Shown here one piece after another: positions 1 through 64,000 of a stretch of DNA of 64,000 bases (position 1 is the first letter of the stretch; each line of letters starts with the position of its first letter). The notes under the pieces are model-generated. The model saw only the letters and a list, made by a program, of their open reading frames with translations, was not told the DNA's origin and did not search any database. The translations under genes and the position numbers were made by a program. Origin of the DNA: Deuterostichococcus epilithicus. Its lineage: Eukaryota > Chlorophyta > Trebouxiophyceae > Prasiolales > Stichococcaceae. The stretch spans positions 372,009 through 436,008 of the forward strand of contig JAVTLE010000021.1 of NCBI GenBank assembly GCA_033439295.1, written 5' to 3'.

Positions 1-3000
1 CTGCTATTCGCCGCGGCTCTCATCGCACTCTGGGTGTTCTACGGCATCCACGCCTCCAGCCAGCTGCCGGGATTCGGCGGGGCCGATGCTGCTGGAGGTG
101 GCTCGCTGCGCCGATCGTCCCGGCTGCTGGCCAGGAGTGATCGGGCCGACCTGCGCACGCTGGTAATATACGTCTACAGTGGCACGGACCCGGAATACGA
201 GGAGAACCTGCGCTTCTTCCTGCGTGAAGGCGTCAAGGTGGGGCCGCTGTCTCGTTGATCCTTGTAAGCACCTTGAACTTCAATGGATCGGCGGTGCCTC
301 CAGGGCGTCTCGCGGGCCCTCGGACGGGCCGGCGATGTACAGTATGGGTGGCTGGATACAGTGCACCCGTCCTGGGCTGCTCACGATCGGCATGCGCCGT
401 CGGCCAGCGTCGCTGTTAATACAAGTTCTTGCCTGAGGCCCCTCCATGCCAGGAATTCTTCGGGATACCTTTGCAAGTACATAGGCAGCCACATCCGATG
501 CAGCGCAGACCACAGTGCTGCGGCAGCGACAAACTTGCACTCTCGTGTCACAGCATGCCGACAGTTTGCCAGTTCCATTGGCAGTCCCTGTGCTCCTGCC
601 TTCTCTGCTGCAACCGAACGCTGTCGATTGCTGAGCATCTCGCCGGTGTCGGATCACAAGGCAGGCATGGTGCTGTGCTCTGAGGATGCTCAGGCCTTGC
701 GGCGCCGCCGCCCATGCCCCGCAGATGTGGCCCGTGACAGTTGAGCCGGCAGCGCATCCAGCACTGCGAGCCGCCCCTGCCGGTTGTGAGCTCGTGAAGG
801 TGCATGCCATATGGAGGGCTGTGACCGCCCATGAAGCGCTGAGCCGTCGCGCCAACCACTCCGACCGCTCTTGTCTGGCGCACATGCAGGAGGGCGATGG
901 CGTGACATACATCATCGCGCTGCAGCACGGCAGCGGGCTGCACGATCTGGACTCGCTCCCGGCGCTGCCGCCCAACGCACGCTTCGTGAACCACCCCAAC
1001 CACTGCTTTGACATTGGCACCGTGGCCTGGGTGCTGGACAACCATGTGCCCGATGCTAGGTGGGCGCCTCTTCTCCGAGAATACACTGCTTCGCAGTCTG
1101 CTTTACTGGCTGCGAGGTCCGCCACACGTTCGCAGGGCCTCGTGGGCTGCCGATAGTGAGCAGCTGGCTGCATGGAGTGTTGGGTTTTGGGCCCACGGAC
1201 TGGCTTCTAGTCGATGAGGCTTTCAGACGCGTAGCTTCTTTCACGCCCTGTCCAGGCCTTGCTTGGATGGCACACCACCACACACACCAGCTTTTAGATA
1301 GTTTTACCTTCTGAGAGAGTTAGGTTCTCCTCTCTTTCCTTTCAGGGCGTTCAAATACTTTGTTTGGCTCAATTCGAGCGTGCGGGGCCCCTTCCTGCCG
1401 GCGTACCTCCCGCCGGATGTGCACTGGACGCGCGCCTTTGCCCGCAAGCTGACGGGGGACGTCAAGCTGGTGGGTGCCACCATCAACTGCGGCGGCGCCT
1501 ACGCGCTGTCGGCGCAGCAGCCGCACGTCCAGTCGTACGCGGTCGCCATGGACCAGGTGCAGGTTTTATAATGCCCTGTCGCGATAAGGGCTGTAGAGGT
1601 GTGCGGCCATAGCCCTCATTCCAGCAGCCCTGGGTCGGCACCAGCCGTCCATGGGGGCAGCCGGGCTGACATGCATGTCTGGCCGCAGAATATGGGCGCC
1701 GCCGTGCCAGTCTCGCCATCTAGCGCTTGGCGCTTTGTTTGCCGCTGCTGGACTGGCGCAGCCCCAGGCAGACATGACGCTGTCACTAAGGTCGGGACCC
1801 AAAACCCTCACCAAGGTCTCACCCGCGCAGGTGGGGCTGGATGTGATCCGGCGGAAGGGCTCGGTGCTGCAGTGCCACAAGGACATGAGCGAGATGGTGA
1901 CGCTGTCCGAGATCGGCATGTCCGCCGCGATTCTGGAGGCGGGGTACAACCTGGACTGCCTCATGCTGCGCTACCAGGTGCCTGGCCGCTTCTTCTGACT
2001 GACTGGCTGTAGGCTGCCCTTTGCCGCAAGTCGTGGCGTTCCTAAATACCGTGCCCACACAGCGCCTTTTCCTGCACCCCAGAACTCCGCTATGCCGAGA
2101 TCTGCCTTGTTGGACGGCACAGGCAGAACACTTTTGGGTTGCCCGCGTGCGTCTGCATTCTCTGGGTATACACATTGTGCGGAGCCGGCTGCAGTCGCGA
2201 GCAGCAGAGCGGGCACTGCAGCTGCGCTGCCACACAAGGCGCCCCACAGTGCCGTCGCCTTACTGACGTGCCCACCGCGCCCGCAGGGCGTGGACTGGCG
2301 CGACAAGCGCGCCGCCGGCTGCAATGCGGGGCGCAACCCCATACAGGAGTCCTTTTACGACGGCGTTAACGCAGACCCGCTGGAGGTGCTGTTCGTCAAG
2401 GTCAAGGGCTCGATGCGCGACGCCCGCTGGTCGCACGTGCTGCAGGTGGGAACCGCTCGTCTGTGTGTCTACTGCCCTTTCGGCTATGAAACAAGTGTTG
2501 CTTCATCTTTGGTGACCCGAATCAGCTTAGGATGTGTGATGCTGCAGAGGAAGCTGCCCCTCAGCCTGCTTTGCATGATCCGCTTTGTGCAAAGATTGAT
2601 GCAGCCGTGCAAACTGAGCCACAGCGCGGAACTTCAACAGTGCTGATGAGGACTGTTGCCGTGCTTGGCATATGAAAGCACGGCATCACTAAGACGTTAC
2701 TGTAAGCTCGGCAGGGCTTGCCGTGCCCAGCCCCAATGCATGCTCTGCCCTCTGGGTCTGCCTGGCCATCCCTCGCAGCCCATGGCGACAGCGGCTGTGC
2801 TGTCACCATCACTGCGTGAGTTTGGATAGCGGTCGTCCAGTCGGTCACATACTGGTGGCATTTCGTCTGTTGACCTGTTGGGGGACTGCAATGCCGAGGC
2901 CGATGCTTTTTAACCTGCGTAGGCGCTAAAGTACGACGACTGGTCCAAGGCGCGGGTGCTCGCGCCGCCGCAGCGCTTCGAGTCGCTTGCCGGCAACGGC

Positions 3001-3466
3001 TGGACGGGACTCATCCCCGGCCGCCTGGCGGACGCGCAGCGCCGCGGCCAGGCCTGCTTCGACCGCGCCTTCTACGTCAACGCCAACATCTTCGACCTGG
3101 GCTTCATCGAAGCGCAGCCCGACCCGCAGGTGTGTGCTTGCGCCCTGTTGGCTGCCTCTCGTCCAGCAAAGCTCGGTGATGAGCTGGACGGCCTTCTCAA
3201 GGGGCAGAAGGCGGTGTTGAGGCCGCCACGCTGCTGCTTGTCCGCCTGTGGTCCTTCTGCAGGTGCCGCTTGGCAGTTCACCAGAGTGCGCCAAGCACGT
3301 TCTGGGAGCATTCTTGCACATGTTTGCGGATGGCGCCGTCGTGCAGTCGCATGTCTGCAGCATTGACGCTGAGTGTTGTTGCTGTGTGCACACACAGGCC
3401 GCTGCGTGGCAGCACTTCCTGAACTCGGGGCTCCACGACGGCAGGCCGCACCGGTTCACCTGTTGA
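1..3466 (+). CDS. Glycosyltransferase-like type II membrane protein, 5' end outside window
   Basis: Seven exons join in phase: 1-237, 890-1059, 1346-1556, 1831-1977, 2287-2445, 2923-3129, 3398-3466, giving 399 residues with the start missing. The first visible residues are a hydrophobic stretch (LLFAAALIALWVFYGIHASS) that reads as a signal anchor, so the rest would be lumenal. Conserved blocks follow: RTLVIYVYSGTDPEYEENL, then PNHCFDIGTVAWVL, then KYFVWLNSSVRGPFLPAYL with VKLVGATINC. These resemble a family of algal and protist proteins that I associate with putative glycosyltransferases; the donor and acceptor sugars cannot be told. The later blocks (YNLDCLMLRYQ, GVDWRDKRAAGCNAGRNP, LEVLFVKVKGSMRDARW) belong to the same family. 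The stop is TGA. I am confident about the gene and exon structure and less so about the enzyme class, which rests on remembered family resemblance. Confidence 0.72.
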
Positions 3467-3540
3467 TGCCACGGCGGAAGCTGCCTCCGCCAAAGCCGCC
3501 CGCCGCGATTGACTGCTGCGGCGGCTGGACGCAGCCAGTG

Positions 3541-3573
3541 ACAGCGCAGCGTCAGCGCAGCGTCAGCGCAGCA
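3541..3573. repeat. 11-bp tandem repeat, three units
   Basis: The unit CAGCGCAGCGT occurs about three times head to tail, just downstream of the glycosyltransferase-like gene stop. It is a short minisatellite with no evident function. Confidence 0.7.
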
Positions 3574-3860
3574 CGAGGCAGCAAACAGCAAAGCAGACAA
3601 GCCGCAGCCACGGTGTCAGCGGAGCCTTGTCAGGGGGGCAGGGCCGTAGGACAGTTCCACACAGCGGCTGTTGACAGTCCAGCCCTAATCTGACAGTGTC
3701 CCTCCCCGAAGGTCCCGCCTTCTCCCATGGCACACATGCCTGGCACAATGTCCTGCGCCTGCCCTCGTCTTGGAGAGTGCTCCAAGCCTCCTTGCATAGT
3801 TGCGGCCAGTCGGTCACGACAGGGGGCTTGCAGCTGACGCTGCCGCTGGACGCTGCACAG

Positions 3861-4679
3861 GCGGGACATCGCCGAGGCGCAGGCGCGACAGCAGGCAGAA
3901 GCCGCCCGCGCCGTCGCCGCCGCCGCCCGTGAAGCCGTCGCGCAGGTGCAGCGGCTGGGCAAGCAGCAGGACGCAGCGGCCGCAGAGCGGGCGGCGGCTG
4001 ACGCGGCCCAGGCCGCAGCTGACGAGGTGCTGCCCTATGCCCGAGCGAGCGATCCAGGCTGAGGGGCCCCCTGGACTTGGAGGCCAGCGCCGGCCTGGTG
4101 CTGCTGGAGTTTGCTGCGCAGCGTTCCACCGGCAATGCTGCACATGCATCGGCATGCCACGTGCACCGGACTCGCACCAGGTCTTGAACCTCCTTTGAGG
4201 GGCAGAGGTTATCCTGACCTGCCTGGTGTGCATTATACGCAGGAGGCGCGCAGGTTCGAGGCACAGAAGGCAGAGCAATGGCGCCCCGCCGTCGGCGCCA
4301 CTGTGCACGTTCCTCGCCTCGGCGGCGATGCCAAGGTGCCACCGCTTGATGGAGTCCAAACGTTGTACCCTCCGGTCTGACGCGTTGTTGGCTGTGCACG
4401 ACCACGCAGCCGCGAATGGTGCCCAGCATGTTGTCCAGGTGGATGAGATGGCAAGGGCTTGGGGTCAAAGCTGGAGGCTGGTCTGACTATGTGTGTCTGG
4501 TGGGGCGGGGATTGCGGTGGCTGGCTTCTGGAAAGGGTGCCCTGTTTCAACGTCCTGATGGTGCTGAGTTGGATTCGCGGCAGGTGCTGGCGGTCAAGAA
4601 GGGCGGAAAGCTGACGCTGCAGCACGGCATAATGAAGATGACGGTCAACGTGGATGAGGTCCGGCGTCTGGACGCATAG
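3861..4679 (+). CDS. MutS2-like C-terminal tail (orphan fragment or truncated gene)
   Basis: Three exons join cleanly: 3861-4026, 4243-4335, 4584-4679 (TAG). The first encodes an Ala/Arg/Glu-rich coiled coil (RDIAEAQARQQAEAARAV and on), the second WRPAVGATVHVPRLGGDAK, and the third VLAVKKGGKLTLQHGIMKM then TVNVDEVRRLDA. That order (coiled coil, then a small beta-rich segment of the type GD.V.V..LG...VL.V....L.VQ.G.MK..V) matches the region after the ATPase in MutS2. The MutS ATPase (Walker A and B) and clamp regions are absent: only about 390 bp separate the first exon from the upstream gene's stop, and no exon with an ATPase motif is visible. The first exon begins with one base of a split codon, so at least one upstream exon should exist. 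It could be a gene remnant, a truncated paralogue, or a small unrelated protein with a similar fold. Confidence 0.5.
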
Positions 4680-5560
4680 GACTGACCATTGCACCGGCGC
4701 CATTGGGCCGTTTGCGTGGACGTTGGCACCTTGGTCTGCTGCTTCGAGTGGCAGTCGTGCTCGCGAAGCAGACCATCGATGCATCTAATTTGTGCTGATG
4801 AAGGCGTGAAGCCCACACAAGGTATCTGAGATACATCCAAGGTCCTTTTCAATCAGCCTTGCTGGCCCTTAACACGTCACGGGTCACGATGCACTTGCCA
4901 AGCACTGGGCGTCAAATTGAAAGCTCCTATTATCTCGACCATTCTTTGCGATCTTGCAAAGTCAACCTTCAACTTTTCCAGGATCGGATGCTTGCACCCT
5001 CCACCCAACGGCGCTGGGCTGCTTCCAGGGCGAGTAGGCACTGCCACTCCGAAACCTCCGATACGCTGCTGCTGTGGTCAAGCATGGATCCAGTCATCCT
5101 TGTGAGCGGCGATCTACGTTGCTGTGATTGCTTTGAGACGGTCAGATAGTGGCATCGGTGCTTGGCGGCCGCGCATGTCCCCGTGGCAGGCCTCGGTCTA
5201 GCTATCTGATTTTGGCAGCTGCTATCGGCGTGGCTCAAGCTTCCTCAGCCCTTGCAGCATCCAGCCAACCTCGAGACAGAGTGGTAAGCCGTAAACCACA
5301 ACACAGGGCAGGAGTGCCCATGCTGTCGCCCGTCGGTGCACGCAGAGGGGCAGGAACTCCGATTGAGTGCAACTGTTTTGTAGGGATGCCTGACCATTAG
5401 TTTCTGGTACCCGCGTTCACCTCGTCGTTACAGAGCGTCTGAGAGGCACGGACGTCATGGCGTTGAAGCGCTTGACACCTTTCATAGTGAACTCACCGCA
5501 ATTTGCCGGACTTAGAGTTACTTTCTTTGTACTTTCTGTTCCTCGTTGTGTTGACTAGGC
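4680..5560. other. Intergenic stretch, nothing recognised
   Basis: No exon with convincing homology or consistent codon bias was found on either strand. It presumably holds the 3' UTR of the MutS2-like fragment and upstream sequence of the next plus-strand gene. Confidence 0.4.
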
Positions 5561-5940
5561 TGACGTGGCCAGCGACACGTGCCAATCAGTCTTGGAATGC
5601 TTCGGCCCAACGTGCTGTGCTGTGATCGACGCACATAAACGTCAACTGAGGCATGATCCCAGGCGACCAAAACTCTTGCAAATTGCAGACCTGCACGTCG
5701 AGGATCCTCTTGCGCCAACAGCAAGCTGGCACGCGGCATATGGTGAACACGATATCAAGCGGTTTTCACCGTGTCTCCGAGCCTGCATGCTGCTCCGCCG
5801 CCCCGTGACACTGCTCGTTTTACAACTCCAGCAGCTTTTCTGTGCACTCTGGCTCCCTAACGCTGATAGCATGCCATGTGTCCACGACCATGAGCGTCAC
5901 AGCGGGGCATATGGCGCACCACCACGGGCGTTGAGTGGTT

Positions 5941-6966
5941 TTGCCGAAATCTGCGAGGTGGCAGACCAATTCAAAGGGCTGAGATTCGAGGAGGGTGGCG
6001 ACCGTACGATTCTCGTCCGTCTGCCGGGACTCGACCCTTCAATGGTGAGCTCATCGCCAGCCTCATCGCTTTGCAGGTATGTGGGTGGCGCTGATGAGCG
6101 TCGAGCTTAAGCATTGGAGGCAACCAGCGGGCCGCGAGGCCCAGTTCAACAGCGGCTCAAATAAGAAGGCAACTGGCCTTGCTCGCCCGCGTTATTGCGT
6201 CCGAACGACTCCCTTTCTGACGTCGCTCCGCTTTGTTTCTGCAGGACCACGGGTCTGGACCCCGCTGCCAGGTGAGGCTCTGCACATCCTCTCCCTGTAG
6301 TACTTGCTGCACCGAGTAGATCACCCGCCGCTGCTGCACGAGGTGGGCGTGGAAGCACTCTCGATCTGCAAGTGTGCCCAGTGTCCCACAGCTGGGGCAG
6401 CAGCACGAGTCGCACCGTATCGAGACTGGCGACACGTCACGACGAGCAATACCGAAAATAGGGACTTTCCTAATCTGAAGTGTGCACCGTGCTTGGAACA
6501 ACCTGGTGAGGAAGCCAAAGTGACATGTGACCCCTCCTCAAAGCGCTAACGGTACCATGACAAGTCAGCTGCACCGGTCAGGTAGGCTGTGCCTCTGCTG
6601 CAGGGTGGAAGGCCAGGGGGCAACGACAGTGGCGGCACTGGCGCTAGTAACGGCGCTGGCGGCAGTGGTGATGGCAGCGCATTATCACAGCTGGGGTCCC
6701 TCATCGGGGGGGCAACCTCCAAGCTCTACAACCCAGCCATGCTGCTGCTGGCGCATGCCATGCTGCTGCTGGCGTTTGCAGGCGTTATGGTCATGCTGGG
6801 GCATAAGGCTGCGGCCTATGTGGCGGCCTACATGGCGGTGGCGGTGGCAGTAGCAGTGGCTCTTAGCCCCGTGCTGTGGGTGATGTATGCAGCCTGGAAC
6901 CTTGGCGCAGTCGCACTGGTGCTTGGCCGTAAGGCCGACGTCGTCGAGGCGCCCTACCCCGTGTAG
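5941..6966 (+). CDS. Unrecognised membrane protein, 5' end unresolved
   Basis: Three exons fit in phase 0: one ending at 6043 (with FKGLRFEEGGDRTILVRLPG near its end), a 27-base exon 6245-6271 (DHGSGPRCQ), and a last exon 6604-6966. The last exon starts with a Gly/Ser/Asn-rich linker and then has two or three hydrophobic segments: YNPAMLLLAHAMLLLAFAGV with VMVMLG, AAYVAAYMAVAVAVAVAL, and SPVLWVMYAAWNLGAVALVL. It ends RKADVVEAPYPV, TAG. I do not recognise the family. The segment ILVRLPGLDPSM is faintly like an alpha-crystallin strand, but nothing else supports that. The open frame runs back to about 5565 without an ATG, so the true 5' exons are uncertain. It is probably a small integral membrane protein with a short cytosolic tail; the membrane it sits in is unknown. 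Confidence 0.45.
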
Positions 6967-7828
6967 GCAGCTGGCATATGTATCAACAGTTCGCTTGCCG
7001 ACGGCCAGAAACTATACTCAGGCCCAGCGTGAGTGGGTGCAGTTGTGCGCTGGGGATTGAACACACTATCTTGGTGCAGCAGCAGGATGTGCACAGTTGC
7101 TAGCCAGTAGGTGTGGTTCAGAATCAGGGAACAGGGCACATGTCATGCCCCCCTTGGAGCGGAACGGGTGGCCTGCCAGCCCATCACCTTCAAGTCCTTC
7201 GAGACGCCAGAGCACTGCAAAAGTCTGAGACAAAATACATGAATGCTTGAATTTCAATGGTTGAACGGATTGTTGGACTTGTTGTATCATTCAGCAGGTG
7301 AAAATTTCGGAAAATGTTTTCATGCGTCGTATGTTGGAGCTTGTATGTTGAGGAAGTACGGCTTGTTCTGCAAGGCTCTGTCCCCAAAAACACAAGAAAT
7401 ATTGTAGGTTTCCTCAATGCTGCACGGTTTCCGACAGTGGCTGCAAGACTTTCAAGGCATGAGTGCCACGAATTGCGATGAACAGGAACAGTGGATGGAT
7501 TGCAAGCTTGATTGTTACCTGCCTTGATAATACATATGCCTCCTCAGCATTAAGACCCGTCTCAAACAGCCTGTGGCGTATTCATCAACACTCCTGAATA
7601 TGATTCGAATGTCCGCAACGTTTATTCACTATGCACGCTCGCGCCGTGCCTGCATTTCACCATGTGTCCATCCATTGCACTGTCTGCGGCCAACGCTCTG
7701 CTGTTCCGCCGTATTTTCGCATCCACACACAGCAGCTTTGGCACCGCCAGTGAGTCCACGGCACCATGCGATCAGACTCAATCGCACGGTATGGTTCCTT
7801 GGCGGCAACGTGGGAAGGCTGCCGACCC
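6967..7828. other. Convergent intergenic region
   Basis: This lies between the 3' ends of the membrane-protein gene (+) and EXO70 (-). It is more AT-rich than the flanking exons and should hold both 3' UTRs. I saw no coding exon. Confidence 0.5.
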
Positions 7829-10800
7829 TCATCCCGCCGGGCCCTTGCCCTTGCGCTGCGGGCCGTCGCGGCCCTCGAACAGCGTGTTGTGGATGAGCTT
7901 GCGTGCGTCCTCAACCTGCACCACATCGTGGTTCATGGAAGGGTTTCGACGGCGATACACGGATCGCCATGCCAGTGCCCCACAAAATGTTTTCAACACA
8001 CAACACACTATTTTGGCACGGCAGCTGGTCATGATACCACGGCTTCAGCTCCGGGTGCTCAAAGGCTTAAGTGCATGCCAAAAACATGCATAGATGGTGG
8101 ATCAGCTCCAGGTCCGATGATTGAAAGTCAACGGGGCTAGGCTACGAGGAACACTGCGTTTGTGCATTTCTTAGGGACACGGCTGCTCACGAGGTGTGCA
8201 GCCGGAAAACAGCGCCGTGGGCTGTTACCGATTTATATCTCACTTCTGGTGACCATGCTAGTTCCGTGCTTGCTTGTGCAGAATGACAGGCACCGGCGGC
8301 TGCGGAGCCGGTGGCAAAGGGCGGCATGATAGAGGTGGCCAGCGCTGCGGACTACTACACCAGCAGGTCGCCGCAGATGATCCTGCACGAGTGTTGCCGC
8401 CAGCAGGGCCGCCCCAAGCCGCGCTACGAGACGCTGCCCACCGAGGTGGCGCCGAACCTCTCCAGCTGTCAAACCACATAAGGGGCCCCAAAGCCAGATG
8501 AAAATGCGGCCGGACGCTCGCACCGTGTACTTGATGTACTTGTCAGACACGCGGCTGCTGCCGGAAACGGCGTTGCGCGCTAGGAAGGCCTCGTACGGCG
8601 GCAGGAAGTCCTCGGCAAGCGCATCCCGCAGGTTGGCGCGCAGCACGCCATCCGGGATGGTCCAGGCGCCCTGCTCCGCCTCCATGGCGGCCAGCGCTGC
8701 GCCCACCGAGCGGTATCGCTCCTTGACCGCCGCCTGCGAATAGGGTGTGGGTAAAACACATGGACAATAGGAATAAGAGGCGCGATTGGTCAGGTTGTGC
8801 AGTCCATGTCAGGGCTCCAGCAAGTGCGGAGCAGGGACCGCTAGGGCGGATGCGAAATGCTCGGCGCTGCCTCCTGGCAGGCAGCTGCAGCGACGGCCCA
8901 CAATCTGAACCCCAAACCCGAAATAAGCAGTCCATTGCTCCAGGTCCAGTGACATCAACAGACGCCGTACGAGGTGGATGCTGCGCGGCTGCAAGGACGC
9001 GGGATTGCATGCAGCTGCCGCACCTTGGCCGCCGCATCTGGCGCGGCGGGCTGCCGCGCCGCGCCGCCGCCGTCGCGGGCATGCCCCTCGTCGGCGTCGG
9101 CCTGCATCGTGTCCAGCAGCGGCTCCCATGCCAGCCGCTGGTACTGCTCCCCGAACTCCTCCACCTGCGCAGGGATGTTCCAGAGCGCAAGATGTCAGGG
9201 CCAGCCAGGACAGACAGATGACCCGAGACGACTATCTGGAAAGTCTGGGGGCCAGCCAGCAGCAGCACCCGTGCCAACCGTGGCTCCTGCTCCCAAAATC
9301 GCCTCCACCTGCCAGGGCCCTGTCTTCAAGGCGGGCACTGCTCCACACGAGACCCATTGTGAGAGACCAGCAGCAGGCCCCACGCCAAAAGCTGGACTCG
9401 TGGTTCCTGACCCGGACTAGGAGCAAGCACAAGAGCATGCAAATTCCACATCGGAGGCCCAGCCGCCGTCAGAACAGCATAAGAGCTCGTGCGCGCACTT
9501 GAACGCTCCAGAGCCCAGCAGCCAGCGAGGCACAGGCACGATCAGGGGGTCACAGTTTAGACAATTACATTCACAGTTGCAGTTACAGTCGCAATTACAG
9601 TTACAGGGTACAGGGTACAGGTTCACCTGGTCCTTGTGCTGCTCGATCCACTCCTCGCCCAGCACCGTGAGCGCTTCAGAGCCCTCCACCGTCTTGACCA
9701 TGTAGTGCAGGTTGTTCATCATGAACACCGCCGCCAGCGCCTGGGGGCAGAAAGGACACACACACACACTCGTCAGCACTGGACGGGCCGGCGCGCCAGG
9801 AATCCTGCGCCGGCTGCGCAGGGTGTGCGTGGTTGCTGCCTGTTCCCAGCTGCGCGGCTCTGCGCAGGATCGCCGTGTCTGTATCCTTACAGTCCAGGAG
9901 CCGATCCCACGCGCACATTGGACGTGTGGCCTTCGGAATCGCAGGTGGGGTTGGCAATGGGCAAGTCCACAGGTTGCTTGACAGCTGGCTAGATTGCACA
10001 CTGCAGAACGTTGGTTCTGGTTCAAACTCCTCGGTGGTGCAACAGAGGGTGCACCTTGGACTTGTAGGCCTTGGATTTGGAGGTGAGGTTGGTGATGAGG
10101 AGGTCCAGGATGCGCTGGATGGAGGCGCTCATGCGGCGCACCAGCACCGGGTCGCCCGCTGCCGCCAGGCTGCGCTCCCGCATCGAAGCCCTGCGGTGCG
10201 TTTGCACAGAGCTCGCAACCGGAAGCCACAAGCCCTGTCATGCGGCGCGCAGAGATGCAGGTATCATCCCCCGCTGCTGGACAAGCGCGGCGCGGGCTGG
10301 CCGTTGTCGACAGGCGGCGGAGCAGGGCGACGACTGGAAAGGCCTGGCGTGTCCAGCGCAGGAGCGCGCGGCATTGCCGCCACTGACCAGCCATCCGGGC
10401 TGGCACGTCAGGGCACCCCGATGCTGCTGTCTTGCCTTCTCCGAGCAGAGGGAGGCCGCAGGGGTGCAGGCGGGCGGGGTGGGAAGGCGGCAGAGAGGCA
10501 AGCAGGGAGGCGGGCAGCATTCAAGGAAATACTGTTATCAAACATTCTCGCACGTGCGGTGGAGGCCGGGCAGCGCTGACGGCTCCACGAACAGGACGCT
10601 GATGGAGGACTCGTAGGTGAACAGGCGCTTGAGGAAGGACAGGCTGTACGCCGTCAGCGGGTGCACCGTGCCGTCCGGCACCTGCGAACGGCAGACTTGG
10701 CTAGTGTCTAGGTTTTGAGTACAGCAGCAACACCCTGAGCAGCGCCGTCGATGCCCATCCGAAAGCTCACGAAACAAGGGCTGTGAGCGCTGCACACGCT

Positions 10801-13800
10801 CATGGCCCCTGATTTGGTGCACCTGACCATGCTGCACCTGCGGGTTTCCACATGCCAGCAGCTGCGTGCCGGCTTCGACCCGGCAGCGACTGCAGATGAG
10901 TGCGGGAGCCGCAGCCGCATTGATGGCAGGCCAGACACGAGCCGACCCAACCCACCAGGTGGCGCGCGGAGTCGCGGCCGATGGACGCCTCGAATTCGTC
11001 AAAGGTGTCCCGCGTCTCCGCCTGCATCCGCGCGTTGAGCTTCTCGAACGCCCGCAGCTGCGGCTCGCACCGCGTGCCTGCGCGGTGGCGGCGGTGCATG
11101 ATTTCAACACGGGTGTAATACGCCGGGGCATCGGTGACTTTTGCACCAGCATTTCGACGAAGCTCGGGACGCCGCAGGTGTGCCGCCCTCCAGTCGCAGG
11201 TGTTGCGCCCGATCAGCGCGGCGCCGCACAGCCACGACGAAGGTTTGGTTGTTGACCATCCCTGTGACCAATCCTGTGGCGAGCAGCATGGCGACCATGT
11301 GCAGAATCAACACTGCTTCATTCCATGTTGCGTTCAAATGGCAGCGCCACAAGTCAAGGACCTGTTCGTTCCCTGAGCTGACTGACGTACAAACCAGCGG
11401 CTACACATGCGCACCCTCCAGGATGTCGTTGAAGGGCAGCAGCATGGCGTCCAGGTTCTCGTGGCAGTCCAGCAGCCCGAACACCTTCTCCGGCGCCCTG
11501 CGCAAGGGCGAAAGCAGCCACCCCTAGTCATTTTTGCCGTTTGGTCCCTCAAAATTGTGTTTCGCATCTCAGATGCCCCACGGCTCCTGATGGCTGTGGG
11601 TGTGCAAAACAGTGGTGCTGTACTCCAACGACAGCATGTTTTTGCGTGTCGATGTGCAGACACCTGAGCGCCATCAAGGGCACACTGCAAGAAGGCAATT
11701 GTAGACAGGCAGCTGATGAGAGGGAACAGCAAGTGAGGACCGGCGCACGCACCGGCGGCCATGCACGATGGCTTCCCCAAAGCTGACTATCTTGGAAAGG
11801 CTTTTGTCGACCACCTCCCCAAAAGCCGCCTCTGCATACTCCCCCTGCACCAGCCCATGCAGCTTCTTCACCATGTGATTGGACAGTTGACATCGCACGC
11901 AGCCTGCGGCCAGCATGCTGCCACATGCATAATGCTGCCAAGAGCACTCGAAGCTACGAGATGGCACACCCAGCTGGCAAACTGCTGCAGATAAACATTT
12001 GGCAGTGGCATATCACCCATGCCGGTGAGTCGGGCAGCAAAAGGGTGGGCAGCAACAGAACAGATGACTGCTGCCACGATCGGGAGGCCCAATCGTGAAG
12101 CATTCACGATCTAGCACCCTCCTCGCCTCGAACTCTACAGAAACTGCACGAGGATGCACCTCAAAGACGCCAGCGGCAAGGCGGCTCTCAGACACAGCAC
12201 ACCGAACCAGCACCCGCAGCGCCAGGATCCATGCCTGCATCCTGCAGGCGTCATGACACACCCGTTTACCATGTGCTGCGTTGTGTGACGCCACATAAAC
12301 CGGAAGCGACACGGAGCAAAGCTTGGGATATACCCGAGTGCTGCAAAGCTCGTGAGGAGGTCGTCTCGACAGGTTGCGCCGCACTTGGCGGACCAATGCA
12401 ATCAAGGCGCATGTCGGTGAGTCTACAGACTGTGACGCCGGAAATCCGGGGTGAGGGTGCGTGCAAGGGCCTACTTCTTTTCCAGAACTGGCCACGGCAG
12501 CCGCGCATAGTCGTCCTTGGACGTGTAGTCGTTGCCCAGCCCCTGAGAATGGCCGACAGTGACGTGAAAAGGGTTCTCTGGAGTGCACACATCATGTGTC
12601 GGCCTGTGGAGCATGCCGGACTGGGCTGCTGCCTGGAGCTGTGCGCTCAGGCTAGTGCCGACATCATGAACCACGGCTGCATCAAGCAAAGCAGGGTCAA
12701 CAGTGTTCTCAAATAGCACTGCCTCAGATCAGCGACGCTCCTCACCGACAGGGTGCGCTCTAGGACAGAGCGCCGGGCCTCGATGAATGTCTTGAAGCAG
12801 CCCGCCTCGCCCGCCGTCAGCATGAGCCCTGCTAATCGTGCTAGCCTGCGGCCACGCCCACCCAATGATCAGGTCCAGGCGGCCTGCGATGTCCACCGTT
12901 GCATCCGTGCAGGCGCGGCAAGGCCTGTTCTTGCAGCTCTGGCGGCAGGCGAGAAGGCCACCGCCTGACTGCAGGTGTTCCAGCTCCAGCCCTCGTTTCA
13001 CATTTTTGGGAAAAGGTACAAAGATTCTACTCTGAGAGACTCTGGGACGTGCCTGGCGACGACGTGAGGCGGCACAGTATCCAGGTCTGTGTCGGAGCCG
13101 GACACCTGTGACACTCCTGATTCCGCCTCGGAAAACACCTGCGCGACATTTGCACACCTGCTCGAGCTTGCTAAGACGAAAATGAACGAAACCCCGACCG
13201 CCAAATGCTGTGCTGTGGTGCGTGTGAATCTCGCCTTAACGGGAATGTTTCCTCGACGTGGCAGCCGAGAGAACAGTCGCCATTCATGCCATGTGCCGCA
13301 TCTGGGATATTGGGGCGGAGGCGCCTGCTGCGTGAGCTTGGTGTCACCTGCTGCATGAGCTTGGCGGCCGACGGCGCGGTGGAGTAGTCGCACAGCAGCG
13401 CCCAGAAGTCGTTGGCAGCCGCCTGCAGGCCCTCCAGCCGCAGCTTGCACGCCGCAGCACCGGCGCGCTCGGCCACCACCATGCCCCTGCGGATTGGATG
13501 ACCCGGCGTTTGAGGCTCCTCCTGGTCGGTCCTGGCCAGGCCTGTTGCACGACTTGCCAGTGTGCAGTGCCCGCAGCATGCACATTTCACAGGCCTACCC
13601 TCCAGGCGAGCATCAGCTGCGATGGCACGACTGCTAGCAGCCATGTCATGGACGTTCTTTGCCTTCCCAGCCACCGCAAGCCATGCGCACAGATCAGCAG
13701 GGATACGCACTGATGCTGCTCGAAGAAGGCAATGCTGCCGTCCAAGCGCTTCATCGACTCCACGAACTCCTCCAGGTTCGTCCGCGGCCCTGCTTTGATT

Positions 13801-14643
13801 GTGGGCTCCACCTGCCCATGCCATGCGCTCGGTTGACGTTGAGGTACTGTGGTGATTGCTGATGATGCGGCCAATGGGCGTCCTCATGATCAGAGACGAG
13901 ACAACCTCGCTCGATGATGCTGTTCGCCTACACATCCACGACTGTGGGAAGCAGGCTCTGTGAAGAGATGTGCCGAGCAGAGACAACCCACATGGCAAGT
14001 GGTGTCCAGGAAGCGCAACGTGGAGTCAGCCCAGGTGCGCGCTGCTTTGATCTTCTCCGACGCCACCGTGAGGCCCTGCGACATGCCAATTGGAAGGCTC
14101 ATCGCAGGCGGGATGGGCTGCTGGAGCGCCCACAGCCACTAGGCAGATGCAGTGTGGCGCAAGCGGTGCAGAGCCACACACAGGCATGCCATGCCAGCGC
14201 CCACGGTAGTGTTCATCCGAAATGACCACGGACTGGTCACAGACGATCTGGGAACACTCCCTGGTTCAGCGATAAGAAACTCGCCTGCACGCGCAGCGCC
14301 ACAGGCTGGATGAGGTGGTCCAGCTCCCCGACGTGCTTGCCGTAGCTGTCCAGCACTGCCGTCGCACTGGACGTGGTGCTCTTGCTCCATTCCAGCCCCT
14401 CACTGCTCGCGCACCAGCGAATCTGTCAGTTAGCGCCTGTTGGTTACAGCAGCAGTTGTGTCCGCTGCCCCGTGGCGAAACCTGCAACGGCGTGTACAAG
14501 GCTGGACCAGAAGTTGCGGATGGTTTATGGGTCATGTTGCTGAGCCAGTATGGGGCTGTAACGCCTTTGTTCGACGTTGGCCAAATGGCGCAGGGAGCGT
14601 ACCGCAGGCGCTCCGCCTGCAGGAGGACCAGATCCGCCGCCAT
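7829..14643 (-). CDS. EXO70: Exocyst complex subunit EXO70
   Basis: EXO70 binds PI(4,5)P2 and tethers secretory vesicles to the plasma membrane. Exons that fit by splice and phase, N to C: 14603-14643, 14291-14384, 13992-14075, 13711-13811, 13348-13486, (gap), 12746-12828, 12475-12542, (gap), 11753-11844, 11415-11497, 10956-11077, 10554-10681, 10055-10190, 9627-9740, 9024-9164, 8524-8733, 7829-7915. Family hallmarks in order: MAADLVLLQAERLR at the start; PEKVFGLLDCHENLDAMLLP; DTFDEFEASIGRDSA; DGTVHPLTAYSLSFLKRLF; FMMNNLHYMVKTV with LGEEWIEQHKDQ; WTIPDGVLRANLRDAL; DKYIKYT spliced to VEDARKLIHNTLFEG near the C terminus. The two gaps (12829-13347 and 11845-12474) must hold exons I could not place; an EARRVLDRE segment near 12110 is one candidate. 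The start is the first ATG of a segment aligning with plant EXO70A N termini. Family assignment is firm. Confidence 0.9.
9541..9626. repeat. Hexamer-like (CAGTTA)n repeat beside an EXO70 splice donor
   Basis: Irregular reiterations of CAGTTA/CAGTTG/CAGGGTA run up to the donor that follows the exon ending at 9627 on the minus strand. It is intronic, imperfect, and may have grown by slippage. Confidence 0.6.
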
Positions 14644-15457
14644 GGCGCTTGGACCTCACATAGCGGCTCTCAGACAACGAATTACAAGACTGCTCAGCAA
14701 GTGCTGAGCAAAGTCTGTCTCACGTCAGCAACCCAACATGCTGACAAGGGCCGAGGTTGTCAGCCTTGAGGCGGACGAATTCGCCTACGCTGAGCGCAAC
14801 AGGATCTGTGAGGTGCAGCCTGGGGCAGCATAAACGATTTCAACAGGCAGGCAAAATGAGGGAACTGCCAAATGTACATCCTGCATATCCTGTGGAAGCA
14901 CCGTGAGACTAATTAGAGGCTGCATTAAAGTAGCTGCAGTGCTCGTTTTCACAGCTGGGAACTTGCAAACACACCTCCGGCTGTTTGACAAACGCATTTC
15001 AATCGCGCGATCAGCAGCATCCGTTGAAACTGTGATGGGCCTGACGGGCATGTGGGCACCGCTGGAAGGCGACAAGCGACGTAAAGCGGACGATGCTGAG
15101 CCGGCCGAGCGCAACGAGATGCAGATCGCAACTCCTTCCGCCTCAACAGGCCGGAACGAGCCGTCTGGTGGTGCAATGACATGTACAGCAGCCGTCCGGC
15201 CTGGTGCGGTGCCGTCATGAGCAGCAGCGGACGACTGCATGTTTCACGTTGCACTTTTTTGGCACGCTGTTCGAACACCAAGGCGCATGACAGCCGCAAG
15301 ATCATCAGGTGCTTCAGGTGGCCTCATGTATGGGATCCGTGGTGTATGGCTACTACTGCCACAGCTACTGTCAGCACCTTGCGGCAGTTGCCCACAAGTG
15401 GATCTTGCAGAGCTGTGAATGTCTTCCAGAAGCGAGGCGATTGTGCCTGCTGCACAG
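14644..15457. promoter_or_regulatory. Divergent intergenic region, EXO70 / WDR89-like
   Basis: The EXO70 ATG (-) lies on the left and the first recognised WDR89-like exon (+) on the right, so this should hold both 5' regions. It must also hide at least one 5' coding exon of the WD40 gene. An open frame starting with an ATG near 15034 (MGLTGMWAPLEGDKRR) is one candidate but could not be joined by a consistent splice. No core promoter motif was identified. Confidence 0.35.
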
Positions 15458-17691
15458 GCGGGCCCGGCAAGGGCGTCGAGGTGCTGGATGTTGCGGCGGC
15501 TGGCGGCATGGTGGCGGCGGCGCTAGCGGACAGCACCGTGCGCCTGTTCAGCGCCGACGGCGATGACAAGCTGGCGGCTGCCCGTTCGCTGCGCGGCCAT
15601 GGCGGGCCTGTCACGGCCGTGGCGTTTGCCTCGCCCAACCTGCTGCTAACGGTGTCGTCGGACGGCGTCAGGGAGCTGAACTTGGCTGCTGGAGATGGTG
15701 GCGATACGGACGTCTCGCAGCCCACAGCAAAGTGCGCAGATGCAGATCTGACACGCACGTGGGACTGCTGCAGCATCTGTCAGCATACCGTCGCCCCAGC
15801 CTCACTTTGCGCAAGCTTGAAGGCATGTATGAAACTCGAGTTGTCATTCACTGCCTTCTCGGCTGCGCCGTAGGTGGCAGGATGCGGGTGGCGGGGAACT
15901 GTACTGCGCCGCAGTCAGCCCGGATGGCCGGTTGCTGGCGGTGGGCGGCGAGGGGCGGCTGCTGCTGTTCGACCGGCGCAGCACCAAGCTGCTGGCGGCA
16001 TTTGACGAGACGCACCGAGAGGCTGTAGCACAGGTGGGTCGTCGCTCGGCTGGCATGAGACTCGCGGTGCGTCAGCATCCTTCGGCTGTCATGGCAGCGC
16101 AATCGGCTAGGGCACTTCCTTCAACAGGATTAGGCGAGAAGGGCCTGCTTGACCCGGGCATGCAATGGAAGGCGGTGGATGCATGCCGAAACCGAACCCG
16201 AACCGCCACCGCATCAACAGCAACTCTCCAGACATCTATTGGCTGCGCGGCAAGGCTGCACATTCATGCTGGACCGTCTGGTGCACAAGGAGCTCCCTCG
16301 CTTCCGAGCACACGCTTTCAGCCGCTGCACCGCGCCTGGACCCGCAGGTGGCTTTCGCTCCTGGGCAGCCGGCAACGCTGGTCAGCGCGTCCGACGATGG
16401 CCTCGTGTCGGTTTTCGACCTGTCGGAGCAAGTCGACGAGGATGACAGCTGGCGTGCGGCGCTGAACCTAGAGGGCGCCGTTGCAAAAATGGGCTTCTAC
16501 GGGGACGGCGGCAGGAAGCTGTGGATGGTCAGCCAGCTGGCGGGGTTGCATCTGTGGGAGTGGGCAGCTGCCTGTGAGGAGGACGTGCCAGGTGCGGAAT
16601 GGGCTGCCGGTATGTGTTTCTGTGTTCATGTGCGCAGCGCAGATTTGTGACCCAGCGGTGGCGGGGTTCTAGGCTGCCAGTATCTGGTGGTCATTTGACC
16701 AGCGAGGATTTCGCAAAACAATGCGCGGTTGTTCTTGCCTTTGAGTCGCCAAGGGAATCCCAGCCCCGTACGCTGTGTGCTTGGCTGTCTGATTCGTGTG
16801 TTATGCCAAGTGCATGGCATGGATGCAGGCGGTGCAGGCTCCAGGCCGGGATCCAAGCACTGCACTGCACTGCACTGCACTGCACTGTGCTGTGCTGTGC
16901 TGTGCTGTGCTGTGGCTGTGCTGCCTCTGCTGCCTCTCAGATGAGTGTGGCATCACTTCGTCAAGCTTCTCGATGCATGGTTGTGCAGGCGGCGAGGGCA
17001 CGCTCGCAGACATACAGGATGCCCGCGGGCCGCTTGCAGCTGCAGTTGCGGCTGCAGCGCCAAGCAACGGCAATGGTGGTGCCGCAGCCCAGCCGGCATC
17101 GTTCGACTACCTGCTGAGCTGCCTATTCCACGAAGCCAGCGGTGAGCTGCTGCTGGCGGCTGGTAGCAACAGCGGAGCCACAGCTGTCTTCCCGGTGCGG
17201 GAGCCGACGAGTGGCGAGCCGGCTGGTTTTGGTGCTCCGGCAGCCTGGATGTCTGGCAGCCACACTGAGGTGAAGCTGATGTTCAAAGCAGAAGCTCTAG
17301 ACGCATTCTGCAGCAACTGTGTTCGCAGCAGGCTTCCTTGGCGGAGTCACGCTCTCCTTTTCTGGCGACAGGGACCGTCTGTGTCGGACAGAGACCTCTC
17401 CAGCCTGCATCCATTGCCACTCAGTCGAGTCTCGATATGTTAAGCGTGTGGTGTCGACGAAGGAGCAGTGCGCCTTCATGAATACCGCTCGGTCCTGTCT
17501 CGGTTTGCCACTGTGCTGCAACTAAGCTTCCATGCTGCAAAATGCAGATTGTGCGTGGCCTTGGCTGGCTACACAGCCCGGCGGGGTGGTTCGTCACCGG
17601 CGGCGAGGACGGGCAGCTGTGCTTGTGGGTCTCGGGCGCAGCTGCAGACCCTGGAGGCGAGGAAGCGCGTGCCAAGAAGCGGCGCAGGTAG
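15458..17691 (+). CDS. WD40-repeat protein, WDR89-like; start unresolved
   Basis: Exons 15458-15666, 15881-16033, 16348-16591, 16989-17269 and 17548-17691 fit in phase; the first begins with two bases of a split codon, so an upstream exon is missing. WD repeats are visible as VAAALADSTVRLFSA, HGGPVTAVAFASPNLLLTVS, CAAVSPDGRLLAVGGEGRLL then LFDRR, TLVSASDDGLVSVFDL, FDYLLSCLFHEASGELLLAA, and a last repeat GWFVTGGEDGQLCLW. The final repeat, with HTE joined to IVRGLGWL just before it, matches the end of WDR89. A low-complexity Ala/Asn/Gly insert sits at about 17030-17090. The protein ends with a basic tail (AKKRRR, TAG) that could act as a nuclear localisation signal. WD40 propellers of this kind are scaffolds; no specific partner can be inferred. 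WDR89 is the best match but other small WD40 families are possible. Confidence 0.75.
16857..16916. repeat. Pentanucleotide microsatellite switching from CTGCA to CTGTG
   Basis: About six CTGCA units are followed without a break by about five CTGTG units, inside an intron of the WDR89-like gene (16592-16988). Confidence 0.85.
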
Positions 17692-19923
17692 TGTTTGGCT
17701 GCGGGACAGTTGCATCGGGAAGAATGGCCCATAGACTGCGCTTGGGCACCTCCTGTGCCAGCAATCTGCTGGAAAGAGTTTTGCAGATCTTGCTTTGGTT
17801 TCAGGCTGCTGCTCCAGCACAGCGGCAAGCGTGCCTTGGCTGACAGCTCGCGCCTGTTGCTGGCTTTATGTGAGTGCAGACTACCGGGTATTTGATGCAC
17901 AGCAGTTGATCTGTCAGGCTGTGTATGTCAGACAAGCGCGAGTCGGCAGTCATGGTACCATTGCAATATAGGTATGGGTTCAACACGATCTGTGCTCCGC
18001 CATACAACAGCTTGTATGCTGCGTAGTAGCAGCGAGTTTGCACAGGCTTGGCTGGGACCCATTGACATAATCATCCTGGCAGATTTGGTCAAAAGGCATG
18101 CAAACCTATCTATTATCTATTGGTAAACTTATCTATTGTGTGCCTGAGGCGACCTCACCAGCCAGCGAGCAATCCTCGTTGCTGTGCTGCGTGGTTCTAC
18201 CATCTGCAGCACCGGAATGGATCCACATTCTGGCGAATCACTGGGGCAATCGTCGCTGACGCACATGGTCTTGCGAGCTGCATCTGTCCCTCACATGTCT
18301 CGATCGTACAGCAAGATCACAGCAACCGTTCCTAGGCTGTTCCCCTCGATGAGAGGCTCGATCACATCGGCAGCCTGGACGCCCAGCCAGCCCGCAAGCT
18401 GCTGCACCACAGGACAGTGCCGGGCGCCGTGCCGAATATCATGGTACACTGATTCACTGAGAACCAGCCCCTCTCACACAGTTCCGTCTGCGGCAAATTC
18501 TGTGGCCAGCGGCAGACATACGAGTATCCAGAATCGGATTCTTCCGATTCGTCGTCCGTAGTCAGCGGCTGTCTGCGCTGGCGGAAGCAGATGACGCCGC
18601 GGGAACGCCAGGGTCGCATGCCGCTGATGCGGCGCCATCACCGCGCGGGCTGCTCGCGAGCCGGCGGAAGCAGGTGAACAGTTGAGTCGCGAGTGAGAGG
18701 TAGTAGATGACGCAAGCGCACGGCACACTGACCATTGCCAGGACTCTGCACAAGGCACAGCCGTGCAATAAGCTGCTCAGTCAAGGCTTGAGACTCTCGT
18801 TGACACGAGTACGCACTCGAGCGTCCGTTCAGGAATCAATCAGACAATTTTGAGCCTCAGGGACGCTACATACCAACTTATGCATGGCAGGCTTGGCTGC
18901 CTCACTGCGCCGCTTACTGGGCCACAAACGCACCTGAGCACAAAGCTTGACTCTGGTGCAACCCGGAGCGCTGGAGTCTCAGCCGTTGAGCTTGAGTGTT
19001 GAAGCTGTTGCGACCCGCCTGAATGAGCTGCAGCAGCAGATTTCGAGGTTCGGCCAGAGGGGCGCTGGGCAACAAATTGGTCACACAGGTGCTTTGGCAT
19101 GCATCTCAGTTGATGGGAGCATTTCATACACCTTCATAAAACTACGTTGATGGATCGATGCACATATCAGGTAGTTAGCAGGGGCTGCACCTGGTGCGCC
19201 TGCTCCTTGATGGCACTCTGTCAGAGCAGGCTTGCTGGCGCACGGCTGATGATCCGTCGAGAAGGAATGGCGCTTTGAATGAATCAATGATGTACTTCTG
19301 CTGAAATTGCACGCTTTTGATCGCGCTTTCCCTCCTCGGAGCTCGCGCTAGTTTTGGGCAGTCCAACATGACCAATGCTGAGGCTGCAGCGTGGAGTCTG
19401 ACACATGTCTGCCCCTTCATCTACCTGTCCGCCTGCAGCAATTTAAGCGGGTGCCATTTGTCGCAAAATGCGCTCGCAGGCGAGGTTCAGGCACGGTCTG
19501 CCTTCAGCGAAGTGGGTGCAGTACTACTAGTTGAACGTGCAGGTGTGTATGGGAGTCCCTAGACCACACTGACAGGTTCGCCACGACCAGTCCACAGTAC
19601 CCCACAATCGGAGTAGGTTGTGCGCATTTACCAGTGTTTACATGAGCCCAGAGTGGCTCCTTTGACGCTCTACTTGGCCAAATATAGAACGCAGCACCAA
19701 CCGGTGTCAACAGCTCCGCTGTGCAAAGCGTTGCTGTGCCATCCTCCCCAACTGCTCTTGGCCAGTGGGCTGCAATCCTGGCTCAGGCGCAGCACCTGCA
19801 GTTCAACAAGTAAGGCTGTCAGATACCGCGCGAGATATGCAGTGCAAGCTGGTTTTCCTTTCAAATTCTATCAGGTTGGGGACAATGACCAATGTGTCAC
19901 ACGCACCTTCAGGACACTGCCGA
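17692..19923. other. Gap between WDR89-like and eS30 genes; possible unidentified exons
   Basis: Most of this stretch shows nothing firm. The best candidate on the plus strand is a segment after an acceptor at about 18334 (LDERLDHIGSLDAQPARKLL, ending at the donor ATG|GTACAC) followed by an in-phase exon after CACACAG at about 18481. That exon ends near 18684 with a plausible C terminus (ASRRKQVNS, TGA). Another is HRNGSTFWRITGAIVADAHG near 18208-18265, but its phase does not join the next exon. No family was recognised. A stretch at 18950-19080 with VATRLNELQQQISRFGQR could be a coiled coil or chance. Confidence 0.3.
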
Positions 19924-20902
19924 CTACGAGGTTGGGTTGCTGTTGGGACCCTGCAGATGTCGACCATTGCAGCAAGTATTCACATCGCGGCGTGGAACGA
20001 TATGGAGCAGACACTTGGATGCACCGTGCGGATGCACAGTGCAGGGGTTGCAGGTGAGTCTGTTTGATGCACAGACTGCGCGAGCGCAGGAGCCTGGTGT
20101 TGGAGGATACACGCACCTTCTTCTTCCCGAAGCCCACAACTGCAATCAGAGAAAACAGCGAGGGTTAACACAGAGCAATGCAGGCGTAGTGCTGCTTCGT
20201 CAAGGTCATTGATGACGCTACATAGGTCGCTACACATCAATCCTTGGAGCTGCCAGGCAGCAGCGGATGCAGACCACCCAAGATCCAAGCCTCTGCTGCC
20301 AGTAGACAGGACGATTTGATGTTGATATTGTCTGACAACGTACCAACGTTCACAAATCGCCGGTTGTACTTGAGGCGCTGAAACGCGCGGCCCTTGGGAA
20401 TCTTCTTCTTCTCCGCGGGCGCCACCTTTGGCGTCTGCGAGCGCACCTTGCCGGCACGAGCCAAGGAACCGTGGACCTTGCCTGCGACGCAGAAACACCT
20501 GCCGCCTGGGCGTCCCGCTGTGCAGATTGTGTATGCGCATGCCTTCTAACCAGCCCGGGGTCCGCACGGCACTCCTCGGGCAGCGTTTTCCCGTCGCGTT
20601 CGCCGTGTGCAAGGCCCGTTGCCAAGGCGGCAAACGCAGGATGAACTTCTGGGACATCCCCCAAATGCACACTGTCCTGTGGCAGGCCCCACGCCACCTC
20701 CACGCAGAGCTTCCGTCCACGCAGAGCTTCCGTTCGGACAACAAGGCTACTACAGCTGCAGCCGCCAGGAAGCCTCTGCTCCAAAAGCAGCGGCCGGGAC
20801 CAGCTGCGCATGAGGGCGAACAGTGGCAAATCCTGCAGTGCCAGCCCACATAGCATCTGCGAGACCGGGCCTGTCTGTGAGTACGACGCACTGCTCACCC
20901 AT
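19924..20902 (-). CDS. RPS30: 40S ribosomal protein eS30
   Basis: Four exons: 20899-20902 (ATGG), 20344-20481, 20117-20139 and 19924-19950 (TAG), 63 residues in all, the usual eS30 size. The protein starts [14 protein letters not shown], continues [20 protein letters not shown] with [11 protein letters not shown], then VVGFGKKK, and ends GPNSNPTS. These are the diagnostic eS30 blocks. The first coding exon is only ATG plus one base; the phases (1+2, 1+2, 0) close exactly, which supports every boundary. There is no ubiquitin-like (FUBI) domain ahead of it, as in plants and unlike animal FAU. The product is a small basic protein of the 40S shoulder. It is head to head with the uL4m gene. Highly expressed in any growing cell, so the upstream region should be an active promoter. 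Confidence 0.95.
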
Positions 20903-21497
20903 GGTTGCAGAGACGCTGTTCGCACGTTAGCTGCCGAGTGCAAAGAGGCAGAGACTCGCCAACTCTGCGTGCTGTATTCAGGCGGCGAGATGACCACTTT
21001 GCAGGGTTTATACTGTGCCAAGCTGCCAACAAGAGCGATTCCGTGGCCCGGCGCAGCACTCCATGGCAGCATTGCACCATTGCCAGATTTGCCACAGCAG
21101 CAGGCAAGTCTGACTCTCGTGCTGCAAGCTTGGGCGCGCGCTCAGTCCTTTTCCTTTATCACTTGGGAGAATCGCTTCTGGCGGTGCAGCGACCAGTCGA
21201 GGGTGTCTCAGGCGGCTGCATGATCGCGTAAGAGGACACATGGCTGCGAGCGGCCTGCGATATGGGTGGCGCCGGCTGCTCTGTCAGGCCACTTCAGGAG
21301 TACAGGTCTGTTGCTGTGGCGCTGGCCGCTTGGACTGTCTCCTTGCAGAATTTCTGCTTTGCATTCATACGTTGCACGGTCAATGTTGATCTTGCAGCGT
21401 CTGCAACAACAAGAGCGTGACCCGGGAGTTTCGCTGCGTGCAGGCCGAGCTGCAGCGAGCGGCGCACGCGCCGCCCGCAGCATTGCCGTCGCTGCTG
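20903..21497. promoter_or_regulatory. Divergent promoter region, eS30 / uL4m
   Basis: About 600 bp separate the two start codons of head-to-head ribosomal-protein genes (cytosolic eS30 on -, mitochondrial-type uL4 on +). The arrangement suggests shared control. No TATA box or named element was identified by eye. Confidence 0.5.
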
Positions 21498-23847
21498 ATG
21501 TGCTACCGGCATGGGTCTGCCGGTGTCCCCGCCGCGCCCGCGGCAGCCGCCGGCCTGACGCACTGCCGCCTGTACGCCTCGCCGGCAGCTGCCGCCGCGG
21601 ATGCTCCCATGGCGGCGCCGTCCTCACCAGCGCAGCAGTTTCCGCGGAACGCGGCGCACCAGAGGGCCGACGGCGGCGCCCCAGCTCCAGGTGATCGTTG
21701 CTGCTGACGCACGAGACCCACTGCGCCTGCAGCTTGAGGGTCCTCCAACCAATCGCAGCTCATGCAGTGTATGCACTATGGACGAGGAGTCAGTCACACT
21801 GTCCGGTCGGCGTGACCGGCCCACATGGACCTTGCGGTGTGTGAAAACAGCAGGCGGGCTACGGGACCGGGAGGTAGAAATGCGCTCCTGGAGCGGCGAC
21901 GCCGCCGGCACCGCTGTGCTGCCGGGCGCCGTCTTCGACGTGGACGTGCGCAAGGACATCCTCCACCGCGTCGTGCGCTGGCAGCTCGCCAAGCGGCAGC
22001 AGGTGCGCCCGCCGGGGCGGAGTGGCCCGGAACGGCGATTGGGCGGTCAGCGTCTGCTGCTCAGCGATTGCTTGACTGCAAACGTACTGGGCACGGGTAG
22101 GGCTGCCTGCCTTGCAACATTGATGCCCAGGGTGTTGCGCAGTGACTCAGTGAGTTTGATGTGCCTGTGACGTCCCCGGTGGGAGGCGTTCGGGGTTCGG
22201 CCTCGAACCTGCCACGCCACGGGCTTGCCTTGCCGCAGGGCACGCACAGCGCCAAAACACGGCGGGAGGTCAGCGGAGGCGGGCGCAAGCCGCATGCGCA
22301 AAAGGGCTCGGGACGCGCCCGCGCAGGAACCATCCGCGCGCCCCAGGTGCTTGTCTTATCCTTCCTAGCGTCCCTTGGGCTTGGCAGGGAAGACCCGAAG
22401 CAGCACTTGCAGATGGCCATGCATGGCAGACATGCTGCTGCCCCGCCCCCTGTGCATGGCTGCCTCTGTGCTGGGTTGCTTGCATGCCGCTCCGCCTGTC
22501 CCTAGCGCACTGCGCCGACCTGACTGCAGCCGACCGACGCACAGCTCTTCCGGAGTCTGCCGCACAGTCCCCCTCCGCAGCCGCGAGCTTTGCTCGATAG
22601 AGGGCTGACAATGCACTGTGTCGCCGCAGTGGCGCGGGGGCGGTAAGGCGCACGGCCCAGTGCCACGGTCGCACGAGCACGACCTCCAGCGCAAGGTCCG
22701 CCAGATGGGCCTGCGCTGCGCGCTCTCGGTGCGTTTTCGCGTTCGTTCGCCTGCACATCTGGTCAAGGACCTGCACCTTGGTGTGCTGGAAGCCCTTGAT
22801 GTTCGAAGTGGTGGTGTTCAGCTCTGGAGGTCAGTGCTCAGTTTGCATGCTCTCAGCGACCGCCAGCAGCCTGGCAGGCAGGCGGGCACCCAGCCAGCCA
22901 GCCGGCCAGCCGGCAGCTCCGTTACTGGTGTGATAAGGAAGTCACACGAGAGGCTTTGACAGTCGGCTGTCCTGCGGCAGGCGAAAGCGGCGGAGGGGCG
23001 CCTGATCGTGATGGACACGCTTGCGGTGTCCGACCCCAAAACGGTGCGCACGCCAGACGACTCACCACCCCCACACTCGTGCAGGAACAAGCCTTGGCTG
23101 TTGGACTGAGTCATTGATCGAGTCGCTGAGTTGATCCGTCACCTGGAAAACCCTGGCAGAGCAGCGTGTTCTCTGTGACAGCCATGACCAAAAATAATGC
23201 TGCCAACGAGCGACTGGTGCGCCTCTCTGCGGGCAGAGAGTGCTGAATGGCGCCCTGAACGTGCTGCTGGCGGACGCGCCGCGGCGTTCGGCGCTCATAA
23301 TGGACAGCGCCAAGGACGGCGCCGACGGCGGGTGAGGTCGCAGGATTCGTCGCTTCGGACACACAGCCCGTTGCCTGTTCCTCTGGCCTGCTTGTGCATA
23401 CGCGTGTGCAGTGCACAATACCGAGTTGCAGTAAGGGACGGTAGCCCTGCGCACTGCCCTGCCTGCCCTTCCCCCCATGTTGTCGACTCAAGTATGCCCC
23501 CTCCGGTCATCCAGCCCGTGCAACCTCCATATCTCGCTAGCCAAACTCTACTGTTGCAGAGCACTGATGGCCATCTCGCCTCGTACCGCAGAGACAATCT
23601 GCGGCTGGCGGCCGGCAACCTGCCGTGGGTGGACGTGCTGCCGGTGGCGGGCGCTAACGTGTACTCCATCCTGCAGCGGGACTACCTGCTGGTCTCCCGC
23701 GCCGCCCTGGACGGCCTCACGGAGCGCTGCACACGCGCCATTCGCCGGCGGCGCTGGGCGGCGGAGGGAGCGCTGGCGGCGGTGGGAGCGCCGGCGGCAG
23801 CGGAGGTAGCCACGGCGGACACGGCGTTGCTGGAGGTCACGGTTTGA
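21498..23847 (+). CDS. Ribosomal protein uL4, mitochondrial type
   Basis: Exons in phase: 21498-21690, 21851-22002, 22239-22346, 22630-22728, 22981-23043, 23237-23331, 23592-23847 (TGA); about 321 residues. The N-terminal ~70 residues are rich in Ala, Arg and Pro and lack the fold, as expected for an organelle targeting peptide (CRLYAS then [13 protein letters not shown]). The uL4 core follows: [20 protein letters not shown] with [73 protein letters not shown], and [20 protein letters not shown]. The [22 protein letters not shown] block is closest to plant mitochondrial uL4. The C terminus has an Ala/Arg-rich extension of about 40 residues. The ATG chosen is the first in frame; an upstream start cannot be excluded. 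Structural role: binds large-subunit rRNA and lines the exit tunnel. Confidence 0.9.
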
Positions 23848-24444
23848 CTGCGGCGGAAGCCGCCGGGTGGCGCCAGATGCGGGGTTGCACATGGGAGTGG
23901 CTGCAGCTGCAGCATTGCCTGGTCTATGCCCGGATTCGCAGTATAGTGGGCAGGCAGGCACGTGAATGTGGTTCAGTCGCACTTTCAAAGAACGAAACTG
24001 CAGAACCGGTTCCGAGATGCAGAACGTGTGGTGTGATGTTGATTGAGAAGAATCTTGCGACTCCCTGATTTACACTAGGGCGCCTAAGCAAAAGCACCAA
24101 AATGATGCAGCTCCTTGCTTGCAGCAAAAGGAGAAAGTTTCTCCACAACCACACACATCGAAGCGAAACCACTCGCACGCCAACTGTCCTCGCAGCAGCA
24201 CCCTTTTCCCGGGCCTGTGAAGTCTTGATGTTTCTTGTGTCACGCCGTGCTCCGGCTGCGCGCGTTACATCTGTCGTCCGACATGTCAGCCGGCCGCTTT
24301 GGACAAACGGCCGCCTCAGCCGGCAAAACAACAGGGCATCACAAACATCGTGTGTGCGCGAGGGCCGCTGCGGGACCAGAGTTTCGACTCATGTGCCTCC
24401 AAAGCCGCCATTGGCGGTCATCCCTGAACCCCCCGGGACTCAGT
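23848..24444. other. Convergent intergenic region
   Basis: Between the stops of uL4m (+) and eS27 (-). It should contain both 3' UTRs; no coding exon was seen. Confidence 0.5.
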
Positions 24445-25940
24445 TCAAACCACCAGGGGTGTGTCGCCCTTCTTGCGGAAGGAGCAGCCTGCGCAACGAG
24501 TCGGCGAGGTAAGTCATGCCCCACGTATGGTGCATCAATGATGGATCAAACGCAAAACAGGTTCCAGCCACAAACAGCGTGCTGTACCGACAGACATCCT
24601 ACAGCGGGGCTGGCCCGACGGTGCATGCAACGACCATACTGCTCGCCAAGCAAATCAACCAAGGAGTTTGCCAGCTGCAGGTGCGCACCCTCTGTGAGAC
24701 GGGCCTTGCCGCCTGTCGGCGTACAGAGCACGGCTGAGCAGCTGCTGCAGACGACCACTGTCTGGCTGTGACTGAAGACCGTCGTGCTGCAGGGACGACA
24801 GACAGGCCGTATTAACACATTTACTCAGCACGTACTAAGCTGAAGCATGGTTCATAAAGGAAAGGCAGCATTGCACAGAATCTCGCCACGGCACCAGCCG
24901 GCTGTGTGATATTGATGTCAGGCAGCAAGTCAGGCGGGTCCACCAGGCTGGGAGACGCACATCTGGAAGCAGCCCTGGCACTTGACGTCCATGAAAAAGG
25001 AGTTGGGGGACTGTACGAGGCGCTTGCGCTTGTTCTTTGCCTTCTCCAGCTCCACCGGCGGGTGCAGCAGGTCGATATCCTGCGACAGCACCTGTGAAAC
25101 GACAACAGAAAATGCCTGAGCACACATGTGTAAGAATGTCGCGTGACAATGCAAGCTAGAGGATCGTGTCGAATCTAGAGGGGCTGCTGTCTCTGCTGTC
25201 CTTCGGCACAGTGCTGTCCCTCCGAGCATAAAAAAACTGGCCCCAGCTGATGCCCCTATTCGGCTGCCGCACAGCCCGGCACCCCAGCGCTGCAGTGTGC
25301 CCCCGCCGGTGCAGGGCTGCATCCGCTTCCCTGGCTCTAACAGCGATGACAGCGCCGATTGACGCAGGGCTGCAGCTGCTCAGCTGGAGGTGCATAGCAA
25401 AGTTGTGGCCAACCCCGCTCAGGTGTGTAGACTCAGCATGCGACCCTGACTGCAGGCTGCATCCGGAATGTGACCCTGAGAGGCTGCTGCATGCTGCGTG
25501 AGCGGCCATGCCTGCGGCCACGGGCCACCCCAGAGTGCCGTGCTGTGCCAGCAATCCCAAACAAAACCCCGACATGCACAACCGGCAAATTGCTGGCAGC
25601 ACCCCACGCCTCGGTTGCAAATCGACGCAGCCGACGAAGCTGCATTGCTGCCAATGCGCATGGCCCGCTGCCGCTGCATGTTGCGTCCAGGTGCTGCTCA
25701 CGCCGAAAGTCCTGCTGTGGGCACAAAGGCCGCCTGCTGACAGCCCCCAGACGCCGCCACACCGATTGACAAGCACGTTTGTAGGCTGTCTGCTGCTAGT
25801 TGCGGACGCTCCAGTGCTGTGCCGAGCCCCTGAGCCCTGCATCGTGCCACCTCCTCGCCATCTCAAACTGCGTCCACAGGGCCGCTGACAGTGCCGAGAC
25901 TCGGCCGGAGCCGAGAGAAGGACGGGCAGAAGCTCACCAT
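24445..25940 (-). CDS. RPS27: 40S ribosomal protein eS27 (zinc-finger protein)
   Basis: Four exons: 25938-25940 (ATG alone), 24961-25091, 24689-24786 and 24445-24488 (TGA), 91 residues. The sequence begins (M)[19 protein letters not shown], continues [19 protein letters not shown], then [32 protein letters not shown], and ends [13 protein letters not shown]. The CxxC...CxxC zinc knuckle (CQGC, CSSC) is intact. Phases close at every junction (split codons ATC and GGC). The start codon is a complete exon by itself, in a CCACCATGG context, with the donor directly after it. The tail is a few residues longer than in animals. It sits on the 40S platform. Head to head with the NIPA-like gene. Confidence 0.95.
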
Positions 25941-26381
25941 GGTGGCGGTGTCGCTGGTGCAGGTTTCGCAACGTGCAAGCGCTAAGAGGGCTTGCCCACG
26001 CCGCCCGACTGCAATTTTCTGCTCGCAGGAATCTCCCGACAGCGCAGCCAGTCCCAGCTCCAGCGCAGCACGTGCTCTAGGGTTTACAAGTGGCCTGCAT
26101 CAGAGCAGCCTGGAGGCAATTGCGCATTATCCGACTTCGTTCGTCATCTCCAGCATCGAGACCTCGTAGGCACGCTAGGAACAGTCGTGGTGCTGTGCGA
26201 ACGCGCCGCATCGATCCACCAACCATCGGCTTTGAACCACTCGGCTCTCTTTCGGACACCCGTCCCCAGCAGCATCTTGCAGGCGCCACTGCTTCAAAGG
26301 CTTGTTTCGATCCATGCTTGCAATCATGCAGCTCATCCAATGACGCACACGAGCGGCACGGTTTGATTGGGTATCGATCAG
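25941..26381. promoter_or_regulatory. Divergent promoter region, eS27 / NIPA-like
   Basis: Only about 440 bp lie between the two ATGs, so the two genes very probably share an upstream region. No specific element was recognised by eye. Confidence 0.5.
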
Positions 26382-29300
26382 ATGGACCATGCGGCGCGCG
26401 CCAAGAAGGCGCTGGAGGGTCTGCTGTACAGTCCAGCGCGTGGAGGCAGCCCCTCAAACGCAGAAGATGGTATCGCAGCAACAGCAGCAGCAGCCGCCGC
26501 AGCCAGCGATGCGGCCCTCTTCTCCATCATGCATGAGCAGCAGGTGGGCGCCGCCACTTGATGCCGCCTGAAATACACAGCCTTACGGCATCTGCACCGA
26601 AACAAACTTCCCGCAGGAAAAGATGACTCTTTGAAGTGTTATGGGGCCTCCATCGGATAATGCAATGACGGTTTCTGTGACACCGCCCATTCGGCCCTGG
26701 ACGGCTGAGGCTGTGCAGATGCTTGCGCCGTTCCGTAGTAGCATGACGCAGGCTTCTCAACCGTGCGGTAGCATCAACAAGTGCATGGAGCAATTTCCGT
26801 GCTATCATCCGGCCGCGGCGGTCATCATTATCAGCTAGAAGGCTACCATGATCCCCTGGCCTTGCATTGCGGCTGCTGAGCCGCATCATGCATCCGGCAG
26901 GACACGGATGCTGCGCCCAAGGCACGGCCGTGGGAGCGGGAAGACCTGTGGCGTCGCCTCCGCACCTTCCGCGCGGGATCCTGGTTCTGCAAGCCGCCGG
27001 CGGCAGGGCCTGTGGAGTGTGCGCGCCGCGGCTGGACCAATGCCGGCCATGACCTGCTGTCCTGCGAGGTGAAGTCATGCGACTACATGGTTGCTCGTGA
27101 ATTTTTTTCAATTTGCTATTGCGGCTGGCCTGAAACCGACGACCAGCGACATTACTGCGGCAGTATTTGAAGGCCGCTCCAGTCACGGCGGTGCGCGAAT
27201 GTCAGCAGCTGGTTTGCTGCCCTGCTTGATGCATCAGCGTATCCCTTTCTGGGATCAATCCACCTGGCGTTGGCAGAGGCGGCAACCTTGAGAATTTGTG
27301 GTGCAGACTGATGTTTAGGGTCAGGATTAGCGACCGAGCCTCCTGCTGACCGTCCACCTTGCTGCTCGCAGTTCTGTAAGGCGAAGCTGAGCTTCTCACT
27401 GCCCATCAGCCTGCCCCAGGACGAGGCCCAGAAGGTGCGCACTTGCTGGGTCGGATCGAGATGCTGCCGTGCCAGCCAGTTTAAATCTGAGCAGCGCCGG
27501 TTCTGCAACAGCAGGTGGCATAGGACCCTCCAGTCCGCAGATGCTATCTGCTTTCATTTCATTGGAACACCTGGATGGTCGCACCACGTTTGCAGGGCTG
27601 CTGAGGTGCACCAGCACGACGACGACTGTTGCCCAGCACACCATCATCACTCCGGCTGATCTCCCTCTGATGTGGCGCGCAGGCGACAGAGGCCTTCGTG
27701 CAGCAGCTGGCGGCCAAGCACGCCGGCGACTGCCCGTGGCGCGCCACTGCCTGCGCCCCCGAACTGGCTGCCTTCCCGCCGCTGCCCTCCGATGCGGTGC
27801 GCACCACCATGTTGTGGGTTGTGCAACCAGCTGTGGGGCGTGCATATGCACAGGCATGTGGCATGCAACTCTCTGCGTCCCCGAGCTGACCGTCGTCCGC
27901 CGTCCCGCTACAGCCTGGCATTGCAAGCGTATGCAAACGACAATGTCTCTTCCACCTCTGACCTGCACCACGACACGCTGCGCAGCCTCATGTGTCGCAT
28001 CCACGTTCCAGTGGTGCCTTCTTGACGTCACATTGGGTCAGCTGGCTCGCAGCAGACACTTTGACGGCGTGTTGACATGCACTTCTGCAGGTGCGCTCTG
28101 GGTTTGCAGCGCGCTGCGCGGCATTCGACACACTTGACCAGCTGCCGCCACTCGCGCCCGCGGCGTTGGACGCCATGAGCGCTTCACACGGGTGCGCTGG
28201 TAGCAAGTTGACAAGGTTCGGGCATGTTTGGGCACCCTATGCCGAGTCTGGGTGGAGCATGCCCTTGGCTTGCTCATGCCTTGAGCTGCCTTCCTCATCA
28301 GCAGAGCCTGCCTGTGCTGTCTGGTGTCAGCAGTGTATTGGGGCATCGAAGCGTTGTCCCTCCTCACATTGCGAATGAAGTCTGCCCCACAGGGAGCAGC
28401 TCGAGACGCTGCTGCGAGCGGGCCCTCAGCAGCCGCCGCAGCGCGCACCGCTGTCGGGCGCAGGTTCCGAACACCTGGCGGACGCCGCACCAGCCTCCCT
28501 GGACCCCGAGCCAGACATGCCTGCCGTGCCGCCGCCACGCTGGGCCCCGACCGCACAGGTGGCGGCCGCTGGAGCGGCGTCCTTGTCAGCCGCCAGCACG
28601 CCTGCACAGCTCGGCAGCGCGGCGACCGGCGGCTCTGTTGGCGGCGCGGCGGCAGCTGGCGGCGCTGTTGTCAGGAAGAAGGAAGGAGTAGCAGCCGCGG
28701 GCAGTGATGACTTCTCGCGCCGGCGCCGGCTCCTCTCGTTGGCAGGCTGGCACGCGGTGCCGGTCCCTTTCGGCGGTGTGGCCCCTGCTGCGAAGGCAAC
28801 ATTCCACGGTGGCGGCCAGGCTGCCGCCCAACCAGGGCAGGAGCCGTCAGCAGACAGCACGCCTGCGGCAGAGTCGGCGCCGCAGGCCCATCAGCCACAG
28901 GTGTGCACACAGACTTGCATTGTGGTTTTGCATCCGCATTGCTGCCTGCCCACCCACGTCGGCTGCTTCTGCAAGGGGTGACAAACCCAGCAGTGACTCT
29001 GCACATTCAAGGCCTGATGGCTGATGGTGTGAGCATCAGCTGTGCCGTCGCCGCTGCAGGAGCTGCTGCCGGCGGGCCAGGCGGTCATCTTCTGCCGCCT
29101 GTGCGGCGCAAAGCACGGCCTGTGGTCGTTTCTGGGCGCCGACAGTCCAGACTTAACCGCTGCCCGCCGCTTCCGCCTTCCAGCTGCCGTCAGCCGCAGC
29201 AACACGGCAGCCCACAGCACCCCGGCCCGCCTCGGGGCGCCCGCATCCGCACCTTCGAAGCTGCAGGCCGGGCCGAGCTCCGCCGACGCGGCGACGCCGG

Positions 29301-31238
29301 TGGCATGGCGCGGCTTTGGCAGCCCGCAGCTGAACGGCGGCAGCAGCGGCGCGGGTGCCAGACCGCAGCTGGTGACAATCGCCGGTGGGCAGCTGGGGGC
29401 GCTGCAGCCGCCGGGCAGCAGCAGCGGCATGCTCGCGGGCACCGGCAGCGCAGGCGGCGTCAGTGCCACCCCCACAGCGCTGACGGTGCCGTTTGGGTCG
29501 AGAAGCCGAGGTATGTGTATGCTCAAGCCTCTTTCTCAGTGTAGTCGTTTCTTCCTGCAGTAGCAAGTGTGACAGCCCCTTGTGTCTGTGACCCTCATAT
29601 GGCCTGCCGCCATGCGACACATAGCACCGCATATTGCATCTGTGCAATCCCGGCCAGCCCGACTTGCATTTCTGTGCTGTTCGACTTGTGAGCAGTGCGG
29701 CCTCCTATCCTGCAGATGCGCCGCTGTTTGGTACGCCAGCTCGCACGACGCGGCCTGCTCTGGGCTCTGCCGCCGCCGCCACGATTGCCGGCGGCACGAC
29801 GCCCGCCCGGCTGCCAGACGCGGCTTCGGCTGGCGCTGCAGCCGCTGCGCTGGCCGCCGCTGGCCGGATTTCCGGGAATGGCACACCCACTCTTGGAGCC
29901 CTAGACCCTAAGCAGGTCCTCGTCACACCGGGGCGCCCGACCCAGCAGCCTTTCGCAGCCAGCAATGGCGGGCCCAGCCGCAACGGCGGCCGGCAGGCGC
30001 AGAGTGACATAGGAGCACGGTCTGCCCCCGGGTCGGCAGCACAGACGCCAGAGGCGGCAAAGGCCAAGTCGCCATTTGGCGCCGGCGCGGCCTCAGCGCC
30101 GGTGTTCGGCATCGCGGCCATGCGTGCGGCCTCGGTGGGGACGTCTGGTAGCGCCGGCGCGGTGACGGCGGCCGCACCTGCAGCGGCAATGGCCACGACC
30201 CAGAAGCGTGGGCGTGACGATCCCGAGCCACAGCCCAGGTGCGCTGCATCTCGTGCATCCTGCTCCTACATGGCTCTGACGGCGTGTCCGACAGGAACTG
30301 GCACAGAGCCTGCGTAGTGGAGCCTGTCGGTACTGACTGCTGACAGCGATTTGGTGCACGAGCACGCGGCAGCATCCTGCGTCCTTTTCCAGACAAGTCC
30401 TCTGTCTGGCCTGCAGCGAGGCGGCGGCGCCAGCAAAGCGGCCGCGCATGACGCAGCCGCCGCAGGAGGTGCCTGATGCGGAACCATCATCGGGTGAGGC
30501 GGCAGTTGCGGGCGCCAAGGCCGCTGGTGCCGCAGCGCCGGTGCTGGCGGCGCAGGCAGTACCGGTGGCTGCGCTGGACCCGCTCAAGCTGCACAGGTGC
30601 AAATCCTGTAGCAGAAGTGTCCATGTATCGTCAGGTTCATGCTGAAGACTGCCGCCTTCAGCTTTCGGCGATGCTGTAGGTGCACTCTACATGACCCCTT
30701 GCCACCAGGCACCCGCGCTACGATGTGCGTGGCACATGAGATCCGACTGCATGCAGCTGCTCCGCAGCTGTTCACAGCGATCTCTCGAACAACCTTGGTG
30801 CCTGTGCCAACCAGGCCGTTCTGCCCCTGGGTCAAATGGCACGAGGCGGGGGGCGCGAGCCGCTGCGGCTGGGCCTGGAGCCTGGACGCGCTCGTGCCGC
30901 CGGCCGACAGCGGCGCAGGCAGCGCCCAGGCCTCCGAGGTGGTGCAGCTGATGATTCGACTGTGGCATCACGTTTTACGCTTGTCAAAATGCTCCAGATC
31001 CTCGTACGTCCAAGTGGCTTGCCTCTTGTGCACGGGTGCGGTGGCAGGCAGCAGCAGATCCCTTGCGTCGCGTTGCCAGCATATCTGTGGCTTGTTTGTT
31101 TGCACGCCTTGTGTGTTCGAAGCAGCCTGCCCGTTTCCCACTGTCTAGTCATGAGGTACTCGACTGCTGCAGGCTGCGCCGAGAGACAGGGCTTCCCTGG
31201 TCATGTCCCTCCTGAAGAGGGTCGGTGTGCGGCGCTGA
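26382..31238 (+). CDS. C3HC zinc-finger protein, NIPA/ZC3HC1-like
   Basis: Eleven exons in continuous phase: 26382-26543, 26901-27068, 27372-27434, 27683-27796, 28091-28191, 28393-28900, 29060-29510, 29716-30238, 30417-30596, 30815-30938, 31173-31238; 819 residues. The C3HC domain spans exons 2-5: WEREDLWRRLRTFRAGSWFC, PVECARRGWTNAGHDLLSCE spliced to FCKAKLSF, then FVQQLAAKHAGDCPWRATAC. A second, Rsm1-like half has LLSLAGWHAVPVP, VIFCRLCGAKHGLWSF, and LDPLKLHRPFCPWVKWHE. Between them are long Ala/Gly/Pro/Ser-rich spacers (exons 6-8) that make it longer than human ZC3HC1 (about 500 residues). Patches such as KRPRMTQ look like nuclear localisation signals. Family members act at the nuclear basket and, in animals, as an F-box adaptor; which role applies here cannot be told. 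Confidence 0.88.
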
Positions 31239-31642
31239 CATGGCTGCAAGGCATGTATGTGCCTGCTGCACCGATCGAAGGGCACAGCGCAGCCTGGGCA
31301 AACGGCTGTCTTGGGCAGGAGATATGCGATGGCAGGATGTGGCAGGCCTCGGCTTAGAAAACCAAAGAGGGGGGGGGGGACCTCCTGAGGAGGTTGTGTG
31401 TGTGTCGGACACAGCGCCAGAGGGCACTGCTGGCTGGGGAGACGCCAGAAGAGGCAGTAATGTGCGGCCTTGCAGTGCCAACCAAAACTCTTGCAACATG
31501 CTCACGGTGTTTGTCCGCAAGTGTAAACCACGCGACGATGAATCAACAATGATTATGCGTGCACCATCACCAGAAACCACTACAACCAGCATCATTAGAA
31601 GCACCAGAGGGCATACGGCACGTCTGCCGTCAGCACGCGCGA
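31239..31642. other. Convergent intergenic region with a G homopolymer
   Basis: Between the stops of the NIPA-like gene (+) and the kinase-SYLF gene (-). A run of about ten G residues lies near 31370-31380. Presumed 3' UTRs; nothing else seen. Confidence 0.5.
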
Positions 31643-34600
31643 TCACTGGAAGAAGTAGACGTTCTTGAACCACTGCGAGGTCCGCACAGCTGGAGGTCAG
31701 CACACTGCGTCCGCACTCATCAAGCGCGCTGGTGGTGTCGCTCTGATGGCGCCAGCAACGGGTCAACTCGGCCCTGCAGTGCACTCCTCTGCAACAGATC
31801 CACCCCTCATAAAAGTCACTAGAAGTCCGAACGCCACGCAGCTGCCTCACCTGTGCATCCTCTGGCTTGGTCTCTGCCAGCTGCGCGCCCTCCACCATCT
31901 GCTCGATGTCCTGCGGGCAGCAGAAACAGCACCAACGTCTGCGGATGTGAGACGTGACAGCAGCACGATGGATGGTGCGCCCCAGTGTTTCTTTCTCTGC
32001 GCCTGCCATGAACCGGCACACCATACACGCTGCTGACCACATGATTGAAATGATGCGAGCCCCGAACGCAGAAACCCCGCTGCATCCTGCAGCCTGCTTT
32101 GATCCGCAAGCACTGCCCACATCCCGTGCACGCTCTGCCCCGCAGCGCTCAAGCCGCCGGTCCGCAGCGCAGGGCTGGCCCAGCCACCGTGGCCGCGTCC
32201 TGGTGCCTGCAAACCCTGCAATTTGAACAGCGTGGCGGCGCGCCCCCAGCCGCGAGGTCACTGCTCGGGCCGGCAGCGCTGGTCCCCAACGCTGGGCTAG
32301 GTGGCGCAGGCAGCAAAGGTGGGCCTCTGCTCAGAAGGCCTGTGCGGGAGGAGACGGCTGCCCAGGGCAGCCTCTGGCCAGGGGTCGTTCCCCGTCGAAG
32401 TGTGGCACCTTGACGAGGCGGTCAAAGGGCTGCGGGCGCTTGGTCTTTTTGATGTCAAGGATGGTGTCCGGCGTTGCGTCCTCGCCGTACAGCGCCGCAT
32501 TTTGTTTGGCGTCCACCGCAATGCGTGCCCCTGAGCAGGGAAGTGGTCACAGATGGCTATAGACATAAGATATTAAACCACGATTGAAGACGATTCGTCA
32601 GACTTCAGGACGAGTCGAGGCTCGGGGTGTTTCAGGGTCCAGGCCGTGCAGCGCCGCACTCAGCTTCCCGTGGGCAACGCCCTGCTCAGATGCTGGAGTG
32701 CTTGTGAAGTACTTGTTTATTGCGGGGGTCAGGGTTGAGGGGGATGTGGCGCGGTCCTGGGTTCGCAAAAACTGCTTCCTGTTTGGGATGCACAGCGGTG
32801 CACGCGATTGTGCAGGAGGTTGCAGGGTCTAGGGCGATTCAGGGCAGACTCCAGGCGGTGGGATTAAAGGGTTTAGAGATTGGGCCCAGGGCGTTGCAGG
32901 CAGGGACATGAGCGCGGTGCGTCTCCTGAGAGGGCAGGCCTGGAGCCGCAAAGCGAGACTCGCCTTGCAGCGGCAGCATGAAGGGGCGTTGGCTGCCCTG
33001 CTCGATCGCATAGCCCACCTCAGGCCGATCCGGCACCATGGACCTGCGCAGCAAAGCCAGCTTGTACGGCAACCCCCTACCCCAGGTGCCACTGCGAGGC
33101 TGGTCTGAGGGTTCAAGGGATGCGCGGCCGAGCGGGCAGGTCACAGCAGCCTGGCGCCTGCTGCTCGCGAGCCCCTACTCGAAAGCGTAGCACCTACCAG
33201 CGCAGCGCAACACCCCGCCCCAAGGGCGGCATGGGTCCGCGGCAAGCGCAGCAGCCAGGGCATGTGCAGCTAGCTTTCAGCAATGTGCGTATCGTGGCAT
33301 CAGGGCACTTCGTGTGCTGTGGTACCTGCTGCAGATGGAGTCCTGGCGTGTTGCCCAGTCACCACCCAACCGCCAGTTCACCAGCAGGGGTGCAACCAGA
33401 GGCCACACAGGGAGGNNGGGCAGCACCTGACGCTCTGGCTGCGGCCACGGCTGTGGTCAGAGGGCTTGACATGCTGGCTGAAGTCACCGGTGGTGTGCCG
33501 CCGCTTGCCGAAGTTGCCACTGCCGAGGCTGCCGTTGAGCAGGCTCTTGCCCAGGGACTTGACCTTGAACATGCTGGACTTTGGCGGCGAGCCGACCATT
33601 AGTTCCTCCTGCGCGCCATTGTATGCGAAGGTGAATGCAGAAGGGATTTGAGTTGCATTATGCACCCCACCACAACTGACCAAAACAGTAGCTGAGGGGA
33701 CAGCAAGCGAAGTTCGTGAAAACTTAAATCAGATATTGCATCAGAGCCAGAGATCAGAAGTTGCATTCGCAGGGTCGTGCTCTTCCTGCTGCTGCCGTTG
33801 CTGCCAGCCATTGACCACGTCGCAGGCGCCCACAAAGCGGCAGCTTGCGCCGCTGACTTTGAATCAGCAGTCGACAAGGAATGTTAGTTTCCCACCTCAT
33901 CTGTGGCCTCGTCCTCAGGCGCAAAGTCCACCTCGGACGCTTTGAGCCGGTCCAGCGCCTCCTGGCTGGGCAGCACCATGACAACGTGCACCTGCTCCAT
34001 GTCTGCGGCAGCAGACGCACGACAGGTAAGCCTCTCTGCATCTCTGGGTGCACGATGTGCATTTCCACCCTCCGAGTCGCCTCAGGCGCAGGCAGCACCA
34101 TCACCACATGCGCCTGCTCCATGTCTGCGGCGCACAATCAATGCGACATTATACTTTGCGCGACAGTTGACTGTGGTGTCCAGCGTCCGGCTCTCTAGCA
34201 CAGTGCCGACGCTGCCTCCTGGCCGAGCAGTCGGGCAGTGCTCCATGTGCCAGCTGTTCAACATAGTCACTGCTGCCGAGGGGCTTAAGAATGGGGCCAG
34301 CGCCTTCCGGGGTGGCAGTCCTCAAGATGTGCACCTGGTCCAGGTCTGCAGCGGACCACAGGTGAAGCAGTGGGTTTCAATTTGGCCCAGCAACTTGTTG
34401 ATGGCGCTGCAAGTGCCGAGCTGGCGAGGCAGTGGCTGCCAGTGCCTCCTGACTAGCAGCACCATCCCGTGTATGCTCGCTCAGTGCCACCAGCGCGGCG
34501 TGCATTGACACTTTGAGCTCTTGATCTGCATCTTGTGCCACCGCGTTGGTGAAAGATTTTCGCATGGCACCCAGCTTGTGGCATGGCACTTTGAAGGGTC

Positions 34601-37600
34601 GGTCGACGCGAACATCTTCCAACACAGTCCGCTGGTAAATGCAGCAGGCGCCTGGTGCAAGGCTGCCGGCGGTGATGGCCGGCAAGGTTCCCAGTCGAGC
34701 GGCCCTGCCAAGGGCTGCGCCCCCACAAAGCTTACCTAACCCGCAACTGTCGGCGACAGCAGCCCGGATCAGGGGCGCACTGCGGCAGGCGGGCGCAGAT
34801 GCCGATGGTTATTCAAGGCAGTTGGCGTGATCATAGTCCTCCTACTATCAATGAACAATGAAGATTTGATGCAGGACGCACTGCGGTAGGCGGGTGGCAG
34901 GCCGCGGACGTCGATGGTGAAGTAGGAGGGTGCGGACCAGCGCGTCTCCCGCCGCGAGTTGGTGCTGCGCCCGATGACGAAGCCGCTGCCGCGCAGGAAC
35001 TTGACGCCCGTGCCCGTCGACTTGAGCATGCCGAACGCCAGGCCCTGCGGTGGCAGTGTGGCAGGCAGCCAGTTGGGGCAGCTGCAGAAGCGGCAACACG
35101 TCATCATCCGCTGGGAAGCCGACGGGCGAGTCGCGGCGGACGATGCGGCGAGTGGAGACCAGCGGCTGCGGCGGTTCCTGCAGCAGGGCGCCGCCGCGGT
35201 AACTGACGCGCAAACCGCCGGGTGGGAGCTGCCGGCCGGTCGCCCGTGGCACATCCGGGCAGCAGCGTTTAAACCCTTCAGGCGTTTGTACCCTTCACCT
35301 TGGCCTGGCGCACGGCGGTCATGTCGAGGGGTTCGCTGTCCTCCGGCAGCCACTTGGGCGGCAGCGTGACCTTGCGAAGCAGCTTGAAGGCGTCTTGAGC
35401 GTCCACCTCCTCCCCTGTCAGCTTGGCCGTCTGCGGGGAGATGATCAGGGTGACAGCCGTCAGAGCCGGGTTGGGAGAGACAGCTCGCAAGGCGTGCCAC
35501 GCGCCCACCGCCCCCCTCACCAGGCATTGCCGTCTGCGGGCCAGAGCAATGCACAGACTCAGTCGTAGACCGTTTCAGGGTCCGTGGCGAGTGTTGCCAG
35601 ATCCCAGCCTGAGTTCGTCTTGTGAGAAGAACGCGTTCATCTCCCTCCCCACTCAGCTTGGCTGCCTGCAGTCAAGGTCACGAGAAAGCGGCTCAAGGGC
35701 AACATGTCACATGTGCAAGAAAATCAGCTGCGTCTGATGTGCCTGGCGGATTTTGGCGGCAAAAACGAGGCGCAATGCCACGCCCTTGTCCAACGCCAGT
35801 AGGGCAGCGCTGGCGGCTGCACCCTGCCAACTCTTGCCCTGACCCTGGAACCCGGCTTTTCCCGATGCGCCGCAGGTTCAGGGTTTAGGGTTTTGGCACC
35901 TTGTCGGTGAGCTGGCGCGCGGCGCCAACGAGGGCGCGCGAGATGACGCCCTTGCTGGCGCCGGCGTGGCCGGCCAGCGCCGCCCCGGTCCCAATGTCCA
36001 GCTGCTTGACCAAATACTCGCCATCGTACGCCGCCTGCGTGGTTGCGGCAGGCAGAAGATTTGCTGTGCGCCTCGGCTGAATCCATGTGGCCTTTGGTCC
36101 AGGAACTAGGCCGAATGTGATCAGCACGTTGCAGGCCTGCTCCTGGCAGCAGCTGCTCGTGGCCATGGCTGCCTCGGCATGGCGCTGCTGTTAGAGCTGC
36201 ATGTGTATGCGTCGCAGCTCGGTTGCGGGTCGCCGCTCAGACAAACCCACCTTGAAAAAGCGGTGCTTGACGAGCTTGTCGGCGGGCGTGCGCCCGGCTG
36301 GGTCCTTCTGCAGGCACTTCGCCACCAGGTCCTGCAGGTCCTGCAGTATGGATGGAAAACCCGAATGCTCAATGATTCAACACCTTCAATTGCTGAACAA
36401 GAGCTGAACAACCTCGCCGCGAGGGTCTGCACTGTTCCAAGCCGCCAGCCGGTTGCCGCAGAAGCATGGTGGCTCTTTCCCAGCAGAGCTGCAGAGCCTG
36501 CCGCCGACCGGGGCAGGCGTCCAGGTGCGCAGTGGCCGATCCCCAAACTACTGCCGCGCGAGGGCGCGCAATTGCAGGGAGTTGGCTGTCTTTCGAGGTG
36601 GCCGCTGTCTCGGCCTGGACTGGAGTCCGGCCCTACCCGCCAGCTTCACAGCTCCAGGTACCAAGCGAGGGCCAGCAGTGACACCAGACAAGAGCCAGCG
36701 GGCAAAGAGGTCCGCACATCGGTGAAGCGCTTGCGCCGATCAGTCGACTCCAGCACGGGGGGCGCCTCATTCAGTGTCTTCATGAGGATCTGGTCCAGGT
36801 TGCAGTTCTGCAGCGGCGCCGCCCCCAGCGCAAACTCCAGCAGCGTGATGCCGAAGGACCAGATGTCGGCGCTGCAGTTGTACCTGTGAGGCCAGCATGT
36901 TTGTTTTCGTCACTTTCACACGAGACACAGGCGTGCGTGCGGTGCATCGCTCCGCAGCGGCCCAACGGCTCTGGTGACCGGCACCTGCTGGCAAGGGCGC
37001 GCCTCGTGTGCACGCTGGTGATCACTGCAGCTTCCATCACAAGCGCTGCCGGAGAACGGGTGCAGTGGCGGCGCTGAGCTGCCAGGACAGGAAGCAGGGG
37101 CGGCGTCCCAGACACAGCGCCATGGAGTCAAGGGAGCTGGGGGGGACGCAATGGTTTCATTGCGGTCAATTCAAATCAACTCGAAGAAAGGGAAACAACG
37201 CACTGCTGGCCATCCTCCATGACCTCTGGCGCCATCCAGCAGGGCGTGCCAGCAAAGGTGGTGCGGGACAGGTAAGCCGCCATGCCGTCCGAGCTCATGC
37301 GGTCCTGTGGAAAAGCGGCCGGAAGCTGGCTCAGTGGGCACCGTGCGCGGATGCGAGGCAGCTCACCTACCTGGCACCAGTCAGCAAGGAGGCGGACCGC
37401 CAGAGACAGCGACCTCCATAGCGGCATGCATTGCAGAAGCGGAGCAGGTGCTGTTTGCAACAGTGCCTCGCCGTCAGGGCGTACAGGCGGGGGCGTGCAA
37501 GACGTGACACCCCCAGGAACAATGGCACACTTGGCTCTCACCCCAAACGAGCAGGTGGGGTCTGACGCATCCTCACCTTGCCGTCGGGGTGGGCATGCAG

Positions 37601-39814
37601 GCGATGGTTGCGGGACATGGCAGCCGCGACGCCCATGTCCGCCAAAATAACCTTGCCCTCCTGGTCGATCAGGATGTTGCCTGCCTGCGAGTATGATATG
37701 TACGGCGTGAGAGCTGAGAAAGCGCAGCGTGTTCATCTGCTCGGGAGCGGCCCCAAAACGCCAGGATGGGATGCTGCCCTCCTGGTTGAAAAGGGTGATT
37801 CCCGCCTGCGCGCGAGGAGCTAGTGCATCACGACGAGCCTTGGAGGCGACCAGCAAGGGAAAGGGGGGTTACAGGCGGCGCTGACGTGTGCTGCATGACA
37901 CCTCGCGCTGGACAGCTGCACTCATGGAAGGTTACCGCCTGAGCGTTGCGCCAACTAGCCTCGTGACGTTCCCTTGGGAAACTGTCAGCACCTGCGGACA
38001 GGGCAGGCAACATGCCAGGAAGGGATGCCAGCTGCGATGCCACCCGCCAGACAATCCTGTGCAAGCTTGCCTTGAGGTCGCGATGGATGTAGCCGTCCTT
38101 GTGCAAGTACGCCAGCGCGTGCAGCACCGGCTTCATGATTGTCGCGATGCAGTGCTCGTTCAGGCCCTGCGGCACGGCGGCAGCGACACCTTCATGGGCA
38201 TCCCGATGATGGTGGACCTCACATGGTGGCACGTCCACGGCTGCCAGGATGCTGGACTGAGTTCGGCCAGCCTTGCCTGTTGGCAGCGGGGCGGCACAGC
38301 ATACAAGACATTCAGAGGTGGCTGGGCTCGTCAGCCATATCCAAGTTATCCCACACGATGCCGCCGGCCACTCACATTCGAGTTGTTACGCTTCATGATG
38401 TCGGATGCGGAGCCACCGGACACATAGGGCATGACCATCCACAGCTGATCGTCCACCAGGAAGGCGGCGTACAGCGGCAGGATGTTAGGGTGCTTCAGCA
38501 GCTTCATCGTCTGCACCTCCACAATGATAGAGGGCTGCGGCGCAGCAGCATGTCAAGTCAGTGGAATGAGTCTGAGTGTTTGAGCGGATCCATTGTCTGC
38601 ACGTCCGCAATGACAAACGGCTGCGTCACAGCAGCTGGCTGCTCGATGCAATGCATCACATAAGTTGCAGCCTTTGCTGTTGTGACAGAGAAATGCACGA
38701 CACCCACACTCCCGATCATCCCTTATGGGAGAGGGCAGTCTTGTGAGCATACTCGCTGGCATAAGGTTGCGCGTCTGTAGGCACAGGGTGTAGTAAGATT
38801 GCGACATAAATCACCAGGTTGATGCTGGGCTCATCCAGGTTGACGATCTTTACCGCCACGTCCACATCCTGACTGGGGCAGTACGCCAGCCACACCTGGC
38901 GCATTGAAATACAATCTGTCATCGGACCAGACTCCCAAGTCTCTTGAAGCACAACAAGATTATCTTAACCGCATGGCCGAGCTTTGGCGATGCATGCTGC
39001 ACCAATGTGGAATACAAAGCAATTTTCAGGAGGTTGCCAACAAGTCAGAGTGGGCAATTTCTTACCGTGGCGGTGGCGCCCTGCCCCACCTCCTCCACCA
39101 GCTCATACTCGTCCGCATCGGCGGGGTAGAAGCCAAAGTTCCTACAGGGATAGACAGCAACCCATCAGAGGCCTTGCACCTGCTCCTTTCGATGCACCTG
39201 GCTCCTGCAGCAACCTTGGCAATGTTGGGCAATCGTCCAGCTGGACTGCGCTGTCCGATTCGACAACACCCTGACTTGCGCCGCCAGAAGCGCAGCCCTG
39301 TCAGAACCCACCAGGCGTCGGATGCATGGCGTTGGATGCTGCTGGCTGCCTCGCTGATCGCGGACTGCAGGTTACCGTACGACCGGCTCTCGTGCACGCT
39401 GCCGTCGCTGCCGCCGTGGCCGCTGCCGCCGCTGCGGTGGAGCGTCAGGTCGCTCACGGTCTGGTACAGAGTGCGGCCATGCCCCGAGCCGTCCTCTGAG
39501 CTTGACCGCTTCAGCTTGTCGGCCAACTTGCCAACTGTTCTCTCCTTGATCGAAGCGGAGAAGGAGACGCTGGAGGCAGACGGCCGCCGGCTGCCGCCGC
39601 TGCCGCCGCTGGCACCACCGGGCGAGTCGCCAGTGGCGGCGCCGCCATCAAGCAGTGCCGCCAGCTTGGACGACGAGCCAAAGGACTTGGAAAGGCTGGG
39701 CTTGAGGCGCCCAAGGCCGCGGCCGCTGGGCCCCGAGCCGTGCAGTGGCGGCTTGGTCTCCGACGGCAAGGATGGCTCTGGCGCGGAGCCAGGCCGTGGA
39801 TGTGCTTCCGACAT
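31643..39814 (-). CDS. STE20/FRAY-like protein kinase fused to a C-terminal SYLF (Ysc84) domain
   Basis: Kinase exons: 39066-39141, 38815-38895, 38376-38534, 38071-38166, 37577-37684, 37204-37304, 36718-36883, 36251-36340, 35900-36034. SYLF exons: 35299-35430, 34882-35044, 33896-34002, 32409-32530, 31851-31910, 31643-31672. Kinase motifs: EEVGQGATAT loop, VAVKI lysine, KLLKHPNILPLY, YIHRDLK then AGNILID, ADMG (not DFG), GTPCWMAPE, ADIWSFGITLLE, KHRFFK then AAYDGEYLVKQL (the post-kinase block of STE20 kinases). SYLF motifs: KLLRKVTLPPKWLPED, AVRQAKGLAFGMLKSTGTG, WSAPSYFTIDVRG, VHVVMVLPSQEALDRL, NAALYGEDATPDTIL; C terminus DAQ joined to WFKNVYFFQ. An N-terminal Ser/Gly-rich segment (39376-39814, MSEAHPRPGSAPEPS) likely belongs, but its phase does not join the first kinase exon. 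At least one exon is missing between 33896 and 32530, where the sequence has Ns. Two adjacent genes remain possible. Confidence 0.78.
33417..33418. other. Ambiguous bases (NN)
   Basis: Two unresolved bases inside the SYLF part of the kinase gene, in the stretch where an exon is missing from the model; a collapsed or unfilled assembly gap may lie here. Confidence 0.9.
34075..34490. repeat. Three decayed copies of the edge of SYLF exon 33896-34002
   Basis: The exon's 5' edge and acceptor (plus strand GCAGCACCATGACAACGTGC then ACCTGCTCCATGTCTGCGG) recur at about 34080-34130, 34295-34354 and 34438-34490, increasingly diverged, all inside the intron upstream of that exon. Confidence 0.7.
37748..37812. 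repeat. Echo of kinase exon 37577-37684 (acceptor edge)
   Basis: CTGCCCTCCTGGTTGAAAAG and flanks match the exon's TTGCCCTCCTGGTCGATCAG region, including the CCTGCG acceptor, at an offset of about 120 bp into the upstream intron. Confidence 0.65.
38590..38640. repeat. Echo of kinase exon 38376-38534 (acceptor edge)
   Basis: GTCTGCACGTCCGCAATGAC then AAACGGCTGCG matches the exon edge GTCTGCACCTCCACAATGAT then AGAGGGCTGCG at an offset of 86 bp, and the match continues past the acceptor into intron sequence. Confidence 0.75.
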
Positions 39815-40777
39815 GCTGTGCACCCAGCGCCAGGCTCAGCGGAACGGCACACGCCGCCGCGGCATCTGCAGAAAGGCTGCGCCGTGCCAGCGGCCGGTCA
39901 CAGGTCGCCTTCTAACATTGGATTCTCGGCATCCGTGGCTGCATGCCCCAAAGCCGAGGACAAGCTGCTGCGATGGTCACAGTGGCACCAGACCGCACCC
40001 CTTCCAGGACAGCAGTCCTAGACCAAGGCCTCAGGTTGCCTTAAAGCTGTGGCTGGGTCGGGATCATCCTCGATGCTGAGCTGCAGGGTGCACTCTGTCT
40101 CGACGGCCCAAAATGCCTGAAAGACACACTTGACCTTGACAAGCCTTGCTGGTCTGTGCGGAGGGTTCGCTGCTGCGATACGGTCGAATGAAGTGGAAAC
40201 AAAGTTCACGACGGATCGCCAGCGCTCAAACGAACGCTGCGCGTCACACTGCTGTGTACGAGACGGACGCAGCGGTCCGACATATGAGGCTCGCGAGATC
40301 GTCTGCGCACCTGCAGCCTCAAAGCTAGCAGTACGAGTAGGAAAAGGGATTCAGATATGGCTGCACGAACGTGCTCACTGTGCGCTGGCCACGAGCTGTA
40401 TAGATACTCGAGTGCTGGATCCTGGGGATGACCCAACATGCCACCTCATCACGCATCACCCATGCCCGTTTTGGTCCCGGGGTCCCACTCGACCCCAGGC
40501 TGCGATCGCACTCAAGTTGAAAGCTTGTGTTCCACGCTGGCGCCACGATCCATCAGCTGCCGTTTCGGCCGTGGTGCGCCAACAAAACAAAAGTGACCTG
40601 CTGGCATACCTCGCCGGAGCGCCGCTGCTAGCGACTGTCGCGTTCGTGCGCACCAGTGCCGTCCGGTTGTCAGGCCGGAACCTCGCGTACTAGTCTGTTC
40701 CAGCAGGCTACGGGCAATGGGGTCTGAGGCGTCGTGAATTCACCTCACTATTTCAGCAGAAGCGCTTCAACGCTGCC
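39815..40777. promoter_or_regulatory. Divergent intergenic region, kinase-SYLF / SnRK2
   Basis: Lies between the proposed start of the kinase-SYLF gene (-) and the SnRK2 ATG (+). No coding exon or named motif was recognised; an upstream exon of either gene could be hidden here. Confidence 0.35.
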
Positions 40778-43356
40778 ATGGAGGATTTCATGAACAAGCA
40801 CATAGACTTCAAGAACGAGCGATACCAGACGGTGAGCTTGGTCATCATGCTCCGCGCGCGATCCGCGCTGAGGCGATAATGTCGTAGCTGATGGCAGAGT
40901 GTTTGCCACCGCTGCAGATACGAGAGCTGGGCAGGGGCAACTTCGGCGTGACGATGCTGATGCAAGACAGGGAGACCAACGAGTACGTTGCTGCAAAGTT
41001 TATCCAGCGGGGGGCAAAGGTGAGCCGTGTGCAAACGCATGCCTGCGCTGCTCGCGCCCCAAGTGCAAGCCATTGCCAGGCACTGACCCCCGGCCCTGCC
41101 GTGCCTGTCGTGCCGCAGATCAACGTGAACGTGGAGAGGGAGCTGCTCAACCACAGGCCACTGCTGCATGCCCACATCATCAGATTCAGAGGTGCGCGCT
41201 CTGTTCAACTGGTCAGCCTGCCTGCAAACAACTAAAAAGCAAAACCATTATGACATGACAAAACTTGCACAGGCCTGCCTGAGCGAACTCTTCCTGCAAC
41301 GCAACCCACCCCGCCAAACTTGCAACAAGGATCTCAAACAATTGTCTTCCGCTCACTGCGGCCCGCTGCATCCCACAGAGGTGTTCCTCACCACGACACA
41401 CATTGCGATCGTGATGGAGTATGCCTCCGGCGGCGAACTGTTCGAATTTGTGAAGCGGTCGGGGCGACTGTCAGAGGACGCCGCCCGCTTCTTCTTCCAG
41501 CAGCTCATCTCTGGCGTGGACTACTGCCACAGACAGGTGCATGCCTCGGCGCGGCCCGCTGCCATGCGCCAGAAGCTTCTGTGTGTTGCAAGCCTGCAGT
41601 AAGGCTTGCTGTCATACCGGCGCGCGCTGTTGCTGCCTGCTGCCGCATGACACACTCTCCGGACATCTGAAGGGTCCACAGGGTCGGGCGCGCGCCTCGC
41701 GGCCTTGTGCTGCCTGACGGAATCCTCCTTACCGAGGCCTGCAGAGGCTGTCATGGACTGAAGCACGCTTCAAAGTAGTGCGCCAACCTGCCGGCCCGCC
41801 GCTGACGAGTGCGCGAGACGGCCGGTCGCTTTAAGGTCGTAGGCTCCGGCACCTGCTGCAGCTCGGTGCTGTTCTTGAGCAGCAGCCCAGCCTGGCGCCT
41901 GTTGGCTACTTGACTGCAGGGTGCCTGGTATCAGCAGGCAGATGACACTGGGTTCTTTGGCTGCACAGGGCGTCTTCCACCGGGACCTGAAACTGGAGAA
42001 CACGCTCATCGACAGGCAGCCGAACTCGGCGCCGCGGCTCAAAATCTGCGACTTCGGCTACTCAAAGGTGAGCCATGTGCCTTTTCGGGCATCGATCGCA
42101 GGTCAGATCCTCGTCAGCGACAAGCTGACAGGGCAGACCACTCGAAGTCGGGTCTGACTTTGAGGCTGTGGCATGCGCTGCGATGTTGACAGCGCAATAG
42201 CCTCCGCTGAGCTGACTGACAGTGACAGCACTGCGAACCGCATGGCACGCGTTGAACGGTTCGCAGCCCATCATGGTAACACCAACTGAGCGTCTTCCTC
42301 CTCGCACTATGCGCCACGAGGTGAACGGCTCGGCAGCCGAAAGGCGCCAAGGGCTCAGATCGCTCCCGCATTCGTTGCACTGCTTGCTGACCGCACTGCC
42401 TCCCGCCGCTGCGCAGCACGCAGTGAACGACTCGCAGCCGAAGAGCGTCAAAGGAACGATCGCATACCTGGCGCCAGAGGTGGTGCTGTGCAATTTCAAC
42501 AAGGCCAAGTACGATGGCCGGCAGAGCGACATCTGGTCCTGCGGCGTGATGCTGTACCTCATGCTCATCGGCGCGTACCCGTTCCAAGACGGCACCAACC
42601 CCGCCATGTTCTCCAAAACCGTCAAGGTGCCACCAGAGTCCGCTGAATTTTGCCTGGTTGGTCGCCGCCATGCGTGAGCAGAGGGAGGCAGAGGTTGCCA
42701 CCCACTGCTGGGTTGGCAGCCGCGCCTGTGAACTGCGCCACACGATGACTGATGCGGACGCGCACATGCTGCTGCAAACCTGTGATCGTGTCAACCTGAG
42801 CGCGCAACGCCAAGCCGACCACGCCTGTCTCGCAGAAAATCGTGACGGCGGATTATGTCATCCCGGAGGGCATCTCGCTGTCGGCTGAGTGCAAGGACCT
42901 CATCCGTTTCATCTTTGTGGTCAATCCGGGCCAGCGCATCAATTTGGACCAAATCAAGACGCACCCCTGGTTTGTGCGCAACTTGCCGCTGGAGCTGCAG
43001 CAGGGCAACCTCAACCCGACAGTGCCCACCCAGGTGACGGAACTATCCTGTTTCTGACAAGCATATTGACGTTTTTCATTGGACCGCCTGCTGGCAATTT
43101 GGAATCGCAGGGTCGTCGAGTTCGCGAGGAGACAACGCGAGGAGACAAAAAGTGCATTTCAGTGTCTTGCCTGCTCGCTGAAGTAACGTTTGTCCGGCGC
43201 TGCCCCCGGGGTTTCGCGGCTGATGCTCACGTGTTCCAACTCGTACAGGCAGACGACGTGCAGTCCTCAGAGGCAGTCAAGGCCCTCGTGGAGGAGGCGC
43301 GCACCGTGCCACAGCAGGCAGATGCCACAGGCGGCGCAGATGACATGCATGAGTGA
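40778..43356 (+). CDS. SnRK2-type serine/threonine protein kinase
   Basis: Eight exons in phase: 40778-40831, 40918-41019, 41119-41191, 41379-41536, 41969-42067, 42438-42626, 42836-43033, 43249-43356; 326 residues. N to C: ERYQT joined to [15 protein letters not shown] (Gly loop), [10 protein letters not shown] (Lys), [20 protein letters not shown] (alpha-C Glu), [32 protein letters not shown] (HRD), [10 protein letters not shown] (DFG), [14 protein letters not shown] (activation loop and APE), [48 protein letters not shown]. The short acidic tail (ending GGADDMHE) is like SnRK2 proteins, which signal osmotic and, in land plants, ABA stress. HRD and DFG residues are all present, so an active kinase is expected. 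The ATG gives a normal SnRK2 N terminus. SnRK2 is clearly the closest class; subgroup not assigned. Confidence 0.93.
42250..42350. repeat. Two echoes of the SnRK2 exon-6 acceptor region
   Basis: The acceptor edge GTGAACGACTCGCAGCCGAA (42423 on) recurs as GTGAACGGCTCGGCAGCCGA at 42321 and GTTGAACGGTTCGCAGCCCA at 42251, all in the same intron. Confidence 0.75.
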
Positions 43357-44236
43357 CAGATGCCAATCCGCTTCGACCAAAGCTCCAGCATGAACAACGG
43401 TCATCACAACGTGCATGTGGGCTTGCTGGAGCTGGAAGCACGACAGAGCTATCACTTGTTGAAGAACTCAGGACAGGTAGCTGGGATGGGATCTGCACAT
43501 TAAGGATGTGCGCTTGCAGCTTTGTTGGTCGGCGCGTCGGCAAAACCTGCACATGGGGCACTGCGCTTCAAATTCGTGACATTTGCTGCCTGTTCTATAA
43601 CAGATCGTTCACTCTACATGAATGGGCACAACAATCACAGACGGACAGACAGACACACATAAACGGGCACAACAATCAAAGACAGGCATCAGCGTTTCGA
43701 AGCAGTGGGGCTGCATCGGCGGTCCTCGGCGGCGTTCTGAGGGGAGCGACCAGAGAGGCATCACGAGAGCTGAAGCTGGCCATCAGTGGCCATTTCGAGT
43801 TATATAGCATGCCTCGGTCAGCAGCAGCAGAATCACGACCGATCTGCCGCAGTTTCTTGAGCTTGCTTCCGTCGTCTTGAACCTTGCTCAAGATCTGGGG
43901 TCAATGGACACATATTCGGAAGGCCACAATTGCATCAAAAGCATGTCCAGGTCCTCTGTTTGACTGAAGCTCAGCCCTTGAAACCTGGCGCCTCGACGCC
44001 CCCGATACATAAGCCGGACTAAGCAGGTTTTGTTTCGGAGCGAATGACTGGTGGGGTTGCAAAGCCCGTGTAGCGCCAGGACGACGAAGAGTACCGTTAG
44101 GCTTCAGCTAGAAGAGCTGTACCTCATCACATAGCTGCGGGTCCTAAACCTGAGGCCAGTCGGCCAAAGCTGCATCGGGCATCGGACACCCTTTGACCCT
44201 GTGCTCGTCAGAGGGCACACCATGGTCGCGAATATC
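43357..44236. other. Intergenic region, SnRK2 / ALIX
   Basis: It carries the SnRK2 3' UTR and the ALIX upstream region. A short direct repeat (GGGCACAACAATCA at about 43624 and 43665) flanks a CAGACGGACAGACAGACACA microsatellite-like stretch. No coding exon was seen. Confidence 0.5.
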
Positions 44237-47200
44237 ATGCTGGCGTTGCACTGCAAGAAGACGGAGGCCATCGACTTGAAGGGCCCCATCTGGGAGTACA
44301 TATCCAACACCTACTCGGTGGAGCAGGTCCGGCGTCCTGCCCCGGCTTTTGGGCCATCATGCCTGTTAATAAACCCCTGCATTGCCTTGCTTTCGGGCCT
44401 TGACTGCTCCACATGACGCCAGGAGATTTTTACACTCCTTCAACCACGTCGACTTTCCTGCGGCGAAGCCACATATGGTACTGTGCCACGGAGGCCAACA
44501 GGAACGCCTCCCGAGCATGACAGCCGCCCCTCTTCTCGCTGCTCGCAGGCGCAGGATGCACAGGAGGACTTGGAGATCATCCAGGGCCAGCGTGGGCAGA
44601 TCGTGGGCATGGCTGGCTCGCTGCCCGCCCTGCGCGACACCATGATCAAGTACGTCCGCCTGTTCATGACATTTACAGCGTCAGCGGCTCCCGCTACCCC
44701 AGGCTCTGCACAGCTGGTCATGTTGCACGGCACCCTCATGAAACTGCAAGCCAGAAGGAAGACGAGCACAAGGGCGGCACCCAATGGCGGGGCGCCTGCA
44801 GCCCAAGCTACCATGCTGGCAGCTTTCCCTGCCGCGAGCGGGTTTGAATGCCTGTAGCCCACAGCGGCGCCTGACGCTCTGCTGTGCCTGTGTGCTGCAC
44901 AGGTACTACCGGGCGCTGAGCTCCATCGAGACACGCTTCCCCATCTCCAAGGACGCGGGGCACGTGCATGTGGCCTTCCAGTGGTATGACGCCTTCCGTC
45001 CCACCAAGCGCGCCGAACAGGTTTGGCGACCCCTCCTCGAAGACCGTTTGGGACACCTCTTTCGTGCCCTGTGATTGCGGCTGTGCTTCAGCACCTTTTC
45101 GATTGTAGTGGTGCAGGAGCGCCTGACCCATCCGCAGCCTTTCAGCCATCATTCCCCTTCCGGACAAACTCATTTCATGATAACTTCTACCCGGCACTGC
45201 CCTGTGTGCATTTCCACAAGCTTCACCGTCCGAAATTTGCTCCCGAGACGGAGAGGCCGCCCGCTCACCCGCAGGCAAGCATCCACTTCGAGAAAGCGGC
45301 CATCCTGTTCAATATTGCGGCAATTGCCAGCCAGCTGGCGGTGGCGGCGGACCGCACCAGCGATGCCGGCGTGAAGGAGGCCGCTCGCCTGTTCCAGGTC
45401 AGCCACTGGCAAACTTGCAGGCAGGCTGGGGAGCCCACCGGCCCAGATAAACGCTGAGAACCCACTGCATCAGCCCATGTGAGGGCATGCCGAGCCGCGT
45501 CACAGAGATTGCGGAGACGGAGCCGGTGTGGCGGCGACGCTTTCAAGCGGCCTGATGAGTAGCACCAAATGTCGAGGCGAGTCGATCGGCACGTGCTGAT
45601 CCACTGATGTACTTTGGAATGTGTTGCTCGTGCACAGGAGGCCGCAGGCGCCTTTGCCTTCCTGCGGGACGAGGCCAGCCTCAAGATGGACGCGCCGCGG
45701 CCTGCGGACCTAGGCCCCGAGGCGGCCGCCATGCTGGAGCGGCTGATGCTGGCGCAGGCGCAGGAGTGCGTCTTCGAAAAGGCAGCTGCGGACGGCAAGT
45801 CGCCCTCGCTGCTGGCCAGGTGCGCAGGCCTGGACAGCAGACCTGATCTGCGCGAGGTGCCAAGTCTGCTGCAATCGCCCAAGAGAGTGATTGCACCAGA
45901 CCGATCTGTGCTGGGTGCCTCGCCCCAGCGAGCGGACGCAGCAGCCTGGCTAAGGAGGCGCTGGGCCGCAAGAAGCCGAGCCACCTGCGGCAGGGCACAA
46001 CCACCTTTTGGAACTGCTGCGGCCTCAAGCGACCCACCTCCCGGAGAGAACAGGTTCCAGATCGTCTGCCACGATGTGTTCGAGATATGGTTCCGGTCGA
46101 GCTGATGCCGGTCGAGCAGACGAACCCTCCAGGCGACTGGGCCGGCGCCCGCAGGATTGCGAAGCAGGCGGCGGCGCTGTACGCGGACGTGCTGTCGGCG
46201 CTGGGGCAGCCGCCGCTGGCGTCGCACCTAGACAAGTCGTGGGCGGCGCACGCGGCCGCCAAGGCCGGCATGTACGAGGCGCAGGCGCTGCTGGAGTCGG
46301 GCAACGCCTTCCACGCCGAGGACAACATCGCCTCCGAGATCGCGCGCCTGCGGGTGAGCGCGGCCTTCCGTTTCCGGCGACTCGCATCGGCTGCCATGCC
46401 CCTCGAGTGCCCTCTAGTGCCCTCGAAGGTTGCGGCACCTCAGACTGTCTGGCGCTCGCGACGATCCACCTTCCAAGCGGCCTGTGTGCTGATTGTGCAT
46501 GGACCGGACATCCCCCCCCTCCCGCCCCGCCACTCCCAATGACGCTTTGATTTCTTTGACATCTGCTGCCCCCAAACAGGACGCCCAAAAGGCGCTGGCG
46601 CCGGTGCGCAAGGACATGCGCGGCTGCAACAAGGAGCTGGTGGACGCCGTCAGGGCGCTGGAGGAGGCCATCGCCCAGCACCTCACCAAGGCGGAGCGCG
46701 AGAATGCGACCGTGTACCTGCAGGTGCTTTCTTACTTTGCACGGCATCACATGCCTGCTCAGCAAAGCATGAGCAATTATTTAGAGGGGTGGCAATAAAG
46801 CTGAATTAGCGACTTGCAGGTGCGTTACAGGAATATCTCTCGTTCCCCTTGGTGCGGCGCTGGACATTGTGGAAACCCTGAGGGTTCCACACCGCTTGCC
46901 GATTGCGCGCCGATTTCGTGCTGAGGTCCCGCGGCGCGCTCGCCGCCATGTGCCATCTTGCGCCACGCTCGACACCACGCCGGCCGTGCTGAAGCGCGAG
47001 CGGGGGGATGAGGGGGGTGACACCCCTAAGGGCCGTGGGTGAGGTGTCATTGAACGGCCACGGCAGCAGTACAGCACGCTGTGTCCGGTACATTGAGGCT
47101 CGGCTGGCATATCAGCAAATGGACACAATCACACATCATGTAGCCTGACGGGGCGCCGTCGCTGTGCCCTGCAGCGGGTGCCGGCCGCGAAGGACCTGCC

Positions 47201-50200
47201 GGCCATCGTGTCGGCGATGCTGGTGAAGCCGATGCCGCCGGCGCTGGACGCCAGCGGCGAGGGGCTGTTCACCACCGTCATCCCCGACGGCAGGTCTGTG
47301 CCCCCTGCTCCCCCCCTTGATGCACCCACTGGGAGCAGCCCCTCCTGTCAGTGCAGCTTTGCCAGCGGCGCAGGCCGCTCCAGCAGCGCCAAGCACCGTG
47401 GGCACCTCTGATGCGGCACCTGATGTTTCACTTTTGAAGTACCTGGCTGGCCTCCGCAGCGCCAGGGGAACTGAGGCGGTACAGCCACACGGTGGCAATG
47501 CGGCGGGAGCAGCGGGAGCTGCTGTGCTTGCTGAACCATCCCAGCCGAATTCGGATGTACGAGCTTCATTCGACATCCAAGACTGGATTCGAACTCCTGC
47601 TGCCGCAGCGCCAAGGCGCTGAGCCGGTACAGCGACATGGTGGACGCCATGTGGCGGGAGCAGCGGGAGCTGCTGGACGGCGCCTCCGACGAGGCCCGCC
47701 TGCAGCTCCGGCAGTGGGAGCTGCCCGAGGCGCTGCAGGTGCGCCTCTCTTTGGGGAGGAAGTGATAGAGGAGGAAGTGATGAGCTTCGGCAAATCATCC
47801 GTTCCTTGGGCGCTGGCGAGGCGCTTTCCCAGCTGCACCACTGCCGCTAGGAGCTGCCCAAGGCGCTGCAGGCGTGACAACTTCTGAGTTGCAGGGCAGC
47901 GGCGACTGGAGAAACAAGTCAGTGTCAAATGTTGTTTTGCTGTCTTTGCATCAGGCAGGAGCGAGGCAAGCCGCGCTTCGTGCTGGGTTCGCCACGGTGC
48001 TGCCACTGGGTGTATTCAGGGGGTTTGGGTTTCGAAAAGGCTGACGAGGGGTCGCGTCGATTCGTTTTGATGGCGTGAAGAAGCTGCAGAAGATGGCATT
48101 GTCCAGGACGTACTTGCTAGCTGCTTGCCACCACTGCTCGGCCGCATGTGCAGGTGCTGGATGCTGGAAGCAGCGTGGCGCTGCCGAAGGGCATCTGTCA
48201 GGAGCCGGAGAAGGTCGCCACTTGGCAGGATGTGTCCGGCCAGCTGACTGCCACTGCTCGACGGCATGCGCAGGCGCTGGATGCTGGAAGCAGCGCGGCG
48301 CTGCCGGAGGGCATCCGTCAGGAGCTGGAGAGGATCGAGGACGCCGGCGGCCTGCGCTTCCTGCAAGATCTGGTGTCCCAGGTCAAGGTGCGACTTTCTG
48401 CCGGCCTCGGCGACGCACGTCAGGCGGCTGCTGTGCTTGTCCAGGCAGGCTTGACCGGCCTGCCTCCGTCTGCAAGCACGGTCCGTTCTTCAGGGCCCAA
48501 TGGCTGTTGAATGGCTTTCAGGGCGGCAGCCCTGTGGGCATGGGGCACCTGGCGGCATGTATCTACTGTCTTGCTGTTATGTCTACTTTCTTCCTATCAT
48601 GATCAGCAATGGAGACGCCTTTGGCTTCTTGCCCTGAACACGTTGGTTACACATTTGTAAAATTATAGGAGCTTTCCAATCGTCAGCACCTCATGAGTTG
48701 AGCCCTCCATCACGCCAAATGCTGCACTGAGAGCTGGAGCGCATTAGGCGTGACAATGAGCTCCAGGCCGGGAGGTGCTGACGACCAGATCGGGAAGGCT
48801 CCTGTAGCGGCAAGGCTGCAGAAGCAACTGACGTGGTCAAGGCAGAGAAACCAAAGCCGGAAACCTGGATGGTATCAGCGGCCATGCACCCTTTGAGGTG
48901 TGGATAACCCACCCTGCAGCACCTGCGGCGGGCGTTCCTCAGGACATCGACCAGACCGAGGGGCGGCTGGGATCGGAGGGGGACACAGGGCTTCGGCCGC
49001 TCACGGATGCAGACTAACAGGAGGTTCGAAGGAGGGTGTTTCTGAAAACTCAAGTTGGAGGTTTCTGTCGGACTGTGCAGGACCTGCGGCGCGTCGCCGC
49101 CGAGGAGCTGGACCGCATAGAGGGGCAGCTGGACGCGGAGTCGGGGGAGGACGCGCGGCTGCGGCAGGCCCACGGCGCCGCCTGGAACAGGCCGTCCAGC
49201 GCCGCGCTCAACTCGGCGCTGCGCGAGAAGGCTGCCGGCTACAGGCGCGTCGGGCTTTGGGACTCAGTTCGGGTCAGGATCCTGAGCCTGGAGAGTTCCA
49301 GCAGCGTCGCGAGAGGGTCACGAGAGCAGGATCCGCCCTGTTGAGCCTGCCCTGTCGGCCTCGGTGAGGGGTGGGAGCGAGGGCGCTGATGCAGGCGTCA
49401 GGGGCCGGGGGCTACTGCAGCCGGGTGTGCCGCAGCACGGCGGGGGTGCGGCGGGTTTGGTTGCACTGCCTCGTAGAACAGCAGCCGACGCTCGGTGCTG
49501 CCTCCTGGGCAGCAGTCAAGAGGGCGGCATCACCACTGGCACTGCCAGTCTTGCACTGCCACAGGAGAGGATGCTCTCTTGTAGCAAGAGAATGTGACGG
49601 CGGTCCTGGCGAGGCAATGCTTGCGAGATCATGCATGCCTTTGTGCCGCACGGCCAACGTGACACCGGTGGAGCATGCTCCCTCGAATGGAAACCAACTA
49701 GTATCAGTCATCAGCAAAGAAGATGTGGATGAGGCACTCTGATGACCGTGCCGCAGGGCCATTCTGACGGCTGCCGGCGGCAGCGGCGCGCCCCTAAAGC
49801 CTGCTGCTCCACATTGGATGTCCACGCGCGCGAGGCATATGCGTTGTTTCCAGAACCGTACACCCCTGCAAAGGCCTGCTGCTGTGCCGCAGGGCCAACC
49901 TGGCTGCGGCAGGCGGCAGCGATGTGCACCTGGCGTCTCTCCTACGCAGTCTTAGCTGCGGCGGACGATGCAGCCCTGCTGGGTATCTCAACATGGACTG
50001 CTGCTGGCTGCAGGGCCAACCTGGCGGCTGCCGGCGACAGCGATGCGCGCCTGGAGGCCAAGCTCTCTGCCAGCGGGCCCGCCTTTGCCGCGCTGTCTGT
50101 GGACGCGGCGGCCGTGCAGATGCCGCGCCTGCAGGTGTGTGACAATCTGGCATCGGGCGATGACTACGATGCCCCCCGGCATGCAGCCCCTGTCCGCCCA

Positions 50201-53200
50201 GCACACAACAAAGCACGGACGTTCCTGTTCGGCATGCAGCCCGCTCGCCCTGCACAGAGCATAGTCAATCAAAAACGGCGTGCCAGGCTTTCATGGGTCA
50301 ATTCGCCTGAGAGCCGTCTGCAATCGCGCATGCATTCACCGGCAGACGCACATCACCTGTCCCTTGCAGGCAATGTGCATTGGGCTTGTGAAGGCATCCG
50401 CATGCTGGATTCTGCGCCGCATATGGGTCGCGGCCACCTCAATTCACATACTCACGAACTAACCATAGGATGGTCATTGCGGCGTGCTCTGCTGTCACGT
50501 GGTTCCGACCCCTCTGATCCATCAGGAGGTGCTGCGCAGGCGCCCATGGCGCCTGCGGGCGATGCGGTGCGAAATGTTGTCCTGGGCGCGGAGCCCGCCG
50601 ACATGGCACGATCCTGCTTCACACACGAATGTTCAGCTTTACTTATCCTTTTGGTTTACTCGCAGGCGCCGATGGTGGCGGTGGGCGATGCGGACCCGGG
50701 CGTTGTGGTTGCTACGCTGCGGCAGGCGCTGGAGGCCCTCAGCCGGCTGTCCAACGAGCGCGCCGCCCTCGAGGAGGCCCTCAAGGTGCGTTCTTCGTCC
50801 TCTTACACCAGCGGACACGTCTGAGACCATGAAATCTATGTCACTGCTCATTGCCCCGGAGGAGGCTTCGAAGGTGGGTCTCGTCTGGTTCTTGCCAGCA
50901 GCAGCAAATCGAATGACCCTCAAAATGCGGTCCATCAGCATTTACGGGTCCTCGAGCTCGCCTGAGAGCGCCGGCAGCGCTCACACTAACCACCCCCCGC
51001 TGCTTTACAGCGCCGTCTGCAGCTCCCACCTCCTGGACTGCACTGCGCCCGAGCCACCTGCACCTCTGCTGCGCAACCTTGCCAGTCTGAGTGAAGTCGC
51101 ATGTTTCGCCGTCGCCGCCAGGCGGAGAAGGGGCGCGACAACATTCTGCCGCACATCATGGCATCCTCCGAGGGGCACACGGCGCTGTTTGCGCGCCAGC
51201 TGTCCAAGTACGACGGCCTCAAAGCCGACATCGCGCGCAACGTGGACCGCCAGCGGCAGCTGCTGGGCCTGCTGGACGAGCAGCAGGCGGCCTTCCGTGC
51301 TGCATTTGGCTTCTCCGAGTGGCGCCGCGCCTGCGAGGTGCGCGCCGTGCTGCCCCAGCTGCCCACGGCCCTGCCCAGCGCCTCAACAGCGCAATGGCGC
51401 CGGCGGCCTCTCAGGCGGCTGGCGGCGCCGCCGGGAGGCGTCGTGGCGGCTGCCGCGGAGGCTGCGCGAGCCGCCGCCCCTCTCAGCGCCTGCGCACGCA
51501 GGCAGCTGCACCTCGCATTGCACAGCGCGCTGCAGCTCGACGGTGATCGACTGCGTCCTCGTACCACCTCGCCAGGGGAAGAACTGCTCCGATTGGACCC
51601 CGCAGGGCGCCGCGGCGGGCGTGCGGGCACAGGTCGCGGCCTTCACGGAGGTGCGGGACAACCTGAGCGAGGGGCTGCGCTTCTACTCCAGCCTGCAGGA
51701 GGCGCTCACCTCGCTGCAGCAGCACGTCGGCGACTTCTGCCTCACCCGACGCATCCAGCGGTGCGCCGCCGCCGCCTCAGCTGCATGCCCCATGCCGGCT
51801 TCCTCCGTCGCTGCTCGAAGTGTTGCGTGCATGTGCTGCAGCTTCAGAGCGCCCCTGTGCCAGCGGTGGGAGGCCTGCATCTGTGATGCCGTTCAGTGGG
51901 AGGCGCCGCAAGCTGCGGCCGCACGTGGCCTGCACGTGATCCTCGTTTCCAAATGTCAGAATGCTCATGTTTGCCGACTCGCTCATCGCTGCAGGGAGGC
52001 GAATGTGGAGGTGCACAAGCAGCAGAAGGCCCACAACCTTGAGGTTTTGTTGTGCACCGCGCCGTTTTTGTGCACACCCTGTACAACAGGTATCGGACTG
52101 TAACTGTGTTATGATATGTCAGGGAGGAGATGGTGGAGGAGCAGCGGCGGCGGGAGCAGGATGAGGCACGCAACCTGCGGGCAGCACAGGAGCTGTCCCG
52201 CATGAGCCTGTCGCCCGCAGGCAGCGGGCCGCCGCCGCCGCATCAGCAGCAGCAGCCACAGTACCCGCCGCCGTCCTACCCAGTGAGGATTTGTCGTCAA
52301 GCTTCACAACACCAACGCATGTACAGAGACTCGCTTGCCCCCATCGAGCATGAAGACAGTCGCGAGGGAGGCGGTCGCTGCTTGCCGCCAGTCAGCAGCC
52401 GCGCACTCGGCCTTCTGGACCAGCAGCGACACACACTGACTGCCTCCAGACTCTGACGTCGTCATGATGAGGTGACCTGAGAAACCAACGATAAGTTTGT
52501 CCGTTCGTGTGCAGGGCCAGCAGCCATCGCACTCGCATTCCTCGTCCTTTGGCGGAGGCGCGCCCTCGCCGCCGCCGCCGCCAGCCTACCCGCCGCAAAA
52601 CCTGCAAGGATCCGCCTACGGCGCCCAGCAGGGCCACCAGCAGAGCTACGGGCAGCAGGCGCCGCCGCGGCCGCCGGCGCCGGCCCACCCGCCTGCCAGT
52701 CAGGGTTACGCTGCTGGCGGCGGCCAGCAGCAGCAGTACGGCTCGCACGCACCACTGCCGCCGCCTCCGCCTCCACAGGTGACACGACTTGCTGCCTGTG
52801 TTCTGTGTGCTAGCCACGACCTGTCAGCTCGGACAGCGGTCTGCAAACACACAGACTGTTGTCGCCCCAAGGGCGGCCGCGTCCTGGATGCCTGCGTCTG
52901 CGGTCTGGGGCGCTTAACATCACGTCACGCCGGCATGGCGCCACTGTCCACGCCTGTCCCGCAGCCGCACGCCAATGGCCCACCTCCTCAGGGTCTCGCT
53001 CACTTCCGTCCGTGTCTGGTGGACAACTGCAGCACTCAGCGCCGCCGCCGCCGCCGCCTGCCAGCTTCTACGGCGTCCAGGACCAGCCTCTGTCGGCCTT
53101 CCAGCAGCAGCCGCCGGCTCCGCCGCCCCAGGTGAGGAGTGGTTCGGGTTTAGGGTTTCAGCCTCTCGGATCCCGCTGCCGCCTGACCCTGTGGGCTGGA

Positions 53201-53935
53201 TGCTGTTGAGGTTCGGTGCATCGCCGTTCTAGGGCGCGCTCATGGCCGCGGCGCCCGAGATCGCCGCCCTGCCACCGTGCAGCACGCCTTTCCCTCCGCC
53301 AAGCCTGATGCTCACAACACGTGCAATGCTGCAGCACTCGCAGTATAGCGCGCTGTCGTCCTGCGTTAAGTCTGGTGATGACAGCATGTGCCATGCTGCA
53401 GCACTCGCAGTACGGCGCGCCGCCGGCCTTCTACGGCAGCCAACACTCCAGCCCTGCGCCGCCGCAGCAGCAGCCGCAGCAGCAGTATGGCTACGGCGGC
53501 GCCCCTGTGCAGCAGCCGCACTACCCACCCTACGGCGGCGGCGGCGGCTCCTCTTATGAACCGCACCCGCCGCAGCAGCAGCAGCCGACGCACAACAACC
53601 GCTACGGCGACGCCCTGCCGCAGCACGACCCCTACGGGCAGGTGGGCACCAGGCTGGGCGAGCGGGTATGCTTGGCGGCGAAAGCGGTCGCAATTGCGCC
53701 ATGTGCACGCGCTTGCGCTGCTATTTGCCTTCCAGGCCAGCCAGCGGCGCTGTTTGCACACAACTGCACGTTACTGTGACTGCGCGCTGCTGTGAAGCCG
53801 TCTGCACGAGTGCACGGTGCACGGAATGTGACTTGTGGCTTGCTGACGGTGCTGAACCCCGCGATGTGGCTGCTCGTGCAGCTGCCGCCGGGCAGCGGCG
53901 TTGCGGGCAGCAACCCGCTGTGGGGCGGCCGCTGA
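44237..53935 (+). CDS. ALIX-type BRO1-domain protein (ESCRT-associated)
   Basis: Twenty exons, 961 residues: 44237-44326, 44549-44649, 44903-45020, 45275-45397, 45638-45819, 46155-46353, 46580-46723, 47175-47293, 47609-47738, 48274-48387, 49081-49244, 50014-50134, 50666-50785, 51122-51337, 51633-51760, 52123-52282, 52515-52778, 53033-53131, 53402-53641, 53882-53935. BRO1 domain: KKTEAIDLKGPIWEYISNTY, VAFQWYDAFRP, SIHFEKAAILFNIAAIASQ, AGMYEAQALLESGNAF. V domain: RYSDMVDAMWREQRELLDGA, LERIEDAGGLRFLQDLVSQV, LFARQLSKYDGLKADIARNV. Tail: Pro/Gln/Tyr-rich (SAPPPPPPASFYG, YEPHPPQQQQP), as in ALIX. ALIX recruits ESCRT-III in endosomal sorting and membrane repair. All phases close if the exon-11 donor is GC (ACAG|GCGCGT). 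The start could instead be the ATG at 44222. Several introns hold exon copies (see findings). Confidence 0.93.
47451..47531. repeat. Echo of ALIX exon 9, upstream copy
   Basis: CGCAGCGCCAGG, GCGGTACAGCCACACGGTGG, and GCGGGAGCAGCGGGAGCTGC reproduce the exon-9 acceptor and its first 70 coding bases (CGCAGCGCCAAGG...), about 155 bp upstream of the real exon. The copy's frame is broken relative to the exon. Confidence 0.85.
47818..47873. repeat. Echo of ALIX exon 9, downstream (donor-side) copy
   Basis: GAGGCGCTTTCCCAGCTGCA and GGAGCTGCCCAAGGCGCTGC match the last ~50 bases of exon 9 (GGAGCTGCCCGAGGCGCTGC), with the GCAGG donor edge changed to GCAGGCG. Confidence 0.75.
48132..48216. repeat. Echo of ALIX exon 10, 120-bp tandem copy
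   Basis: Acceptor plus about 65 coding bases are repeated at an offset of exactly 120 bp. The copy is still open and in frame: it reads VLDAGSSVALPKGICQEPEK against ALDAGSSAALPEGIRQELER in the exon. Confidence 0.9.
48915..49015. repeat. Echo of ALIX exon 11
   Basis: ACCTGCGGCGGGCGTTCCTC and CGAGGGGCGGCTGG match the start of exon 11 (ACCTGCGGCGCGTCGCCGCC, AGAGGGGCAGCTGG) at an offset of about 161 bp. Confidence 0.75.
49751..49940. repeat. Two echoes of the ALIX exon-12 acceptor edge
   Basis: CCGCAGGGCCATTCTGACGG (49751) and CCGCAGGGCCAACCTGGCTG (49888) precede the true edge CTGCAGGGCCAACCTGGCGG (50009). Offsets are about 137 and 121 bp. Confidence 0.85.
50530..50600. repeat. Echo of ALIX exon 13 acceptor edge
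   Basis: GCGCAGGCGCCCATGGCGCC then TGCGGGCGATGCGG corresponds to TCGCAGGCGCCGATGGTGGC then GGTGGGCGATGCGG, offset 126 bp. Confidence 0.8.
50855..50884. repeat. Echo of ALIX exon 13 donor edge
   Basis: GGAGGAGGCTTCGAAGGTGG resembles the exon end CGAGGAGGCCCTCAAGGTGC, about 90 bp downstream; it preserves an AAG|GTGG donor-like site. Confidence 0.6.
53314..53365. repeat. Echo of ALIX exon 19 acceptor edge
   Basis: AATGCTGCAGCACTCGCAGT then ATAGCGCGC matches CATGCTGCAGCACTCGCAGT then ACGGCGCGC, offset 67 bp; the copy keeps a usable CTGCAG acceptor. Confidence 0.85.
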
Positions 53936-54644
53936 CGCGGGTGCCATGCACAGATGCACGGCTGCGGACCTGTGGAACAACCTGCGAGGGCACGCCCCNC
54001 CGGGCGCAAACGTTGGCTTACAGGCAATATTTATGCGTGGTGTGCCAAGTCAAGTGTCTGCGTGCTGGGCAGAAGCGGTGCACGGGTGCGGGATTGGCCG
54101 CCATCAGACAGCGGCTGCGTTAGATTCTGAGTCGTGTTGCTGAGTGCAAACTGATGGTGCTGGTAGTCCAGAGAACAATCCGTTCACTACGTAGGTGCAG
54201 TTCGATGTTTGTTTCACAGAAGAATGTAAGGCTTTCAAAGGCTTTCAAAGACTCAAATGTGATACGCAGAGAGCAGCTGTTAATAGAATTAATTGCCAAC
54301 TCGCGCCACAAGGCGCTGATATATACAGCAAAGGGATATCGTTTGGCCATTAGGAGACAGACCCGAGCCACGCTTGAAACCCCGCACGCTGATGCCCTGC
54401 TGACGACTGCGGCAATCTGTTGTTGCAAAATATGTCTGATGCTCGTAGGCTAAGTTCTCTTATTGCAGCTTCGATCCTGCTTTGCAGCTTCGATCCTCTG
54501 ATTGTACACATCAATAGTCGAAGTGTAGAGCAGTCCTTGTTTCCCTCTTAAGATGGCCCTCCCTTTTCCGCTGCTGGACGGCGTAGTTTGCATCTGCCGC
54601 AATCAGCAGCCCACCAGCAACTGTTGCTGTTACGCAAAGAAGTC
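53936..54644. other. Convergent intergenic region, ALIX / TKL kinase A
   Basis: A more AT-rich stretch (about 54180-54560) that should contain both 3' UTRs. One ambiguous base lies at 53999. No coding exon was seen. Confidence 0.5.
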
Positions 54645-57600
54645 CTAGGTAAAGCGCCCATACACCACAGCCGCTTCGGCTGAGTCGCGTGCAGGGGCCA
54701 GCGGGCCCTGTGCTGCAGCGGCAGCCGCGGCATCCTCCCAGCAGGCGTGCAAGGGAGCGCCGGCCTCTGAAAGCTTTCGCAGTGTTTCTGCACCCTGATG
54801 CCGGCTGTCTAGATCTGGCGCTGCTCCTACGGCAGGCCGCGCCGGGGTGCCGCTGCCGCCGGTCTCAGCCGGCTCGGTTTTGAAGGCACTGTCACCCATA
54901 GCAGCGGCGCCCATTCCTGCTGCGGCAGCGGGCGCCTCCGCAAAGGGGTTGGGCGGCGCGGTCCTGGCCGCCTCTTGGCCGTGTGCGAGCGGCTGCACGG
55001 CATCAGGCGGGGCTGCTCCGTGCGGGTGCTGCGCTGCGGGACGCTGAGCTTCGGTTACGTCAGCTGCGGCAGCTTTGCACGTGGCGGGTCCGTCCCCGTC
55101 CGCGCCTGTCGCACATGTGCAAGCGTCAGCGCATTGCTGGGCGTCTGGGAACTTGACCTCGATTCGCCACTGGCTGCAGCGATTGCGATACAAGAGCATT
55201 TCGCCACCCCAACCTGAAGGGTCACAGCCACGACTACCCACGGCATGCCCCGTCACAGAGCAGCCTGTCGTTCAACACCGATATGTGGCACTGTGCAGGC
55301 TCACTCGGCATCAATGTTTCAGTGGACAGACCTGCAGTGTCGCCATTTGCAGACAGCGGTACTATTGTGGTCCACTGCCCAGCGCTGCCAGCAGAGGTGC
55401 TGCCGGCTCTGGCGCCGCTGTCGCCGCTGCGCTCGGACGAGCCGCCAGCCGCCGCTGTCGCCGCTGGCCGCCGCCCGGCAGGCTGCATGGCCGCGAGCCG
55501 CTTCGCGCACTCCGCAGCCGAGGGACGCTCGTTAGCGTCTCCGCTCAGACAGTCGTCGATAAGTCGAGCGACCTCCGCCGGGCAGTCGTCCTCCCTGCCC
55601 AGGCAACAACAGCGTCAGAGCGTGATGTCACCTTGCACACCTTCAATTTCTATGTCAGTCAGGTGTTTGGCTCTAGCCTCGCTTGCGGCTCGAAACAGGC
55701 AGTGGTTGTGGGCTGGGGGCAGTTTCTCGATGCATGCAGCCAAGCGGACGCACGTTGGTGTGCGCAAGCTTCCTCTGACTGGTCGTTCGCCCGTGCAGAT
55801 CTCCCATAGCAAAACACCAAAGCTGTAGATGTCCACCTGTCGGGCGGTCGAGAAGGAAGTTACGCAGCTGTGGCAGCAGGCACCCGGCATTGCTAGGCAT
55901 TGACGCTGCGTCAGGCTCCAGAGGAAGTCATGGTCTGCAGCTGCTTGCAAGCTAGTGCCACTCAGGAATGCAGCTAAGTGTTGCCCACCTTCTCCGAGCA
56001 CTTCGTGTTCAGCAGCAGTTCTGGCGCCGCCCAGGCAAACGTGCCGCAGGCATTGTGCAGACTGGAGACGTACGCCCTGCGCTTGCCAAAGACAACGTTT
56101 CTCAAATTGACTGAATAGACAACGACCCCCGAGGGCTCAAGGCATTCTGTTGAAGGCGAATGGAAAGTCTGCTGTTGGCTCAGACAGGTCGTGGCCTGCA
56201 CGGAACTGTGCACCCTCCTAGCAGGATGCAAGCGGAGCAGCCATACAGCACCTATTGTTCAGCAGCCTTGCCAGGCCGACGTCCGCTATCTTTGCGACGG
56301 TGCCGTCTTTGGACAGCAGCACGTTCGGCGACTTGATGTCGAAGTGCACGACGTTGCGGGAGTGCAGGAAATGCAGCCCCTGCGCAATGCTCAGTGCGAT
56401 CGCGGGACCCCTGCGCAGGCAGTTGGCACACCCTCGCTGCAAGACACAACCACACAGGAGCACACGCATGGCGCATCTTGCACAGCCAGCCAGGTGGTCA
56501 TTGGACGGAAGCCAGGCAACAACGGTGGACTAGCTTTCGGCTATTTTCCCATCGGCCTGTGGCGCGCAAGCGCGTGGGCGGACCACCCGATTGCAGCTTG
56601 GCGTGACATGACGACAAGTTGGATTGTGACTGGTCTCACCGGCGCCGCCAGGAGACGAAACCCTTGTGCACTGCCGACGCTAAGTCACCGCCAGGCATGA
56701 GCTCCATGACCAGCATCAGTTCGTTGTCCTCGATGCTAGCGCCTGCAGCAGCCAATTTCGCCGCTTACGCTTTGCACAATGTCCGGCGACCCGTGCTTGC
56801 GGTTGCACGACAGAAGCCGACATGGCCTTGCACAAACTGACGAAGTATATGGAATGTCTCAGTGACAGACTGACACAAGGCACCATGATGATCTAATGCC
56901 AGGCAGCAACATCATGGCACATACGTGGCTGACGGGTCAAACAAACTTTGATGGTTCTGACGCCGAGCCGCAACACGAGCTTTGTAAAGATGCAGCGGCG
57001 AACGTGTTGGAACGCACCCAGGAATTGCACGATGGAGGGGCTGTGCAGCGAGCGCAGGGTCGCAATTTCTTGCAGGAACTCAGCGCGGGCACCGCTGTCG
57101 TCGGAGCCCGCCAGCGTGGCAGCCATGACCTTTGCGGCGACAGGCAGCACGCCCCCCAGGGTGGCCTTGTACACCTAGGACCGCATCAAACCACATGTAC
57201 AGCATCGAACGGCAGGCTGAACATGAATGCGCTGCACAACCCGTGGGCGGCACAGACAGGCACGCGGCGCCCCTTAAAGGGGGTCACCGGCTGAGCAGCA
57301 CCAGGCTGCACGCTGCGAACAGCGGCTGTGCTCACTCCGCAGCCCCCAACACCCGCTGGTCACTGTGTCCGTGCTGAGGGGTTTTTGGCTACACAGTGGA
57401 CTCAGCATTTACACCACCGACTGCAGCCGCGAGCCGGTGCCGGGAGGGAAAGGAGGGCGCACCCTGCCATATGCGCCGGCTCCAAGGATGACATCACGTC
57501 CATCGCCATCCTTGCAGACTTCCATCTCAGACGCCTGAATCTGCCAGTCGCTCGCCGGCAGTGCTGAAATGTCTGCCATGCGACGCCTGCAATGCAGCGT

Positions 57601-58553
57601 CAGTGCCAGTCGTCAGCATCCCAAGCGCAGCTGCCTTCCGTTCCGTCTCAACCTGTCAAGGGCGTGAGTGAGGGCGTCTGTAATGTCGAGGAGCGCGGCT
57701 TTCCATGCCCATCTATGAACCATACGCTGCAAGCCCGGCGCGGCGGGTGCAAGCTCACCTTACAATGCCTTTTGCATCGAGATCTGATAGATCGCTGCTC
57801 TTGCGCTCTGGCCGCATCAAGATGTCGTCAGAATCCCACGCCTGTCAAGCAGAGCCATACGGTCGCGCATCACAACTGCAATTGCACCCATCAGGCATAC
57901 GACCAGCCCTGCATAAACTTGTATGTACACGTGTAGTGCTGTTTTGGCCTGCTGGCACAGGCGGTGCAGGCTGCTGGGCTTCACGGCCAGCCCTCGTGAG
58001 CAGTTTGAGGGCTGCAGGCACAGTTGCCGTCTGGCGCTCTGACAATGAGACAGCCTCACAACACCAGAGCACAGCAGCAGCTGTGGCTTACCCTCCGGTT
58101 GCCATGGGCCTCAACGTCGACAGCCGGCGCTGCAGCTCGTGCATGCAGCTTTCGTCGCCGCCGCACTTGCCAGGCCAGAAGCCCTGTAAAGAGCATGACG
58201 AATGGCTGACACACTATATAAAACAGATAAAACAGAGCGTAGTGTGTGCAGCGAGAACGCAAGCTCTCGCCGCATGCCTTCCGCTGGAACCTCGCTTGAA
58301 CAGAGCGCACTACTCAATCACCCCACCCAATTGCATCCCGCCTGCAAGCACTCTGGCAGGGTTCGATGTGGATGGCTCTTTCAAATGCCTCGTCAAACCT
58401 GCTAGGAGCAGCAGCAGAACAAGGCCGCCCATGATGCCGCCGACCATTGCGCCAATGCTGACGCCGCCGCCTTTGCCGCCGCCACTGCTCCCTGAGTACT
58501 GCTGCTCGTCCGCAGCCACCGTAGGTGTGGCTAGAATACCTGAACACACTCAC
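54645..58553 (-). CDS. Receptor-like TKL protein kinase A; N-terminal exons unresolved
   Basis: Kinase exons in phase: 57463-57563, 57018-57174, 56640-56742, 56252-56410, 55989-56076, 55754-55836, then 55376-55594 and a last exon ending at 54645 (TAG). Motifs: DVILGAGAYGRVYKATLGG, LPVAAKVMAATL (Lys), SIVQFLG, ELMLVMELMPGGDLA, NVVHFDIKSPNVLLSKDG, AKIADVGLARLL, TFAWAAPELL, VDIYSFGVLLWEICTGERPV, CPAEVARLIDDCLSGDANER, a typical TKL C-lobe. HRD is HFD and DFG is DVG. The C terminus is a ~200-residue Ala/Pro/Gly-rich tail. Upstream, an exon near 58390-58550 encodes a single membrane span (GVSIGAMVGGIMGGLVLLLL) after a Gly-rich linker, and a segment near 57770-57840 (ILMRPERKSSDLSDLDAKG) may be juxtamembrane. 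An ectodomain was not recognised. Tandem paralogue of the next kinase. Confidence 0.8.
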
Positions 58554-60379
58554 GAGGAAATATTGCCCCCATGATTCACGTGCAGTGGTCGGACACTGAG
58601 AGCCGCTGCTAATACAATGATCAGACAGTGTTTTGAAATTTTAACAACGCCGATGAAAACCCACCAGCATGGCGCACGGCTTGTCAGATGTCAGTGAATT
58701 CAGTCCGCTCGGCAAGGCAAGCAGCTCTCAAACAAAGACGGAGATTGCAGATCTTCATGAAAAGGGCCGACGCCCGGCGGACTTGCCTGACCCGCCTCCA
58801 CAGAGGCTGGCCGTGAGATTCGGCAGCGCACTGGCGCTGCCATTTCTTGCGCATGGACCCCTGCCAACAGCAGCAGAGGCGACGTACGTTACCAAGAATT
58901 TAAGCAGTGCACATGAATGCAGAAGTATGAGGGAGTGATGATGCTCCCTTGTAGGGTTCGAGCAGCGTACCAGGGACCCTCAATAGTGTCGACGCATGCC
59001 TGCTGAGTGCATGTCGGATCGACGAAGCACCTGCACAGCCCAGAGGAGAACGTATGGACGTCCTGCTTTTGATCGATGTGAGATTTTCATCGCAGGCGGG
59101 GTGATGACGGCTTGCTGCAGTGCGCATGGTAGCAAGGCCGCAGTTGCATGCGGAGTGCTGAATGCGCAGTGCTGGCATCCCGGCGGCAGCAAGCAGAAAT
59201 AATGCACGGCTCACCAGGGCGTCGACCAGCTTTCCGCTGGGTTTTGACACGTGGTATACACTCCGAACACCTCCTTCGTGACTGGATCTGTGTAAGACCA
59301 CGGTCGACATGGGCAACCTGCATACAGGCGGCGGCATTTCAGGGCTGTATTGTTGAATGCCGCCCTGAAAGCTGCTCGAGCATCATGTTGTGCAAACCAC
59401 GTTTCAAGGCTATCGTAAAGCTATATGAATGGGGCTATCGGCCTTGGACTCATTCTCCAAATTTTCCCCCGGGCGGTGCAAGTGCACATCAGCGGTGGAA
59501 AAGGACTGGGATTCTTGACGTGACTGTGCAGCAGAGGATGTGGCGCATCCGGGCGAAGTTTGCATGCAGTTTGCACGCGACGCAGGATCACGGCGCTGCG
59601 ACGGATAAAACGTCATCGTGCCCGCAGGCAGTACTTGCCGGCGGGGTGGTCCATGCATGCACACACGAACCTGCTGCGGCCGCCATTATGGCGGGTCCGA
59701 TGATGATCAGGAGCAGTGAACGGCTTTGCGGTTGACTGCACAGATAGTCGGCCGCGCAGAGCTCACGGTCGTAGTAGGAAAGTCGTCAGCGTTGTACCTT
59801 GAGCTTGAGCTGCATCGATGACTACTGCGAGGAGACAGAGGCGGAGTGCAAGTCCAGACGGGCGCTCGAACGAGCGCTGTCTTTCGCGAAGGTTCAAACG
59901 GCATCCGGAGACTGACGAAAGTTGTGTTGAGGACAGCGTAACACGCTCCAAGCTGTTAAGAACTTATATCCTAGCACATGCTGTCCGTGCTGTGTGACAG
60001 GTGAGACGGCGGCTCTAGAAGAGAGTGCCCTGGACACGCACTGATTCAGCTCAGCGTGTTGAACCATTGAGAATTGTTTTCCTCATATCTAACTGGTACA
60101 ATTTGATTTACGTCAGCGATTCACTCGCTTGAACAGGCAATACGACCGCAGATTTCCCCCCGTAAAGTCAGAGATTGTTGTAATAGTGAATCAGCCAAAT
60201 CACCAAGATGTGACCGGGCTCCTGCTCGGCGCGCCCTCCTTATCAGAGGTACATGTTTGGACATTGCTCTAAGAATCGAAATTCCGAAGCAGCAGCTTCA
60301 ATCGGAGACCGCACACATGAAATGCTGATCCCAATGTCAAACTGCCGGAACGCAAGAAGCGCCCGGGCTACGTTTTACG
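58554..60379. other. Region upstream of kinase A; nothing firm
   Basis: Ectodomain exons and the start of kinase A may lie in 58554-59950 on the minus strand, but no ORF there has recognisable homology. The part from about 59940 to 60250 is AT-richer and looks like intergenic or promoter sequence and the 3' UTR of kinase B. Confidence 0.35.
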
Positions 60380-63300
60380 CTATGCCCCTGCCGCACCGCT
60401 GGCATGCCGCGGGCTGCCCGGCAGGTCTGTGGCAGTGCTTGCCGGCTGCTCGCTCGCAAAGCCGTACATGCTCGAAGCATGTGGTGCGCCTTCTGCCTGT
60501 TCTTCATCTGTGATTTCATGGCCTCCGCCAACAAGCTGCGGCGATGCACTCGCGGCACCGTCCTCCCAGCCGCCCGCATTTGGTGCGACGGCATACGCCA
60601 GCCGCTGCAGCGTTACGACGTCGCGGCCCAAGTCCCGCTGCACGTCAGCCGCCGAGGGTGCTTCCGCCGGTGCGGCCGCCGCTGCCGCAGTGCCTGAGCC
60701 TGCCCCGCTGCTGGCCGCCTCCTGAGGGCGCCCGCTCTCGACCAGAAAGGGGTTGGGGCCACGCGCCGCCGCGGAGGCCGCCACGCCATCGGCGACCGGA
60801 GCAGCCGGAGCCGGACAGGACCTCTGCCTGCCTGCTGCGGATAGAGTAGGCCCGTGTGCTCCATCTGTCAGGCGGGCATCGAGGCTGCGTCGAGCCGGGT
60901 TCGCCGTGCTCCCAGCGGGCGCCGACACGCCAGCAGCAGTGACTGCAGACCAGCAGCAGACCAGCAAATTGGAGGGACTTCGAGCGTTTGCCAACGCAAA
61001 GTAATGACCGCAACGCCACAGCTCACACAATCATGACAATGCGACAGCAGCTCCCCGACATATTGATGAGTGCATTTCGGACGTATCGGGTCCCTCTTCT
61101 TGCAGCTGACAAGACCACAGCAGGCACGATGCCTTCACAGCACAGCACCCCGTGCACATGAACTTACCAGTGTGGGGCGGCAGCTGCATCCTGGGTGCCG
61201 TGTTGCCACCACTTGCACCGCTGCTGGGGTTGTCAGTGGCGGCCGCTGTTCCGCTCGACAGCGCCCCGGAACCGTGGCCAGACTCGCCATGGCTGAACGT
61301 CCTGAAGCCTCCCGCCCGAGGTGCCGGCTGCATGTCTGCTAGGCGGATGGCGGCGTCGGCGGCGGATGGCCGCATGTCTGCGTCTGGGTCCATGCACTCC
61401 TCAATGAGCTTTGTGACATCTGCAGGGCATTCTTCTGACCTGCGACAAGGACAATAAGAACCTCTCACAGTCGGAAGACCTGCTAGAACCTCTGAGTGGA
61501 TTCAATTCGCAGGTGTAGGCGCTGTAGGTGAACCCCGCAGCAGGAGCGACCAGCAGATCCCGGGCAGCGACCGGCCGGCGATATGTTGGCAAGGGGGGCG
61601 GGCGCAAAGTGGAAGGCACCACACGTGCACAAGTGCCGAGTTCCTCAAGTCGCACTTCTGGCCGGCAACAGGAAGGCTGCATGCATTTGCACATGATCGG
61701 GGTAAAGACATGTGTTGAGTGGTGTGGAGAAACACACATTGGCGGCCGCAGCTGCCCACGCACAGGCCGCAACCCTGTGCATATTTCCCACAGCAGCACG
61801 CCAAAGCTGTACATGTCCGCCTGAATGCAGCAACTAGAGCTTTTATGTGATGCTTGCAACTGTTTTCGTGAAGAGCAGGTGAGCAGGTGAGCAGGTGAGC
61901 ACCGAAAATCTCTGCTATGTTGGGACTTGACGGTGCATGGCGTCAGGCCTCTGCTTATCAGTCACGACACCATCCAGGTACACAGGTCTGCCTCCACATG
62001 TGATTGCGAGGTATGGGTCGCAGGGAGCGAGGGTTAAGCCGTGCCTTTGTGGTGCACGAGGTGTTACCGACCAGCAGTTCCGGAGCCGCCCAGCAAAAGC
62101 TGCCGAACATCGCCGTGTCCTGGGTGTCTTCGAATGCCCTGCACCCACAAGGCTCTGCTGTCAGCGAAGCAAGGCTTTCACGTTTGTGTGAGATCAGACG
62201 GTCAAGGACGGCAAAGGACGCCCACGCACCCGTTGCGCAAAATGCGGGACAGCCCAACGTCCGCGATTTTAGGTGTGCCGTCTCGGGCCAACAAAACCTG
62301 CAAAACCATTTGGTTAAACTCAATTTGGAGGTCTTGGCAGGTCGGAACTTTGTTCACGCAGAGTGTATCCTGACTGCTTGACACAAGAGCGGTTCAGCAT
62401 ATAATGTCCGCACTGACGAATGAGGCATCATGCTCGACGCATGCCGCACACTCACATTGGCGGACTTCAGATCGAAATGCACGACGCCCTTGACGTGCAG
62501 GAAGTGCAGCCCATGCGCAATCCCCAGCGCAATGCTCGCGCCCCTGTGAAGGATTTAGCGTTCCAGAGGAACGAGGCAATCAGCGCTCAACGCGGTACCG
62601 CAGGGACGAAACCGGCGGGCAGGCGGCTGGCGGTGTCAGCAAGGCCCCAGGAGCGTGCTAGCGCGCAGCAGGCAACACTGCTGGCAATGGCATGCCACAC
62701 TTCCACGAACACAAGCCCGCACCTCTTCTGCCAGGTCACCGCGCCACGGCGGATCGCATCGCTGAGGTTGCCGCCGGGGCAGAGCTCTGTCACCAGCATC
62801 ATCTGGTCGCCGTCCAAGCATGCCCCCTGCAGCAGGAGGGGAGGAAGCTGTTCAGTGTCGGGGCTTGCGCCAAAGACGAAAGACGCCACGGGAGGGGCAC
62901 GCGGCGGCATGGAGCAAATTCGGCAGAAGCGCGCCCAGACGCAGGTTGTCGATTTGGCTGATCAAAGCCTTCTGTTGCCGTGAACACTGATGCAACCGGG
63001 CCTTGCTTGGAATGGCAGACCAAAATTGACATGCCCCATGATCTGCAAGATGACTCGGCACAAATGCAACCAACTCGGAGCCGCTGGCGGAGTTTGCATG
63101 TCCGGCGACAAACCTGGAACTGTACGATGTTCGGCCCCGTGTTCAGCGACCTGAGGACGGCGACCTCGCGCAGGAAATCCGTCTCAAGGTCCGCGGGACC
63201 GCCGCCAGTGAGCACCCGAGGCATCACCTTGACCGCCACTGGGAGCACCCCGCCGCGCAGTGCCCGGTACACCTGCTTAGCAGGGGACACAAGTCATACG

Positions 63301-64000
63301 CGGGGTTTCTTAAAGGCGAAGCACAAGCAGCGCCAGCGTGGCACAGGCTGAAACAGGCGCCAGTCGCGGCACTGTTGCGCCTGGGCAGCAGTTAGCAGGC
63401 CGGCGCCATCACTGCAGTCGCTGCAGACCCAGTCTCTGAAATGCAGTTTCCTGGTCAGGGCGAAGCCTCAGGCGACCACATGTTGCGGCTCGCCACAACC
63501 AGCTCATGGCAGTGGTGTCCATGCTGCGCAGCCGTGCCCGGCACGACAGCAATGCAGACCTTGCCATAGGCGCCTGCTCCCAGCAGCGCGTCGCTGCCGT
63601 CTGCGTTCTTGCAGATTTCGATGTCCGAGCTCTGCAGCCGCCAGTCGTCGCACTCCAGCTGCGGCAGCTCCGATCGGTCCGAGCCGTTGCTGAGCAGCAG
63701 CGAGGGTCGTGAGTGGTCGTGCTGCTCAGCCGCCACAAGGCTGCCACAGCTCGACATGGCTGCCGTATGCGCTGGCGTGATAGGCATAGGCACGTGAGAC
63801 AGGACACAGCAGTTGCAGCCTGAAACCAAAAGGGCATCATAGCTTGAAAAATAATGCATGCTGGCTCCAGAGAAGCCTGCTCACCTGCCATTGGAGGCGG
63901 AGGCGCTTTTCAGCACGCGCCTGCCTGAGAGCTGCGCGAGGACCTCGTCCGAGTCGACGCCCTGGCCCTGCGCCCAGCAAGCCAAAGGGTGCGCATGCCC
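60380..64000 (-). CDS. TKL protein kinase B, 5' end outside window
   Basis: Exons: 63885 to beyond 64000, one ending at 63560, 63114-63272, 62723-62826, 62456-62543, 62230-62297, 62045-62138, 61738-61820, 61168-61439, 60380-60834 (TAG). Motifs: DALLGAGAYGK, VYRALRGGVLPVAVKVMPRV, NIVQFQ, GACLDGDQMMLVTELCPGGN, GVVHFDLKSAN spliced to VLLARDGTPKIADVGLSRIL, GSFCWAAPELL, ADMYSFGVLLWEICTGLRPV, CPADVTKLIEECMDPDADMR. As in kinase A, HRD is HFD and DFG is DVG. The C-terminal tail is Ser/Gly/Ala-rich and low in complexity. Exon sizes nearly match kinase A (159/157, 104/103, 83/83), but B has an extra intron inside the catalytic loop. The donor after 62045 reads AAG|GCACGG, an apparent GC donor. A membrane span, if any, is outside the window. 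Confidence 0.82.
61873..61900. repeat. 8-bp tandem repeat GAGCAGGT
   Basis: Three and a half perfect copies in a kinase B intron. On the plus strand each unit resembles a splice donor (CAG|GTGAGC), but the gene is on the minus strand. Confidence 0.8.

What the first reader, a model, noticed from the sequence alone, without database searches (positions are those of the whole stretch)
33896..53410. Exon echoes: introns of three neighbouring genes carry decayed copies of adjacent exon edges
In the kinase-SYLF, SnRK2 and ALIX genes at least ten introns contain one to three diverged copies of the neighbouring exon's edge. Most copies include the 3' splice site plus 25-80 coding bases; a few include the donor. 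Offsets are mostly 60-170 bp and divergence varies, so the events look independent and recurrent, not one large duplication. The outcome is a row of decoy or potential alternative splice sites. I did not see it in the glycosyltransferase-like, ribosomal-protein, uL4m or NIPA-like genes, so it seems regional or gene-specific. Local tandem duplication is known to create introns and alternative acceptors; what is unusual is the density, and the preference for exon-intron borders may be new.
Basis: seen in the sequence. Interest (0 to 1): 0.82.

Follow-up and report, generated by a model that had tools for sequence, protein, structure and literature searches.

The report
Decayed exon-edge copies inside algal introns
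Some introns of this green-alga-like genome hold worn copies of the edge of the neighbouring exon, mostly about 80-165 bases away; they look like old scars of local DNA duplication that made introns longer, rather than working splice sites.

Summary
With corrected, stop-free gene models, 11 of 47 introns of the three genes carry exon-edge copies at z>3. In 324 kb of this genome, 28 of 487 acceptor edges match their own upstream 500 bp at z>4; 0 match another gene's upstream DNA, 2 the reverse complement. Direct, not inverted, repeats are in excess at offsets of 90-165 bp. It is not confined to three genes: hits occur on all four contigs sampled, and the three genes' excess is not significant within that offset class (3 of 39 against 14 of 448, p=0.15). 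Use as decoy or alternative acceptors has no support: 9 of 21 in frame, 3 of 21 in frame and open. Median identity is 0.80, so most look old. A few are plain tandem duplications of 67-120 bp; most stop near the splice site and leave an unrelated spacer. Best reading: repair-type local duplications across coding borders, visible because the exon copy stays conserved; the border preference may be a survivor effect. Precedents: potato RdRp, Daphnia neointrons. Unexpected: telomere-like repeats cluster at intron edges.

The parts
31643..39814 (-). kinase-SYLF gene (own model; corrected exons include 33896-34002 and 38376-38534)
   Evidence: GHMM; corrected model open, 937 aa; Pkinase PF00069 E 1.3e-51 on the uncorrected model, Ysc84/SYLF below its cut-off
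40778..43356 (+). SnRK2 kinase gene, 8 exons
   Evidence: SRK2E 3uc4, E 4.3e-112
44222..53935 (+). ALIX/BRO1-like gene, corrected to 21 exons (one GC-AG intron, 49245-50013)
   Evidence: BRO1 E 7.1e-90 and ALIX_LYPXL_bnd E 2.7e-48 on the uncorrected model; corrected model open
32637..32685 (-). echo of the acceptor-side exon edge, offset 161
   Evidence: z 4.4, id 0.72
34071..34131 (-). echo of the acceptor and start of exon 33896-34002, offset 122
   Evidence: z 9.7, id 0.86; blocks 33956-34009 and 34078-34131
34294..34345 (-). second, more diverged echo of the same edge, offset 343; part of it was first mis-modelled as an 11-bp exon
   Evidence: z 6.3, id 0.80
35448..35533 (-). echo of exon 35299-35430 edge, offset 103
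   Evidence: z 5.6
35633..35662 (-). second echo of the same edge, offset 235
   Evidence: z 4.5
37775..37810 (-). echo of exon 37577-37684 edge, offset 121
   Evidence: z 3.6; HSP
38559..38653 (-). 86-bp tandem duplication spanning the acceptor of exon 38376-38534 (partner 38472-38568)
   Evidence: no spacer; z 8.7
42315..42363 (+). echo of the SnRK2 exon 42417 edge, offset 102
   Evidence: z 9.5, id 0.81
42246..42299 (+). second, more diverged echo of the same edge, offset 171
   Evidence: z 4.2, id 0.68
47460..47524 (+). echo of ALIX exon 47609 edge, offset 149
   Evidence: z 13.6, id 0.88
47828..47872 (+). echo of the donor-side edge of exon 47609-47738, offset 133
   Evidence: z 4.3, id 0.77
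48079..48217 (+). 120-bp tandem duplication spanning the acceptor (partner 48200-48337)
   Evidence: no spacer; z 17.1, id 0.90
48921..48992 (+). echo of exon 49081 edge, offset 161
   Evidence: z 5.7
49757..49809 (+). outer echo of exon 50014 edge, offset 257
   Evidence: z 5.4, id 0.81
49876..49933 (+). inner echo of exon 50014 edge, offset 121
   Evidence: z 6.7, id 0.85; block limits
50535..50567 (+). echo of exon 50666 edge, offset 126
   Evidence: z 3.2; core id 0.85
53293..53362 (+). 67-bp tandem duplication spanning the acceptor of exon 53402
   Evidence: partner 53360-53429, no spacer
9256..9317 (-). echo outside the three genes: acceptor-side edge, offset 143-144
   Evidence: z 7.5
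9913..9977 (-). echo outside the three genes: donor-side edge, offset 136-138
   Evidence: z 10.0
35875..35893 (-). telomere-like fragment about 15 bp downstream of the donor of the kinase intron 35431-35899
53146..53158 (+). telomere-like fragment about 20 bp downstream of the donor of ALIX intron 53132-53401

Best explanation
The echoes are scars of small local DNA duplications that happened to span a coding/intron border, most likely made when DNA breaks were repaired. A stretch of tens of bases around the border was copied and left 80-165 bp away, either directly in tandem or with filler DNA between the copies. Splicing kept using the outermost sites, so the protein was unchanged and the intron became longer. 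The intronic copy then decayed freely while the exon copy was kept by selection. Shown: local direct-only duplication, the offset class, the border anchoring, divergence, presence beyond the three genes, longer echo-bearing introns. Inferred: the break-repair origin, neutrality and the direction of copying.
For: Direct but not inverted repeats are in excess at short range: offset 90-165 bp, score>=14, 70 found against about 9 background and 7 inverted. Exon edges match their own introns and not other genes'. Offsets lie at 75-175 bp for 33 of 35 hits while the introns range from 92 to 804 bp. Three clean tandem duplications across acceptors lie in the window. The youngest case (97% over 67 bp, window coordinate -9977, upstream of the window) is 57 exon bases plus 10 intron bases copied, with a 27-bp telomere-like filler between the copies, the look of a filled and patched break. 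Echo-bearing introns are longer: median 314 against 220 bp; 12 of 53 introns of 400 bp or more have one, 9 of 420 under 250 bp (scores were judged against introns of similar length). In double-echo introns the nearer copy is usually the more similar (.86/.80.85/.81.81/.68.97/.81; one exception .80/.86). Small duplications from filled-in staggered ends, with CST-Pol alpha-primase, are shown in mouse and human cells (PMC8355091, passages read).
Against: Few events look young (2 of 35 above 0.90 identity), so a steady process is not obvious. I cannot see ancestral (echo-free) alleles. For most echoes the spacer shows no homology to the DNA beyond the copy, which whole-unit tandem duplication would predict, so filler or another step must be assumed. 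Intron-intron pairs at 90-165 bp are rarer (12 against 41 exon-intron); I explain this by faster decay, which is untested. Donor-side evidence was weak in one test (z>4: 9 own against 6 reverse-complement of 680).
Confidence: 0.62

Rival explanations
1. Plain whole-unit tandem duplication of 90-165 bp across the border, with no filler; the missing similarity in the spacer is just faster decay of two unconstrained copies.
For: Three such cases lie in the window; offsets would then be the unit length; border anchoring comes for free. Simulations with old ages and high indel rates give few detectable spacers (0.16 at ages 0.25-0.5 and indel ratio 0.35; 0.11 at ages 0.35-0.6), and the mean-z comparison does not reject those two settings.
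Against: 1 of 28 valid echoes shows spacer similarity at p<0.05 in the local test (after dropping one artefact found), 1 of 29 in the extension test, against a simulated 26-62% for ages 0-0.8, 0.2-0.4 or 0.25-0.5 with indel ratio 0.2. The 97% case has no spacer homology.
Confidence: 0.22
2. Replication or repair template switching anchored at splice-site microhomology (GCAG / AGGT): synthesis jumps to the splice site, copies into the exon and returns.
For: All 21 acceptor-side hits start within 11 bp of the splice site and run into the exon, with similarity ending 10-20 bp into the intron.
Against: The anchoring is also expected from any in-place duplication, because a block not spanning the border gives no exon-intron pair. 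No direct junction evidence.
Confidence: 0.1
3. Functional decoy or alternative acceptors, or remnants of mutually exclusive exons, kept by selection.
For: 8 of 20 scorable acceptor-side copies still have CAG at the junction (my count).
Against: Offset in frame in 9 of 21 and in frame and open in 3 of 21; many indels (0.05 gaps per aligned base); mismatch only slightly higher at codon position 3; only 2 of 35 copies cover 80% or more of the exon.
Confidence: 0.05
4. Chance or shared GC-rich/CTGCAG composition.
For: Weak single hits near z 3 occur in controls (z>3: 7 of 487 acceptor edges against another gene's DNA).
Against: At z>4: 28 own against 0 other-gene and 2 reverse complement of 487 acceptors; 15 against 0 and 3 of 471 donors.
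Confidence: 0.01

Closest known systems
Tandem duplication crossing an intron-exon boundary in potato RdRp (PMC4974935; abstract and Results/Discussion section read)
   Same: A local duplication includes the intron 3' end, the acceptor and the exon start.
   Different: There it is one recent event that made a new intron; here many older-looking events lengthen existing introns, mostly with a spacer.
Internal direct repeats of Daphnia neointrons from staggered breaks (PMC4202315; passages read)
   Same: Direct repeats, some shared with the adjacent exon, attributed to staggered double-strand breaks and intron growth.
   Different: Those shared with an exon are 4-12 bp long and sit in young introns; here 25-113 bp, about 120 bp away, mostly diverged.
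Direct repeats near intron splice sites (PMC11782384; abstract and part 1 of Results read)
   Same: Direct repeats at or near exon/intron borders read as scars of insertion.
   Different: 4-30 bp pairs linking the two ends of an intron; here an exon edge and a copy inside the intron. The ungapped end-to-end pattern was not found here.
CST-Pol alpha-primase tandem duplications at breaks (PMC8355091; passages read)
   Same: Small duplications from filled-in staggered ends.
   Different: Tandem copies in mammalian cells; here most have an unrelated spacer.
Interstitial telomeric sequences inserted at breaks (PMC7215372; abstract read)
   Same: Short telomere-like stretches read as break-repair scars.
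   Different: Here they concentrate next to splice sites.

Membership tests
Small tandem duplication from break repair | Two direct copies of one block close together; no inverted excess | tested here: met
   at offset 90-165 and score>=16, 40 direct against 3 inverted
Small tandem duplication from break repair | Copies directly adjacent (offset equals block length) | tested here: inconclusive
   Met in 3 window cases (86, 120 and 67 bp); most other exon-intron pairs at 80-165 bp show spacers of about 27-127 bp; spacer homology in 1 of 28 valid echoes and 1 of 29
Small tandem duplication from break repair | Echo-free ancestral allele in a relative | not testable with these tools
   no relative held for this genome
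Intron gain by tandem duplication of an AGGT exon segment (Rogers model) | Start of intron equals start of downstream exon and end of intron equals end of upstream exon | tested here: not met
   Ungapped test over introns of 80 bp or more: score>=10 observed 0, expected 0.23. A gapped excess exists (7 against 1.6 at score>=20), but by my reading 5 of those 7 are echoes that my gene finder had called short exons; the 92-bp candidate also reads as an echo
Mutually exclusive / duplicated exons | Whole exon with both splice sites copied | tested here: not met
   2 of 35 copies cover 80% or more of the exon; separately, one 306-bp duplication containing a whole exon lies on contig C4
Alternative 3' splice sites | Reading frame kept when the copy is used | tested here: not met
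   3 of 21 in frame and open
Alternative 3' splice sites | Use in mRNA | not testable with these tools
   no RNA data
Introner-type mobile elements | Same sequence in many introns | not tested
   echoes match their own exon better than length-matched introns of other genes, which speaks against it, but no family search was run

The most novel reading that the evidence does not exclude
In this alga the edges of introns are hot spots of DNA breakage. Breaks about 10-20 bp inside the intron are healed with telomere-repeat filler and/or with a copy of the exon side of the break, pushing older copies outward, so introns grow stepwise from their edges. Exon echoes and edge-bound telomere-like fragments would then be two scars of one process, linking intron length to repair next to splice sites.
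Probability: 0.2. Interest if true: 0.8.

Novelty: new variant of a known kind. Interest (0 to 1): 0.5.

Why it matters
If right, it gives a readable record of how introns lengthen: the conserved exon is a reference for copies that would otherwise fade. It also warns gene finders: my own model called several echoes exons (ALIX 47440-47523 and the start of 49757-50134, the 11-bp kinase 'exon' 34335-34345). The link to telomere-like DNA at intron edges would make break hot spots at splice sites testable.

Tried and rejected
Whole-unit tandem duplication as the sole mechanism: disfavoured by the spacer tests, but older ages with many indels keep it alive; power simulations are. In one search the extension test found 14-33% positives at matching identity (0.79-0.82), against 1 of 29 observed. 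The outlier (z 35.2) was traced: a negative index made the 92-bp intron match itself, so that row is an artefact. Without it 28 echoes remain, 1 at p<0.05, average z about -0.2; I did not rerun the simulated comparison without it.

Intron gain by tandem duplication: a 92-bp intron on contig C12 looked like one but reads as an echo preceded by an 8-bp spurious exon. Edge-to-edge test over the sampled introns.

Gene clustering: not significant by permutation; the three-gene excess at acceptor edges is p=0.018 at any offset but p=0.15 within 75-175 bp. All 11 z>4 edge hits on C4 lie outside 75-175 bp. Gene-end (exon-intergenic) pairs: 3 at 75-180 bp, at least two beside genes near the end of my stretch that may be cut off, so nothing can be said.

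Hand correction of kinase and ALIX exons first failed (7 and 2 internal stops) and was redone. Counts from the ab initio models undercount echoes wherever the finder called them exons.

Literature: the listings of searches (top rows only) showed no report of genome-wide exon-edge copies in introns, nor of telomere-like repeats bound to intron edges; this covers only the held open-access library.
Full report
What was checked. The window is C18:372009-436008 of a 46.8-Mb genome of 21 contigs; its GC is 0.615. An SnRK2 kinase and telomere-like TTTAGGG fragments suggest a green alga; no tool named it. I fetched 200 kb around the window and 20 kb from each of C1, C4 and C12 (324 kb in all with the window), and trained my own gene finder on it (61 genes, 680 introns, median intron 223 bp). 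There are no RNA data and no relative.

Is it more than chance? Without annotation, after masking low complexity, direct repeats exceed background at short offsets, with a trough at 60-75 bp and a broad peak at 90-165 bp (score>=14: 70 against about 9 expected from offsets of 1-5 kb; inverted 7), falling to about twice background at 180-300 bp. With annotation, 80-bp exon edges against their own introns gave z>4 at 20 of 680 acceptor sides (reverse complement 2) and 9 of 680 donor sides (reverse complement 6). An annotation-light version (the 500 bp next to each edge; 487 of 575 acceptor and 471 of 556 donor edges scored, the others dropped for masking) gave z>4 at 28 acceptors (other gene 0, reverse complement 2) and 15 donors (0 and 3). 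Of the 28, 17 lie at 75-175 bp and 11 at other offsets; of the 15, 5 and 10. C4 gives only other-offset hits in this test, 6 acceptor and 5 donor.

The three genes. My first models absorbed several echoes as exons. Corrected models are open throughout, and the SnRK2 model aligns with solved SnRK2 over residues 11-319. In them 11 of 47 introns carry echoes, plus one tandem case at 53293. Elsewhere only uncorrected models exist. At acceptor edges, z>4 at any offset: three genes 6 of 39, rest of window 1 of 55, rest of C18 9 of 289, other contigs 12 of 104. Within 75-175 bp: 3 of 39, 1 of 55, 7 of 289, and 2 of 32, 0 of 41, 4 of 31 for C1, C4, C12; three genes against the rest p=0.15. In the intron-based test C4 also has hits (offsets 129 and 135, z 4.1 and 3.8). 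So it is a widespread trait; local enrichment in the three genes is suggested but not established.

Anatomy. Blocks of 25-113 exon bases; all 21 acceptor-side hits start within 11 bp of the splice site, and 10 of 14 donor-side hits end within 9 bp of it. Median identity 0.80, with indels. Similarity runs about 10-20 bp into the intron and stops. Spacer homology to the DNA beyond the copy appears in 1 of 29 echoes (extension test) and 1 of 28 (local test, one artefact row removed). Simulated whole-unit tandem duplications of matching identity gave 16-36% positives in the local test, and 11% at identity 0.76. Some cases are clean tandem duplications (67, 86 and 120 bp in the window). The youngest (97%) has a 27-bp telomere-like filler between copies.

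Mechanism. I favour local duplication during break repair, spanning a border by chance. A duplication wholly inside an exon is purged; one wholly inside an intron decays on both copies; only the border-spanning class keeps one constrained copy and stays visible. Echo introns are longer, and in four of five double-echo introns the nearer copy is the more similar, consistent with stepwise growth. Few events look young, so the main activity may be past.

Function. There is no sign of selection for use: 9 of 21 offsets are in frame, 3 of 21 in frame and open, and CAG directly precedes 8 of 20 scorable acceptor-side copies (my count).

Telomere-like fragments. In 324 kb there are 13 (19 control 7-mers of the same composition: 0 to 7 each); 12 lie in introns, 8 of these with the midpoint 15-24 bp past the donor, in both orientations. 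Genome-wide counts of a telomeric 9-mer after AGGTRNG: CCCTAAA orientation 38 at 0-25 bp against 12 at 26-51 and 16 at 80-105; TTTAGGG orientation 103 against 22 at 26-51. Before GCAGG: CCCTAAA orientation 205 at 2-27 bp against 120 at 60-85; TTTAGGG orientation 88 against 115. Caveats: these motifs are not proven splice sites, the TTTAGGG array can itself supply part of AGGTRNG, overlapping matches are counted, and AG avoidance before acceptors would also deplete TTTAGGG there. Three of the 12 telomere-bearing introns also carry an echo (P 0.017, or 0.043 weighted by intron length). I read this as a hint, not proof, of shared break repair.

Known kinds. See Closest known systems: a boundary-crossing duplication is known singly (potato), and staggered-break repeats in new introns (Daphnia). 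A genome-wide population of exon-edge echoes with a narrow offset class did not appear in the listings of the searches named in Tried and rejected.

Noticed in passing
window 35875-35893 and 53146-53158; genome-wide counts: Telomere-like (TTTAGGG)n fragments concentrate within about 30 bp of donor-like sites in both orientations, and (CCCTAAA side) before acceptor-like sites. This may be more novel than the echoes themselves.
   Followed up: partly
L024/L025 joined, 12964-13575 (contig C4): A 306-bp tandem duplication containing a whole predicted 126-bp exon, core identity about 0.78-0.88.
   Followed up: no
ALIX 49245-50013; kinase introns 32531-32963 and 37685-38070: GC-AG introns; 31 of 680 predicted donors are GC.
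   Followed up: no
window coordinates -9977 to -9698 (C18, upstream of the window): Young (97%) donor-side echo with telomere-like filler plus a more diverged third copy at offset 221.
   Followed up: partly
the 324-kb sample: Very intron-rich genes: about 11 introns per gene, and more intron than coding sequence (164 kb against 102 kb).
   Followed up: no
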